Source of the DNA: Watersipora subatra
Taxonomy: Eukaryota > Bryozoa > Gymnolaemata > Cheilostomatida > Watersiporidae
Direction of reading: 5' to 3'
DNA: 64,000 nucleotides
Assembly (NCBI RefSeq): GCF_963576615.1
Contig: NC_088714.1
Location: 29,880,558 to 29,944,557, forward strand
Within the stretch, counting starts at the first letter, position 1. Each line of letters begins with the position of its first letter. The notes under the pieces were generated by a model. The model searched no databases and had not been told where the DNA came from. It worked only from the letters and a program-made list of their open reading frames with translations. Made by a program: the position numbers and the translations under genes. Below, piece by piece: positions 1 to 64,000 of this stretch.

Positions 1-4
1 TAAC

Positions 5-50
5 ATTCAGCATGGTAAAATTTGAATGATCAAATTTTACTATGCTGAAT
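5..50. repeat. Inverted repeat (hairpin), 21-base arms
   Basis: Arms 5-25 and 30-50 pair with one G/A mismatch around a 4-base loop (ATGA). Copy 2 has it at 36859-36904, right at the restart of the unit. Confidence 0.85.
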
Positions 51-309
51 GGTTAATAAATCCCTGCTCAAGTTCCAGAGATATGATCAATACTAAAAAT
101 GTAATATCGAGAACGAATCTCATGTATGCAGTTATTGAAGAATATCTAATAATGTGTTTTAGACAAGTAAAAGTAATCCTAGTTGTTCTTTAAACTACAG
201 GTTAATATAAGATAATTATATTAGAATCTTTAAAATGTTGTTTGGTATAAATATACTAGATACAAATAACAATGTTGGAGCTTAAGTATTTCTATGAAAG
301 CTTTATTGA

Positions 310-440
310 GTACTGAGTGTTGAATATTGAGTATTGAATATTGATTATTGGCTATCGAATATTGACGATCAAATATTGACAATTGAATATTGACGATCGA
401 ATATTGATCATTGAATATTGACTATTGAATATTGAGCTGT
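310..440. repeat. Degenerate short tandem repeat (GAATATTGAxxATT)
   Basis: GAATATTGA recurs at about 14-base spacing with variable ACT/ACG/TCA fillers. Copy 2: about 37164-37294. Confidence 0.7.
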
Positions 441-698
441 CAGTAGCATTTTGAAAGCCATTGAGATAACATAAAAAGATATAGACAGTTTTTCTCAAAT
501 TTCGTCTGCAACTTATTGTACTGTATTATTTGAAATGAAATTTGAAAAATGTCAAGCTACCACCTCATTTGCACTACTTTTATTCCTTGTATACATCTAT
601 CTCATGAGAGATAGTGAACCCTTTCAATGTCATCTGATGAGAAATGGCACAAAGTTTTGAAATTATATAAAGGTGAGTAAATGGCAGTGAGTAATTCT

Positions 699-704
699 TT
701 TATT
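699..704 (-). terminator. AATAAA polyadenylation signal downstream of gene B
   Basis: AATAAA on the minus strand about 120 bases past the gene B stop, a plausible 3' UTR position. Copy 2 has it at 37553-37558. Confidence 0.45.
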
Positions 705-1029
705 TGAACATATTAGAATCTTTTATCTGCATTAATGTTTACCATATACTAATACTGCAAACAATCAGTTCCATATTTCACGCAGTTCTGCTGCCAAGTA
801 TAACATTTACATCAGAATGAGTCATTATTGTCGCCGAATAAATTGGACTTTCACAGACGGTGGTGTCAGAAGGAGTGACATCGGGTACTTTCTAACATCC
901 CGACTTGGTAGTTCACCAGCCAACTTTACCGTAAAGTTCTGTAGAATATTGGCCAAAAAGAGAAATATCCTTGACTTAGCCAACACTTCACCTGGACAAC
1001 CTCTTCTTCCAGATCCGAAACCTAAGAAG

Positions 1030-1675
1030 CTGCAAGCAGTAATAGCAAGGGTGATAACTGTAAGTAGTAATAGCAGGGGTGATAACTGCAAGCAATAATA
1101 GCAGTGGTGATAACTGCAAGTAGTAATAGCAGTGGTGATAACTGCAAGTAGTAATAGCAGGGGTGATAACTGCAAGTAGTAATAGCAGGGGTGATAACTG
1201 CAAGCAGTAATAGCAGTGGTGATAACTGCAAGTAGTAATAGCAGTAGTGATAACTGCAAGTAGTAATAGCAGGGGTGATAACTGCAAGCAGTAATAGCAG
1301 TGGTGATAACTGCAAGCAGTATTAGCAGGGGTGATAACTGCAAGCAGTATTAGCAGGGGTGATAACTGTAAGCAATAATAGCAAGGGGGATAAGCGCAAG
1401 TAGTAATAGCAGGGGTGATAACTGCAAGCAGTAATAGCAGGGGTGATAACTGCAAGTAGTAATAGCAGGGGTGATAACTGCAAGCAGTAATAGCAGGGGG
1501 GATGACTGCAAGCAGTAATAGCAGGGGGGATGACTGCAAGCAGTAATAGCAGGGGTGATGACTGCAAACAGTAATAGCAGGGATGATAACTGCAAGCAGT
1601 AATAGCAGGGGTGATAACTGCAAGCAGTAATAGCAGTGGTGATAACTGCAAACAGTAATAGCAGGGATGATAACA
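1030..1675. repeat. 28-bp minisatellite, about 23 units, abutting exon B10
   Basis: Unit (plus strand) GCAAGTAGTAATAGCAGGGG plus TGATAACT. It starts at the base next to the exon B10 acceptor. On the minus strand each unit ends ...CTGCTTGCAG, the same sequence as the true acceptor. Long minus-strand reading frames here are repeat-driven, not genes. Confidence 0.95.
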
Positions 1676-1799
1676 CTCGACTTTCTGTCTGCTGGTGACG
1701 GGCATCTTAAGTTTAATTTTACTGCTATCAGCGGTGGTGTAATGAAAATTCTTTGTATGATCTTTAACCTTATTCTATTTATGGGAGGAGTTCATTGAT

Positions 1800-1970
1800 G
1801 TTTGCACACTTACCAAAGGCTGTACACTTACCGTAGTCCGAACACTTACTGTAATCTATACAGTTACTGTAGTTTGTACTCTCACTCTGGTGTACACATT
1901 CACCGAGATGTGTGCAAATACACTGTAGAGTATAGACTCACTGTCATGTACGCTGTGTACCATAGGCTGG
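1800..1970. repeat. Degenerate ~15-bp repeat (ACACTTACYGTAGTC type)
   Basis: About ten imperfect units in gene B intron 9. Copy 2 at about 38654-38824. Confidence 0.6.
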
Positions 1971-2257
1971 AGTTTTATTCTTAAATTCATTAAAATTCAG
2001 GATTGAAAAATCTGCTTCGTGATGGATTTGATCAAGAAACTGCCCATTCCTCAGGCGATAATCTTACCAACTAAGCTACATTATTTATTAGACCTTATGA
2101 GCCGCTATATCGGCTAGAACATGCACTGCACTAAAACTTGCTTTCTTGGCTCTTATTAGCGAGTTTAGCTATATGGATAGTTCCGCATCCAAATTAGTCA
2201 TTGGCAATGTGCCAGGCTAATGGCAAGTGACTACATTACCTGTCACTGTTTATAAAC

Positions 2258-2297
2258 TGATTTTTATACCCGGGCATTGCTGGGCATTCGGCTAGTA
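2258..2297. mobile_element. Terminal fragment of a dispersed element
   Basis: CCCGGGCATTGCTGGGCATT followed by CGGCTAGT resembles the repeated end sequence that seeds the 10-bp array at 22486. A short fragment; the class is uncertain. Confidence 0.35.
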
Positions 2298-2984
2298 ACA
2301 TAAAATAGGGAGATGGACAAATGTAGGTAAGCACTAACTTTTGTCGCAAAGGATGGTCGCGATCCACCAATTGCCCAGTTGCATCTAGAAACCTGTCAGG
2401 TTTGACAGTAAAAGGATCCTCATAAGCCTCAGGATTGTGAGCTATATAGTAGGAATTCATCAGAACAAAAGTATTGGCTGGAACCTGTACGAACATATAT
2501 CATCACACTTAGAGGTTAGCCAACACATAAGAACAGACACGGACATGTGGAAACCTCAAGTTTAACAATGTAAAATGGAAAATTTTAGCAGAAATTTCAA
2601 AAAAGCTCTAGCAGTAGAAGTAAGATTATACAATAGACATCAGTGCTGGTGCAAATGTTAAACTTCAGTTATTTCTCTAGCTCAAGTACGTCTTAGAGGT
2701 TTTACAACCATGAAACTAATATATTTGATCACTTCGGCTAAAATATAACCTGTGATATCTACCAGTAATGGCATAAGCCATATATTGAAGTAACCTTATA
2801 TCCTGACACTGCGGTATCTCGTATGGTCATGTGTGGAACCAGAAATGGCAGCTGAGTCAAGTATCTGAAGTGTTCAAGAACATATGACTCCACCTGTGGC
2901 AGCTTGTCTCTGAAAGTTCAAATGGCAGTGCTTGCTGTCATTATGAATGCGGTATTAATATTCACAATGTTTTGGTAAGCTACA

Positions 2985-3200
2985 TGCAGCTCTATGCCTA
3001 TGTATCACTGTTTCTATATAACTTTGTGTTTATGTAGCTTTGGGTCTATGTTGCTCCGTGTCTATGCAGTTCTGCGTCAATGCTGCTCTGCGTCTATGCA
3101 GCTCTGCGTCTATGCAGCTCTGCGTCTACGCAGTTCTGTGTCTATGCAGCTCTGCGTCTGCCTGCTGTATATAGCTCTGCATTTATATAGCTCTGCCTTT
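2985..3200. repeat. 16-bp tandem repeat (GCAGCTCTGCGTCTAT), imperfect
   Basis: About a dozen units in gene B intron 7, degenerating to both sides. Confidence 0.8.
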
Positions 3201-4477
3201 AAGCATTTCGGTGTCCGCCTAATCATAGAGTACTAACAATTTTTTCATTTTTCAAAATACCGATCAACTGTACATATTTTGGCCACGGGGGCCACTCAAA
3301 TTTTATAAAAATTATCATCATCATCTTACAAAAAAGATTTGGCAATTTTGTGAAAAACACCAAAAAACCAAAATATTCGTATTCATATTTTACTGTATCG
3401 TTTTTATAAACAGAAGAATAAATTGTATTAAGCTGATTTTCTGTCAAAAAGGAAAGACAATTCTCTTTTGTCAAGCAAAGGAAGAACTGTTCCTGGATAA
3501 AGCACATTGCCTTGGATTGACATCCAAAGACAACACTGTGACATTCAGCTAACACATAAAAGTTAAAAATGCTCTAAAGTTGACCCTTACTTGTCCTTGA
3601 GAGTGATTGTGTGAGTTAGTTCAAACTGGCTGTCAATCTCCGCTTGTAACCTTTTTTGTAATGTTGGATCATGCAGAAGGTCCAAAAAAATTTGACGTAA
3701 GCTCCGCCCACTCGTCTCCAAACCTGAGAATTAGAAGTTTAACACTGATGAAAATGCCCTGTTATAAAATAATGCATTTTATGGACATGGAGCTGTTGCA
3801 TATCATTGAATGAAAGGGTTTGCTGACAGTCTATTCTGTTTACAATATCTGAATGACAGCGTTAATCTAGCACTATTAATCTGTCACCTCTGAGCCATGG
3901 TAATGAAAACAGCAATATGACAGCGACTTACTCTCACAGTGTAGGGCACGAATCTTATAACTTCAAAAAGTGGGATGAATAAAAAAATTCTTTTGGCCTT
4001 TTATCCATGTTGCTCGCAGAGGGAGCAATTACATGAGAGCTGTTAACAGAGATATTGTAATAAAAGAGGAGAAAACTCCTGATGAGATTACAGTGCTACG
4101 GTAACTGTAAGTGAATCTGTGACGTTTTTCTGTCTGTTGCTCACCAATTTTATTGTCTGTCAATGCTCGAAGAATCACTGCATTTGGACTGGAATGGGCA
4201 CAAAAATTTGTTTCGGTGTGTAGTGCATTTGGCCAGATACCATTAGTGATTTGACGATGGGGATTAAATCACCCTTAATTACCAACCCTGTGTGTTCAAT
4301 GCTTTTAATATTTCCGGTGTTTATCCTTTTGAACTAAAGTGATTAACTGCGGACGTTATAATTGATAAGCCACGTTGTTAACTGACATCTAGATATTGTT
4401 CTGCATGATTTTATTTTGCTGAACTATATGAATAGCTCTGCAATTATTTTTAAAGATGGCAAAAGGTATGTGTCAGT

Positions 4478-4663
4478 AATTTTTACTATAATAAGAGCCG
4501 TGTCTGTCTGTCCAAAGCCATGCTAAAAGCGTCAGGAAAAAAAGGGAATCAGAGACCAGATATTCAGTTTCTCCATCAAGCATGCCACCATCTGCGCCAC
4601 TTAACCACTTGTTGCCTTGCAGAGTAATTATGCACATACTTATTACACCTGATGATCTCTCAT
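4478..4663 (-). mobile_element. tRNA-derived SINE-like element
   Basis: Tail TACTATAATAAGAGCCGTGT and CTGTCTGTCC at the low end, head GAGAGATCATCAGGTGTAAT at the high end. The same head and tail recur in at least eight other places in the unit. Confidence 0.6.
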
Positions 4664-4989
4664 GGTGCACATGACTGACTACTAGTGCAACATATCATGT
4701 GAAATGTGAAGAAACACACATGAAACAGCACGTGAAATAGCACAAGAAATAGCATGTGAAATGTTATTTATCTTCACGGCTGATATTCTTCATACTTACT
4801 GCCAAGAAGTTATTGATACTGACTACTAGTTGGAAAAACTTTTAGCTAAGGTTGTTAGTATGTATTTGTGAAAAGTTATCCCTGCCTAAGGTTCTAGTCT
4901 TTAGAGGCAGAGAGCTGTTATTACCTACCTGCATAAGGTTATTACCTAAAGCTTGTATCGTGAACCTGTTGAGACAAATTACTACCTAC

Positions 4990-5128
4990 CAGCAGAAACA
5001 AAGTTGAGCATTAGACCCTTCATATCCTCATCATCTAGCAAAGGTTTACCATCTTTATCTAGCTCTTCTTGTTGGATTTCAATAAATTAGTCCAAACATC
5101 CTCGCTTGTTGCTGGCATCAAATGAAGC
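4990..5128 (-). pseudogene. Gene B exon 6 with premature TAA
   Basis: Reads ASFDASNKRGCLD, then TAA (5087-5089), then FIEIQQEELDKDGKP, in the same frame as gene A exon 6 (CLD-Tyr-FIEIQ). Exon length 139, acceptor TTGTAG and donor GTAGGT are all intact, so the stop is a single nonsense change and not a misread frame. Confidence 0.88.
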
Positions 5129-5141
5129 CTACAAGTTGATG

Positions 5142-5858
5142 TATCGATAAAGTATTGGTAAAGTATTAATAAATTGTTGATAAAGTGTTGATAAAGTGTT
5201 GATAAAGTGTTTATAAAGTGTTGATAAAGGATTGATGAAGTGTTGATGAAGTGTTGATGAAGTGTTGATGAAGTGTTGATGAAGTGTTGATGAAGTGTTG
5301 ATGAAGTGTTGATGAAGAGTTGATGAAGTGTTGATGAAGTGTTGATGAAGTGTTGATGAAGTGTTGATGAAGTGTTGATGAAGTGTTGATGAAGTGTTGA
5401 TGAAGTGTTGATGAAGTGTTGATGAAGAGTTGATGAAGTGTTGATGAAGTGTTGATGAAGTGTTGATGAAGTGTTGATGAAGTGTTGATGAAGTGTTGAT
5501 GAAGTGTTGATGAAGTGTTGATAAAGTATTGATGAAGTGTTGATGAGGTGTTGATGAAGTGTTGATAAAGTGTTGATGAAGTGTTGATGAAGTGTTGATG
5601 AAGTGTTGATGAAGTGTTGATGAAGTGTTGATGAAGTGTTGATGAAGTGTTGATGAAGTGTTGATGAAGTGTTGATGAAGTGTTGATGAAGTGTTGATGA
5701 AGTGTTGATGAAGTGTTGATGAAGTGTTGATAAAGTGTTGATGAAGTGTTGATGAAGTGTTGATGAAGTGTTGATGAAGTGTTGATGAAGTGTTGATGAA
5801 GTGTTGATAAAGTATTGATAAAGTATTGATAAAGTATTGATAAAGTATTGATAAAGGG
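5142..5858. repeat. 11-bp minisatellite (GATGAAGTGTT), about 65 units
   Basis: In gene B intron 5, ending 14 bases from the exon B6 acceptor. GATAAAGTATT variants occupy both edges. A 256-residue minus-strand frame (INTSSTLHQHF repeats) is a repeat product. Confidence 0.95.
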
Positions 5859-6757
5859 CTAATAACTAGCCATATACAGATGACCATTAAATTTAACAAT
5901 TTATATGGAGATACATGAACACTTCCTCAAACCATGAAAACAGTTAAAAACACTCAGACGCCATTTATTATAATGCAAGACTAATTTCATTCTGTGAGAA
6001 AAAATATTTTTACTGTTAAATTTAAGAGTTTTTTTTATCAAATGTACCTTTTAAGAACAGTTTCTTGCCTATGCTCTTTTATGTAAACAAGCCAGTCAAT
6101 ATGCCAATTTTTTTCTGATTGGTCAAAGGAAGTAATTTATATACATTTTTGGAGCTTTTGAGTTTGTATATTTGTAAGTTTGTCTCTTATGGAAATTGAG
6201 ACACTTGGAGTTAGAGAGCTGAAAATTGGCATGTAAGATCCTTGAGAGAATAGGAACTTAACAGAGAGGTTTGCTAAGGTCAATGGCAGCCTTGAAGGCC
6301 GATTACTAGAGCCAAAGTAGTGAATTAGCTTGAAAATTACTAAAATCAATGTGCTTCTATTTTAAGTTTGGATTTCAATAAATTTTCTAATCAATTTCTG
6401 CAAGCATGTTTTATTATGTGCAAAAATAGAACAACAGTTCAAAATAATGTGCAATATTTCATATATGAGCGCGAGTTACGCAAGTTTGACCTTGTAATAT
6501 ACAAAGGTTATAAAAGAGTTAAGTACCTGTTTTTATCATAGTTATAAACGAACCTTCAGGATACACAAGCTGTCCGTTTTCAAAAGCATTATTAATGTCA
6601 ATGTCAAACCACATAAAAGGTCCAATTTACTTTCATTACAAAAAAGAAAGTTTTATTCAATGTTTATTTACTTCCATTAAAACATAAGTTTTTGAATTAA
6701 AGAAAGTCAAAAAAGATTTTATGAAAGTAAATTTGCTCCCTTAATAAATCCAGAAAC

Positions 6758-7241
6758 ATGATGCCTTTAAAGAAGAAAACCACATCTACAAAATTATATG
6801 AAACACACAGAAAGAAGTAGCAGAGAAAATTTAAATCACCAGAACATAAACTTAAGAGATTTGAAGAACATAAAGAAAGAACTATAAGACTTCAAGATTT
6901 TGACAGAAGGAAACTCTAGAACAGACAGTGGCAAAAGTTAAAGAACAAAGTTTACAAGTTTTTCCAAATAAAACTGCAGAAGAAATTGCCAACAAGTACA
7001 TGTATAATACTGAAAGAATTCGAATTGCACTACAGTGTCGAGTGAAACAGTTCAAAAAAGTGCTTTATAATGCTGCTTAAGCATGTCAAAATAAATCTAT
7101 GGAAGAGTTTCTTGAAAGTCTTGAACAACAAAGAATAAGAGCAACTCAACAGAGACAGAAAGAAACTGTTAATAAAACATCAAAATAATTGCAGAATAAG
7201 AAAAACAAGAAAGTCAATAATTTCTGGTCAAATGACTAAAG
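6758..7241 (+). pseudogene. Decayed coding relic, unknown protein
   Basis: Plus-strand reading, antisense inside gene B intron 5: MMPLKKKTTSTKLYETHRKK, then a stop, a frameshift near 6915, then ETLEQTVAKVKEQSL, AEEIANKYMYNTERIRIALQ and SMEEFLESLEQQRIRATQQR with further stops. It looks like a charged, helical protein fragment, broken at least four times. The family is not recognised; a mobile-element or retrocopy source is possible. Codons are strongly A-rich, so part of the signal may be composition. Confidence 0.35.
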
Positions 7242-7336
7242 GATACAAACGCTTGAAGCACAAAGGAAAAAAATACACTTGAACGATATGGTGAAATTAT
7301 TGCATGGCATTTGTGTTATTTATGTTGGGTGTTCAA

Positions 7337-7580
7337 AGGTTGGAGGTCTACAACACCTGCATGTATGGGCTTTGAAAGGTTGGAGGTCTACAACACCTGC
7401 ATGTATGGGCTTTGAAAGGTTGGAGGTCTACAACACCTGCATGTATGGGCTTTGAAAGGTTGGAGGTCTACAACACCTGCATGTATGGGCTTTGAAAGGT
7501 TGGAGGTCTACAACACCTGCATGTATGGGCTTTGAAAGGTTGGAGGTCTACAACACCTGCATGTATGGGCTTTGAAATGT
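7337..7580. repeat. 40-bp minisatellite, 6 identical units
   Basis: Unit GGTTGGAGGTCTACAACACC plus TGCATGTATGGGCTTTGAAA. No difference seen among units or between the two segment copies. Confidence 0.95.
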
Positions 7581-7955
7581 TAAAACCAAAAACATTGCTC
7601 ACCATAAAGTTCTTTAAAAGCATCTCATCATGAGAAACGAATAATCGGTGATTATAAAACCAATTTTCTCGCTATTACAAATCTTTTTATTCAAAGTTGA
7701 AGTATAATGGTTAATGTATTAGCTTACATCTACTTCATATACATGTACATGCATATACATCTTCCTTTTTCACAAATTGTGAATATCAAAAACATACCAT
7801 CTCTTCTTACATATTTACTTTGCACTGCCATTATGACAGAATGTGTAGCATTATTAAAATTAACACTCTGTTTTACAAAATGAATATGGTTAAAAGAAAT
7901 TAAGACAGTTATTGAGTTTATTCCTAGGAAACACTGGGTACTCTTGCTAAGACAT

Positions 7956-7976
7956 AATAATAATAATAATAATAAA
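7956..7976. repeat. (TAA)n microsatellite
   Basis: Copy 2 (44810-44826) is two trinucleotides longer, shifting the offset by 6. Confidence 0.9.
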
Positions 7977-8019
7977 ATAAAACAACTTCTGCAGCTCATG
8001 TGTTTGTATGCTGAAAGAC

Positions 8020-8166
8020 CTTTTGACCTTTTGACCTTTTGTGCTAAGGTTATTGAGATTTTTTGGTTGATAAGTCAGAGATTCCATTAAAAATGTCGGA
8101 ATTTTTGTCGATGATTAAAGAGAATAGCCAACAGCCACCGAGTTCAGAGTTCAGAGTTCAGAGCTC
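8020..8166. repeat. Short direct repeats (ACCTTTTG; AGTTCAG)
   Basis: GACCTTTT x3 near 8026-8041 and GAGTTCA x4 near 8141-8166. Confidence 0.7.
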
Positions 8167-9804
8167 ACCTATTCATGTAAAAAGGCTAGTTGACTTGCTC
8201 CAAAATGATTTGGTTTGCTGAAGCCAGAAGGAATTGAACTTCAAATAATTCACGCTCTAATAAGTTGAACCAATGAAAGCTTCATATTTTCATTACATTC
8301 TGTAACTTTTGATACTTGACTATTGTTTATTTACTCTCAGATCAAAATAAAGTTTAGCTGTGTTAAAGTTAACATACATGTAGTTACATGTAACTTTATA
8401 TTTAACATAAATTTAACACAAAGTTTAACAGTTTAACATAGTTTAAAAGTGTAATTAAATCTATATATAAGTAAATGCTTTATGCTTAATGGCTCAGTGA
8501 AACATTTATATTTATAAACATTCACCTTTGCTTCATCTATTCGTGTTTTTATGAAGTCATTAACGACTCCCCTCGCTACTTCCAGCTTTCTATGGGTGTC
8601 TCGAAACAAGAACTTGAAATGAAAGAGAAACGGGAGGGCATCCAGGACCGCCCCACTCGACAAGGGAACTGTTCCTTCGACTAGTCTCTCACTCATTTCA
8701 TTAATCTTTTGGCAGACTTCATCGTCGTAGGAATATTTCTCACCAAACATCTGAATTAAAATTTCACTTTACAGCTGGCTAAAGGATCGTGAAAAGCAAA
8801 ATGAGGTTCTCAAACAGAAAGTAGCAATGAGCAGACAACTCAAGGTTCTTTGTTAATCATGACAAACAAAAGGTTGAGGAATTCAACTAAAGTAAAAAAC
8901 TGTGAACACAAATAATAAAAGTTATACCATAATTTTTTTATTTGAGTTAGTAACATCAACAAAATGATGTTTTTTTGTTACATGTTAAAGGAAAAAAGGA
9001 AAGACAGAAATCAGGAATTATTGAGTGAGTTGAACAAACGTGCTTTAAGGTTGGTAATCTATTGTAGATTAAAGTATGGTAGATGAGTTGGGATAGTGAA
9101 TTGAAGGTTGTAGTAACACAAATTTCATGAGCTGAAACATACGATGGTGGATACAATATGTTGGATATAATATGTTGGTGCCACAGAGTAATAAAAGATG
9201 TTTATCATAACGAAATGATATACATGTATGTATACCATATATGATATGAAATAAAGAAGTTCAACTTCTGAGCACCTTGAAAATAATTTTAATTTTAAAC
9301 TTTTGACTATGTTTAGATATTGCTTTGCTTTCTTTTCTGAAAACAACTTGTTTTCCAATACTCACCTGGTTCCACTTTTAGTAAGGTTGGTGCATTTAGG
9401 GCTAATAATCAAAGATTAACATTTTGATACCATCTCAACTCTGACCTCGCACTGTATTGATACATGGTACCGGAGAACAGTCCTTACTCACCATAGAAGC
9501 AATAACACAACACACATAGCCTGTGCTCAGCTCTGCCGCATCTATCACATGACTATCTTTTTGGTGAATGTCATCAATCATATCTTTTATTGTTTCTTGC
9601 ATGACATATTCCAGATCTGCAATGCCTGGTCCATAGGCTTTCATAGCCTTAAAAAATATGCGCCGCAGCATAATTTGCTCATCATTCAGTGTCTTCAACA
9701 TAAAGCATATCATGACAAGAAATTTTGATTTACACTAATCCAGACATCTGCTAATTGTAAGAGTGCAAATCGGATTTCTGTCAGTTATTTGGGAGTTGTC
9801 TTCC

Positions 9805-10000
9805 TAATCTTTACTATGATAAAACCCATATCTGCCTGTCTGTTTGTTTGAAGCCAGGGTTTGAAATTAGAATAAAATATTGCTTCATCTGAAATTTAAG
9901 CTCGCGACACTCGGCTTTGCAGACCACAACTCTAACTGCACTAATCCAATTAAGAACAGGCAATTGTACATATAGTAATTCTCTGTGCTTAATCGGCACA
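9805..10000 (-). mobile_element. tRNA-derived SINE-like element
   Basis: Minus-strand TAGTGCAGTTAGAGTTGTGG resembles an A box region, followed by a degenerate B box. Tail TTTACTATGATAAAACCC. Its head runs into the 22-bp array at 10008. Confidence 0.55.
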
Positions 10001-10007
10001 CTAGACG

Positions 10008-10175
10008 ATGTCTCATGACACACTTGACGTTGTCTCATGACGCACTTGACGATGTCTCATGAAACACTAAACGATGTCTCATGACACACTAAATGATGTC
10101 TCATGACATACTTGACGATGTCTCATGACACACTTGACGATGTCTCATGGCACGCTTGACGATGTCTCATGGTAC
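10008..10175. repeat. 22-bp tandem repeat (GATGTCTCATGACACACTTGAC), 8 units
   Basis: The unit resembles the SINE head with flank (GATGATCTCTCATGG...CACTAGAC). Confidence 0.85.
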
Positions 10176-10258
10176 ACCCGGACTGTAATGGTACTAGTAC
10201 ATATATAACCATGAAGTTACCTCTGCTACTCTTATAGTTAGGCAAAGAGCGATAGTAT

Positions 10259-10315
10259 TTAAAGTACCTGAGAAATCAAACTTGCTCTTTGCAGACCAGA
10301 TTTTCGACCCAAAGA
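10259..10315 (-). pseudogene. Possible relic of gene B exon 3
   Basis: Minus-strand reading NSLGRKSGLQRASLISQ is followed by a GTACTT donor and lies about 570 bases upstream of exon B4, close to the 513-base spacing of exons 3 and 4 in gene A. It shares LGR and a loose R-x-S-x-I pattern with gene A exon 3, but has no AG acceptor at the expected place and is shorter. Chance similarity is a real alternative. Confidence 0.25.
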
Positions 10316-10794
10316 GTTTTGCAAGTAATGATGACAAAATGACTTGGAATGATTAGGGTAAGTTGATAGTTCAGAGTACACCAAAACAACAAAATGTCCA
10401 TGAGAGTTTTGAGATAGCTGTTGAGGAAGAAATACAGTGTTAAAGATTAACCTTTTTAATTTTATTCTTTCTAAAAGCAATGGTTGACTATGAAGATTAA
10501 TTCATCACTGAGTATTTGTGGACTTTCTAGCAAAATTATAGAAAATACAATACGAATATTTCGTAGCTCTAAATACAATGGGTTTGATATTCACTCAATA
10601 TTTTACGATTATTTCATTAGCGATGTGATTTTAGTATTTCTAATAACTTAAAATTTTTTGTGCACAAAAACTGTTGAGAAATATCTAGAGAAGTGTTAAT
10701 ATTCTCAATGCTTCACCTTAGTTTAATTAACTTTCTCTTGGGAAAGTAAACCAACTTAATCCAGCAATGATTGATGATAATAATGATAACATTC

Positions 10795-11240
10795 CTTGTC
10801 TTTACTATTATAAGAGCAGTGTCTGTCTGTCCGTCTGTTCAAAGCCATGTGAATAGCAATAGGAAAAAAGATAACCCAGCACAAGAATCGAATCTTGGGT
10901 GTCGCATTCATAAACAACCACGCCACCGCTACATCGCGCCACCGCTACATCGCCCCACCGCTACATCGCGCCACCGCTACATCGCGCCACTGCTACATCG
11001 CGCCACCGCTACATCGCGCCACCGCTACATCGCGCCACCGCTACATCGCGCCACCGCTACATCGCGCCACCGCTACATCGCGCCACCGCTACATCGCGCC
11101 ACCGCTACATCGCGCCACCGCTACATCGCGCCACCGCTACATCGCGCCACCGCTACATCGCGCCACCGCTACATCGCGCATTTCACACATTTCTTTGCGC
11201 ATGAGATGCTGCAGATATGGAAGCATGCCTGTTACTTGCC
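10795..11240 (-). mobile_element. SINE-like element interrupted by 16-bp array
   Basis: Tail TTTACTATTATAAGAGCAGT, then GTCTGTCTGTCC, then an inverted B-box-like AAGAATCGAATCTT, then the 16-bp array in place of the A-box half. Confidence 0.5.
10919..11178. repeat. 16-bp tandem repeat (CCACCGCTACATCGCG), 16 units
   Basis: GC-rich island in AT-rich DNA, nearly identical units; one C/T difference (10990) from copy 2. Frames such as HRYIAPPLHRATATSR are repeat products. Confidence 0.95.
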
Positions 11241-12127
11241 ACTTAACAATCACACAAACTGATGTCATGACTAAACCAAAATTTTTCTCATTTGAGTAGA
11301 AATTTTATCAGATTCTAAAAATCTTACAAAATTCCACGATTAAATCAGCCTACATAAAAGCTTGATGAAGACATAGCATTATAGATGAAGATGATAGCAT
11401 TCTTGAACATGTTAGTAGAGGCAGTTATAATTGACAACTGTTGCAGGTAGTTTATGTTGAACTTTAGGATTTAATTGTTCTAAAAGCCTTGAGCATTTCA
11501 GTTAGTCTAGCAACTTGTTCAAGTGTATTTGAAAAATTGAATAAAAAAACATGAATTAGGACATAACGTCAGTACAGAAAGTAATTGTAGAACTAAAGCA
11601 CACGTATTTGGTTAACCAAGTGTCAATGTGTAGGACAGTTATCAGCAAGGTCATACGGCATCAGCTAATTATAACCAGTACATATTTCAACAATTTATTC
11701 ACCAGTGGTTAACAGATTTATAGCTTCTACTTCCAACGTATGCTGACGTTACATTATTATATAGCTGTCAGCACCAGTAGATCCCACGACAAGTCAAATT
11801 GAGCTGATTAATTCGTGGGCAACAAATCTACCAACTAACAACTAACCTTCTACCTTATAAGCTTAATTCAGTCTACACGTGAATGTGCAAGTTTGCCATC
11901 GCTGATAACTTGCTTAAAGTTTGTTCATAGCTGACATTATCTCTGTAACCTTAGAACTTTACAAGGTGGCTGTAGCTCATAAAATAACAAACAACTCTTA
12001 CCAGAAATAGGTTGCAAATGAAACAGCAACTTTTTTAAGCGTTTGTCTCTATGCATGAGTGATCAGCAAATACTTGGAGGAGCTAAATAAACCACTACAA
12101 ATTATACATTGGGTAGCTTTCTTTGAG

Positions 12128-12415
12128 ATCTTATAGCTTACTAGTTGACCCAGTTATAGTTTGTCTTGTAGTTTAATAGATGACCCAGTTACTGAATGTC
12201 TTATAGTTTACTAGATGACCCAGTTACTGAATGTCTTATAGTTTACTAGATGACCCAGTTATTGAATGTCTTATAGTTTACTAGATGACCCAGTTATTGA
12301 ATGTCTTATAGTTTACTAGATGACCTAGTTATTGAATGTCTTATAGTTTACTAGATGACCTAGTTATTGAATGTCTTATAGTTTACTAGAGGACTCAGTT
12401 ATCGAATGGCTTTTA
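12128..12415. repeat. 35-bp minisatellite, about 8 units
   Basis: Unit GTTTACTAGATGACCCAGTT plus ATTGAATGTCTTATA. Confidence 0.92.
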
Positions 12416-12692
12416 ATCAGTTCTACCTCTAATACATATGTACTTTAATAAAAGATTAGTTTGTTAAGCCCTAGATCCAAGTCACTGGTGAGGAGAACCT
12501 TTCAGAAGTTGTCATGCTATGGGCCATCTACACTATAGCTGTTTGATACTGTGTTATTAGGGATTGGTGTTTCCTATGGTATTATGGCATTTTCATTAAG
12601 TCCAAATATCTCACTTGTACTGCCATAAGAGCATTCATAGATAACCCTCAATAGATTTATGATGAGCTTCAATCTTTCTAAGAGAGACAACT

Positions 12693-13003
12693 CCTAGGTC
12701 CACCTTGTTAGTATGAGAGGCAACTCCTAGGTCCACCTTGTAAGTATGAGAAGCAACTCCTAGTTCCACCTTGTTAGTATGATCGGCAACTCCTAGGTCC
12801 ACCTTGTTAGTACGAGAGGCAACTCCTATGTCCACCTTGTTAGTATGAGAGGCGACTCCTATGTCCACCTTGTTAGTATGAGAGGCGACTCCTAGGTCCA
12901 CCTTGTTAGTAGGAGAAGCAACTCCTAGGTCCACCTTGTTAGTATGAAAGGCAACTCCTAGGTCCACCTTGTTAGTACGAGAGGCAACTCCTAGGTCATC
13001 TTG
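12693..13003. repeat. 33-bp minisatellite, about 9-10 units
   Basis: Unit GTCCACCTTGTTAGTATGAG plus AGGCAACTCCTAG. Unit length is a multiple of 3, so a minus-strand frame (LGVASHTNKVD repeats) stays open; no start or splice context supports a gene. Confidence 0.92.
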
Positions 13004-13224
13004 TTAGCCCTTTATCCCGCAGCAGAGTGATTTCCTATTGACTGGTTAGAGGCCAAGTGGCTGAGAACAATTATTATAGACGTTTGATTAATAGTGCTTG
13101 TTGTAGACATGAAAATCATTGCTGAAGTTGAAGATGAATCTAGTCATTTCTGAGCTTTGCGGATGAGTATCACCCCACACTTCAGCCATGTTATAAGCAA
13201 CCAGTGTCCTGTCAGTCTAGTGTG

Positions 13225-13440
13225 TAGGGAGAGATTGTCATGTGTGCTGATAGAGCACAGCAAATAGCTATCAGCACAATTAGTCTAACAGACAGCGATT
13301 GATTGGTGCAGATGTTAGCATGCCAGTATACCAAGCTAAGTGTTGTGAGTTCAAACCCTGTTGAAAGCATTTTTTATCTCAACTTATAACCATGGCTTTA
13401 GATGGATGGATGCACGAACACGATTCTTATTATAGTAAAG
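13225..13440 (+). mobile_element. SINE-like element, plus orientation
   Basis: Head GAGAGATTGTCATGTGTGCT, B-box-like GAGTTCAAACCCTG, tail TTCTTATTATAGTAAAGATT. The clearest full-length copy; about 215 bases. Confidence 0.65.
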
Positions 13441-14428
13441 ATTGAAAAGCTCAGCCAGAAACCAGAGTGCAATGAGATGCCTGACACTGTCCACCATGAA
13501 CAGGTACTGCTGCCAATTCTTTATCTGATTCACAAAACAATGAGCTAAAACAGGAAATGGTAGAATTAAAAATTTAGAACTGCCGATGAATAACACTTCA
13601 CTGGTGTTTTACTTCACACAAGTTTCTTTCCACAAACTATAGTTGCACCTGCTGTCACACTTGTAGGACTTGAGGACATTCACGTCTCCAGCAATGTGGA
13701 AGAGCTTAACTATACGCATACTTGCGCAATATATTGTGCAAATGCAAAAAAGTTAGACTACTTGAAATTCACGAACATTTCCATGAAGACCTTTATAAGG
13801 ATTAAGCTATAGTTTGTGATTTGATATGTACAGTTAGTATAACGTAAAGGTAACCAAAACTTATAGAAAAGTTAGTAAAGCTGCTTTAAAAGGAATCTCA
13901 AGTGGTATGATCTTTAGATCAATGTTTATATTATAACTATTATAAAAATTTATAAAAAGAAACATTATTTTTCTACTCTATTTCATTTTATAAAATGTTC
14001 TTATACTGTTTTTGCACATGAAATAACACAAGTTTTTATAGCAACATTTCAGAGAATGGTAAACTAGTTAGTGTCATCCGCAGAGTCAGCTCCATCAAAC
14101 ATAATGTCATGAAGGAAGCACAAAACTTGACTATCATGTAAAGTAAACAAGAAAAAAAAATAAAACATCAGAAAACTATTACAAAAAAGTTAAATTCTTT
14201 ACCATATTCAACTATATTGCAACATTCTATCTGACTGACTGAACAATGAATCTGTAAAAGATGCAAAATACTCTTGGCAAGCGTTTCCTTTATCAGTTGC
14301 TAAGGAACTCGGTATCTTAAATATGTAGAGGAAAGCTTGTGTATGTACAGCGTATATGGTTAAAAGAGTCTATTACTGAACTCGGTAGAGCAAAGCTGAA
14401 AACATTGAATTGGACTGCTGTTCTTATA

Positions 14429-14633
14429 TCACTGGCGTCTAACGAATTTAACATGCGTGGAAGGCGGTGATAGGAGAATAGACATCGGGTACTTTCTCAC
14501 ATCGCGTTCTGGCAGCTTCCCGATGAGCTCCACATTGTATTTTTGTAGAATGTTAGCCAAAAAGAGGAATATTCTTGACCTGGCTAACAATTCACCTGGA
14601 CACGCTCTTCTTCCTGATCCAAATCCCAGAAAA
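14429..14633 (-). CDS. Gene A exon 10: heme-binding loop and C terminus
   Basis: Residues 439-506 and TGA. FGSGRRACPGE contains the proximal heme ligand Cys450; then the L-helix and a C terminus ending VKFVRRQ. No AATAAA was found within about 400 bases downstream; a GATAAA variant lies near 14289-14294. Confidence 0.93.
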
Positions 14634-17600
14634 CTGTAAAATCCGAAAAAACAACAGCTATTATGTTTCTAGGTTTTATGAAACAGTCTAGTTACATAAA
14701 AACCATTTGTTTTATGTAACCAGAGGCTCAGACCAGAAGTTTCGCCAAAGGCTTTGAGACATATATACATTGGAGATATACTTTGTGCATGGGCAGTTAG
14801 TGTGCCAAGTCTATATAAAAATTTTATCATGTTTTTCAAGCATTTGTTATCATTTCTACTGTACTCAAACCTTTGCGCATAATTCTTCAAAAAACATACT
14901 GTATCTAAGATGTTATAAACATGATAAAAGAATCTTTTACTTTGTTTGGTTTAACAGATTAATTTATAAGAGGTAATGTCAACCTGATCTAGTCTCATGA
15001 TATTCATTCCAGTTTAGTGTGATTTAATCTATTCTAGTTTTATCTATTGAAGTCTACACGTGATAATTTAGACTGTTTTAGTCAGGGTTGTTCTAGTTTA
15101 CTCCCTAATTGTATCTGCTGTAGTCTGGTTATCCTAGTTTACTCCCTAATTGTATCTACTGTAGTCTGGTTATTCTAGTTTACTCCCTAATTGTATCTAC
15201 TGTAGTCTGGTTATTCTAGTTTACTCCCTAATTGTATCTGCTGTAGTCTGGTTATCCTAGTTTACTCCCTAATTGTATCTACTGTGGTCTGGTTATTCTA
15301 GTTTACTCCCTAATTTTATCTACTGTAGTCTGGTTATTCTAGTTTACTCCCTAATTGTATCTGCTGTAGTCTGGTTATCCTAGTTTACTCCCTAATTGTA
15401 TCTACTGTGGTCTGGTTATTCTAGTTTACTCCCTAATTTTATCTACTGTAGTCTGGTTATTCTAGTTTACTCCCTAATTGTATCTAATGTAGTCTGGTTA
15501 TATTAGTTTACTTCTTAATTGTTTCAAATGTATTCTAGTACGATTTGTTTCACTTTCAGAAACATTTTATTACAGCTTTCTTCTAGTTGGACAAATACAA
15601 GATGCCTTAAAATTGTATTTAACCCCAAAGTACGGATTACTAAGACCCAAAACTAGCTTTAACATCACAGTATTTGCTCATGTATTAGCGCAGGTTATGA
15701 GCATGTGAAGCCCATTAGGGCAGTTCAGCTACTGTACATGTACAAAAAAAAATATGTGCAAAAAATGTCTTGTAGTAATTTACAACTATGAGTAAAAAAT
15801 ATGTAATCTACATTCATCAATTAATTTAGTCTTAGTATCCTAGTACGGTTTGGAACGAAAGTTGGTTGTGGAAAGCAAATTCTTCGTTTGATCTTTGAAC
15901 TCTTACATTATCATTTTTTATATTTTGTGTTAAAAGTTCTTGGAATCAGGGCATTGCATTAGCGAGTAACTTGCCAACTTAATGTTGAAATTTAATCACT
16001 GCCATCTGGATTTCACTATTAAAAAGTTGTATGATAATTTATACACTATAAATAGCTTTTGTTTTAAAACTGTTTCCATTGTTGACCGACAAGCTATCTG
16101 TTTGAGACAAGCACTGACAGCCATACATATACAACCAGTATTCTCTCTGCCTCAGTCATTACAGTCATCCCACACATGTAATACAGAAGTCAACTAACAA
16201 TAATAATAATGCTGATAGTTACTTTTTGAAAATGACATATGTAAAGAACTATTATACAGTTTTACTTGCAAATTATTTAGGAATGGGATCAAGAAAGTTA
16301 GGTCAGAAGATACCTATAATACGTAAACTTTTTCAAACCCTACAAACATCAGCACAAAATAGACACTGAGCTTACATACAACCCGGCTTGTACGAGATAG
16401 ATAATTCATTTTTGTCAGTTGAAAATAATGACTTATTGCGTGCATTTTATGTACATGTTATTACAACTTCAGCTCAAACACATATTATGATAAACACCGA
16501 CCCCCTTCACAGTCGATTGCACACAGGCTAGTTCTGACATCTTGTCAAAAAGTTAAAAGGGGATGTTTTAGAGAATTTTTCTTGATTTGCTGTCGATGCC
16601 TTATTGACTCAACACTGAATGACAACTGCAGGTTGAAGTAACTGCCATATGAGCAAAATCTATGATGATAAGCTCAGAGTATATTGCCTCTTCTTTCTGA
16701 CTTACTTTTGTCGCAATGGATGGTCTCGATCTACACACTTTCCTTCTTTATCTAGAAATCTATCAGGCTTTAACACAAAGGGATCTTCATAGATATCGGG
16801 ATTGTGGGCTGTATGGAAGGCGTTTATGAGCACTACAGTATTCGCTGGAATCTAAAATATGACTGGCTGATGCAGAGTAGAGACAATTCTCACGTTACTA
16901 GTTGAAGTATTAACTAAAACGATGAAAGAGTTTTTTGATAGGATAGTCTTGGGTAGAGTAACTGCTACTAAATAACCAGTACATATGATAGACAGAATAT
17001 CGGTTCACAGAATAAACAGGCAGGTTGTGAAAAGTTATAATAGCAAACTTTACTATCATTAGAGGGGTGTTCGTTTGAAAGCCCAAAGCCAGGGTTAAAT
17101 GTTAGGAAAAAAGATTGCTTGCAACAGGATTCAAACATCCAACTCAGCTTTGTAGATCAATGCTCTAACAACTTCACTAATCCAGAATCGTTATGAATTA
17201 TTACACCTGACAATACACACTAGACTGCCAGGGTGCTAGTATGAATAACAAAACAAACAAACAGTTAAAAGACAAAAATGGTGTCAACATTGACATTCTT
17301 ATCTTCAACTAACTATGAGTTACAACCGCTAGCTGATTGTAACTCTCATGCTTGCGAAAATGCTGTTGCTGATTACTGGCAGCAATCAGATTACATTAGC
17401 TAGTACAGTTAGTACAGTGTACTGTAGATAAATGTTATCTACTGGCAATCTTGCCATCCTGAACAGCTGATAGTAAAGGCTGGAAATGATGTCACCTTGA
17501 ACGTATCTTCCCAACCAATATGAGTCAGTGTGGGAGAGTAGGTCTACACTCCCGGATCTAGTAACCCACAGCCACAGCCTCATGATAAAACACCATCACG

Positions 17601-20600
17601 ATTTTTCAAACGAAACCAAGCAGAGTATCTTTATATTAGCAACCATTAGCCATCTTTGACAAATTGGTATTAATCTATCTACAGTGTAAACCTCTCATCT
17701 TCTAATCTTTTTTGACACCGTCGAACTAAAGAAATAATATATACGTAAGTGGTTATTGAAGCGCTTCATAAAAGTTTTCTTCACGCGAGTCTTGAACTCG
17801 GACACTCCGCTCTATAAACTAACACTCTACCAAATGTCTAAATCTACCACATATGGAGTTGTTAGAATAATCTTTCCTATAATAAAAACAGTGTTCCGTA
17901 ACATTGAAACATTCTAGTATGGGGGAAGATCTCTAAGAGCAGACTGCCAGAGCTCAACACGTTACCTATAAACTTACCGTTACTGTTACCGTTACTGTTA
18001 CCGTTACTGTTACCGTTACTGTTACCGTTACTGTTACCGTTACTGTTACCGTTACTGTTACCGTTACTGTTACCGTTACTTCAATGTTACCGTTACCTAC
18101 GGCTTATCTAATGTAAACAAAGCATGCTTACTCCAAACAATGCCGGGCTCAATTGGCAAACTTTGATGTGTAATTTCCTGTATAAATTTGCAACGATCTG
18201 AAACCCAATTAGAAACCCAAAATTTGCCTTCGTGACGCTTGCCTCCAATGAATGTGTATATAGATTGTTGTTGTAAAAGCAGTGTAACAATTTATGTTAA
18301 AAATAAAACAAATCTTGCAGCTGTAAGTCGGGCTTACAGCTAGTACTTTATAAACGCCTGATCTCTTTCTCTCCTTAGTTGAGATGTTGTGTATTCCCCC
18401 TACAAACCTTATAGCCAATAAGTTCTGTGTCTCTGAGAGTCATGTGGGGCAGAAGTACAGGTGCTTGAGACAGATATCTGAACTGTTCTAGCAGATAGGC
18501 TTCCATTTGAGGCAGCTTCTCTCTACAGCAGTCCGAGCGTAATGAACTGTTTAGTGCAAGTTTTTTGTTTGAGCTAGCTATTACGAAAGTCCAAATAAAT
18601 GGTTTGTTTTTTATTTTAGAAACGAAAAAAACAATTTGCTATATGGCGATGCCACTTGAAAAGCACGCACTGTTCATCCATTGTGTGACTAATCTTACAT
18701 AAAACTTAAAAATTCTTTTAGCTGTGTTTTATAAAAAAACAATTTTTTTTGAAATTCTCAGAATTTTTTTTATTTCAGATGTTTTATTTTATATTTTGCT
18801 TTAGCATATTTTTTTGGACACAAAACTAGTTTGTCAAAATTAAGAACAACTAGCAAACATATTTATGAGCAATTAGTCACTACAATTTATCTTCCCAGAT
18901 AATATTTGTTTCAAAAAAGCTTACCAACTATCAGTTGATTTTTTTGACAAGCTTAATTTTATGTTGATTTATTGACTGTAGCAAGACTCTCAAATTTTTA
19001 TGAAAACACTGAATTTAGTACCCATTTTGCTGTTATTAGTATACCTATAACTAAGCAAAATCTAGTATGATTTTTCATTTTTAATAAATTGCACAGTTTT
19101 TTGATGGTTTACGTTTAAATTTGGAATTTTTTGTACAAATTTGATTGGTAAAAGAGCCTTATTTTGGCAGATTTTATAAAAATGTTTTTTTTTGCTAATT
19201 AGCTCTACTAATAAAAAAGAGTTTGAACTGTTCGAGAATGTTAAACAGTTGATCCAGAGTTTAAGCTCTTGATATGTATTAAGTGTCTTTAGTTCTACAC
19301 TTGAATTTTGCAACATAACCTCAACTCTGCTAATAAGGGTTGAATCGGATTTTCGATAATATTGCAAAATTAGGCTGCAGTCATTTGTGGCATCTAAAAA
19401 GGCAACCATAAAAAAGACACAACTGTAAACCATCAATGCCTTATGTCCAAATAGCAGTATAACATTTAAGTTACTTCCAGTTTGAAGGTTTAAAGGAATC
19501 AAAATTCTTTAACTTTTATTTAGCCACAGGCAGGGTTTAAATGTGCACTACACATGCAAAAAATCGAACACTCTTTTTACGTACGGAGAAATATGGAAGA
19601 GACTTTACATGAAACATTTTGAATTATGATAACAGATTACTGACAAGACACTGATATACTGCTTGATAGAATCTTTGAAACAAAAACCAAGACTGCTGAC
19701 CATTACTAGCCACAATCTTTACTATAATAAGAGCCGCGTCTGTCCGTGTGTCCGCAACTACGCTAAGAGAATTAGGAAAAAAGATTCTACACCATGGGAA
19801 TCAAACGCTGACATTCAGATTATAAGTCAAGAGCGCTATCATCTGCACCATTCAACCACCTTTCCACATCTAAGAATAGTTGTGCACGTAGATATTACAT
19901 ATGACAGCGTCATGGGACTTCCAGCGCACTAATGTAGTTCATCATAAAATACATTAGAAATGCTGACTGAATGATGAGCTGCAGATGGGCCAGACAACAT
20001 TATCCATTGCTAAATTTTCTGCCAACATTTAACACCCGATTCGTAAGTCAGCGCTGCCATAAGACCCACAAAAAGTTATATTGTTATTGTTGAGGAGGAA
20101 TATGGGTGTTTCCAGCTCATTCACATGATAACAACCCTAAGAGTACCAGTGCGAAAGCAGAACTTCCAGAAGTTTCTGTCACCAGTGACTAGCCATTGTC
20201 ACGTTCGTAATAAAACATGTCCTTACTTGTCTTTGAGACATATGATGTGGGTCGGATTCAGCTGGGTGTCAAGCTCATCCTGGAGCCTCTTTTGTAGACC
20301 TGGATCATGTAGGAGGTCTAGGAATATCTGAGCGAGACTTCTTCTGCTCGTTTCCAACCCTATTGACACAGACAGAGAAATGGTGTTTTAAATAGCTTTA
20401 AAAATAGCCTGATGTGGTGTTGGCATGGGAACAGTTTGTAACTATTTTGGGTGGTCAAGGTCTGGTTTGAGGATTATCAACATAATTGAAGTTAAGGCAT
20501 GTCATGAGTCAACCATAGTCTAGACTTCAAGGATGTTTCGTTTTGTTGTCTTTTTCATTTATTTGTTTGTTATATACCTGTAAAAATTTTTTAACAAATG

Positions 20601-23600
20601 AGGCTTATTTCAGTAGATTTGCTATATACCCGTGTATATCATAGCAATTTATAAAATTGTTTACTCTAGCTTAAGTAGCTGTATGGCATCCCAGTCAAAA
20701 GACCACCCCAGTAGACGCTATTATAACTTCCCAATATATAAATTCCAATTGATGTACAAAGTTTACGCTTCGAATTACGTTAGAAATTTCATCTATATAT
20801 ATAAGTCCCAGCGTTTGTTGGTTGTATGTTGTTGGTGTGTCCAATTGTAACGATCACGTTTTAGGAATGAAAAAATTTCTTTTCATTGTAGTTCAACTCA
20901 TAACCTCCAAGTCTGCAGACAGGCGTGCTAAACCACCTGTCCGAGTGGCTACAATGCTATACGATAAAATAATTTTCCACATCATCCTTATTACACCTGC
21001 CGATCTTCAATGCCGATTCGTTACAAAGGTCACTTTTCATCTAGCACGCTTTAAGATCATGATGGTGTGAAAGATCATGATGCAATCTTTTTTTAATGCT
21101 GTTCTAAATTATAATAACGGCTCTTATTATAGTGAAGATTTAGACTAGATCATGTTACTCAAATTCATTAGGTACAGAAACATAGCCAATTCAAAATAAC
21201 TTTTCTATGCAAAAACCTTTTATTACCTGTACAACGCTGGACATCCAACTAGCATAACATAAAAGTTCACGTTGGTACAAGGGCTCGAATTCATTTTGAA
21301 TAATGAAAATCTCATAGTTAGCCTTACAAATATATGTTTTTCTTTTTGCGCACTTCGGAGAGAAAATGACGTATAGGGAGTTTTCTATTACAGAAAACTA
21401 GTAGTCTAGTTTTCTGTAATAGAAAACTGAAAGTCTAAAAGTCATGTTTAATACGCTATGAGAGATTGTCAGGTGTGCGGATAAAGTGCCCATAACAAGT
21501 AGCTGCACAATTATTCACAAATGCGTATTAGAGTGTCTGAATGTTGTGGTTTCAAAATCAGCGTGATGCAATCTTTTCTTCTACCACTAATCGTGGCTTC
21601 GGACAGAAAGTAATGATTATAGCTATAACTATAGCAATAACTATAGCAATAACTATAGCAATAACTATAGCAATAACTATAGCAATAAATATAGCAATAA
21701 CTATAGCAATAACTATAGCAATAACTATAGCAATAACTATAGCAATAACTATAGCAATAACTATAGCAATACCTATAGCAATAACTATAGCAATAACTAT
21801 AGCAATAACTATAGCAATAACTATAGCAATAACTATAGCAATACTATAGCAATAACTATAGAAATAACTATAGCAAAAACAAAGATTTTCTAATAAACTT
21901 GAATGCAATTCATATATCATAAAAGGTAGAAGATAGTAACATCTACCTGCTCTGATGAAATCTAGTAGTAGTCCTTTGATGCCTTCATCGTCTAGCTGTG
22001 GTTTACCATCTTTATCCATCTCCGCCTTCTGTATTTCAATAAAGTAGTCTAGACATCCTCTCTTGTTGTTAGCATCATAAGAAGCCTAAAGAACATGTTA
22101 GGCTAAGACAGTTTTTAGTTGCTCAAACTTTACTAAAATAATTGATAATATCTATATCAATCCCACTTTGTCACTGGGTGTCTGTCTGTCTGTTAGTTCG
22201 CAGAAATTCTATGCGTTTTCATTAATTTTAGTCAGTTCCATCCACACTTCACACGCCATGCCCTCCGTGCCTTTCACCATGTCACCAGAATATTTCATTT
22301 CCAAAATCCTCCTGGTTTATGAAAACCAGCCTTTTAAACACGGATTAGCAATTCAAGAATGCATTGTTGCATGCATGAAGGACAATTGCTTTTGATAAAA
22401 ACGTATGGATTGTTGTTGGGAAAGCAGTGAAGCATTTTGTTTTGAAGATCTACACATGGGATGCAGGCTATCTGATTGAAAAAAAATGCCGGGCAACACC
22501 GAGCAACACCGGGCAACATCGGGCAACACCGAGCAACACCGAGCAACACCGGTCAACACCGAACCACACCGGGCAACACCAGGCAACACCGAGCAACACC
22601 AGGCAACACCGAGCAACACCGAGCAATACCGAGCAACACCGGTCAACACCGAGCAACACCGGTCAACACCGGGCAACACCGAACAACACTGAGCAACACC
22701 GAGCAACACCGAGCAACACCGGGCAACACCTAGCAACACCGGTCAACACCAAACGACACCGGGCAACACCGGGCAACACCGGGCAACACCGAGCAACACC
22801 GGGCAACACCGGGCAACACCGTGCAACACCGGGTTTACTGCTAATCGTTAGTAATCATTTTTCAAACTTTTACCCAAAATGTTAAGAAAATTTTACTAAT
22901 GCCTTGACTACAAAATTTTCTTAACAATTTTAGCACCATCAACCTGCTACTCGACAACAAAGCTTAATATCTAATTATTGAGCAGGTTTGTTTACGAGTG
23001 ACTACTTAGCATTATAGTTCATATGTTTCTATTCTCAAGCAGCAGATATTCACGACGTGATAGTTTTATTTTGTATTTACCAAAAACTGCACTCAACAAT
23101 TGTACTGCTCATTCTTTTAATCTTTTGTCAAAAAAAAGAAGATGTATACCTAAGCTTAGTGGCTTCAAGTTTTGAGACTACTAAGTCTAGGCATACATCT
23201 TATCTTTTTTGCCCTTGTATATCCTTTTGTTTTTGCATTTATGACACTAAATGTAGACACCTCTTTATTAATGGATTTATCTTTTAGGTGGTGCTATATT
23301 TTTTGCATAAAAATGATTATGGACTGCCCAATAAAAAAATATATGTATTTACCACCCATCTTGCTCTGTTACTATTAAAATGTAGGCCCTATTAATGTTT
23401 GTTGCTGCTTTTCTCAAGCTCACTCAGCAAAACAAATAAAACCATTTATAATGTCAAAACCTTTTTGGAAACGTTCTTACAGGAGATGAAGAGTAACATT
23501 TTGTAAAAAGAGATTTTTGTTAAAACTTTTAAATTTGTTCCATTTTTCACACGAGTTTTAGACAAATTACTTTTGAGATCTAAAGAAATTGAGCTAAAAA

Positions 23601-26600
23601 AGTGTGAATCCATGCCTCCTAGCTTGCAGATTTTAATACAACCACAGAGGAAGAAGCTTCAGCTATAGCAGAATTGGTTTAAAATATTCAAAATGATGGT
23701 TTTTTGATTAGTTTAGAATTATACCTTTGCCTGGTCCAGACGAGACTTGGTGAACTCGTTGACAAGTTTCATCGCATCCTCAATCTTGCGATGAGTATCA
23801 GCAAATAGGAACTTGAAGTTAAACAAAAAAGGAAAGGCATCCAGAATAGCTGCACTAGACATCGGATCACCTGCCTCAATCTGTCGTGTGTTCATTCGAT
23901 GCATCTTCTTACAAACTTCATCATCATAGGCGAATTTTTCGCCAAACATCTGCAAGAAAAAGTGAAGCTCCTACAACGTCAATAATCTATTTTGAGAACG
24001 TTTAAAGGGATTTTACGTTAGACGAACAGTAAAATACATGTAAATTGCTTAGTCTAAATTACCATCCCAACCCAATCCCTTTGGCCTTTCAAATTGGAAA
24101 AACTAAATATAACTTTTTAATTCAATGACAGTAGAGTACCAGTAGTATTATTTGTTTGTATCGAAAACTTTTCTTTTCTTTCTTATCACTTGGTTTAGTG
24201 TTCATGATTACAATTGTTTCACGTTAAGTTTAGGGAAGTTCACACCTTCAATGTCAATTTAAATCAATTTGTTTCATTTTTCTTTTAGACAGAAAGGTCT
24301 ATGGTAGAAATAACAAAACAATGTAGTACATGTATAAAATAAAGTAAAATGAAAATATGTATTTGCTATCGCAAGAGCAGTGTCTGTCTGTTCATTTTTC
24401 CCAAGTCAGGGTCTGAGGTTTAATAAACGATTAATTTCAACGAGACTCCAATTAATGGCATTCAGGTTGTTAGATGAACAGTCTAACACATGTACAAATC
24501 AACCGCCTTTAAGTATTTCTGAATACTTGTGCACCTACTTATTCCATTTGCGCTATTGACACACATGATGATCTCTCAAAGCGCTCTAGACTGTCTAGGC
24601 ACTAGAAGATATAATAGAGATGCCTTCATACATACAGATATAGCTTTTTTCTCCCGAATGGGATACAAGAGAAAACTATGTTTTTAAGGTTAATTATAAG
24701 ACTTTGGTTATTAAAATCGAGTTTGAGAACTTGCATTGACATGGCACATTGTGTTATACAATTTCTTATTTCTCGATATCAAAAGCTTTGCATAAATTTT
24801 TTGCGTCAACTTAAATTTACATTATGGGAGGTCTACGTTATGGGAGGGCCTACAGTATAACATACAACTACAAAGTTTTAAGACCTATCAATCAACTTGA
24901 GGATTTTACGATGATCGCGAAACCTTTTTACTTGGAAAGTTAAACAACTTTTGGCGTCTTGAACAGTTTGGTAAAGCAATCCATTGCAAAGTTCCTGATA
25001 GTCATAAATCAAGTGTTGACACCTTGCCAATACAGGAGACAGAACTGACAATTTTATCTCAGCCACAAAAATGTGGCATTAAAAAAGGGACAATGCGATA
25101 TTTTGGAGCTGTGCATCAACTGATGATTAGTCTTTGTTGTGCAATCAACCATCAAATTACATTGATCTCTTCAATGTGTATCTGTTAGGTATATATAAAC
25201 AATAATAAACTCTACAATGAGTAACTGTTAGGTTATATAAATAATAATTATTGTGCTATACATCAAATTTATCCCTTAATGATTAGAAGGACAAATGACC
25301 CTTGTGTGTCATCTGGTTTTGAGCACAATTTAGACAGCTTAATATCGGTGACTTTTCATTATTAAATATAAAAATACAATTCATAGTTTATCAATAGTTT
25401 TAATCAAGAATTTTATATATTATTGCATATTAATATAATATGTTTCTTATGAAATATTCTATTATGGATGTTATATTACATGTCAAGTTAATACATTTCT
25501 TTTTAATTGTTTTATTATGAATGTTATACAATATTGCGTATTTTAATACTTGATTCAATGTTAAAAATGCAATTTAATAGTTTGTTTTTATTTTTAATTT
25601 TTAATGCAGTGATTTAGTAAGAGAACTCTTTAACCCCAAATATTCTGGCTTTTCAAATATGTTATAAATATGGGTAGTTGTCATTGCCCACCCAGCTTAC
25701 TAAAACACAATTCAATCTGGGCAGGTTTGGGTAGTTGTCATTGCCCACCCAGCCTACTTAAACACAATTCAATCTGGGCAGGTTTGGGTAGTTGTCATTG
25801 CCCACCCAGCTTACTAGAACACACTTCAATCTGGGCAGGTTTGGGTAGTTGTCATTGCCCACCCAGCTTACTAAAACACAATTCAATCTGGGCAGGTTTG
25901 GGTAGTTGTCATTGCCCACCCAGCCTACTAAAACACAATTCAATCTGGGCAGGTTTGGGTAGTTGTCATTGCCCACCCAGCTTACTAAAACACAATTCAA
26001 TCTGGGCAGGTTTGGGTAGTTGTCATTGCCCACCCAGCCTACTTAAACACAATTCAATCTGGGCAGGTTTGGGTAGTTGTCATTGCCCACCCAGCTTACT
26101 AGAACACACTTCAATCTGGGCAGGTTTGGGTAGTTGTCATTGCCCACCCAGCTTACTAAAACACAATTCAATCTGGGCAGGTTTGGGTAGTTGTCATTGC
26201 CCACCCAGCCTACTAAAACACAATTCAATCTGGGCAGGTTTGGGTAGTTGTCATTGCCCACCCAGCTTACTAAAACACAATTCAATCTGGGCAGGTTTGG
26301 GTAGTTGTCATTGCCCACCCAGCTTACTAAAACACAATTCAATCTGGGCAGGTTTGGGTAGTTGTCATTGCCCACCCAGCTTACTAAAACACAATTCAAT
26401 CTGGGCAGGTTTGGGTAGTTGTCATTGCCCACCCAGCTTACTAAAACACAATTCAATCTGGGCAGGTTTGGGTAGTTGTCATTGCCCACCCAGCCTACTA
26501 GAACATAATTCAATCTGGGCAGGTTTTCTAGTCTTATTACCATAACTCGCGCTATTGTTATTATTATTATTATTATTATTGTTATAAATGTAAATGACAA

Positions 26601-29600
26601 TATTGATAACAATTAATCACTGACTATAAAACAATGATTGTAATAATGATAATAACATAGTAAGATTTATGTAATATCAAACTTTAATTACACAGCTAAA
26701 GCAGGAATACCCATTGCATCTAGAGATATTCTCACATTCAACTTACCATGGAAGCTAAAACACAGCAGACGTATCCAACAACGAGCTCGTTGGTATCTAT
26801 TGCTTGATCACCTTTCTGATCAATACTATCAACCATATCCTGGATTGTCTCTTGCATCACATTCTCTAGATGCGCTATCCCTGGTCCATAAGCTTTTATA
26901 GCCTTTGTAAAAATGCGTTTCAGCATGACGTGGTCCTCATCAAAGGTCTGTAGATATTAACAAGCCTATATAAGTGTTCTTCGTCATTGTAAACAAATAT
27001 TTCATTTAGAGATGAACTTACAGAAGATTTCTGCAGGTTTTATCAGAAAGTATCTGTATTTTTCTATCATTTGCAATTGTTTTTGATGTTTGAGGTGATC
27101 TGACTGCCAGAATGTTTCAAGATTGAAATTGATAAAGCTAGACCATGATTAAAATGCTCAGAAAAAAATGTGTGAAAAATGACCTCACTCGTTGTTATCG
27201 TTGCGATAGCTAATATCATCTTTGCGTTCAAATTGAAGCGGTACGCATTATATTCTGTTGGTCTCTTTGCAATTATAGACATCATAATCACACTTTCACT
27301 TGATCTGATTGTTGTAATCGAGATCAAGTTTTATTGATTTTAATCTTGAAACATCCTGTCAGTCAGATCACCTTAAAACATCAAAAACAATCGCGAATGA
27401 TGGAAAAATACTAATTCTTTTTGATAAAATCATTTCACAAGTTTACTGAAAGATTCTTACATGGAATCCTATATCTTTACCAGCTATGGTAGACATTCTC
27501 TTCATAGGTGGTCGGCCGAGATAGTCTGTTCCTACAAGCAAAATAGTAAAACGTTGCCACTTTCCCACCTCTCTATCTCTAAAACTTTCAGCTCGAGGTG
27601 ACGCTGTACATCGTGAAAAACTGAAATGTTTGTGACTTCACATTTTGGATACTGTACCCCCAATCACCTGGCTGGTCAATTTGAAATACACCCCCTAAAC
27701 ACTGGGAGTTCCCTAGAGGGCGCCCAGGTTCCACGCCCTGCTAAACATCCAATATGATAATATGATTCATGCATTAATAAAGCAGAAAAAACCTACAAAC
27801 AAAATTCACAATTTTATTTAAATACGTTTTTATTTCGGACTTTTTGTTTGTTTAGTATTGCAAAAACGATCGATTTTTCTCCTGCAAATGGCATATTTTT
27901 TGTTGCTAACAGAGACCAATATATTGTAGTTTACTATTCGTAAAAAAATTAAACAAAAATACAATTAGCTAATCATAAATCAATTTATAAAAACTGTTCG
28001 TGTGGCGACATAATAGTCGCTCTGCCCGCTAGCGTCAGTATCGCAAAATGACAAAATGTCGCTATGCCTGCAAAAGGGTTAATAAAACTGATTCCAGACA
28101 TCAACCATCAAATCATCACTTTTCATTTACAAAAGAAAACATAATGAATACCAATGAAAGAAATATCATATCATTTGTTCTGAGTATATTGCTAAAGGGT
28201 TGCTAAAATGATGCAGTGTCGACTGTCTCTTTTCTCTTCCTTTTCCGTCAGCAGGCATGCAGATTTTAATGCAATCTGCATTAAAATGAAGACTGGAATT
28301 TCGGTGGAATTTCTTGGTATTACTTTGGCTGAATGAAACCTTAATGAGCAGGGGCCCTTTTACTGGCTTGGCTGTGGAAACCCCCTCTAAAGTAGCAAAT
28401 TCACTGACAGTGCACCATGATCTGAAAACCCCCCTAAAACGTGATTTTGGGCCGAACCTAATGGGTCTTTTAGGGGGGAGTATCAGCCCTGGGCACTTTA
28501 GTTGAGAAATTCTTGCTGACCTGAAACTACACCCGATAAGCGGAAATCAACTCTAGATGGATTGATCTGATGGTGGCATTTTAGAAGCGAGCAAACAGAT
28601 GCAGCTGAGTAGATGTCACAAAGATTAATAGCTAGGTATGACATCGTCTGTTTACATTCTGTTCTTAATGACATCTTATGCCAGATCCTGTTGAAGAGGC
28701 GTGACGGCGGCAAAAGCGGGATAAAAACTGGCGATGCACAGTGGGAGGCGCAGTGTCATAAATACCCCTTATATTCATATTCTTAGACATTGTGTCAAGG
28801 CCACTGAGGCCAGCTACCTGCAAGTACGTTAATAATCAACTACCAAGGGGCTTCCACATGTCATCATTCCATAATTGCCTCTTCTATGCCTACAGCGGAC
28901 ATATTTCCCAGAATTCGTGCAAGGCATTTTAAGGCAGGACAATTGTTGTTATTGCGCAAGTACATTGTGCGTAGTGCTGACTGAAAGAGAGAAGCAACTG
29001 TCTCTGTCACTATAGCAAAAGCAGAATGTATCAGCTTTATCGAACACAACTTTCTCAATTTCTGGTGTTAACATATTAGCATATATGGCCATTTTAGCCT
29101 TTAACAAGAAACACATATAAATATAATTTTTCTTTACCGTACCCATTCTACAATCTAATGCCAACAGGAAACAGATTGAAAGGCACTCATATGCCAACAG
29201 GAAACAGATTGAAAGGCATTCATATACACAGGTTAGTCACATGTTATAGTTCAGTTTAGTTCAGGTTAGTCAGCCTAAGTTCAGTGGTTAGTGCTAAGAA
29301 CCATTCGTTGTGTTAGGAAAAGCATCCAGCCACAGCTGGATGCCTCATGAGCAAATGGTCACAATATATTCTGTGCCAGAATATACCATTTGTGGTGGTG
29401 ACCCCTAATGACCTCCAAATAGAAAAAGCTGAAAAAAGATGAAAAAGAAATCGCATGGTAAATTTTGCTTCAACATTCTCAACAATTAGAACTTCAAGTC
29501 TGCTAGCAAATGGCCGCCTAAATCAATCAGTAGAAATACCACAAGTTGATAAGTTTTTTGTGATAAACCCCCTTCAAAAGACTTTAAAAGCTTGCATAAG

Positions 29601-32600
29601 CCATTTGACGAATTTTACTAATGTAACTTTATCACCAAACTTGACACCTTTAGCCGATGATAAATGTCCATCAATCAGTCCAGTCATGGCTTAATGAACA
29701 AACAGTCCTAGATTGAGTCTACATGTCACGGATACATGTCGTCTATTGAGAGCCTTCTCGCCATTCATCTTAGTAGTTAATCTTAACTTACTGACTTACT
29801 GAGTTGTAAAGATCGAGAATGAATTCAAAAAGTTTATTTTTTGAGAGTTAAATAAATCTAATAGTGACAACAGCTATTTAGTAGTGGGAATAGTCTGCCA
29901 AATAATTTCTGTGTTTAAAACAAAGGTTATGCTGAACATCTATCAAATGTTATCGAGGTCCTAATTTAGAACTCAAGTCTCCTTAGCTTATATTATTTAC
30001 AGCTTGACCAGACATGTTATAGTTTGTTACAATCAAACATGTTATAGTTTGTTATATTCGAACATGTTATAGTTTGTTATAGTCAAACATGTTATAGTTT
30101 GTTATATTCGAACATGTTATAGTTTGTTATAGTCGAACATGTTATAGTTTGTTATAGTCGAACATGTTATAGTTTGTTATAGTCGAACATGTTATAGTTT
30201 GTTATGGTCAAACATGTTATAGTTTGTTATAGTCGAACATGTTATAGTTTGTTATAGTCGAACATGTTATAGTTTGTTATAGTCGAACATGTTATAGTTT
30301 GTTATGGTCAAACATGTTATAGTTTGTTATAGTCGAACATGTTATAGTTTGTTATAGTCAAACTTGTTATAGTTTGTAATAGCCGAACATGTTATAGTTT
30401 GTTATAGTCAAACATGTTATAGTTTGTTATAGTCGAACATGTTATAGTTTTACCATGACAAACTATAGCAAGTTTGCTATAATCAAATTCGCCTCCAGTC
30501 AATCAAGTGTATTTAAAAGGCACGTTGGACTCTAGCATACTTGCTATAATAAACTATGCCTTTTATCTATATAGTAGGCGCTCATACAACCTAAATTATC
30601 CGTTCCAGGAACGTTTACGTTATAAAGATTTTATGTTGTACAAACAGTAAAATAAACGTAAATTGCCTAATCCATTTCAAGATCTCTCCAAACTCACCCC
30701 TTTGGCCAAAAAAACAAAACAAACTAGACATGCCTTTTTAATTTGTTGGCTGTAACCTAACTGTAACATTATTAGTTTGTATCGACAACTTGTCTCCTTT
30801 TTCTGATCGATTTCACTGTTTTTATAGACAATGATTGTAGCAATTTTACAATAGTTGATGGGGACACGCATATTTGATGCCCATTTACAACGATTTGTTC
30901 ATTTTTTTAAACAGTAAAGTCAATTTGGGAAAGTAAAACTAATAACAGACATATTACACGCCTACAATAAAGCAGAACAAAAATATATTTTACTACTAAA
31001 AGAGCGGTGTCTACAAGTTCGTCGTCTATCTGTATCTAGGGTTCAACGTTAGGATACAAGATAACTTTCAGCGACACTCTCAACTTGTGACATCCAGATT
31101 AGTAGACCGACGCTGTAACACCTGCACCAACCGATCGCCTTCAAGTATTTACATGTATTAACAATGGTGCAGCTACCTATTCTCTGTTTTGTCGATACAT
31201 CTGACGATCTATCATGATGAACTAAAATGTAATGGAAGTTATATATATAATAGATGTAATGCTATACGTACATCATTTTTATTGTATATAGAGTATAATG
31301 CTATATGTACGTCATTTTTTTTCACAAATGAGGCGAGATATGTTACCATTCAAATCGAATTTGAGAGGTTGCCCTCCTTGACACACTACGTTATATAGAA
31401 TTTTTTACGTAGTATGAAGCAAAGACTTTGCATAATTTTTTACTTTATCTGAAATTTACATTATAGGAGGTATACGTTATAGGAGGTATACGTTATAGGA
31501 GGTATACGTTATAGGAGGTATACGTTATACGAGGTATACATTATAGGAGGTATATGTTATAGGAGGTATACATTATAGGAGGTATACGTTATAGGAGGTA
31601 TACATTATAGGAGGTATACGTTATAGGAGGTATACGTTATAGGACGTATAAATATACGTTATAAGTGTGAATAGACTGAAAGTATGCAAGAGTCAGAGAG
31701 ACTTTACAATCCGATCCAGCTAGTCCATCATGTGACGATTGCAAGAACATCGATGTCACCCAAAAATGTTTGTTGATAATCACATCAAAACTGTTTTTAA
31801 GTACCTTTAAAATGCTATACATCTGTTTAGACACCATTGAATTGGTGTTATGACCAAATTGTAAATGGAAAAGAAATATGACAAAATGATATTTCAACAA
31901 TAAGAGTTGAAAGCATTTGTTCATGGAACCAGCGATAGTTGCTAAGGAAGACAGCAACAATTTCAAGAATAATTATTGTGAATCACTTTATGCAGCGACA
32001 TAAGATTTCTACAATGGGCAGTTTTATAAATTGAGATGACATGGAAAAATTTTTCGTGTTAATTTTTAATGACAAAATAATGTTTACAAACTTAAATCAA
32101 TTTTTTCTATTTCTAAAGACTTATGAGCAGTCTATTACACTCTAAAACCTATAAAAAGTTAAAAAATTACAGCTGTTTACACCCTTTTTATGGGGAAAGT
32201 TCTCCATTCGCAAACACTAACTTTTTAAATTTAATCTTGTGACAAATAAAAAATGGGAACAATGAAACAATGAAACAGCTTATGAACTATGAATATGTGA
32301 TTTTATTTGACAAAATATTGTTGAATTATCCTTTTTGCTGCCTGAAATTTTTACAAATAAGGTTTCTATCATTTTTATGCCATTTTATCTGAGTATCTAT
32401 GGGCATCAATCAATTTAGCTCACAAGTTTCGCTAAAATTCAAATGTTTGATAAGTGTGCTTATTCTTGTCGAAGCACAACCGCAGTTCCGCAAACATATT
32501 GTTGAGCGTTGATCTGCGATACCAGCTGGTATGAGAAAACAGTCGCATGCTTCAAAAAAGTTGGTTAGGAACCTGTAAAGTTAACATATAAAATATGGTT

Positions 32601-35600
32601 GTACATGACAGCTTTCACATCCTAAGGAAACATGAGCTGTAAATCAACCAAGCGATTAGTTCAAGAGTTCTATTCGTCATAAAAGCATTTTGATGGCCAA
32701 AGAAATATTTCAAAACTTTGCTAATTAAAGATTCTTCCTACCAAATGTACCCATAGCAAAAGTTCTTTGAAGTATTATATATGCTAATTACAAACAATTT
32801 GCTCATAAACTAGCTATCATTAGAGATACTTGGCATAAGCTTTATGGCGTATGAAGCTGATAAGCCATACTTTATAATAATAATCTATATAAATCTCAAT
32901 GTTTGTCTGTTTATCCATCTGTCCAGTTATAGCGATAAAGTTATAGAAATGAAAAATCCACTGAAAACTTGATTTGAACTCACAACCTTTATTTCTACAG
33001 CCTGACATGTATCCAATACACTACGCAGTTCAACTGGCTATACTATGAAACAAACTGAGCACATATTTATTACACATGCCAATCTTTCATGGCTTCACAC
33101 TCAACACTGCAGCTAGCGCTATGTGTGAAGCCATACTAGAAGGAAAATGCGTGTTTACTCGACTGCTCACTAGCCTTCCAGAATACTTGTACGTATAGTT
33201 ATTACACCTGATGATCTCTCACTGGATCTCTAAACTTTCAAGGTACTAGTAGTAGTAACAGTTGCTAAGAATCTCTTATCTGGAAGTCAGTAGAACATAA
33301 AAATGAACAATAAACTTTTATAGTTTTATCTTCCGTAGTACCATTGAACAGTTTACATTAATTGGTGACTCTAAAATCATCAAAGATTGTCAGATGTAAA
33401 CTTTTTTATTAAATAGTGTTGAAGTAATCCGCAAGCAGCTTACAGTTGTACAAAGATTTGTCAAACTAATTTTTTTTAGAAATTCATAATGAATTTTTAT
33501 TAAATACATAACACAATCATTCATAAGTTAGCAATTCTGATATACTTACAAAAATAAATACATTAGTGATAGTAATATGGGACTGCTTAAAATAAACACG
33601 TTGTTTGTTATTATTTCATAATTTGTTAAGTATTTTATAGAAGAATTATGGCAATACGCACATCAATGGGAAGCTAAGGATGTTTTAGACATGAATATTA
33701 TTAAATATTAACTGCTATTTGACTTTTAACCTTAGTTATGGTGTAACAGCTGTATCTGCACATTACAATGGAAAATAACAGTAAATATTATGTTTATACT
33801 TGTAAACAAAGATAGCCAAATTTAACATTTATATGTGAACACACAATGTTTACATATAAATGTAAGCATACAATGTTTACATATATCCATGTAACTATAT
33901 GAAAGTAAATTGGTAGTTTTTGGATTATTACTAGCATCTAAATATGGAGTTGGCAAGTTCTTATTGTCAATCACAGGGTAGGATAAAATGGGTGTCCATT
34001 AAATAGATTATATTTGTTGATAGTACTTTTGGGAGCAGACGGAGTGACTAGAAAACTTGCTACTGAAATACGTATAGTACATGCGGTCTGAGATAATAAA
34101 TAAAAAAGTGAGTTTATGCCATAAATGAAAAAAAACCTGAAAAGAATTGCTAGATGATCCCATAATCATCACCACTCATCACCGCGGCAAATCATAGTAC
34201 TTAGAAAATGATAGATTGAGTGTACAGTTTTTCAACTCCAAACTATGCCCACACAACTCTAGCTGGAGAGACATAATTGGAAGACAGACTCAAGCCAGTG
34301 TCGAAATTAAAGTGATAAGGTTTCCGAGTGTTATGGTGAATGAGAGGAAGTAAGTGAGGCAAACATAAAGTTTTACCAAATAGCCCAGTTAGTTTGTCAG
34401 AGAAGGCGTATAAGATGATTATGCTAGCCCAGTGGTTCTTAGCCTGAGTTCCATAGAACACTAGTGGTTCTGCGGTCACTTTCAGGGGTTTTGATGGCCG
34501 CCTCCCAAAGGTAACAGCAGAAGTTACACTGATTTGCTAGGTCATGTCTTTATTAAAATATATGTAATTTGTTGTGAGTTCATGCGTTTTATTGGTTTGT
34601 TCTTTGAAGACATTGATGCTAATACACAGTTCGTTTTGTGCACCAGTAAAACATATAACTATGTCTTGAATGTGAAAAAGTATATTTTAGTTTTCAATAA
34701 AGGAGCGTTTGGTGAAATTGCATATGAAGATGGTGGGGTTCAGCATGGCCGACAAGGCTAAGAACCATTGATCTAGGACTATAAAAGGGTGCAATATGAA
34801 ACCGCCAAAAACCAGTTTAAACTGTAATAGGTCGATGAGGTTGGCCTGCAGATTGAAGTTCAAAAACTGCAAAAAGTCATCTGTTATGCTGTTTTACTCT
34901 TAACTGCGCAATAAAAACAGGGTGAGTCTTTTCCAGCTCTATGTGAACTACAGAGATAATATAGCGTATTAACCTTTAACAACTTGGTGTACTGGTAGGT
35001 TTGTACATGGTTCTGATTGTGTTCTTATCTGGCTTCAACCAATGAATTTATTTGAGGTTGTTATGCGTGGCTGCCATGTTCAACTCTGCAAAATTGTTCA
35101 CTGAAAGTAAAAAATTGAGTCTCACCAGCTTTAATGAGTGCCTCCAGACAAGCATCTTTAGAGTTGATGACCACAATAGGATATGTGAAAATCTTAAGCT
35201 TCATCACCGCTCCATATTTTCTTGCCATCTCAAAAAGCTGAATGTGCAAGAACGATGGATTTAGGGACAAGACGTTACCAAGTATCGGTAGACCAGGAGG
35301 ACCTGGTATCTTTCGAATGGGATCCTGCAAAAATACACCAAATTTCAAAACTTCTATAATTATTAGTTTTAAAATACAAACACGGTAATCAATTTTTACT
35401 ATACTTTTAAAGACTGAAGTCTTAAAATTACAGCTAGTAAAAAATAAATAAAATAGTTTTATAGAGAAAAAAAAACTAAATATTTTAGACAATGCAAATA
35501 CTTATTTAGAACTTACCCTGTACCATTTCACGAATAAGTACGTTGCTAGCAAAATGAATACTGCTGCTAGCAGATCAAATGTTGTGATAACACCGAGATC

Positions 35601-35603
35601 CAT
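14429..35603 (-). CDS. Cytochrome P450 (CYP2 clan, microsomal), gene A, complete, 10 exons
   Basis: Heme-thiolate monooxygenase, expected on the endoplasmic reticulum membrane and fed electrons by P450 reductase. Exons in transcription order: 35517-35603, 35126-35324, 27461-27531, 26747-26947, 23725-23949, 21947-22085, 20227-20359, 18408-18522, 16706-16851, 14429-14633. All introns are GT-AG and all phases agree, giving 1521 nt, 506 residues plus TGA, a normal P450 length. Seen: N-terminal hydrophobic anchor (1-25), hinge KIPGPPGLP (34-42), GRPP (101-104), I-helix AGLETS (307-312), K-helix EQFR (364-367), PDRF (419-422), heme loop FGSGRRACPGE with Cys450. The start has a strong context (GCCATGG). 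The C-helix tryptophan of the usual WxxxR is His125. The family cannot be resolved further by eye (CYP1, CYP2 and CYP17 relatives are all possible) and the substrate is unknown. Introns total about 19.7 kb and carry most of the minisatellites. Confidence 0.93.
15092..15500. repeat. 41-bp minisatellite, about 10 units, intron 9 of gene A
   Basis: Unit TCTGGTTATTCTAGTTTACT plus CCCTAATTGTATCTACTGTAG. Variant order (GCTG / ACTG / TTTTATC) repeats as a block, a higher-order repeat. Confidence 0.93.
15520..16700. other. Gene A intron 9 remainder, nothing recognised
   Basis: AT-rich single-copy sequence within the unit. A 71-residue plus-strand frame at 15982-16197 has no domain and no splice partner. 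Confidence 0.5.
16706..16851 (-). CDS. Gene A exon 9: beta-1-3 and PxRF meander
   Basis: Residues 391-438 plus two bases: IPANTVVLINAFHTAHNP, then KPDRFLD (PxRF at 419-422), ending DRDHPLRQ. Acceptor TTTTAG, donor GTAAGT. Confidence 0.92.
17030..17235 (-). mobile_element. SINE-like element in gene A intron 8
   Basis: Inverted B box in AGGATTCAAACATCC, tail ACTTTACTATCATTAGAGGG, head side ATTATTACACCTGACAATAC. Confidence 0.55.
17775..17860 (-). mobile_element. tRNA-like fragment (SINE head)
   Basis: Minus strand has TTGGTAGAGTGTTAG (A-box-like) and GAGTTCAAGACTCGCG (B-box with stem). No complete cloverleaf or acceptor stem could be drawn, so a functional tRNA is unlikely. Confidence 0.4.
17974..18080. 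repeat. 12-bp repeat (TTACCGTTACTG), about 9 units
   Basis: In gene A intron 8. Copy 2 has about 11 units (54824-54954). Confidence 0.95.
18408..18522 (-). CDS. Gene A exon 8: K-helix with ExxR
   Basis: Residues 352-390. EQFR (364-367) is the invariant ExxR pair; then LSQAPVLLPHMTLRDTE and GYK, the beta-1/beta-2 segment. Donor GTTTGT is weak by consensus, but phase (0) and the gene B counterpart agree. Confidence 0.92.
19715..19930 (-). mobile_element. SINE-like element in gene A intron 7
   Basis: Tail CTTTACTATAATAAGAGCCG, inverted B-box-like GGGAATCAAACGC. An 89-residue frame across it is not a gene. Confidence 0.6.
20227..20359 (-). CDS. Gene A exon 7: I-helix and J-helix
   Basis: Residues 308-351 plus two bases. 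Completes AGLETS (oxygen-binding groove with Glu310-Thr311) and continues RRSLAQIFLDLLHDP, the usual I/J-helix pattern. Acceptor AATAG, donor GTAAGG. Confidence 0.92.
20801..21140 (-). mobile_element. Diverged SINE-like sequence in gene A intron 6
   Basis: Contains TTATTACACCTGCCGATC (head side) and, at 21110-21140, an oppositely oriented tail CTCTTATTATAGTGAAGATT. Probably two fragments. Confidence 0.4.
21379..21428. repeat. Perfect palindrome, 23-base arms, 4-base loop
   Basis: Arms 21379-21401 and 21406-21428 are perfect inverse complements. Each arm is itself a small palindrome (AGTTTTCT...AGAAAACT). Copy 2 at 58253-58302, unchanged. Confidence 0.95.
21455..21610 (+). mobile_element. SINE-like head, tail replaced by 12-bp array
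   Basis: Head GAGAGATTGTCAGGTGTGCG matches the copy at 13225; the tail region runs into ATAACTATAGCA repeats. Confidence 0.5.
21618..21875. repeat. 12-bp repeat (ATAACTATAGCA), about 21 units
   Basis: In gene A intron 6, about 70 bases from the exon 6 donor. Same length in copy 2. Confidence 0.95.
21947..22085 (-). CDS. Gene A exon 6: G-helix to start of I-helix
   Basis: Residues 262-307 plus one base. Contains GCLDYFIEIQKAEMDKDGKP; the Tyr codon TAC here is the one replaced by TAA in gene B. Ends FIRA-G, the first half of the oxygen-binding motif. Donor GTAGAT lies about 70 bases from a 12-bp array. Confidence 0.92.
22486..22832. repeat. 10-bp repeat (CAACACCGGG / CAACACCGAG), about 34 units
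   Basis: In gene A intron 5. Open in several frames on both strands; these are repeat products. Confidence 0.95.
22881..22925. repeat. Inverted repeat, 14-base perfect arms
   Basis: GTTAAGAAAATTTT at 22881-22894 pairs with AAAATTTTCTTAAC at 22912-22925. Confidence 0.85.
22930..23700. other. Gene A intron 5 remainder, nothing recognised
   Basis: AT-rich, no arrays and no supportable coding region. Confidence 0.5.
23725..23949 (-). CDS. Gene A exon 5: E- to G-helix
   Basis: Residues 187-261, starting MFGEKFAYDDEVC and ending RLDQAK. Phase 0 on both sides; acceptor TTGCAG, donor GTATAA. Confidence 0.92.
23993..24862. mobile_element. Composite dispersed element, copy X (intron 4)
   Basis: Shares with 30605-31650 the same blocks in order: GAACGTTTA...AACAGTAAAATA, CCCTTTGGCC, TTTGTTTGTATCGAAAAC, an internal SINE module (24367-24640), then CTTTGCATAAATTTTTTGCG and a TACATTATGGGAGGTCTACG end with two units. 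Confidence 0.65.
25672..26526. repeat. 57-bp minisatellite, 15 units (855 bp), gene A intron 4
   Basis: Unit starts GGGTAGTTGTCATTGCCCAC and ends TCTGGGCAGGTTT. Units 1-5 are repeated as 6-10 with the same variants (a 285-bp higher-order block). 57 is a multiple of 3, so both strands stay open (GSCHCPPSLLKHNSIWAGL; GNDNYPNLPRLNCVLVSWV). Confidence 0.97.
26557..26583. repeat. (TTA)n microsatellite
   Basis: Simple ATT/TTA run just after the 57-bp array. Confidence 0.85.
26747..26947 (-). CDS. Gene A exon 4: C- and D-helix
   Basis: Residues 120-186, starting TFDEDHVMLKRIF. HVMLKR stands where CYP2-type enzymes have W-K-x-L-R-R. Phase 0 on both sides; acceptor CTACAG, donor GTAAGT. Confidence 0.92.
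27056..27411. mobile_element. MITE with ~95-bp terminal inverted repeats (gene A intron 3)
   Basis: Left end GTATTTTTCTATCATTTGCA continues to CAAGATTGAAATTGAT; the right end read in reverse gives GTATTTTTCCATCATTCGCG continuing to CAAGATTAAAATCAAT. Total about 356 bases, no coding capacity. No clear target-site duplication was identified. Confidence 0.8.
27461..27531 (-). CDS. Gene A exon 3: GRP segment (B/B' region)
   Basis: Residues 96-119, beginning GTDYLGRPPMKRMS. The GRP motif follows exon 2 in CYP1/CYP2/CYP17-type genes. It lies 7.6 kb downstream of exon 2 and too short for an ORF finder; phase 1 in, phase 0 out. Acceptor TTGTAG, donor GTAAGA. Confidence 0.9.
29158..29223. repeat. 33-base direct repeat, two units
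   Basis: ATGCCAACAGGAAACAGATT continuing GAAAGGCAYTCAT occurs twice in a row with one difference. Confidence 0.85.
30006..30455. repeat. 25-bp minisatellite, about 18 units
   Basis: Unit GAACATGTTATAGTTTGTTA plus TAGTC. An inverted partial unit (ACAAACTATAGCAAG) follows at 30458-30475. Only the copy 1 version is in the window. Confidence 0.95.
30605..31650. mobile_element. Composite dispersed element, copy Y (intron 2)
   Basis: Homologous to 23993-24862 in block order, with an internal SINE module (about 30990-31215). It ends in the 16-bp array instead of the two units of copy X. Confidence 0.65.
31458..31650. repeat. 16-bp repeat (GGTATACGTTATAGGA), about 12 units
   Basis: CATT and CGTT variants alternate; it lies at the end of composite element Y. 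Confidence 0.93.
32865..33110 (-). mobile_element. Diverged SINE-like element
   Basis: TTTGTCTGTTTATCCATCTG near the tail side, inverted B-box-like TTGAACTCACAACC, head side TTATTACACATGCCAATCTT. A further head fragment with TTATTACACCTGATGATC lies at 33198-33260. Confidence 0.5.
35126..35324 (-). CDS. Gene A exon 2: proline-rich hinge and beta-1 region
   Basis: Residues 30-95 plus one base of codon 96. Starts DPIRKIPGPPGLPILGN, the hinge that follows the anchor in microsomal P450s, and ends CLEALIKAG. Acceptor TTGCAG, donor GTGAGA. Confidence 0.93.
35517..35603 (-). CDS. Gene A exon 1: start and membrane anchor
   Basis: Encodes residues 1-29: MDLGVITTFDLLAAVF, then a further hydrophobic stretch ending VKWYR, a typical P450 signal anchor followed by basic residues. 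Phase 0 at the donor (GTAAGT). The ATG is chosen because it opens the anchor and lies in GCCATGG. Confidence 0.88.
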
Positions 35604-37678
35604 GGCCGATCTTCAGAGAGACTTCTGTTTCTGCTTGACAGAACCTTTCTTTTATCTTTAGCCTGAAATGCTTCAGCGAGCTTCAGCTAACACTCAGATG
35701 AATGGAATCACATGAGATTTCTAAACCAATCAACATACTCCTGCCCTTTTCTGTCTGAGCCCTTCAAGCTAGTACCGACTGTGTATGTTGTTCAGAGGGG
35801 AGTTGTCAAACCTTGTTTGTTCGAGAAGATTATCACATGAGTAGCATACAACTTAGACTGTTTATGCATAGTTTGCACGCTGTATTTATTGTTGATACAC
35901 CTTGCAGGATGCAATTGCTAACTAGCGGTCATAGACAGCTAATCATGGTTGCTGGTGACACTGATTTTTATCCAATTAGCAAACTTTTTTCTGCAATAGC
36001 TTTAGTATACACACCTGTATACCTTCTTCTCTTTGTAAAAACACAGACTGAGGATGGAAAATCCCATAGAAACAGAGACACTAAACCAATGACTGAGTGG
36101 TTGACCAATAACAACATGCACGATAAAACTCCTGAATGGCAGTTTTTGTCAAAAAATATATGACTGGATGGAACCTGGAAATTTTTTTATAAAATCTTTA
36201 GCTAATTTTTACTTTTACACAAGTCGATCATAGATATTGAATAAGTCTAGCGTTTAGCTATTCTCAATAGCCTTTCATTCCAAATCATTAGGAATGCGAG
36301 TTTGCTTTTTGTTTGCTTGCTGCTGCCCTATATGTATACTTGTACAGTATACACCACTTACACACTTACACACAGATAGAAAGGTACACAGAACATATCA
36401 GTAACAGTTTTAAGATGATATCAGGTGAGTTTGGTTAGAACTTCTTTTCATCTGTTACCTATAGCTTTTACAATAATTTACAACTACCTACAAAATACCA
36501 ACATAAACCTCTGATATACAACTATACAGGCTATATTAGACTGCTGTATTCGTTTTATAATGCATACACTCAGTTTCTATAAACTGGCGTTATTCAACTA
36601 GAAAATATTTTACTGCATAAACAGAAGTCAAAGATACTCTAGTTTTATTTAGATAGTGTTCAATTATAATATCAGTTTGTCCATACCTGCTAAACAAAAT
36701 AAATACAGTATTCATAGATATGGTTAGTATGTAAACAAAGTTATCAGAATACCTCATTATATGAATAGATTTAAAAATAAAAATTTTAAGTCTATAGGTT
36801 TATTTGTAGATCACAGGCTTCAGCTGACATTTGACATGTAGAATAAAATTATGGTAACATTCAGCATGGTAAAATTTGAATGATCAAATTTTACTATGCT
36901 GAATGGTTAATAAATCCCTGCTCAAGTTCCAGAGATATGATCAATACTAAAAATGTAATATCGAGAACGAATCTCATGTATGCAGTTATTGAAGAATATC
37001 TAATAATGTGTTTTAGACAAGTAAAAGTAATCCTAGTTGTTCTTTAAACTACAGGTTAATATAAGATAATTATATTAGAATCTTTAAAATGTTGTTTGGT
37101 ATAAATATACTAGATACAAATAACAATGTTGGAGCTTAAGTATTTCTATGAAAGCTTTATTGAGTACTGAGTGTTGAATATTGAGTATTGAATATTGATT
37201 ATTGGCTATCGAATATTGACGATCAAATATTGACAATTGAATATTGACGATCGAATATTGATCATTGAATATTGACTATTGAATATTGAGCTGTCAGTAG
37301 CATTTTGAAAGCCATTGAGATAACATAAAAAGATATAGACAGTTTTTCTCAAATTTCGTCTGCAACTTATTGTACTGTATTATTTGAAATGAAATTTGAA
37401 AAATGTCAAGCTACCACCTCATTTGCACTACTTTTATTCCTTGTATACATCTATCTCATGAGAGATAGTGAACCCTTTCAATGTCATCTGATGAGAAATG
37501 GCACAAAGTTTTGAAATTATATAAAGGTGAGTAAATGGCAGTGAGTAATTCTTTTATTTGAACATATTAGAATCTTTTATCTGCATTAATGTTTACCATA
37601 TACTAATACTGCAAACAATCAGTTCCATATTTCACGCAGTTCTGCTGCCAAGTATAACATTTACATCAGAATGAGTCA
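35604..37678. other. Spacer between gene A start and gene B' end (candidate gene A promoter)
   Basis: A 116-residue plus-strand frame at 35813-36163 shows no known domain. The unit restart at 36855 lies here. No arrays; AT-rich from 36200. Confidence 0.55.
35649..35655 (-). promoter_or_regulatory. Possible TATA-like element of gene A
   Basis: ATAAAAG on the minus strand about 46-52 bases upstream of the gene A ATG. An inverted CCAAT (ATTGG) lies about 130 bases upstream. Both are short motifs and could be chance; no transcript evidence. Confidence 0.25.
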
Positions 37679-37883
37679 TTATTGTCGCCGAATAAATTGG
37701 ACTTTCACAGACGGTGGTGTCAGAAGGAGTGACATCGGGTACTTTCTAACATCCCGACTTGGTAGTTCACCAGCCAACTTTACCGTAAAGTTCTGTAGAA
37801 TATTGGCCAAAAAGAGAAATATCCTTGACTTAGCCAACACTTCACCTGGACAACCTCTTCTTCCAGATCCGAAACCTAAGAAG

Positions 37884-38529
37884 CTGCAAGCAGTAATAGC
37901 AAGGGTGATAACTGTAAGTAGTAATAGCAGGGGTGATAACTGCAAGCAATAATAGCAGTGGTGATAACTGCAAGTAGTAATAGCAGTGGTGATAACTGCA
38001 AGTAGTAATAGCAGGGGTGATAACTGCAAGTAGTAATAGCAGGGGTGATAACTGCAAGCAGTAATAGCAGTGGTGATAACTGCAAGTAGTAATAGCAGTA
38101 GTGATAACTGCAAGTAGTAATAGCAGGGGTGATAACTGCAAGCAGTAATAGCAGTGGTGATAACTGCAAGCAGTATTAGCAGGGGTGATAACTGCAAGCA
38201 GTATTAGCAGGGGTGATAACTGTAAGCAATAATAGCAAGGGGGATAAGCGCAAGTAGTAATAGCAGGGGTGATAACTGCAAGCAGTAATAGCAGGGGTGA
38301 TAACTGCAAGTAGTAATAGCAGGGGTGATAACTGCAAGCAGTAATAGCAGGGGGGATGACTGCAAGCAGTAATAGCAGGGGGGATGACTGCAAGCAGTAA
38401 TAGCAGGGGTGATGACTGCAAACAGTAATAGCAGGGATGATAACTGCAAGCAGTAATAGCAGGGGTGATAACTGCAAGCAGTAATAGCAGTGGTGATAAC
38501 TGCAAACAGTAATAGCAGGGATGATAACA
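37884..38529. repeat. 28-bp minisatellite, copy 2
   Basis: Same length and variant order as 1030-1675; abuts exon B'10. Confidence 0.95.
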
Positions 38530-39839
38530 CTCGACTTTCTGTCTGCTGGTGACGGGCATCTTAAGTTTAATTTTACTGCTATCAGCGGTGGTGTAATGAA
38601 AATTCTTTGTATGATCTTTAACCTTATTCTATTTATGGGAGGAGTTCATTGATGTTTGCACACTTACCAAAGGCTGTACACTTACCGTAGTCCGAACACT
38701 TACTGTAATCTATACAGTTACTGTAGTTTGTACTCTCACTCTGGTGTACACATTCACCGAGATGTGTGCAAATACACTGTAGAGTATAGACTCACTGTCA
38801 TGTACGCTGTGTACCATAGGCTGGAGTTTTATTCTTAAATTCATTAAAATTCAGGATTGAAAAATCTGCTTCGTGATGGATTTGATCAAGAAACTGCCCA
38901 TTCCTCAGGCGATAATCTTACCAACTAAGCTACATTATTTATTAGACCTTATGAGCCGCTATATCGGCTAGAACATGCACTGCACTAAAACTTGCTTTCT
39001 TGGCTCTTATTAGCGAGTTTAGCTATATGGATAGTTCCGCATCCAAATTAGTCATTGGCAATGTGCCAGGCTAATGGCAAGTGACTACATTACCTGTCAC
39101 TGTTTATAAACTGATTTTTATACCCGGGCATTGCTGGGCATTCGGCTAGTAACATAAAATAGGGAGATGGACAAATGTAGGTAAGCACTAACTTTTGTCG
39201 CAAAGGATGGTCGCGATCCACCAATTGCCCAGTTGCATCTAGAAACCTGTCAGGTTTGACAGTAAAAGGATCCTCATAAGCCTCAGGATTGTGAGCTATA
39301 TAGTAGGAATTCATCAGAACAAAAGTATTGGCTGGAACCTGTACGAACATATATCATCACACTTAGAGGTTAGCCAACACATAAGAACAGACACGGACAT
39401 GTGGAAACCTCAAGTTTAACAATGTAAAATGGAAAATTTTAGCAGAAATTTCAAAAAAAGCTCTAGCAGTAGAAGTAAGATTATACAATAGACATCAGTG
39501 CTGGTGCAAATGTTAAACTTCAGTTATTTCTCTAGCTCAAGTACGTCTTAGAGGTTTTACAACCATGAAACTAATATATTTGATCACTTCGGCTAAAATA
39601 TAACCTGTGATATCTACCAGTAATGGCATAAGCCATATATTGAAGTAACCTTATATCCTGACACTGCGGTATCTCGTATGGTCATGTGTGGAACCAGAAA
39701 TGGCAGCTGAGTCAAGTATCTGAAGTGTTCAAGAACATATGACTCCACCTGTGGCAGCTTGTCTCTGAAAGATCAAATGGCAGTGCTTGCTGTCATTATG
39801 AATGCGGTATTAATATTCACAATGTTTTGGTAAGCTACA

Positions 39840-40055
39840 TGCAGCTCTATGCCTATGTATCACTGTTTCTATATAACTTTGTGTTTATGTAGCTTTGGGT
39901 CTATGTTGCTCCGTGTCTATGCAGTTCTGCGTCAATGCTGCTCTGCGTCTATGCAGCTCTGCGTCTATGCAGCTCTGCGTCTACGCAGTTCTGTGTCTAT
40001 GCAGCTCTGCGTCTGCCTGCTGTATATAGCTCTGCATTTATATAGCTCTGCCTTT
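39840..40055. repeat. 16-bp repeat (GCAGCTCTGCGTCTAT), copy 2
   Basis: Matches 2985-3200. Confidence 0.8.
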
Positions 40056-41996
40056 AAGCATTTCGGTGTCCGCCTAATCATAGAGTACTAACAATTTTTT
40101 CATTTTTCAAAATACCGATCAACTGTACATATTTTGGCCACGGGGGCCACTCAAATTTTATAAAAATTATCATCATCATCTTACAAAAAAGATTTGGCAA
40201 TTTTGTGAAAAACACCAAAAAACCAAAATATTCGTATTCATATTTTACTGTATCGTTTTTATAAACAGAAGAATAAATTGTATTAAGCTGATTTTCTGTC
40301 AAAAAGGAAAGACAATTCTCTTTTGTCAAGCAAAGGAAGAACTGTTCCTGGATAAAGCACATTGCCTTGGATTGACATCCAAAGACAACACTGTGACATT
40401 CAGCTAACACATAAAAGTTAAAAATGCTCTAAAGTTGACCCTTACTTGTCCTTGAGAGTGATTGTGTGAGTTAGTTCAAACTGGCTGTCAATCTCCGCTT
40501 GTAACCTTTTTTGTAATGTTGGATCATGCAGAAGGTCCAAAAAAATTTGACGTAAGCTCCGCCCACTCGTCTCCAAACCTGAGAATTAGAAGTTTAACAC
40601 TGATGAAAATGCCCTGTTATAAAATAATGCATTTTATGGACATGGAGCTGTTGCATATCATTGAATGAAAGGGTTTGCTGACAGTCTATTCTGTTTACAA
40701 TATCTGAATGACAGCGTTAATCTAGCACTATTAATCTGTCACCTCTGAGCCATGGTAATGAAAACAGCAATATGACAGCGACTTACTCTCACAGTGTAGG
40801 GCACGAATCTTATAACTTCAAAAAGTGGGATGAATAAAAAAATTCTTTTGGCCTTTTATCCATGTTGCTCGCAGAGGGAGCAATTACATGAGAGCTGTTA
40901 ACAGAGATATTGTAATAAAAGAGGAGAAAACTCCTGATGAGATTACAGTGCTACGGTAACTGTAAGTGAATCTGTGACGTTTTTCTGTCTGTTGCTCACC
41001 AATTTTATTGTCTGTCAATGCTCGAAGAATCACTGCATTTGGACTGGAATGGGCACAAAAATTTGTTTCGGTGTGTAGTGCATTTGGCCAGATACCATTA
41101 GTGATTTGACGATGGGGATTAAATCACCCTTAATTACCAACCCTGTGTGTTCAATGCTTTTAATATTTCCGGTGTTTATCCTTTTGAACTAAAGTGATTA
41201 ACTGCGGACGTTATAATTGATAAGCCACGTTGTTAACTGACATCTAGATATTGTTCTGCATGATTTTATTTTGCTGAACTATATGAATAGCTCTGCAATT
41301 ATTTTTAAAGATGGCAAAAGGTATGTGTCAGTAATTTTTACTATAATAAGAGCCGTGTCTGTCTGTCCAAAGCCATGCTAAAAGCGTCAGGAAAAAAAGG
41401 GAATCAGAGACCAGATATTCAGTTTCTCCATCAAGCATGCCACCATCTGCGCCACTTAACCACTTGTTGCCTTGCAGAGTAATTATGCACATACTTATTA
41501 CACCTGATGATCTCTCATGGTGCACATGACTGACTACTAGTGCAACATATCATGTGAAATGTGAAGAAACACACATGAAACAGCACGTGAAATAGCACAA
41601 GAAATAGCATGTGAAATGTTATTTATCTTCACGGCTGATATTCTTCATACTTACTGCCAAGAAGTTATTGATACTGACTACTAGTTGGAAAAACTTTTAG
41701 CTAAGGTTGTTAGTATGTATTTGTGAAAAGTTATCCCTGCCTAAGGTTCTAGTCTTTAGAGGCAGAGAGCTGTTATTACCTACCTGCATAAGGTTATTAC
41801 CTAAAGCTTGTATCGTGAACCTGTTGAGACAAATTACTACCTACCAGCAGAAACAAAGTTGAGCATTAGACCCTTCATATCCTCATCATCTAGCAAAGGT
41901 TTACCATCTTTATCTAGCTCTTCTTGTTGGATTTCAATAAATTAGTCCAAACATCCTCGCTTGTTGCTGGCATCAAATGAAGCCTACAAGTTGATG

Positions 41997-42702
41997 TATC
42001 GATAAAGTATTGGTAAAGTATTAATAAATTGTTGATAAAGTGTTGATAAAGTGTTGATAAAGTGTTTATAAAGTGTTGATAAAGGATTGATGAAGTGTTG
42101 ATGAAGTGTTGATGAAGTGTTGATGAAGTGTTGATGAAGTGTTGATGAAGTGTTGATGAAGTGTTGATGAAGAGTTGATGAAGTGTTGATGAAGTGTTGA
42201 TGAAGTGTTGATGAAGTGTTGATGAAGTGTTGATGAAGTGTTGATGAAGTGTTGATGAAGTGTTGATGAAGTGTTGATGAAGAGTTGATGAAGTGTTGAT
42301 GAAGTGTTGATGAAGTGTTGATGAAGTGTTGATGAAGTGTTGATGAAGTGTTGATGAAGTGTTGATAAAGTATTGATGAAGTGTTGATGAGGTGTTGATG
42401 AAGTGTTGATAAAGTGTTGATGAAGTGTTGATGAAGTGTTGATGAAGTGTTGATGAAGTGTTGATGAAGTGTTGATGAAGTGTTGATGAAGTGTTGATGA
42501 AGTGTTGATGAAGTGTTGATGAAGTGTTGATGAAGTGTTGATGAAGTGTTGATGAAGTGTTGATGAAGTGTTGATGAAGTGTTGATGAAGTGTTGATAAA
42601 GTGTTGATGAAGTGTTGATGAAGTGTTGATGAAGTGTTGATGAAGTGTTGATAAAGTATTGATAAAGTATTGATAAAGTATTGATAAAGTATTGATAAAG
42701 GG
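41997..42702. repeat. 11-bp minisatellite, copy 2, one unit shorter
   Basis: Net loss of 11 bases against 5142-5858. Confidence 0.95.
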
Positions 42703-44180
42703 CTAATAACTAGCCATATACAGATGACCATTAAATTTAACAATTTATATGGAGATACATGAACACTTCCTCAAACCATGAAAACAGTTAAAAACACTCA
42801 GACGCCATTTATTATAATGCAAGACTAATTTCATTCTGTGAGAAAAAATATTTTTACTGTTAAATTTAAGAGTTTTTTTTATCAAATGTACCTTTTAAGA
42901 ACAGTTTCTTGCCTATGCTCTTTTATGTAAACAAGCCAGTCAATATGCCAATTTTTTTCTGATTGGTCAAAGGAAGTAATTTATATACATTTTTGGAGCT
43001 TTTGAGTTTGTATATTTGTAAGTTTGTCTCTTATGGAAATTGAGACACTTGGAGTTAGAGAGCTGAAAATTGGCATGTAAGATCCTTGAGAGAATAGGAA
43101 CTTAACAGAGAGGTTTGCTAAGGTCAATGGCAGCCTTGAAGGCCGATTACTAGAGCCAAAGTAGTGAATTAGCTTGAAAATTACTAAAATCAATGTGCTT
43201 CTATTTTAAGTTTGGATTTCAATAAATTTTCTAATCAATTTCTGCAAGCATGTTTTATTATGTGCAAAAATAGAACAACAGTTCAAAATAATGTGCAATA
43301 TTTCATATATGAGCGCGAGTTACGCAAGTTTGACCTTGTAATATACAAAGGTTATAAAAGAGTTAAGTACCTGTTTTTATCATAGTTATAAACGAACCTT
43401 CAGGATACACAAGCTGTCCGTTTTCAAAAGCATTATTAATGTCAATGTGAAACCACATAAAAGGTCCAATTTACTTTCATTACAAAAAAGAAAGTTTTAT
43501 TCAATGTTTATTTACTTCCATTAAAACATAAGTTTTTGAATTAAAGAAAGTCAAAAAAGATTTTATGAAAGTAAATTTGCTCCCTTAATAAATCCAGAAA
43601 CATGATGCCTTTAAAGAAGAAAACCACATCTACAAAATTATATGAAACACACAGAAAGAAGTAGCAGAGAAAATTTAAATCACCAGAACATAAACTTAAG
43701 AGATTTGAAGAACATAAAGAAAGAACTATAAGACTTCAAGATTTTGACAGAAGGAAACTCTAGAACAGACAGTGGCAAAAGTTAAAGAACAAAGTTTACA
43801 AGTTTTTCCAAATAAAACTGCAGAAGAAATTGCCAACAAGTACATGTATAATACTGAAAGAATTCGAATTGCACTACAGTGTCGAGTGAAACAGTTCAAA
43901 AAAGTGCTTTATAATGCTGCTTAAGCATGTCAAAATAAATCTATGGAAGAGTTTCTTGAAAGTCTTGAACAACAAAGAATAAGAGCAACTCAACAGAGAC
44001 AGAAAGAAACTGTTAATAAAACATCAAAATAATTGCAGAATAAGAAAAACAAGAAAGTCAATAATTTCTGGTCAAATGACTAAAGGATACAAACGCTTGA
44101 AGCACAAAGGAAAAAAATACACTTGAACGATATGGTGAAATTATTGCATGGCATTTGTGTTATTTATGTTGGGTGTTCAA

Positions 44181-44424
44181 AGGTTGGAGGTCTACAACAC
44201 CTGCATGTATGGGCTTTGAAAGGTTGGAGGTCTACAACACCTGCATGTATGGGCTTTGAAAGGTTGGAGGTCTACAACACCTGCATGTATGGGCTTTGAA
44301 AGGTTGGAGGTCTACAACACCTGCATGTATGGGCTTTGAAAGGTTGGAGGTCTACAACACCTGCATGTATGGGCTTTGAAAGGTTGGAGGTCTACAACAC
44401 CTGCATGTATGGGCTTTGAAATGT
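44181..44424. repeat. 40-bp minisatellite, copy 2, 6 units
   Basis: Identical to 7337-7580. Confidence 0.95.
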
Positions 44425-46857
44425 TAAAACCAAAAACATTGCTCACCATAAAGTTCTTTAAAAGCATCTCATCATGAGAAACGAATAATCGGTGATTATA
44501 AAACCAATTTTCTCGCTATTACAAATCTTTTTATTCAAAGTTGAAGTATAATGGTTAATGTATTAGCTTACATCTACTTCATATACATGTACATGCATAT
44601 ACATCTTCCTTTTTCACAAATTGTGAATATCAAAAACATACCATCTCTTCTTACATATTTACTTTGCACTGCCATTATGACAGAATGTGTAGCATTATTA
44701 AAATTAACACTCTGTTTTACAAAATGAATATGGTTAAAAGAAATTAAGACAGTTATTGAGTTTATTCCTAGGAAACACTGGGTACTCTTGCTAAGACATA
44801 ATAATAATAATAATAATAATAATAAAATAAAACAACTTCTGCAGCTCATGTGTTTGTATGCTGAAAGACCTTTTGACCTTTTGACCTTTTGTGCTAAGGT
44901 TATTGAGATTTTTTGGTTGATAAGTCAGAGATTCCATTAAAAATGTCGGAATTTTTGTCGATGATTAAAGAGAATAGCCAACAGCCACCGAGTTCAGAGT
45001 TCAGAGTTCAGAGCTCACCTATTCATGTAAAAAGGCTAGTTGACTTGCTCCAAAATGATTTGGTTTGCTGAAGCCAGAAGGAATTGAACTTCAAATAATT
45101 CACGCTCTAATAAGTTGAACCAATGAAAGCTTCATATTTTCATTACATTCTGTAAATTTTGATACTTGACTATTGTTTATTTACTCTCAGATCAAAATAA
45201 AGTTTAGCTGTGTTAAAGTTAACATACATGTAGTTACATGTAACTTTATATTTAACATAAATTTAACGCAAAGTTTAACAGTTTAACATAGTTTAAAAGT
45301 GTAATTAAATCTATATATAAGTAAATGCTTTATGCTTAATGGCTCAGTGAAACATTTATATTTATAAACATTCACCTTTGCTTCATCTATTCGTGTTTTT
45401 ATGAAGTCATTAACGACTCCCCTCGCTACTTCCAGCTTTCTATGGGTGTCTCGAAACAAGAACTTGAAATGAAAGAGAAACGGGAGGGCATCCAGGACCG
45501 CCCCACTCGACAAGGGAACTGTTCCTTCGACTAGTCTCTCACTCATTTCATTAATCTTTTGGCAGACTTCATCGTCGTAGGAATATTTCTCACCAAACAT
45601 CTGAATTAAAATTTCACTTTACAGCTGGCTAAAGGATCGTGAAAAGCAAAATGAGGTTCTCAAACAGAAAGTAGCAATGAGCAGACAACTCAAGGTTCTT
45701 TGTTAATCATGACAAACAAAAGGTTGAGGAATTCAACTAAAGTAAAAAACTGTGAACACAAATAATAAAAGTTATACCATAATTTTTTTATTTGAGTTAG
45801 TAACATCAACAAAATGATGTTTTTTTGTTACATGTTAAAGGAAAAAAGGAAAGACAGAAATCAGGAATTATTGAGTGAGTTGAACAAACGTGCTTTAAGG
45901 TTGGTAATCTATTGTAGATTAAAGTATGGTAGATGAGTTGGGATAGTGAATTGAAGGTTGTAGTAACACAAATTTCATGAGCTGAAACATACGATGGTGG
46001 ATACAATATGTTGGATATAATATGTTGGTGCCACAGAGTAATAAAAGATGTTTATCATAACGAAATGATATACATGTATGTATACCATATATGATATGAA
46101 ATAAAGAAGTTCAACTTCTGAGCACCTTGAAAATAATTTTAATTTTAAACTTTTGACTATGTTTAGATATTGCTTTGCTTTCTTTTCTGAAAACAACTTG
46201 TTTTCCAATACTCACCTGGTTCCACTTTTAGTAAGGTTGGTGCATTTAGGGCTAATAATCAAAGATTAACATTTTGATACCATCTCAACTCTGACCTCGC
46301 ACTGTATTGATACATGGTACCGGAGAACAGTCCTTACTCACCATAGAAGCAATAACACAACACACATAGCCTGTGCTCAGCTCTGCCGCATCTATCACAT
46401 GACTATCTTTTTGGTGAATGTCATCAATCATATCTTTTATTGTTTCTTGCATGACATATTCCAGATCTGCAATGCCTGGTCCATAGGCTTTCATAGCCTT
46501 AAAAAATATGCGCCGCAGCATAATTTGCTCATCATTCAGTGTCTTCAACATAAAGCATATCATGACAAGAAATTTTGATTTACACTAATCCAGACATCTG
46601 CTAATTGTAAGAGTGCAAATCGGATTTCTGTCAGTTATTTGGGAGTTGTCTTCCTAATCTTTACTATGATAAAACCCATATCTGCCTGTCTGTTTGTTTG
46701 AAGCCAGGGTTTGAAATTAGAATAAAATATTGCTTCATCTGAAATTTAAGCTCGCGACACTCGGCTTTGCAGACCACAACTCTAACTGCACTAATCCAAT
46801 TAAGAACAGGCAATTGTACATATAGTAATTCTCTGTGCTTAATCGGCACACTAGACG

Positions 46858-47025
46858 ATGTCTCATGACACACTTGACGTTGTCTCATGACGCACTTGAC
46901 GATGTCTCATGAAACACTAAACGATGTCTCATGACACACTAAATGATGTCTCATGACATACTTGACGATGTCTCATGACACACTTGACGATGTCTCATGG
47001 CACGCTTGACGATGTCTCATGGTAC
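46858..47025. repeat. 22-bp repeat, copy 2
   Basis: Matches 10008-10175. Confidence 0.85.
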
Positions 47026-47768
47026 ACCCGGACTGTAATGGTACTAGTACATATATAACCATGAAGTTACCTCTGCTACTCTTATAGTTAGGCAAAGAGC
47101 GATAGTATTTAAAGTACCTGAGAAATCAAACTTGCTCTTTGCAGACCAGATTTTCGACCCAAAGAGTTTTGCAAGTAATGATGACAAAATGACTTGGAAT
47201 GATTAGGGTAAGTTGATAGTTCAGAGTACACCAAAACAACAAAATGTCCATGAGAGTTTTGAGATAGCTGTTGAGGAAGAAATACAGTGTTAAAGATTAA
47301 CCTTTTTAATTTTATTCTTTCTAAAAGCAATGGTTGACTATGAAGATTAATTCATCACTGAGTATTTGTGGACTTTCTAGCAAAATTATAGAAAATACAA
47401 TACGAATATTTCGTAGCTCTAAATACAATGGGTTTGATATTCACTCAATATTTTACGATTATTTCATTAGCGATGTGATTTTAGTATTTCTAATAACTTA
47501 AAATTTTTTGTGCACAAAAACTGTTGAGAAATATCTAGAGAAGTGTTAATATTCTCAATGCTTCACCTTAGTTTAATTAACTTTCTCTTGGGAAAGTAAA
47601 CCAACTTAATCCAGCAATGATTGATGATAATAATGATAACATTCCTTGTCTTTACTATTATAAGAGCAGTGTCTGTCTGTCCGTCTGTTCAAAGCCATGT
47701 GAATAGCAATAGGAAAAAAGATAACCCAGCACAAGAATCGAATCTTGGGTGTCGCATTCATAAACAAC

Positions 47769-48028
47769 CACGCCACCGCTACATCGCGCCACCGCTACAT
47801 CGCCCCACCGCTACATCGCGCCACCGCTACATCGCGCCACCGCTACATCGCGCCACCGCTACATCGCGCCACCGCTACATCGCGCCACCGCTACATCGCG
47901 CCACCGCTACATCGCGCCACCGCTACATCGCGCCACCGCTACATCGCGCCACCGCTACATCGCGCCACCGCTACATCGCGCCACCGCTACATCGCGCCAC
48001 CGCTACATCGCGCCACCGCTACATCGCG
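47769..48028. repeat. 16-bp CCACCGCTACATCGCG repeat, copy 2
   Basis: Matches 10919-11178 except one base. Confidence 0.95.
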
Positions 48029-48977
48029 CATTTCACACATTTCTTTGCGCATGAGATGCTGCAGATATGGAAGCATGCCTGTTACTTGCCACTTAACAAT
48101 CACACAAACTGATGTCATGACTAAACCAAAATTTTTCTCATTTGAGTAGAAATTTTATCAGATTCTAAAAATCTTACAAAATTCCACGATTAAATCAGCC
48201 TACATAAAAGCTTGATGAAGACATAGCATTATAGATGAAGATGATAGCATTCTTGAACATGTTAGTAGAGGCAGTTATAATTGACAACTGTTGCAGGTAG
48301 TTTATGTTGAACTTTAGGATTTAATTGTTCTAAAAGCCTTGAGCATTTCAGTTAGTCTAGCAACTTGTTCAAGTGTATTTGAAAAATTGAATAAAAAAAC
48401 ATGAATTAGGACATAACGTCAGTACAGAAAGTAATTGTAGAACTAAAGCACACGTATTTGGTTAACCAAGTGTCAATGTGTAGGACAGTTATCAGCAAGG
48501 TCATACGGCATCAGCTAATTATAACCAGTACATATTTCAACAATTTATTCACCAGTGGTTAACAGATTTATAGCTTCTACTTCCAACGTATGCTGACGTT
48601 ACATTATTATATAGCTGTCAGCACCAGTAGATCCCACGACAAGTCAAATTGAGCTGATTAATTCGTGGGCAACAAATCTACCAACTAACAACTAACCTTC
48701 TACCTTATAAGCTTAATTCAGTCTACACGTGAATGTGCAAGTTTGCCATCGCTGATAACTTGCTTAAAGTTTGTTCATAGCTGACATTATCTCTGTAACC
48801 TTAGAACTTTACAAGGTGGCTGTAGCTCATAAAATAACAAACAACTCTTACCAGAAATAGGTTGCAAATGAAACAGCAACTTTTTTAAGCGTTTGTCTCT
48901 ATGCATGAGTGATCAGCAAATACTTGGAGGAGCTAAATAAACCACTACAAATTATACATTGGGTAGCTTTCTTTGAG

Positions 48978-49265
48978 ATCTTATAGCTTACTAGTTGACC
49001 CAGTTATAGTTTGTCTTGTAGTTTAATAGATGACCCAGTTACTGAATGTCTTATAGTTTACTAGATGACCCAGTTACTGAATGTCTTATAGTTTACTAGA
49101 TGACCCAGTTATTGAATGTCTTATAGTTTACTAGATGACCCAGTTATTGAATGTCTTATAGTTTACTAGATGACCTAGTTATTGAATGTCTTATAGTTTA
49201 CTAGATGACCTAGTTATTGAATGTCTTATAGTTTACTAGAGGACTCAGTTATCGAATGGCTTTTA
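48978..49265. repeat. 35-bp minisatellite, copy 2
   Basis: Matches 12128-12415. Confidence 0.92.
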
Positions 49266-49542
49266 ATCAGTTCTACCTCTAATACATATGTACTTTAATA
49301 AAAGATTAGTTTGTTAAGCCCTAGATCCAAGTCACTGGTGAGGAGAACCTTTCAGAAGTTGTCATGCTATGGGCCATCTACACTATAGCTGTTTGATACT
49401 GTGTTATTAGGGATTGGTGTTTCCTATGGTATTATGGCATTTTCATTAAGTCCAAATATCTCACTTGTACTGCCATAAGAGCATTCATAGATAACCCTCA
49501 ATAGATTTATGATGAGCTTCAATCTTTCTAAGAGAGACAACT

Positions 49543-49853
49543 CCTAGGTCCACCTTGTTAGTATGAGAGGCAACTCCTAGGTCCACCTTGTAAGTATGAG
49601 AAGCAACTCCTAGTTCCACCTTGTTAGTATGATCGGCAACTCCTAGGTCCACCTTGTTAGTACGAGAGGCAACTCCTATGTCCACCTTGTTAGTATGAGA
49701 GGCGACTCCTATGTCCACCTTGTTAGTATGAGAGGCGACTCCTAGGTCCACCTTGTTAGTAGGAGAAGCAACTCCTAGGTCCACCTTGTTAGTATGAAAG
49801 GCAACTCCTAGGTCCACCTTGTTAGTACGAGAGGCAACTCCTAGGTCATCTTG
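49543..49853. repeat. 33-bp minisatellite, copy 2
   Basis: Matches 12693-13003. Confidence 0.92.
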
Positions 49854-51278
49854 TTAGCCCTTTATCCCGCAGCAGAGTGATTTCCTATTGACTGGTTAGA
49901 GGCCAAGTGGCTGAGAACAATTATTATAGACGTTTGATTAATAGTGCTTGTTGTAGACATGAAAATCATTGCTGAAGTTGAAGATGAATCTAGTCATTTC
50001 TGAGCTTTGCGGATGAGTATCACCCCACACTTCAGCCATGTTATAAGCAACCAGTGTCCTGTCAGTCTAGTGTGTAGGGAGAGATTGTCATGTGTGCTGA
50101 TAGAGCACAGCAAATAGCTATCAGCACAATTAGTCTAACAGACAGCGATTGATTGGTGCAGATGTTAGCATGCCAGTATACCAAGCTAAGTGTTGTGAGT
50201 TCAAACCCTGTTGAAAGCATTTTTTATCTCAACTTATAACCATGGCTTTAGATGGATGGATGCACGAACACGATTCTTATTATAGTAAAGATTGAAAAGC
50301 TCAGCCAGAAACCAGAGTGCAATGAGATGCCTGACACTGTCCACCATGAACAGGTACTGCTGCCAATTCTTTATCTGATTCACAAAACAATGAGCTAAAA
50401 CAGGAAATGGTAGAATTAAAAATTTAGAACTGCCGATGAATAACACTTCACTGGTGTTTTACTTCACACAAGTTTCTTTCCACAAACTATAGTTGCACCT
50501 GCTGTCACACTTGTAGGACTTGAGGACATTCACGTCTCCAGCAATGTGGAAGAGCTTAACTATACGCATACTTGCGCAATATATTGTGCAAATGCAAAAA
50601 AGTTAGACTACTTGAAATTCACGAACATTTCCATGAAGACCTTTATAAGGATTAAGCTATAGTTTGTGATTTGATATGTACAGTTAGTATAACGTAAAGG
50701 TAACCAAAACTTATAGAAAAGTTAGTAAAGCTGCTTTAAAAGGAATCTCAAGTGGTATGATCTTTAGATCAATGTTTATATTATAACTATTATAAAAATT
50801 TATAAAAAGAAACATTATTTTTCTACTCTATTTCATTTTATAAAATGTTCTTATACTGTTTTTGCACATGAAATAACACAAGTTTTTATAGCAACATTTC
50901 AGAGAATGGTAAACTAGTTAGTGTCATCCGCAGAGTCAGCTCCATCAAACATAATGTCATGAAGGAAGCACAAAACTTGACTATCATGTAAAGTAAACAA
51001 GAAAAAAAAATAAAACATCAGAAAACTATTACAAAAAAGTTAAATTCTTTACCATATTCAACTATATTGCAACATTCTATCTGACTGACTGAACAATGAA
51101 TCTGTAAAAGATGCAAAATACTCTTGGCAAGCGTTTCCTTTATCAGTTGCTAAGGAACTCGGTATCTTAAATATGTAGAGGAAAGCTTGTGTATGTACAG
51201 CGTATATGGTTAAAAGAGTCTATTACTGAACTCGGTAGAGCAAAGCTGAAAACATTGAATTGGACTGCTGTTCTTATA

Positions 51279-54200
51279 TCACTGGCGTCTAACGAATTTA
51301 ACATGCGTGGAAGGCGGTGATAGGAGAATAGACATCGGGTACTTTCTCACATCGCGTTCTGGCAGCTTCCCGATGAGCTCCACATTGTATTTTTGTAGAA
51401 TGTTAGCCAAAAAGAGGAATATTCTTGACCTGGCTAACAATTCACCTGGACACGCTCTTCTTCCTGATCCAAATCCCAGAAAACTGTAAAATCCGAAAAA
51501 ACAACAGCTATTATGTTTCTAGGTTTTATGAAACAGTCTAGTTACATAAAAACCATTTGTTTTATGTAACCAGAGGCTCAGACCAGAAGTTTCGCCAAAG
51601 GCTTTGAGACATATATACATTGGAGATATACTTTGTGCATGGGCAGTTAGTGTGCCAAGTCTATATAAAAATTTTATCATGTTTTTCAAGCATTTGTTAT
51701 CATTTCTACTGTACTCAAACCTTTGCGCATAATTCTTCAAAAAACATACTGTATCTAAGATGTTATAAACATGATAAAAGAATCTTTTACTTTGTTTGGT
51801 TTAACAGATTAATTTATAAGAGGTAATGTCAACCTGATCTAGTCTCATGATATTCATTCCAGTTTAGTGTGATTTAATCTATTCTAGTTTTATCTATTGA
51901 AGTCTACACGTGATAATTTAGACTGTTTTAGTCAGGGTTGTTCTAGTTTACTCCCTAATTGTATCTGCTGTAGTCTGGTTATCCTAGTTTACTCCCTAAT
52001 TGTATCTACTGTAGTCTGGTTATTCTAGTTTACTCCCTAATTGTATCTACTGTAGTCTGGTTATTCTAGTTTACTCCCTAATTGTATCTGCTGTAGTCTG
52101 GTTATCCTAGTTTACTCCCTAATTGTATCTACTGTGGTCTGGTTATTCTAGTTTACTCCCTAATTTTATCTACTGTAGTCTGGTTATTCTAGTTTACTCC
52201 CTAATTGTATCTGCTGTAGTCTGGTTATCCTAGTTTACTCCCTAATTGTATCTACTGTGGTCTGGTTATTCTAGTTTACTCCCTAATTTTATCTACTGTA
52301 GTCTGGTTATTCTAGTTCACTCCCTAATTGTATCTAATGTAGTCTGGTTATATTAGTTTACTTCTTAATTGTTTCAAATGTATTCTAGTACGATTTGTTT
52401 CACTTTCAGAAACATTTTATTACAGCTTTCTTCTAGTTGGACAAATACAAGATGCCTTAAAATTGTATTTAACCCCAAAGTACGGATTACTAAGACCCAA
52501 AACTAGCTTTAACATCACAGTATTTGCTCATGTATTAGCGCAGGTTATGAGCATGTGAAGCCCATTAGGGCAGTTCAGCTACTGTACATGTACAAAAAAA
52601 AATATGTGCAAAAAATGTCTTGTAGTAATTTACAACTATGAGTAAAAAATATGTAATCTACATTCATCAATTAATTTAGTCTTAGTATCCTAGTACGGTT
52701 TGGAACGAAAGTTGGTTGTGGAAAGCAAATTCTTCGTTTGATCTTTGAACTCTTACATTATCATTTTTTATATTTTGTGTTAAAAGTTCTTGGAATCAGG
52801 GCATTGCATTAGCGAGTAACTTGCCAACTTAATGTTGAAATTTAATCACTGCCATCTGGATTTCACTATTAAAAAGTTGTATGATAATTTATACACTATA
52901 AATAGCTTTTGTTTTAAAACGGTTTCCATTGTTGACCGACAAGCTATCTGTTTGAGACAAGCACTGACAGCCATACATATACAACCAGTATTCTCTCTGC
53001 CTCAGTCATTACAGTCATCCCACACATGTAATACAGAAGTCAACTAACAATAATAATAATGCTGATAGTTACTTTTTGAAAATGACATATGTAAAGAACT
53101 ATTATACAGTTTTACTTGCAAATTATTTAGGAATGGGATCAAGAAAGTTAGGTCAGAAGATACCTATAATACGTAAAGTTTTTCAAACCCTACAAACATC
53201 AGCACAAAATAGACACTGAGCTTACATACAACCCGGCTTGTACGAGATAGATAATTCATTTTTGTAAGTTGAAAATAATGACTTATTGCGTGCATTTTAT
53301 GTACATGTAATTACAACTTCAGCTCAAACACATATTATGATAAACACCGACCCCCTTCACAGTCGATTGCACACAGGCTAGTTCTGACATCTTGTCAAAA
53401 AGTTAAAAGGGGATGTTTTAGAGAATTTTTCTTGATTTGCTGTCGATGCCTTATTGACTCAACACTGAATGACAACTGCAGGTTGAAGTAACTGCCATAT
53501 GAGCAAAATCTATGATGATAATCTCAGAGTATATTGCCTCTTCTTTCTGACTTACTTTTGTCGCAATGGATGGTCTCGATCTACACACTTTCCTTCTTTA
53601 TCTAGAAATCTATCAGGCTTTAACACAAAGGGATCTTCATAGATATCGGGATTGTGGGCTGTATGGAAGGCGTTTATGAGCACTACAGTATTCGCTGGAA
53701 TCTAAAATATGACTGGCTGATGCAGAGTAGAGACAATTCTCACGTTACTAGTTGAAGTATTAACTAAAACGATGAAAGAGTTTTTTGATAGGATAGTCTT
53801 GGGTAGAGTAACTGCTACTAAATAACCAGTACATATGATAGACAGAATATCGGTTCACAGAATAAACAGGCAGGTCGTGAAAAGTTATAATAGCAAACTT
53901 TACTATCATTAGAGGGGTGTTCGTTTGAAAGCCCAAAGCCAGGGTTAAATGTTAGGAAAAAAGACTGCTTGCAACAGGATTCAAACATCCAACTCAGCTT
54001 TGTAGATCAATGCTCTAACAACTTCACTAATCCAGAATCGTTATGAATTATAACACCTGACAATACACATTAGACTGCCAGGGTGCTAGTATGAATAACA
54101 AAACAAACAAACAGTTAAAAGACAAAAATGGTGTCAACCTTGACATTCTTATCTTCAACTAACTATGAGTTACAACCGCTAGCTGATTGTAACTCTCATG

Positions 54201-57200
54201 CTTGCGAAAATGCTGTTGCTGATTACTGGCAGCAATCAGATTACATTAGCTAGTACAGTTAGTACAGTGTACTGTAGATAAATGTTATCTACTGGCAATC
54301 TTGCCATCCTGAACAGCTGATAGTAAAGGCTGGAAATGATGTCACTTTGAACGTATCTTCCCAACCAATATGAGTCAGTGTGGGAGAGTAGGTCTACACT
54401 CCCGGATCTAGTAACCCACAGCCACAGCCTCATGATAAAACACCATCACGATTTTTCAAACGAAACCAAGCAGAGTATCTTTATATTAGCAACCATTAGC
54501 CATCTTTGACAAATTGGTATTAATCTATCTACAGTGTAAACCTCTCATCTTCTAATCTTTTTTGACACCGTCGAACTAAAGAAATAATATACACGTAAGT
54601 GGTTATTGAAGCGCTTCATAAAAGTTTTCTTCACGCGAGTCTTGAACTCGGACACTCCGCTCTATAAACTAACACTCTACCAAATGTCTAAATCTACCAC
54701 ATATGGAGTTGTTAGAATAATCTTTCCTATAATAAAAACAGTGTTCCGTAACATTGAAACATTCTAGTATGGGGGAAGATCTCTAAGAGCAGACTGCCAG
54801 AGCTCAACACGTTACCTATAAACTTACCGTTACTGTTACCGTTACTGTTACCGTTACTGTTACCGTTACTGTTACCGTTACTGTTACCGTTACTGTTACC
54901 GTTACTGTTACCGTTACTGTTACCGTTACTGTTACCGTTACTGTTACCGTTACTTCAATGTTACCGTTACCTACGGCTTATTTAATGTAAACAAAGCATG
55001 CTTACTCCAAACAATGCCGGGCTCAATTGGCAAACTTTGATGTGTAATTTCCTGTATAAATTTGCAACGATCTGAAACCCAATTAGAAACCCAAAATTTG
55101 CCTTCGTGACGCTTGCCTCCAATGAATGTGTATATAGATTGTTGTTGTAAAAACAGTGTAACAATTTATGTTAAAAATAAAACAAATCTTGCAGCTGTAA
55201 GTCGAGCTTACAGCTAGTACTTTATAAACGCCTGATCTCTTTCTCTCCTTAGTTGAGACATTGTGTATTGCCCCTACAAACCTTATAGCCAATAAGTTCT
55301 GTGTCTCTGAGAGTCATGTGGGGCAGAAGTACAGGTGCTTGAGACAGATATCTGAACTGTTCTAGCAGATAGGCTTCCATTTGAGGCAGCTTCTCTCTAC
55401 AGCAGTCCGAGCGTAATGAACTGTTTAGTGCAAGTTTTTTGTTTGAGCTAGCTATTACGAAAGTCCAAATAAATGGTTTGTTTTTTATTTTAGAAACGAA
55501 AAAAACAATTTGCTATATGGCGATGCCACTTGAAAAGCACGCACTGTTCATCCATTGTGTGACTAATCTTACATAAAACTTAAAAATTCTTTTAGCTGTG
55601 TTTTATAAAAAAACAATTTTTTTTGAAATTCTCAGAATTTTTTTTATTTCAGATGTTTTATTTTATATTTTGCTTTAGCATATTTTTTTGGACACAAAAC
55701 TAGTTTGTCAAAATTAAGAACAACTAGCAAACATATTTATGAGCAATTAGTCACTACAATTTATCTTCCCAGATAATATTTGTTTCAAAAAAGCTTACCA
55801 ACTATCAGTTGATTTTTTTGACAAGCTTAATTTTATGTTGATTTATTGACTGTAGCAAGACTCTCAAATTTTTATGAAAACACTGAATTTAGTACCCATT
55901 TTGCTGTTATTAGTATACCTATAACTAAGCAAAATCTAGTATGATTTTTCATTTTTAATAAATTGCACAGTTTTTTGATGGTTTACGTTTAAATTTGGAA
56001 TTTTTTGTACAAATTTGATTGGTAAAAGAGCCTTATTTTGGCAGATTTTATAAAAATGTTTTTTTTTGCTAATTAGCTCTACTAATAAAAAAGAGTTTGA
56101 ACTGTTCGAGAATGTTAAACAGTTGATCCAGAGTTTAAGCTCTTGATATGTATTAAGTGTCTTTAGTTCTACACTTGAATTTTGCAACATAACCTCAACT
56201 CTGCTAATAAGGGTTGAATCGGATTTTCGATAATATTGCAAAATTAGGCTGCAGTCATTTGTGGCATCTAAAAAGGCAACCATAAAAAAGACACAACTGT
56301 AAACCATCAATGCCTTGTGTCCAAGTAGCAGTATAATATTTAAGTTACTTCCAGTTTGAAGGTTTAAAGGAATCAAAATTCTTTAACTTTTATTTAGCCG
56401 CAGGCAGGGTTTAAATGTGCACTACACATGCAAAAAATCGAACACTCTTTTTACGTACGGAGAAATATGGAAGAGACTTTACATGAAACATTTAGAATTA
56501 TGATAACAGATTACTGACAAGACACTGATATACTGCTTGATAGAATCTTTGAAACAAAAACCAAGACTGCTGACCATTACTAGCCACAATCTTTACTATA
56601 ATAAGAGCCGCGTCTGTCCGTGTGTCCGCAACTACGCTAAGAGAATTAGGAAAAGAGATTCTACACCATGGGAATCAAACGCTGACATTCAGATTATAAG
56701 TCAAGAGCGCTATCATCTGCACCATTCAACCACCTTTCCACATCTGAGAATAGTTGTGCACGTAGATATTACATATGACAGCGTCATGGGACTTCCAGCG
56801 CACTAATGTAGTTCATCATAAAATACATTAGAAATGCTGACTGAATGATGAGCTGCAGATGGGCCAGACAACTTTATCCATTGCTAAATTTTCTGCCAAC
56901 ATTTAACACCCGATTCGTAAGTCAGCGCTGCCATAAGACCCACAAAAAGTTATATTGTTATTGTTGAGGAGGAATATGGGTGTTTCCAGCTCATTCACAT
57001 GATAACAACCCTAAGAGTACCAGTGCGAAAGCAGAACTTCCAGAAGTTTCTGTCACCAGTGACTAGCCATTGTCACGTTCGTAATAAAACATGTCCTTAC
57101 TTGTCTTTGAGACATATGATGTGGGTCGGATTCAGCTGGGTGTCAAGCTCATCCTGGAGCCTCTTTTGTAGACCTGGATCATGTAGGAGGTCTAGGAATA

Positions 57201-60200
57201 TCTGAGCGAGACTTCTTCTGCTCGTTTCCAACCCTATTGACACAGACAGAGAAATGGTGTTTTAAATAGCTTTAAAAATAGCCTGATGTGGTGTTGGCAT
57301 GGGAACAGTTTGTAACTATTTTGGGTGGTCAAGGTCTGGTTTGAGGATTATCAACATAATTGAAGTTAAGGCATGTCATGAGTCAACCATAGTCTAGACT
57401 TCAAGGATGTTTCGTTTTGTTGTCTTTTTCATTTATTTGTTTGTTATATACCTGTAAAAATTTTTTAACAAATGAGGCTTATTTCAGTAGATTTGCTATA
57501 TACCCGTGTATATCATAGCAATTTATAAAATTGTTTACTCTAGCTTAAGTAGCTGTATGGCATCCCAGTCAAAAGACCACCCCAGTAGACGCTATTATAA
57601 CTTCCCAATATATAAATTCCAATTGATGTACAAAGTTTACGCTTCGAATTACGTTAGAAATTTCATCTATATATATAAGTCCCAGCGTTTGTTGGTTGTA
57701 TGTTGTTGGTGTGTCCAATTGTATCGATCACGTTTTAGGAATGAAAAAATTTCTTTTCATTGTAGTTCAACTCATAACCTCCAAGTCTGCAGACAGGCGT
57801 GCTAAACCACCTGTCCGAGTGGCTACAATGCTATACGATAAAATAATTTTCCACATCATCCTTATTACACCTGCCGATCTTCAATGCCGATTCGTTACAA
57901 AGGTCACTTTTCATCTAGCACGCTTTAAGATCATGATGGTGTGAAAGATCATGATGCAATCTTTTTTTAATGCTGTTCTAAATTATAATAACGGCTCTTA
58001 TTATAGTGAAGATTTAGACTAGATCATGTTACTCAAATTCATTAGGTACAGAAACATAGCCAATTCAAAATAACTTTTCTATGCAAAAACCTTTTATTAC
58101 CTGTACAACGCTGGACATCCAACTAGCATAACATAAAAGTTCACGTTGGTACAAGGGCTCGAATTCATTTTGAATAATGAAAATCTCATAGTTAGCCTTA
58201 CAAATATATGTTTTTCTTTTTGCGCACTTCGGAGAGAAAATGACGTATAGGGAGTTTTCTATTACAGAAAACTAGTAGTCTAGTTTTCTGTAATAGAAAA
58301 CTGAAAGTCTAAAAGTCATGTTTAATACGCTATGAGAGATTGTCAGGTGTGCGGATAAAGTGCCCATAACAAGTAGCTGCACAATTATTCACAAATGCGT
58401 ATTAGAGTGTCTGAATGTTGTGGTTTCAAAATCAGCGTGATGCAATCTTTTCTTCTACCACTAATCGTGGCTTCGGACAGAAAGTAATGATTATAGCTAT
58501 AACTATAGCAATAACTATAGCAATAACTATAGCAATAACTATAGCAATAACTATAGCAATAAATATAGCAATAACTATAGCAATAACTATAGCAATAACT
58601 ATAGCAATAACTATAGCAATAACTATAGCAATAACTATAGCAATACCTATAGCAATAACTATAGCAATAACTATAGCAATAACTATAGCAATAACTATAG
58701 CAATAACTATAGCAATACTATAGCAATAACTATAGAAATAACTATAGCAAAAACAAAGATTTTCTAATAAACTTGAATGCAATTCATATATCATAAAAGG
58801 TAGAAGATAGTAACATCTACCTGCTCTGATGAAATCTAGTAGTAGTCCTTTGATGCCTTCATCGTCTAGCTGTGGTTTACCATCTTTATCCATCTCCGCC
58901 TTCTGTATTTCAATAAAGTAGTCTAGACATCCTCTCTTGTTGTTAGCATCATAAGAAGCCTAAAGAACATGTTAGGCTAAGACAGTTTTTAGTTGCTCAA
59001 ACTTTACTAAAATAATTGATAATATCTATATCAATCCCACTTTGTCACTGGGTGTCTGTCTGTCTGTTAGTTCGCAGAAATTCTATGCGTTTTCATTAAT
59101 TTTAGTCAGTTCCATCCACACTTCACACGCCATGCCCTCCGTGCCTTTCACCATGTCACCAGAATATTTCATTTCCAAAATCCTCCTGGTTTATGAAAAC
59201 CAGCCTTTTAAACACGGATTAGCAATTCAAGAATGCATTGTTGCATGCATGAAGGACAATTGCTTTTGATAAAAACGTATGGATTGTTGTTGGGAAAGCA
59301 GTGAAGCATTTTGTTTTGAAGATCTACACATGGGATGCAGGCTATCTGATTGAAAAAAAATGCCGGGCAACACCGAGCAACACCGGGCAACATCGGGCAA
59401 CACCGAGCAACACCGAGCAACACCGGTCAACACCGAACCACACCGGGCAACACCAGGCAACACCGAGCAACACCAGGCAACACCGAGCAACACCGAGCAA
59501 TACCGAGCAACACCGGTCAACACCGAGCAACACCGGTCAACACCGGGCAACACCGAACAACACTGAGCAACACCGAGCAACACCGAGCAACACCGGGCAA
59601 CACCTAGCAACACCGGTCAACACCAAACGACACCGGGCAACACCGGGCAACACCGGGCAACACCGAGCAACACCGGGCAACACCGGGCAACACCGTGCAA
59701 CACCGGGTTTACTGCTAATCGTTAGTAATCATTTTTCAAACTTTTACCCAAAATGTTAAGAAAATTTTACTAATGCCTTGACTACAAAATTTTCTTAACA
59801 ATTTTAGCACCATCAACCTGCTACTCGACAACAAAGCTTAATATCTAATTATTGAGCAGGTTTGTTTACGAGTGACTACTTAGCATTATAGTTCATATGT
59901 TTCTATTCTCAAGCAGCAGATATTCACGACGTGATAGTTTTATTTTGTATTTACCAAAAACTGCACTCAACAATTGTACTGCTCATTCTTTTAATCTTTT
60001 GTCAAAAAAAAGAAGATGTATACCTAAGCTTAGTGGCTTCAAGTTTTGAGACTACTAAGTCTAGGCATACATCTTATCTTTTTTGCCCTTGTATATCCTT
60101 TTGTTTTTGCATTTATGACACTAAATGTAGACACCTCTTTATTAATGGATTTATCTTTTAGGTGGTGCTATATTTTTTGCATAAAAATGATTATGGACTG

Positions 60201-60823
60201 CCCAATAAAAAAATATATGTATTTACCACCCATCTTGCTCTGTTACTATTAAAATATAGGCCCTATTAATGTTTGTTGCTGCTTTTCTCAAGCTCACTCA
60301 GCAAAACAAATAAAACCATTTATAATGTCAAAACCTTTTTGGAAACGTTCTTACAGGAGATGAAGAGTAACATTTTGTAAAAAGAGATTTTTGTTAAAAC
60401 TTTTAAATTTGTTCCATTTTTCACACGAGTTTTAGACAAATTACTTTTGAGATCTAAAGAAATTGAGCTAAAAAAGTGTGAATCCATGCCTCCTAGCTTG
60501 CAGATTTTAATACAACCACAGAGGAAGAAGCTTCAGCTATAGCAGAATTGGTTTAAAATATTCAAAATGATGGTTTTTTGATTAGTTTAGAATTATACCT
60601 TTGCCTGGTCCAGACGAGACTTGGTGAACTCGTTGACAAGTTTCATCGCATCCTCAATCTTGCGATGAGTATCAGCAAATAGGAACTTGAAGTTAAACAA
60701 AAAAGGAAAGGCATCCAGAATAGCTGCACTAGACATCGGATCACCTGCCTCAATCTGTCGTGTGTTCATTCGATGCATCTTCTTACAAACTTCATCATCA
60801 TAGGCGAATTTTTCGCCAAACAT
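51279..60823 (-). CDS. Cytochrome P450 gene A', exons 5-10 visible, 5' part outside window
   Basis: Second copy of gene A. Exons in order: 60599-60823, 58821-58959, 57101-57233, 55282-55396, 53556-53701, 51279-51483. I saw no exon differences from gene A, whereas introns 7-8 differ at a scatter of bases. Motifs AGLETS, EQFR, KPDRF and FGSGRRACPGE are all present. Exon 4 and the rest should lie beyond 64000, since copy 1 has exon 4 about 220 bases past the end of the 57-bp array. Confidence 0.9.
51942..52350. repeat. 41-bp minisatellite, copy 2
   Basis: Matches 15092-15500 with one T/C change near the end. Confidence 0.93.
54824..54954. repeat. 12-bp TTACCGTTACTG repeat, copy 2, two units longer
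   Basis: About 11 units against 9 in copy 1 (+24 bases). Confidence 0.95.
58492..58749. repeat. 12-bp ATAACTATAGCA repeat, copy 2
   Basis: Matches 21618-21875, including the single AATATA and ACCTATA variants. Confidence 0.95.
59360..59706. repeat. 10-bp CAACACCGRG repeat, copy 2
   Basis: Matches 22486-22832 in length and variant order. Confidence 0.95.
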
Positions 60824-60866
60824 CTGCAAGAAAAAGTGAAGCTCCTACAACGTCAATAATCTATTT

Positions 60867-61736
60867 TGAGAACGTTTAAAGGGATTTTACGTTAGACGAA
60901 CAGTAAAATACATGTAAATTGCTTAGTCTAAATTACCATCCCAACCCAATCCCTTTGGCCTTTCAAATTGGAAAAACTAAATATAACTTTTTAATTCAAT
61001 GACAGTAGAGTACCAGTAGTATTATTTGTTTGTATCGAAAACTTTTCTTTTCTTTCTTATCACTTGGTTTAGTGTTCATGATTACAATTGTTTCACGTTA
61101 AGTTTAGGGAAGTTCACACCTTCAATGTCAATTTAAATCAATTTGTTTCATTTTTCTTTTAGACAGAAAGGTCTATGGTAGAAATAACAAAACAATGTAG
61201 TACATGTATAAAATAAAGTAAAATGAAAATATGTATTTGCTATCGCAAGAGCAGTGTCTGTCTGTTCATTTTTCCCAAGTCAGGGTCTGAGGTTTAATAA
61301 ACGATTAATTTCAACGAGACTCCAATTAATGGCATTCAGGTTGTTAGATGAACAGTCTAACACATGTACAAATCAACCGCCTTTAAGTATTTCTGAATAC
61401 TTGTGCACCTACTTATTCCATTTGCGCTATTGACACACATGATGATCTCTCAAAGCGCTCTAGACTGTCTAGGCACTAGAAGATATAATAGAGATGCCTT
61501 CATACATACAGATATAGCTTTTTTCTCCCGAATGGGATACAAGAGAAAACTATGTTTTTAAGGTTAATTATAAGACTTTGGTTATTAAAATCGAGTTTGA
61601 GAACTTGCATTGACATGGCACATTGTGTTATACAATTTCTTATTTCTCGATATCAAAAGCTTTGCATAAATTTTTTGCGTCAACTTAAATTTACATTATG
61701 GGAGGTCTACGTTATGGGAGGGCCTACAGTATAACA
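60867..61736. mobile_element. Composite dispersed element X, copy 2
   Basis: Duplicate of 23993-24862, in intron 4 of A'. Confidence 0.65.
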
Positions 61737-62545
61737 TACAACTACAAAGTTTTAAGACCTATCAATCAACTTGAGGATTTTACGATGATCGCGAAACCTT
61801 TTTACTTGGAAAGTTAAACAACTTTTGGCGTCTTGAACAGTTTGGTAAAGCAATCCATTGCAAAGTTCCTGATAGTCATAAATCAAGTGTTGACACCTTG
61901 CCAATACAGGAGACAGAACTGACAATTTTATCTCAGCCACAAAAATGTGGCATTAAAAAAGGGACAATGCGATATTTTGGAGCTGTGCATCAACTGATGA
62001 TTAGTCTTTGTTGTGCAATCAACCATCAAATTACATTGATCTCTTCAATGTGTATCTGTTAGGTATATATAAACAATAATAAACTCTACAATGAGTAACT
62101 GTTAGGTTATATAAATAATAATTATTGTGCTATACATCAAATTTATCCCTTAATGATTAGAAGGACAAATGACCCTTGTGTGTCATCTGGTTTTGAGCAC
62201 AATTTAGACAGCTTAATATCGGTGACTTTTCATTATTAAATATAAAAATACAATTCATAGTTTATCAATAGTTTTAATCAAGAATTTTATATATTATTGC
62301 ATATTAATATAATATGTTTCTTATGAAATATTCTATTATGGATGTTATATTACATGTCAAGTTAATACATTTCTTTTTAATTGTTTTATTATGAATGTTA
62401 TACAATATTGCGTATTTTAATACTTGATTCAATGTTAAAAATGCAATTTAATAGTTTGTTTTTATTTTTAATTTTTAATGCAGTGATTTAGTAAGAGAAC
62501 TCTTTAACCCCAAATATTCTGGCTTTTCAAATATGTTATAAATAT

Positions 62546-63970
62546 GGGTAGTTGTCATTGCCCACCCAGCTTACTAAAACACAATTCAATCTGGGCAGGT
62601 TTGGGTAGTTGTCATTGCCCACCCAGCCTACTTAAACACAATTCAATCTGGGCAGGTTTGGGTAGTTGTCATTGCCCACCCAGCTTACTAGAACACACTT
62701 CAATCTGGGCAGGTTTGGGTAGTTGTCATTGCCCACCCAGCTTACTAAAACACAATTCAATCTGGGCAGGTTTGGGTAGTTGTCATTGCCCACCCAGCCT
62801 ACTAAAACACAATTCAATCTGGGCAGGTTTGGGTAGTTGTCATTGCCCACCCAGCTTACTAAAACACAATTCAATCTGGGCAGGTTTGGGTAGTTGTCAT
62901 TGCCCACCCAGCCTACTTAAACACAATTCAATCTGGGCAGGTTTGGGTAGTTGTCATTGCCCACCCAGCTTACTAGAACACACTTCAATCTGGGCAGGTT
63001 TGGGTAGTTGTCATTGCCCACCCAGCTTACTAAAACACAATTCAATCTGGGCAGGTTTGGGTAGTTGTCATTGCCCACCCAGCCTACTAAAACACAATTC
63101 AATCTGGGCAGGTTTGGGTAGTTGTCATTGCCCACCCAGCTTACTAAAACACAGTTCAATCTGGGCAGGTTTGGGTAGTTGTCATTGCCCACCCAGCTTA
63201 CTAAAACACAATTCAATCTGGGCAGGTTTGGGTAGTTGTCATTGCCCACCCAGCCTACTAAAACACAATTCAATCTGGGCAGGTTTGGGTAGTTGTCATT
63301 GCCCACCCAGCTTACTAAAACACAGTTCAATCTGGGCAGGTTTGGGTAGTTGTCATTGCCCACCCAGCTTACTAAAACACAGTTCAATCTGGGCAGGTTT
63401 GGGTAGTTGTCATTGCCCACCCAGCTTACTAAAACACAGTTCAATCTGGGCAGGTTTGGGTAGTTGTCATTGCCCACCCAGCTTACTAAAACACAGTTCA
63501 ATCTGGGCAGGTTTGGGTAGTTGTCATTGCCCACCCAGCTTACTAAAACACAATTCAATCTGGGCAGGTTTGGGTAGTTGTCATTGCCCACCCAGCTTAC
63601 TAAAACATAATTCAATCTGGGCAGGTTTGGGTAGTTGTCATTGCCCACCCAGCTTACTTAAACACAATTCAATCTGGGCAGGTTTGGGTAGTTGTCATTG
63701 CCCACCCAGCTTACTAAAACACAATTCAATCTGGGCAGGTTTGGGTAGTTGTCATTGCCCACCCAGCTTACTAAAACACAATTCAATCTGGGCAGGTTTG
63801 GGTAGTTGTCATTGCCCACCCAGCTTACTAAAACACAATTCAATCTGGGCAGGTTTGGGTAGTTGTCATTGCCCACCCAGCTTACTAAAACACAATTCAA
63901 TCTGGGCAGGTTTGGGTAGTTGTCATTGCCCACCCAGCCTACTAGAACATAATTCAATCTGGGCAGGTTT
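62546..63970. repeat. 57-bp minisatellite, copy 2, 25 units (1425 bp)
   Basis: Units 1-10 match copy 1 units 1-10, and units 21-25 match copy 1 units 11-15. Ten extra units lie between. Five of them (11, 14-17) carry an ACAGTT variant absent from copy 1; unit 19 has ACATAATT and unit 20 CTTACTTAAA. Confidence 0.97.
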
Positions 63971-64000
63971 TCTAGTCTTATTACCATAACTCGCGCTATT

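Follow-up and report, generated by a model that had tools for sequence, protein, structure and literature searches.

A hybrid cytochrome P450 gene in a 37-kb tandem repeat of the bryozoan Watersipora subatra, probably formed by unequal crossover

Introduction

Near-identical gene copies standing in series in a genome assembly may reflect either genuine local amplification or two haplotypes joined end to end by the assembler. This question is raised by a cytochrome P450 locus on chromosome 7 of Watersipora subatra, analysed here as a window of 64,000 nucleotides (the whole stretch of DNA under study, to which positions refer unless stated otherwise) within a 264-kb stretch containing 0 N in 264,000 bases. 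The P450 array in the assembly reads B0, psiA1, B1, psiA2, B2, A3, C, in which psiA denotes a truncated A-type gene and A3, to the right of the repeated units, is its intact relative. A-type and B-type proteins are 68% identical, and the array neighbours on both sides are older duplicates with about 90–98% identity. A literature search of titles and abstract openings, in one library and with limited wording, returned nothing relevant on P450 arrays in bryozoans.

The repeat and its two copies

A base-by-base walk showed that positions 1–26,556 recur at 36,855–64,000, with 26,556 pairing with 64,000, so that the match does hold to the window end, as originally predicted. Self-alignment of 1–26,526 with 36,855–63,400 gave 99.68% identity, with 43 mismatches and 4 gap openings over 26,557 columns. 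The walk recorded 33 isolated substitutions and eight multi-base events, the two largest of which are array-length changes, in agreement with the expectation that the copies differ mainly in array lengths and scattered bases. Base 36,855 was thus correctly seen to restart base 1 as a matter of period, but not as a seam, since the recent junction lies at 30,008–30,157. The left copy, S1, contributes its right part to the window (1–30,011); in full it spans chromosome 7 positions 29,874,003–29,910,568, starting 6.55 kb left of the window. The right copy, S2, is present with its left part (30,012–64,000) and spans 29,910,569–29,948,009 in full, ending 3.45 kb right of the window. Between them there are 43 substitutions in 30,431 non-array bases, or 47 in 36,519 bases with arrays included. 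A divergent tract of about 4 kb (16,071–19,999) holds 26 of the 43 non-array substitutions, a concentration that a single crossover does not explain. A search for structured RNA or tRNA content gave 0 hits, and this reading of the stretch was dropped.

The intact B-type genes

Gene B1 (14,429–35,603, minus strand) is intact, with ten exons encoding 506 aa, an open frame and GT-AG boundaries at all nine introns. Exons 1–5 lie at 35,603–35,517, 35,324–35,126, 27,531–27,461, 26,947–26,747 and 23,949–23,725, and exons 6–10 at 22,085–21,947, 20,359–20,227, 18,522–18,408, 16,851–16,706 and 14,633–14,429 (stop included). Exons 5–10 of gene B2 occupy 51,279–60,823 on the same strand, with exons 1–4 to the right of the window; the B1 and B2 proteins differ by one residue. 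B1 matches Pfam PF00067 (Cytochrome P450) at 285.9 bits (E 7.5e-85) over profile positions 2–462 of 462. P450s are recognized by the haem-binding motif FxxGxRxCxG together with ExxR, PxRF and A/G-G-x-D/E-T-T/S, and the spliced B1 protein contains FGSGRRACPG, EQFR, PDRF and AGLETS.

The best five of 272 matched sequences, and thus the closest solved relatives of B, are CYP1B1, 1A1, 1A2, 2C8 and 17A1. The CYP1, CYP2 and CYP17 families are presumably members of clan 2, and this similarity ranking identifies gene B as a predicted clan 2 P450 (CYP1/CYP2/CYP17-like). The C-helix WxxxR, which is common but not universal in P450s, is absent from B, which has HxxxK where CYP1B1 aligns WxxxR. Inspection by eye suggests that the C-helix Trp is replaced by Gln or His in A3 and C as well. 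The possibility that a C-helix exon separating exon 3 from exon 4 had been overlooked was considered and dropped, because the splice phases close without one and the region aligns to CYP1B1.

The pseudogene psiA and an older seam

The original prediction described a two-P450 unit. One intact gene, B, is indeed present in each unit; the second is a truncated pseudogene with a premature stop. PsiA1 (825–9,692, minus strand) consists of A-type exons 4–10 only, with a TAA in exon 6 at 5,089–5,087, and psiA2 (37,679–46,542, minus strand) is the same truncated pseudogene, with its TAA at 41,944–41,942. The two show 0 differences in 1,170 exon bases, and the stop, being common to both, must predate the recent event. 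With an incomplete exon set and a stop in exon 6 in both copies, psiA is a dead copy. In a genome-wide DNA search with positions 8,523–9,692 as query, in which 40 of 1,925 candidates were scored, the full-length matches were psiA1 (100%), psiA2 (100%) and A3 (97%); the remaining 37 were short fragments of repeats.

Upstream of both psiA1 and psiA2, a search with exons 1–3 of A3 yielded nothing at E ≤1, whereas it recovered all three exons at A3 itself. Similarly, tblastn with B exons 2–3 detected no psiA1 exons 1–3 in 8,501–14,600, and tblastn with B exon 1 detected none in the intervals upstream of both psiA copies. The idea that these exons persist in diverged form was dropped: tblastn was negative, and an older duplication seam accounts for their loss. 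This seam lies at 11,179–11,191, abutting a 16-bp minisatellite (10,921–11,179), and recurs as the same seam in the second copy at 48,029–48,041. To its left the sequence matches the A3 exon 3–4 intron (91–92%), and to its right the left flank of B0 (94.8%). PsiA probably descends from this earlier tandem duplication, in which gene A was broken within intron 3.

The dN/dS between psiA1 and A3, which covers both lineages together, is 0.10. When changes were polarised by B1 and C, replacement or stop changes made up 4 of 8 on the psiA lineage (neutral expectation 0.73–0.78, P 0.08–0.15), 1 of 7 on the A3 lineage and 5 of 20 among those not assignable to a lineage. There is accordingly no clear sign that the psiA exons are under constraint.

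B1 is a hybrid of B0 and B2

Of the 34 sites that distinguish the coding sequences of B0 and B2, B1 follows B0 at all five in codons 1–95, namely in codons 6, 30, 31, 73 and 95, and follows B2 at all 29 in codons 96–506, where they fall within codons 152–498. The same switch is seen in the surrounding DNA when sites are sorted by the gene that is the odd one out: to the left, the 629 sites comprise 603 with B0 odd, 17 with B2 and 9 with B1, and to the right, the 121 sites comprise 108 with B2 odd, 7 with B1 and 6 with B0. The switch is thus not fully clean, as 6 of 121 sites on its right point in the opposite direction and B1 alone differs at another 7. After the 16 sites with B1 odd had been left out, the maximum chi-square was 576.8 between 30,008 and 30,157, whereas none of 2,000 shuffles exceeded 22.4.

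The odd-one-out switch, the maximum chi-square and a comparison of arrays place the crossover in this bracket (30,008–30,157), with B1 B2-like on its left and B0-like on its right. A 25-bp minisatellite at 30,012–30,450 has 17.6 copies in B1, identical to the B0 array unit for unit, compared with 7.6 copies in B2; the last informative base to its left is B2-like. B1 is a hybrid of B0 and B2.

Origin of the repeat

We consider it likely (probability about 0.85) that the repeat was made by a recent unequal crossover between an existing B0 and an ancestral B2. Two pre-existing B-type genes about 37 kb apart would have undergone ectopic exchange within the large intron that separates exon 2 from exon 3, either at the 25-bp minisatellite or beside it, presumably by homologous recombination. 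This would have converted B0 - psiA - B2 - A3 - C into B0 - psiA1 - B1 - psiA2 - B2 - A3 - C, with B1 as the hybrid product, taking its upstream region and exons 1–2 from B0 and exons 3–10 from B2. The net gain would be a single intact P450 gene plus an additional pseudogene. A hybrid with one main switch is what such a crossover predicts.

A real 37-kb tandem duplication could also have arisen by a replication-based or end-joining route, the B1 pattern being due to later gene conversion. Later exchange is hinted at by the six contrary sites right of the switch and by the divergent tract with its 26 differences. However, gene order, period and hybrid all follow from one switch that has the same phase in B0, B1 and B2. 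Gene conversion, by contrast, would have had to end precisely on the boundary of the duplication, and this route is very unlikely.

Both seams adjoin a minisatellite, the 16-bp array at the older and the 25-bp array at the recent one. With considerable doubt, it might be proposed that minisatellites in the large P450 introns of this bryozoan are repeated exchange points that give new combinations of upstream region and gene body, B1 being the latest. Arrays make up about 17% of the aligned S1 columns, however, and it is not very improbable that both seams should adjoin one by coincidence.

Real duplication or assembly artefact

If the duplication were false, the haplotypes of a single psiA-B unit would stand in series, wrongly joined through the B0 and B2 introns, which resemble each other. 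Such an error is conceivable, because the similarity of B0 to B2 is 98% or more in all but one of 19 500-base bins over 9.5 kb around the switch (27,000–36,500). The assembly, moreover, is a hifiasm primary assembly that is not fully phased and in which 46 haplotypic duplications were corrected by hand. As in a false heterotype duplication, near-identical copies adjoin in one scaffold.

The copies are, however, about ten times closer than the assembly's haplotypes: 3.9–4.8% of 31-mers differ between S1 and S2, against 46–53% between haplotypes as derived from the assembly's published completeness figures. PMC9516828 names gaps separating the two copies among the signs of a false duplication, and the 264-kb stretch has none. 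The HiFi data comprise 30.93 Gb in 5.33 M reads (mean about 5.8 kb; according to the text of the assembly note, 2.20 M reads totalling 13.30 Gb, a mean of 6.0 kb), and this mean exceeds the longest stretch over which the aligned S1 and S2 are identical (4,331 bp). Duplicated BUSCO genes amount to only 1.7%, and a recombinant gene at the junction is unlike what haplotypes in series would leave. An arrangement of haplotypes in series therefore appears unlikely, and the assembly joins are presumably physically real. Because the mean read is far below the 36.8-kb unit and phasing is incomplete, variants may nevertheless be shuffled between copies and alleles.

Of the two alternatives originally posed, genuine local amplification is thus favoured by the older duplicates in the array, the recombinant B1, the 31-mer divergence and the gap-free stretch, with the correction that one intact P450 is gained per unit rather than two.

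Comparison with known systems and implications

CYP337B3 of Helicoverpa armigera is a hybrid P450 thought to derive from unequal crossing-over between two P450 genes; its intron and some of its coding sequence come from CYP337B1 and a large part of its 5′ end from CYP337B2, and the hybrid enzyme has been shown to break down fenvalerate (PMC6211633). B1 resembles it in being a hybrid from a presumed unequal crossing-over. It differs in that the crossover lies inside an intron, B1 is one residue from B2 and a pseudogene was co-copied.

Unequal crossover likewise produces the hybrids of the human RCCX locus. The duplicated module carries active CYP21A2 and the pseudogene CYP21A1P, and 30-kb deletions make hybrid genes. 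The likeness is a duplicated module in which an active P450 stands beside a P450 pseudogene, gene B being intact as judged from its sequence. The P450 families are different, however, the human module carries other genes too, and psiA was truncated by the older seam and is of A type, unlike the B type of the intact gene. Hybrid P450 formation by unequal crossover is thus a known kind of event, for which the break point is mapped here.

The extra unit might have been selected, more B-type P450 giving greater detoxification capacity. This proposal concerns the cause of spread and is compatible with an origin by unequal crossover. The CYP1 and CYP2 families, which include the closest solved relatives of B, have known drug-metabolising members, and the B genes are intact, with mostly silent coding differences (dN/dS of 0.12 for B0/B1). 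Only one of the two genes per unit is intact, however, and drift explains a recent event, as the few differences indicate, equally well; selection is therefore rather unlikely, and any dosage effect would be conjectural.

The older neighbours in the array, used as outgroups, locate the switch in parentage without reads, and setting the divergence of the copies against the k-mer figures for the haplotypes of the same assembly provides a read-free test of false duplication. The question of duplication or artefact is thereby answered as far as sequence alone allows. The locus supplies, from a bryozoan, a hybrid P450 of very recent origin, and counting units at this array would overstate the P450 gain twofold.

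A tandem P450 array on C7

The window lies at C7:29,880,558-29,944,557 in a Watersipora subatra genome of 783,720,542 bases and 239 contigs. The original prediction placed a restart at base 36,855, and this holds: self-alignment of the window pairs 1-26,526 with 36,855-63,400 at 99.68% identity over 26,557 columns, and a base-by-base walk carries the match to the final base (26,556 against 64,000), passing 33 isolated substitutions and 8 multi-base events. Tandem Repeats Finder reports 57 rows of tandem arrays in the window, which contains no N bases.

Extending the window by 90 kb leftward and 110 kb rightward gave a 264-kb stretch that is also free of N bases, and the array was mapped by tblastn with nine B exons (rows with E < 0.05) plus exon 1. 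From left to right, it comprises intact B0, the truncated pseudogene psiA1, B1, the pseudogene psiA2, and intact B2, A3 and C, with degenerate P450 pieces on the opposite strand to the right of C. The P450 genes of the window are all on the minus strand. B0, B1 and B2 encode 506 aa, A3 (10 exons, no stop) 505 and C 507. At C7:30,010,700-30,052,000, degenerate exon pieces on the plus strand, with exon 10 in five of six rows, sit amid tangled tandem repeats (79-98%).

B1 has 10 exons, 506 residues and GT-AG boundaries at 9/9 introns, and matches PF00067 (E 7.5e-85). Its closest solved relatives are CYP1B1, CYP1A1, CYP1A2 and CYP2C8. For the genes of the array, function is predicted from family membership. 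The B1 protein shares 98.2% of its residues with B0, 99.8% with B2, 68% with A3 and 61% with C. Aligned to CYP1B1, the B gene carries His in place of the C-helix WxxxR Trp in exon 4 (B1 26747-26947); A3 and C have Gln or His there, as judged by eye. Intron 3 of B1 holds a 0.4-kb imperfect inverted repeat (27038-27429, 71.8%), perhaps a small transposable element.

Pseudogene psiA and an older duplication

Both psiA copies retain exons 4-10 only and share a TAA within exon 6. Exons 1-3 of A3 gave no match at E <= 1 upstream of psiA1 or psiA2, while the same search recovered all three at A3. The repeat had been described as a two-P450 unit; since psiA lacks exons 1-3 and has the exon-6 stop, each unit contributes a single intact P450 together with a pseudogene.

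Homology between psiA1 and A3 continues at 91.4% to window position 11,179, the end of a 16-bp array, and from 11,191 onward homology is with the sequence flanking B0 on the left (94.8%). This change of homology points to an older tandem duplication that cut gene A in intron 3 and gave rise to psiA. The exons of psiA1 differ from A3 at 20 of 1,170 bases (dS 0.056) and from psiA2 at none of 1,170. At 0.10, the psiA1/A3 dN/dS seems low for a pseudogene; among polarised changes on the psiA lineage, 4/8 are replacement or stop (P 0.08-0.15), which is compatible with neutrality. Adjoining psiA exon 10 is a 28-bp minisatellite of 23 copies (1030-1674 and 37884-38528), whose consensus unit on the minus strand terminates in TGCTTGCAG, as the acceptor site of exon 10 also does; the first array (1030-1674) contains 12 exact TGCTTGCAG 9-mers.

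A hybrid B1 and the recent event

B0, B1 and B2 were aligned as a triple, and the odd one out was scored at each site. Up to window position 30,008, B0 is odd at 603/629 sites; to the right, B2 is odd at 108/121. Omitting the 16 sites with B1 as the odd one, the best break falls at 30,008-30,157, where chi-square is 576.8; the maximum over 2,000 shuffles was 22.4. The minisatellite of B1 (17.6 copies) agrees with the B0 array in every unit, compared with 7.6 copies in B2, and the last informative base to its left is B2-like. In coding sequence, B1 equals B0 at 5/5 sites in codons 1-95 and B2 at 29/29 thereafter. This pattern matches the product expected had B1 arisen by unequal crossing-over between B0 and B2. 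Six right-side sites of opposite parentage speak against a wholly clean switch.

The two recent copies, S1 (36,566 bp) and S2 (37,441 bp), differ by 43 substitutions in 30,431 non-array bases. A 4-kb tract (window 16,071-19,999) contains 26 of the 43; the densest 5.5 kb has 27 differences, where the highest count over 5,000 random draws was 21, and the 26 left-of-switch sites at which B0 is not odd all lie within 15,468-19,999. The 16,071-19,999 tract may reflect allelic conversion or assembler switching between alleles.

Real or false duplication

Two haplotypes placed end to end would also yield such a repeat, as the original prediction had allowed. The assembly was built from HiFi reads with hifiasm (primary), purge_dups and Hi-C, and its k-mer completeness (k = 31) is given as 69.65% for the primary, 61.25% for the alternate and 98.05% combined (PMC12902671). 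From these values, haplotypes differ in 46-53% of 31-mers (~2.0-2.4% divergence), presuming that completeness gaps are allelic difference; were the assemblies incomplete, the real value would be smaller. Between S1 and S2 the share is 3.9-4.8% (~0.13-0.16%), a comparison to be read against local diversity that is uneven along a genome. In divergence the pair is thus not what a false haplotype pair should look like. Marks of false duplications include halved depth and gaps separating the two copies (PMC9516828); no gap occurs in the 264 kb, including between S1 and S2. The divergence and the lack of a gap make haplotypes in series unlikely. In a genome-wide DNA search with the 1,170-base psiA stretch, the 40 scored of 1,925 candidates included three full-length matches, all accounted for by psiA1, psiA2 and A3, and 37 short repeat pieces; hence, no separate haplotig of this stretch was seen among those 40.

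HiFi data are given as 30.93 Gb in 5.33 M reads (mean ~5.8 kb), from DNA sheared to 12-20 kb (PMC12902671); S1 and S2 are identical over stretches of up to 4,331 bp. With reads of that mean length, copy-specific S1/S2 variants may be mixed with alleles. B0 and B2 are at least 98% alike in 18/19 bins around the switch, which makes a misjoin there conceivable. Contigs C1, C7, C9 and C11 measure 79,350,317, 66,307,180, 64,042,602 and 46,061,466 bp; the published account gives a longest scaffold of 79,350,317 bp, an N90 of 46,061,466 bp, sizes of 66.31 and 64.04 Mb that fit C7 and C9, 240 scaffolds, and a total of 783.70 Mb (783,752,486 bp in a figure legend) (PMC12902671).

Elsewhere, C11:14,024,001-14,028,000 and 14,043,520-14,047,519 are 100% identical over 4,000 bases, lie 19,519 bp apart with no N between, and carry P450 matches. 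The pair is a further very young tandem duplication with P450 content, whether genuine or an assembly artefact.

Relation to known P450 duplications

A hybrid P450 from unequal crossing-over is already known in CYP337B3 (PMC6211633), to which that origin is attributed and which B1 resembles; RCCX, like the S1/S2 unit, is described as a duplicated module in which an active P450 is paired with a pseudogene. The W. subatra duplication joins this type of event. For Bryozoa, the literature search gave no report of such a P450 event among the matches listed.
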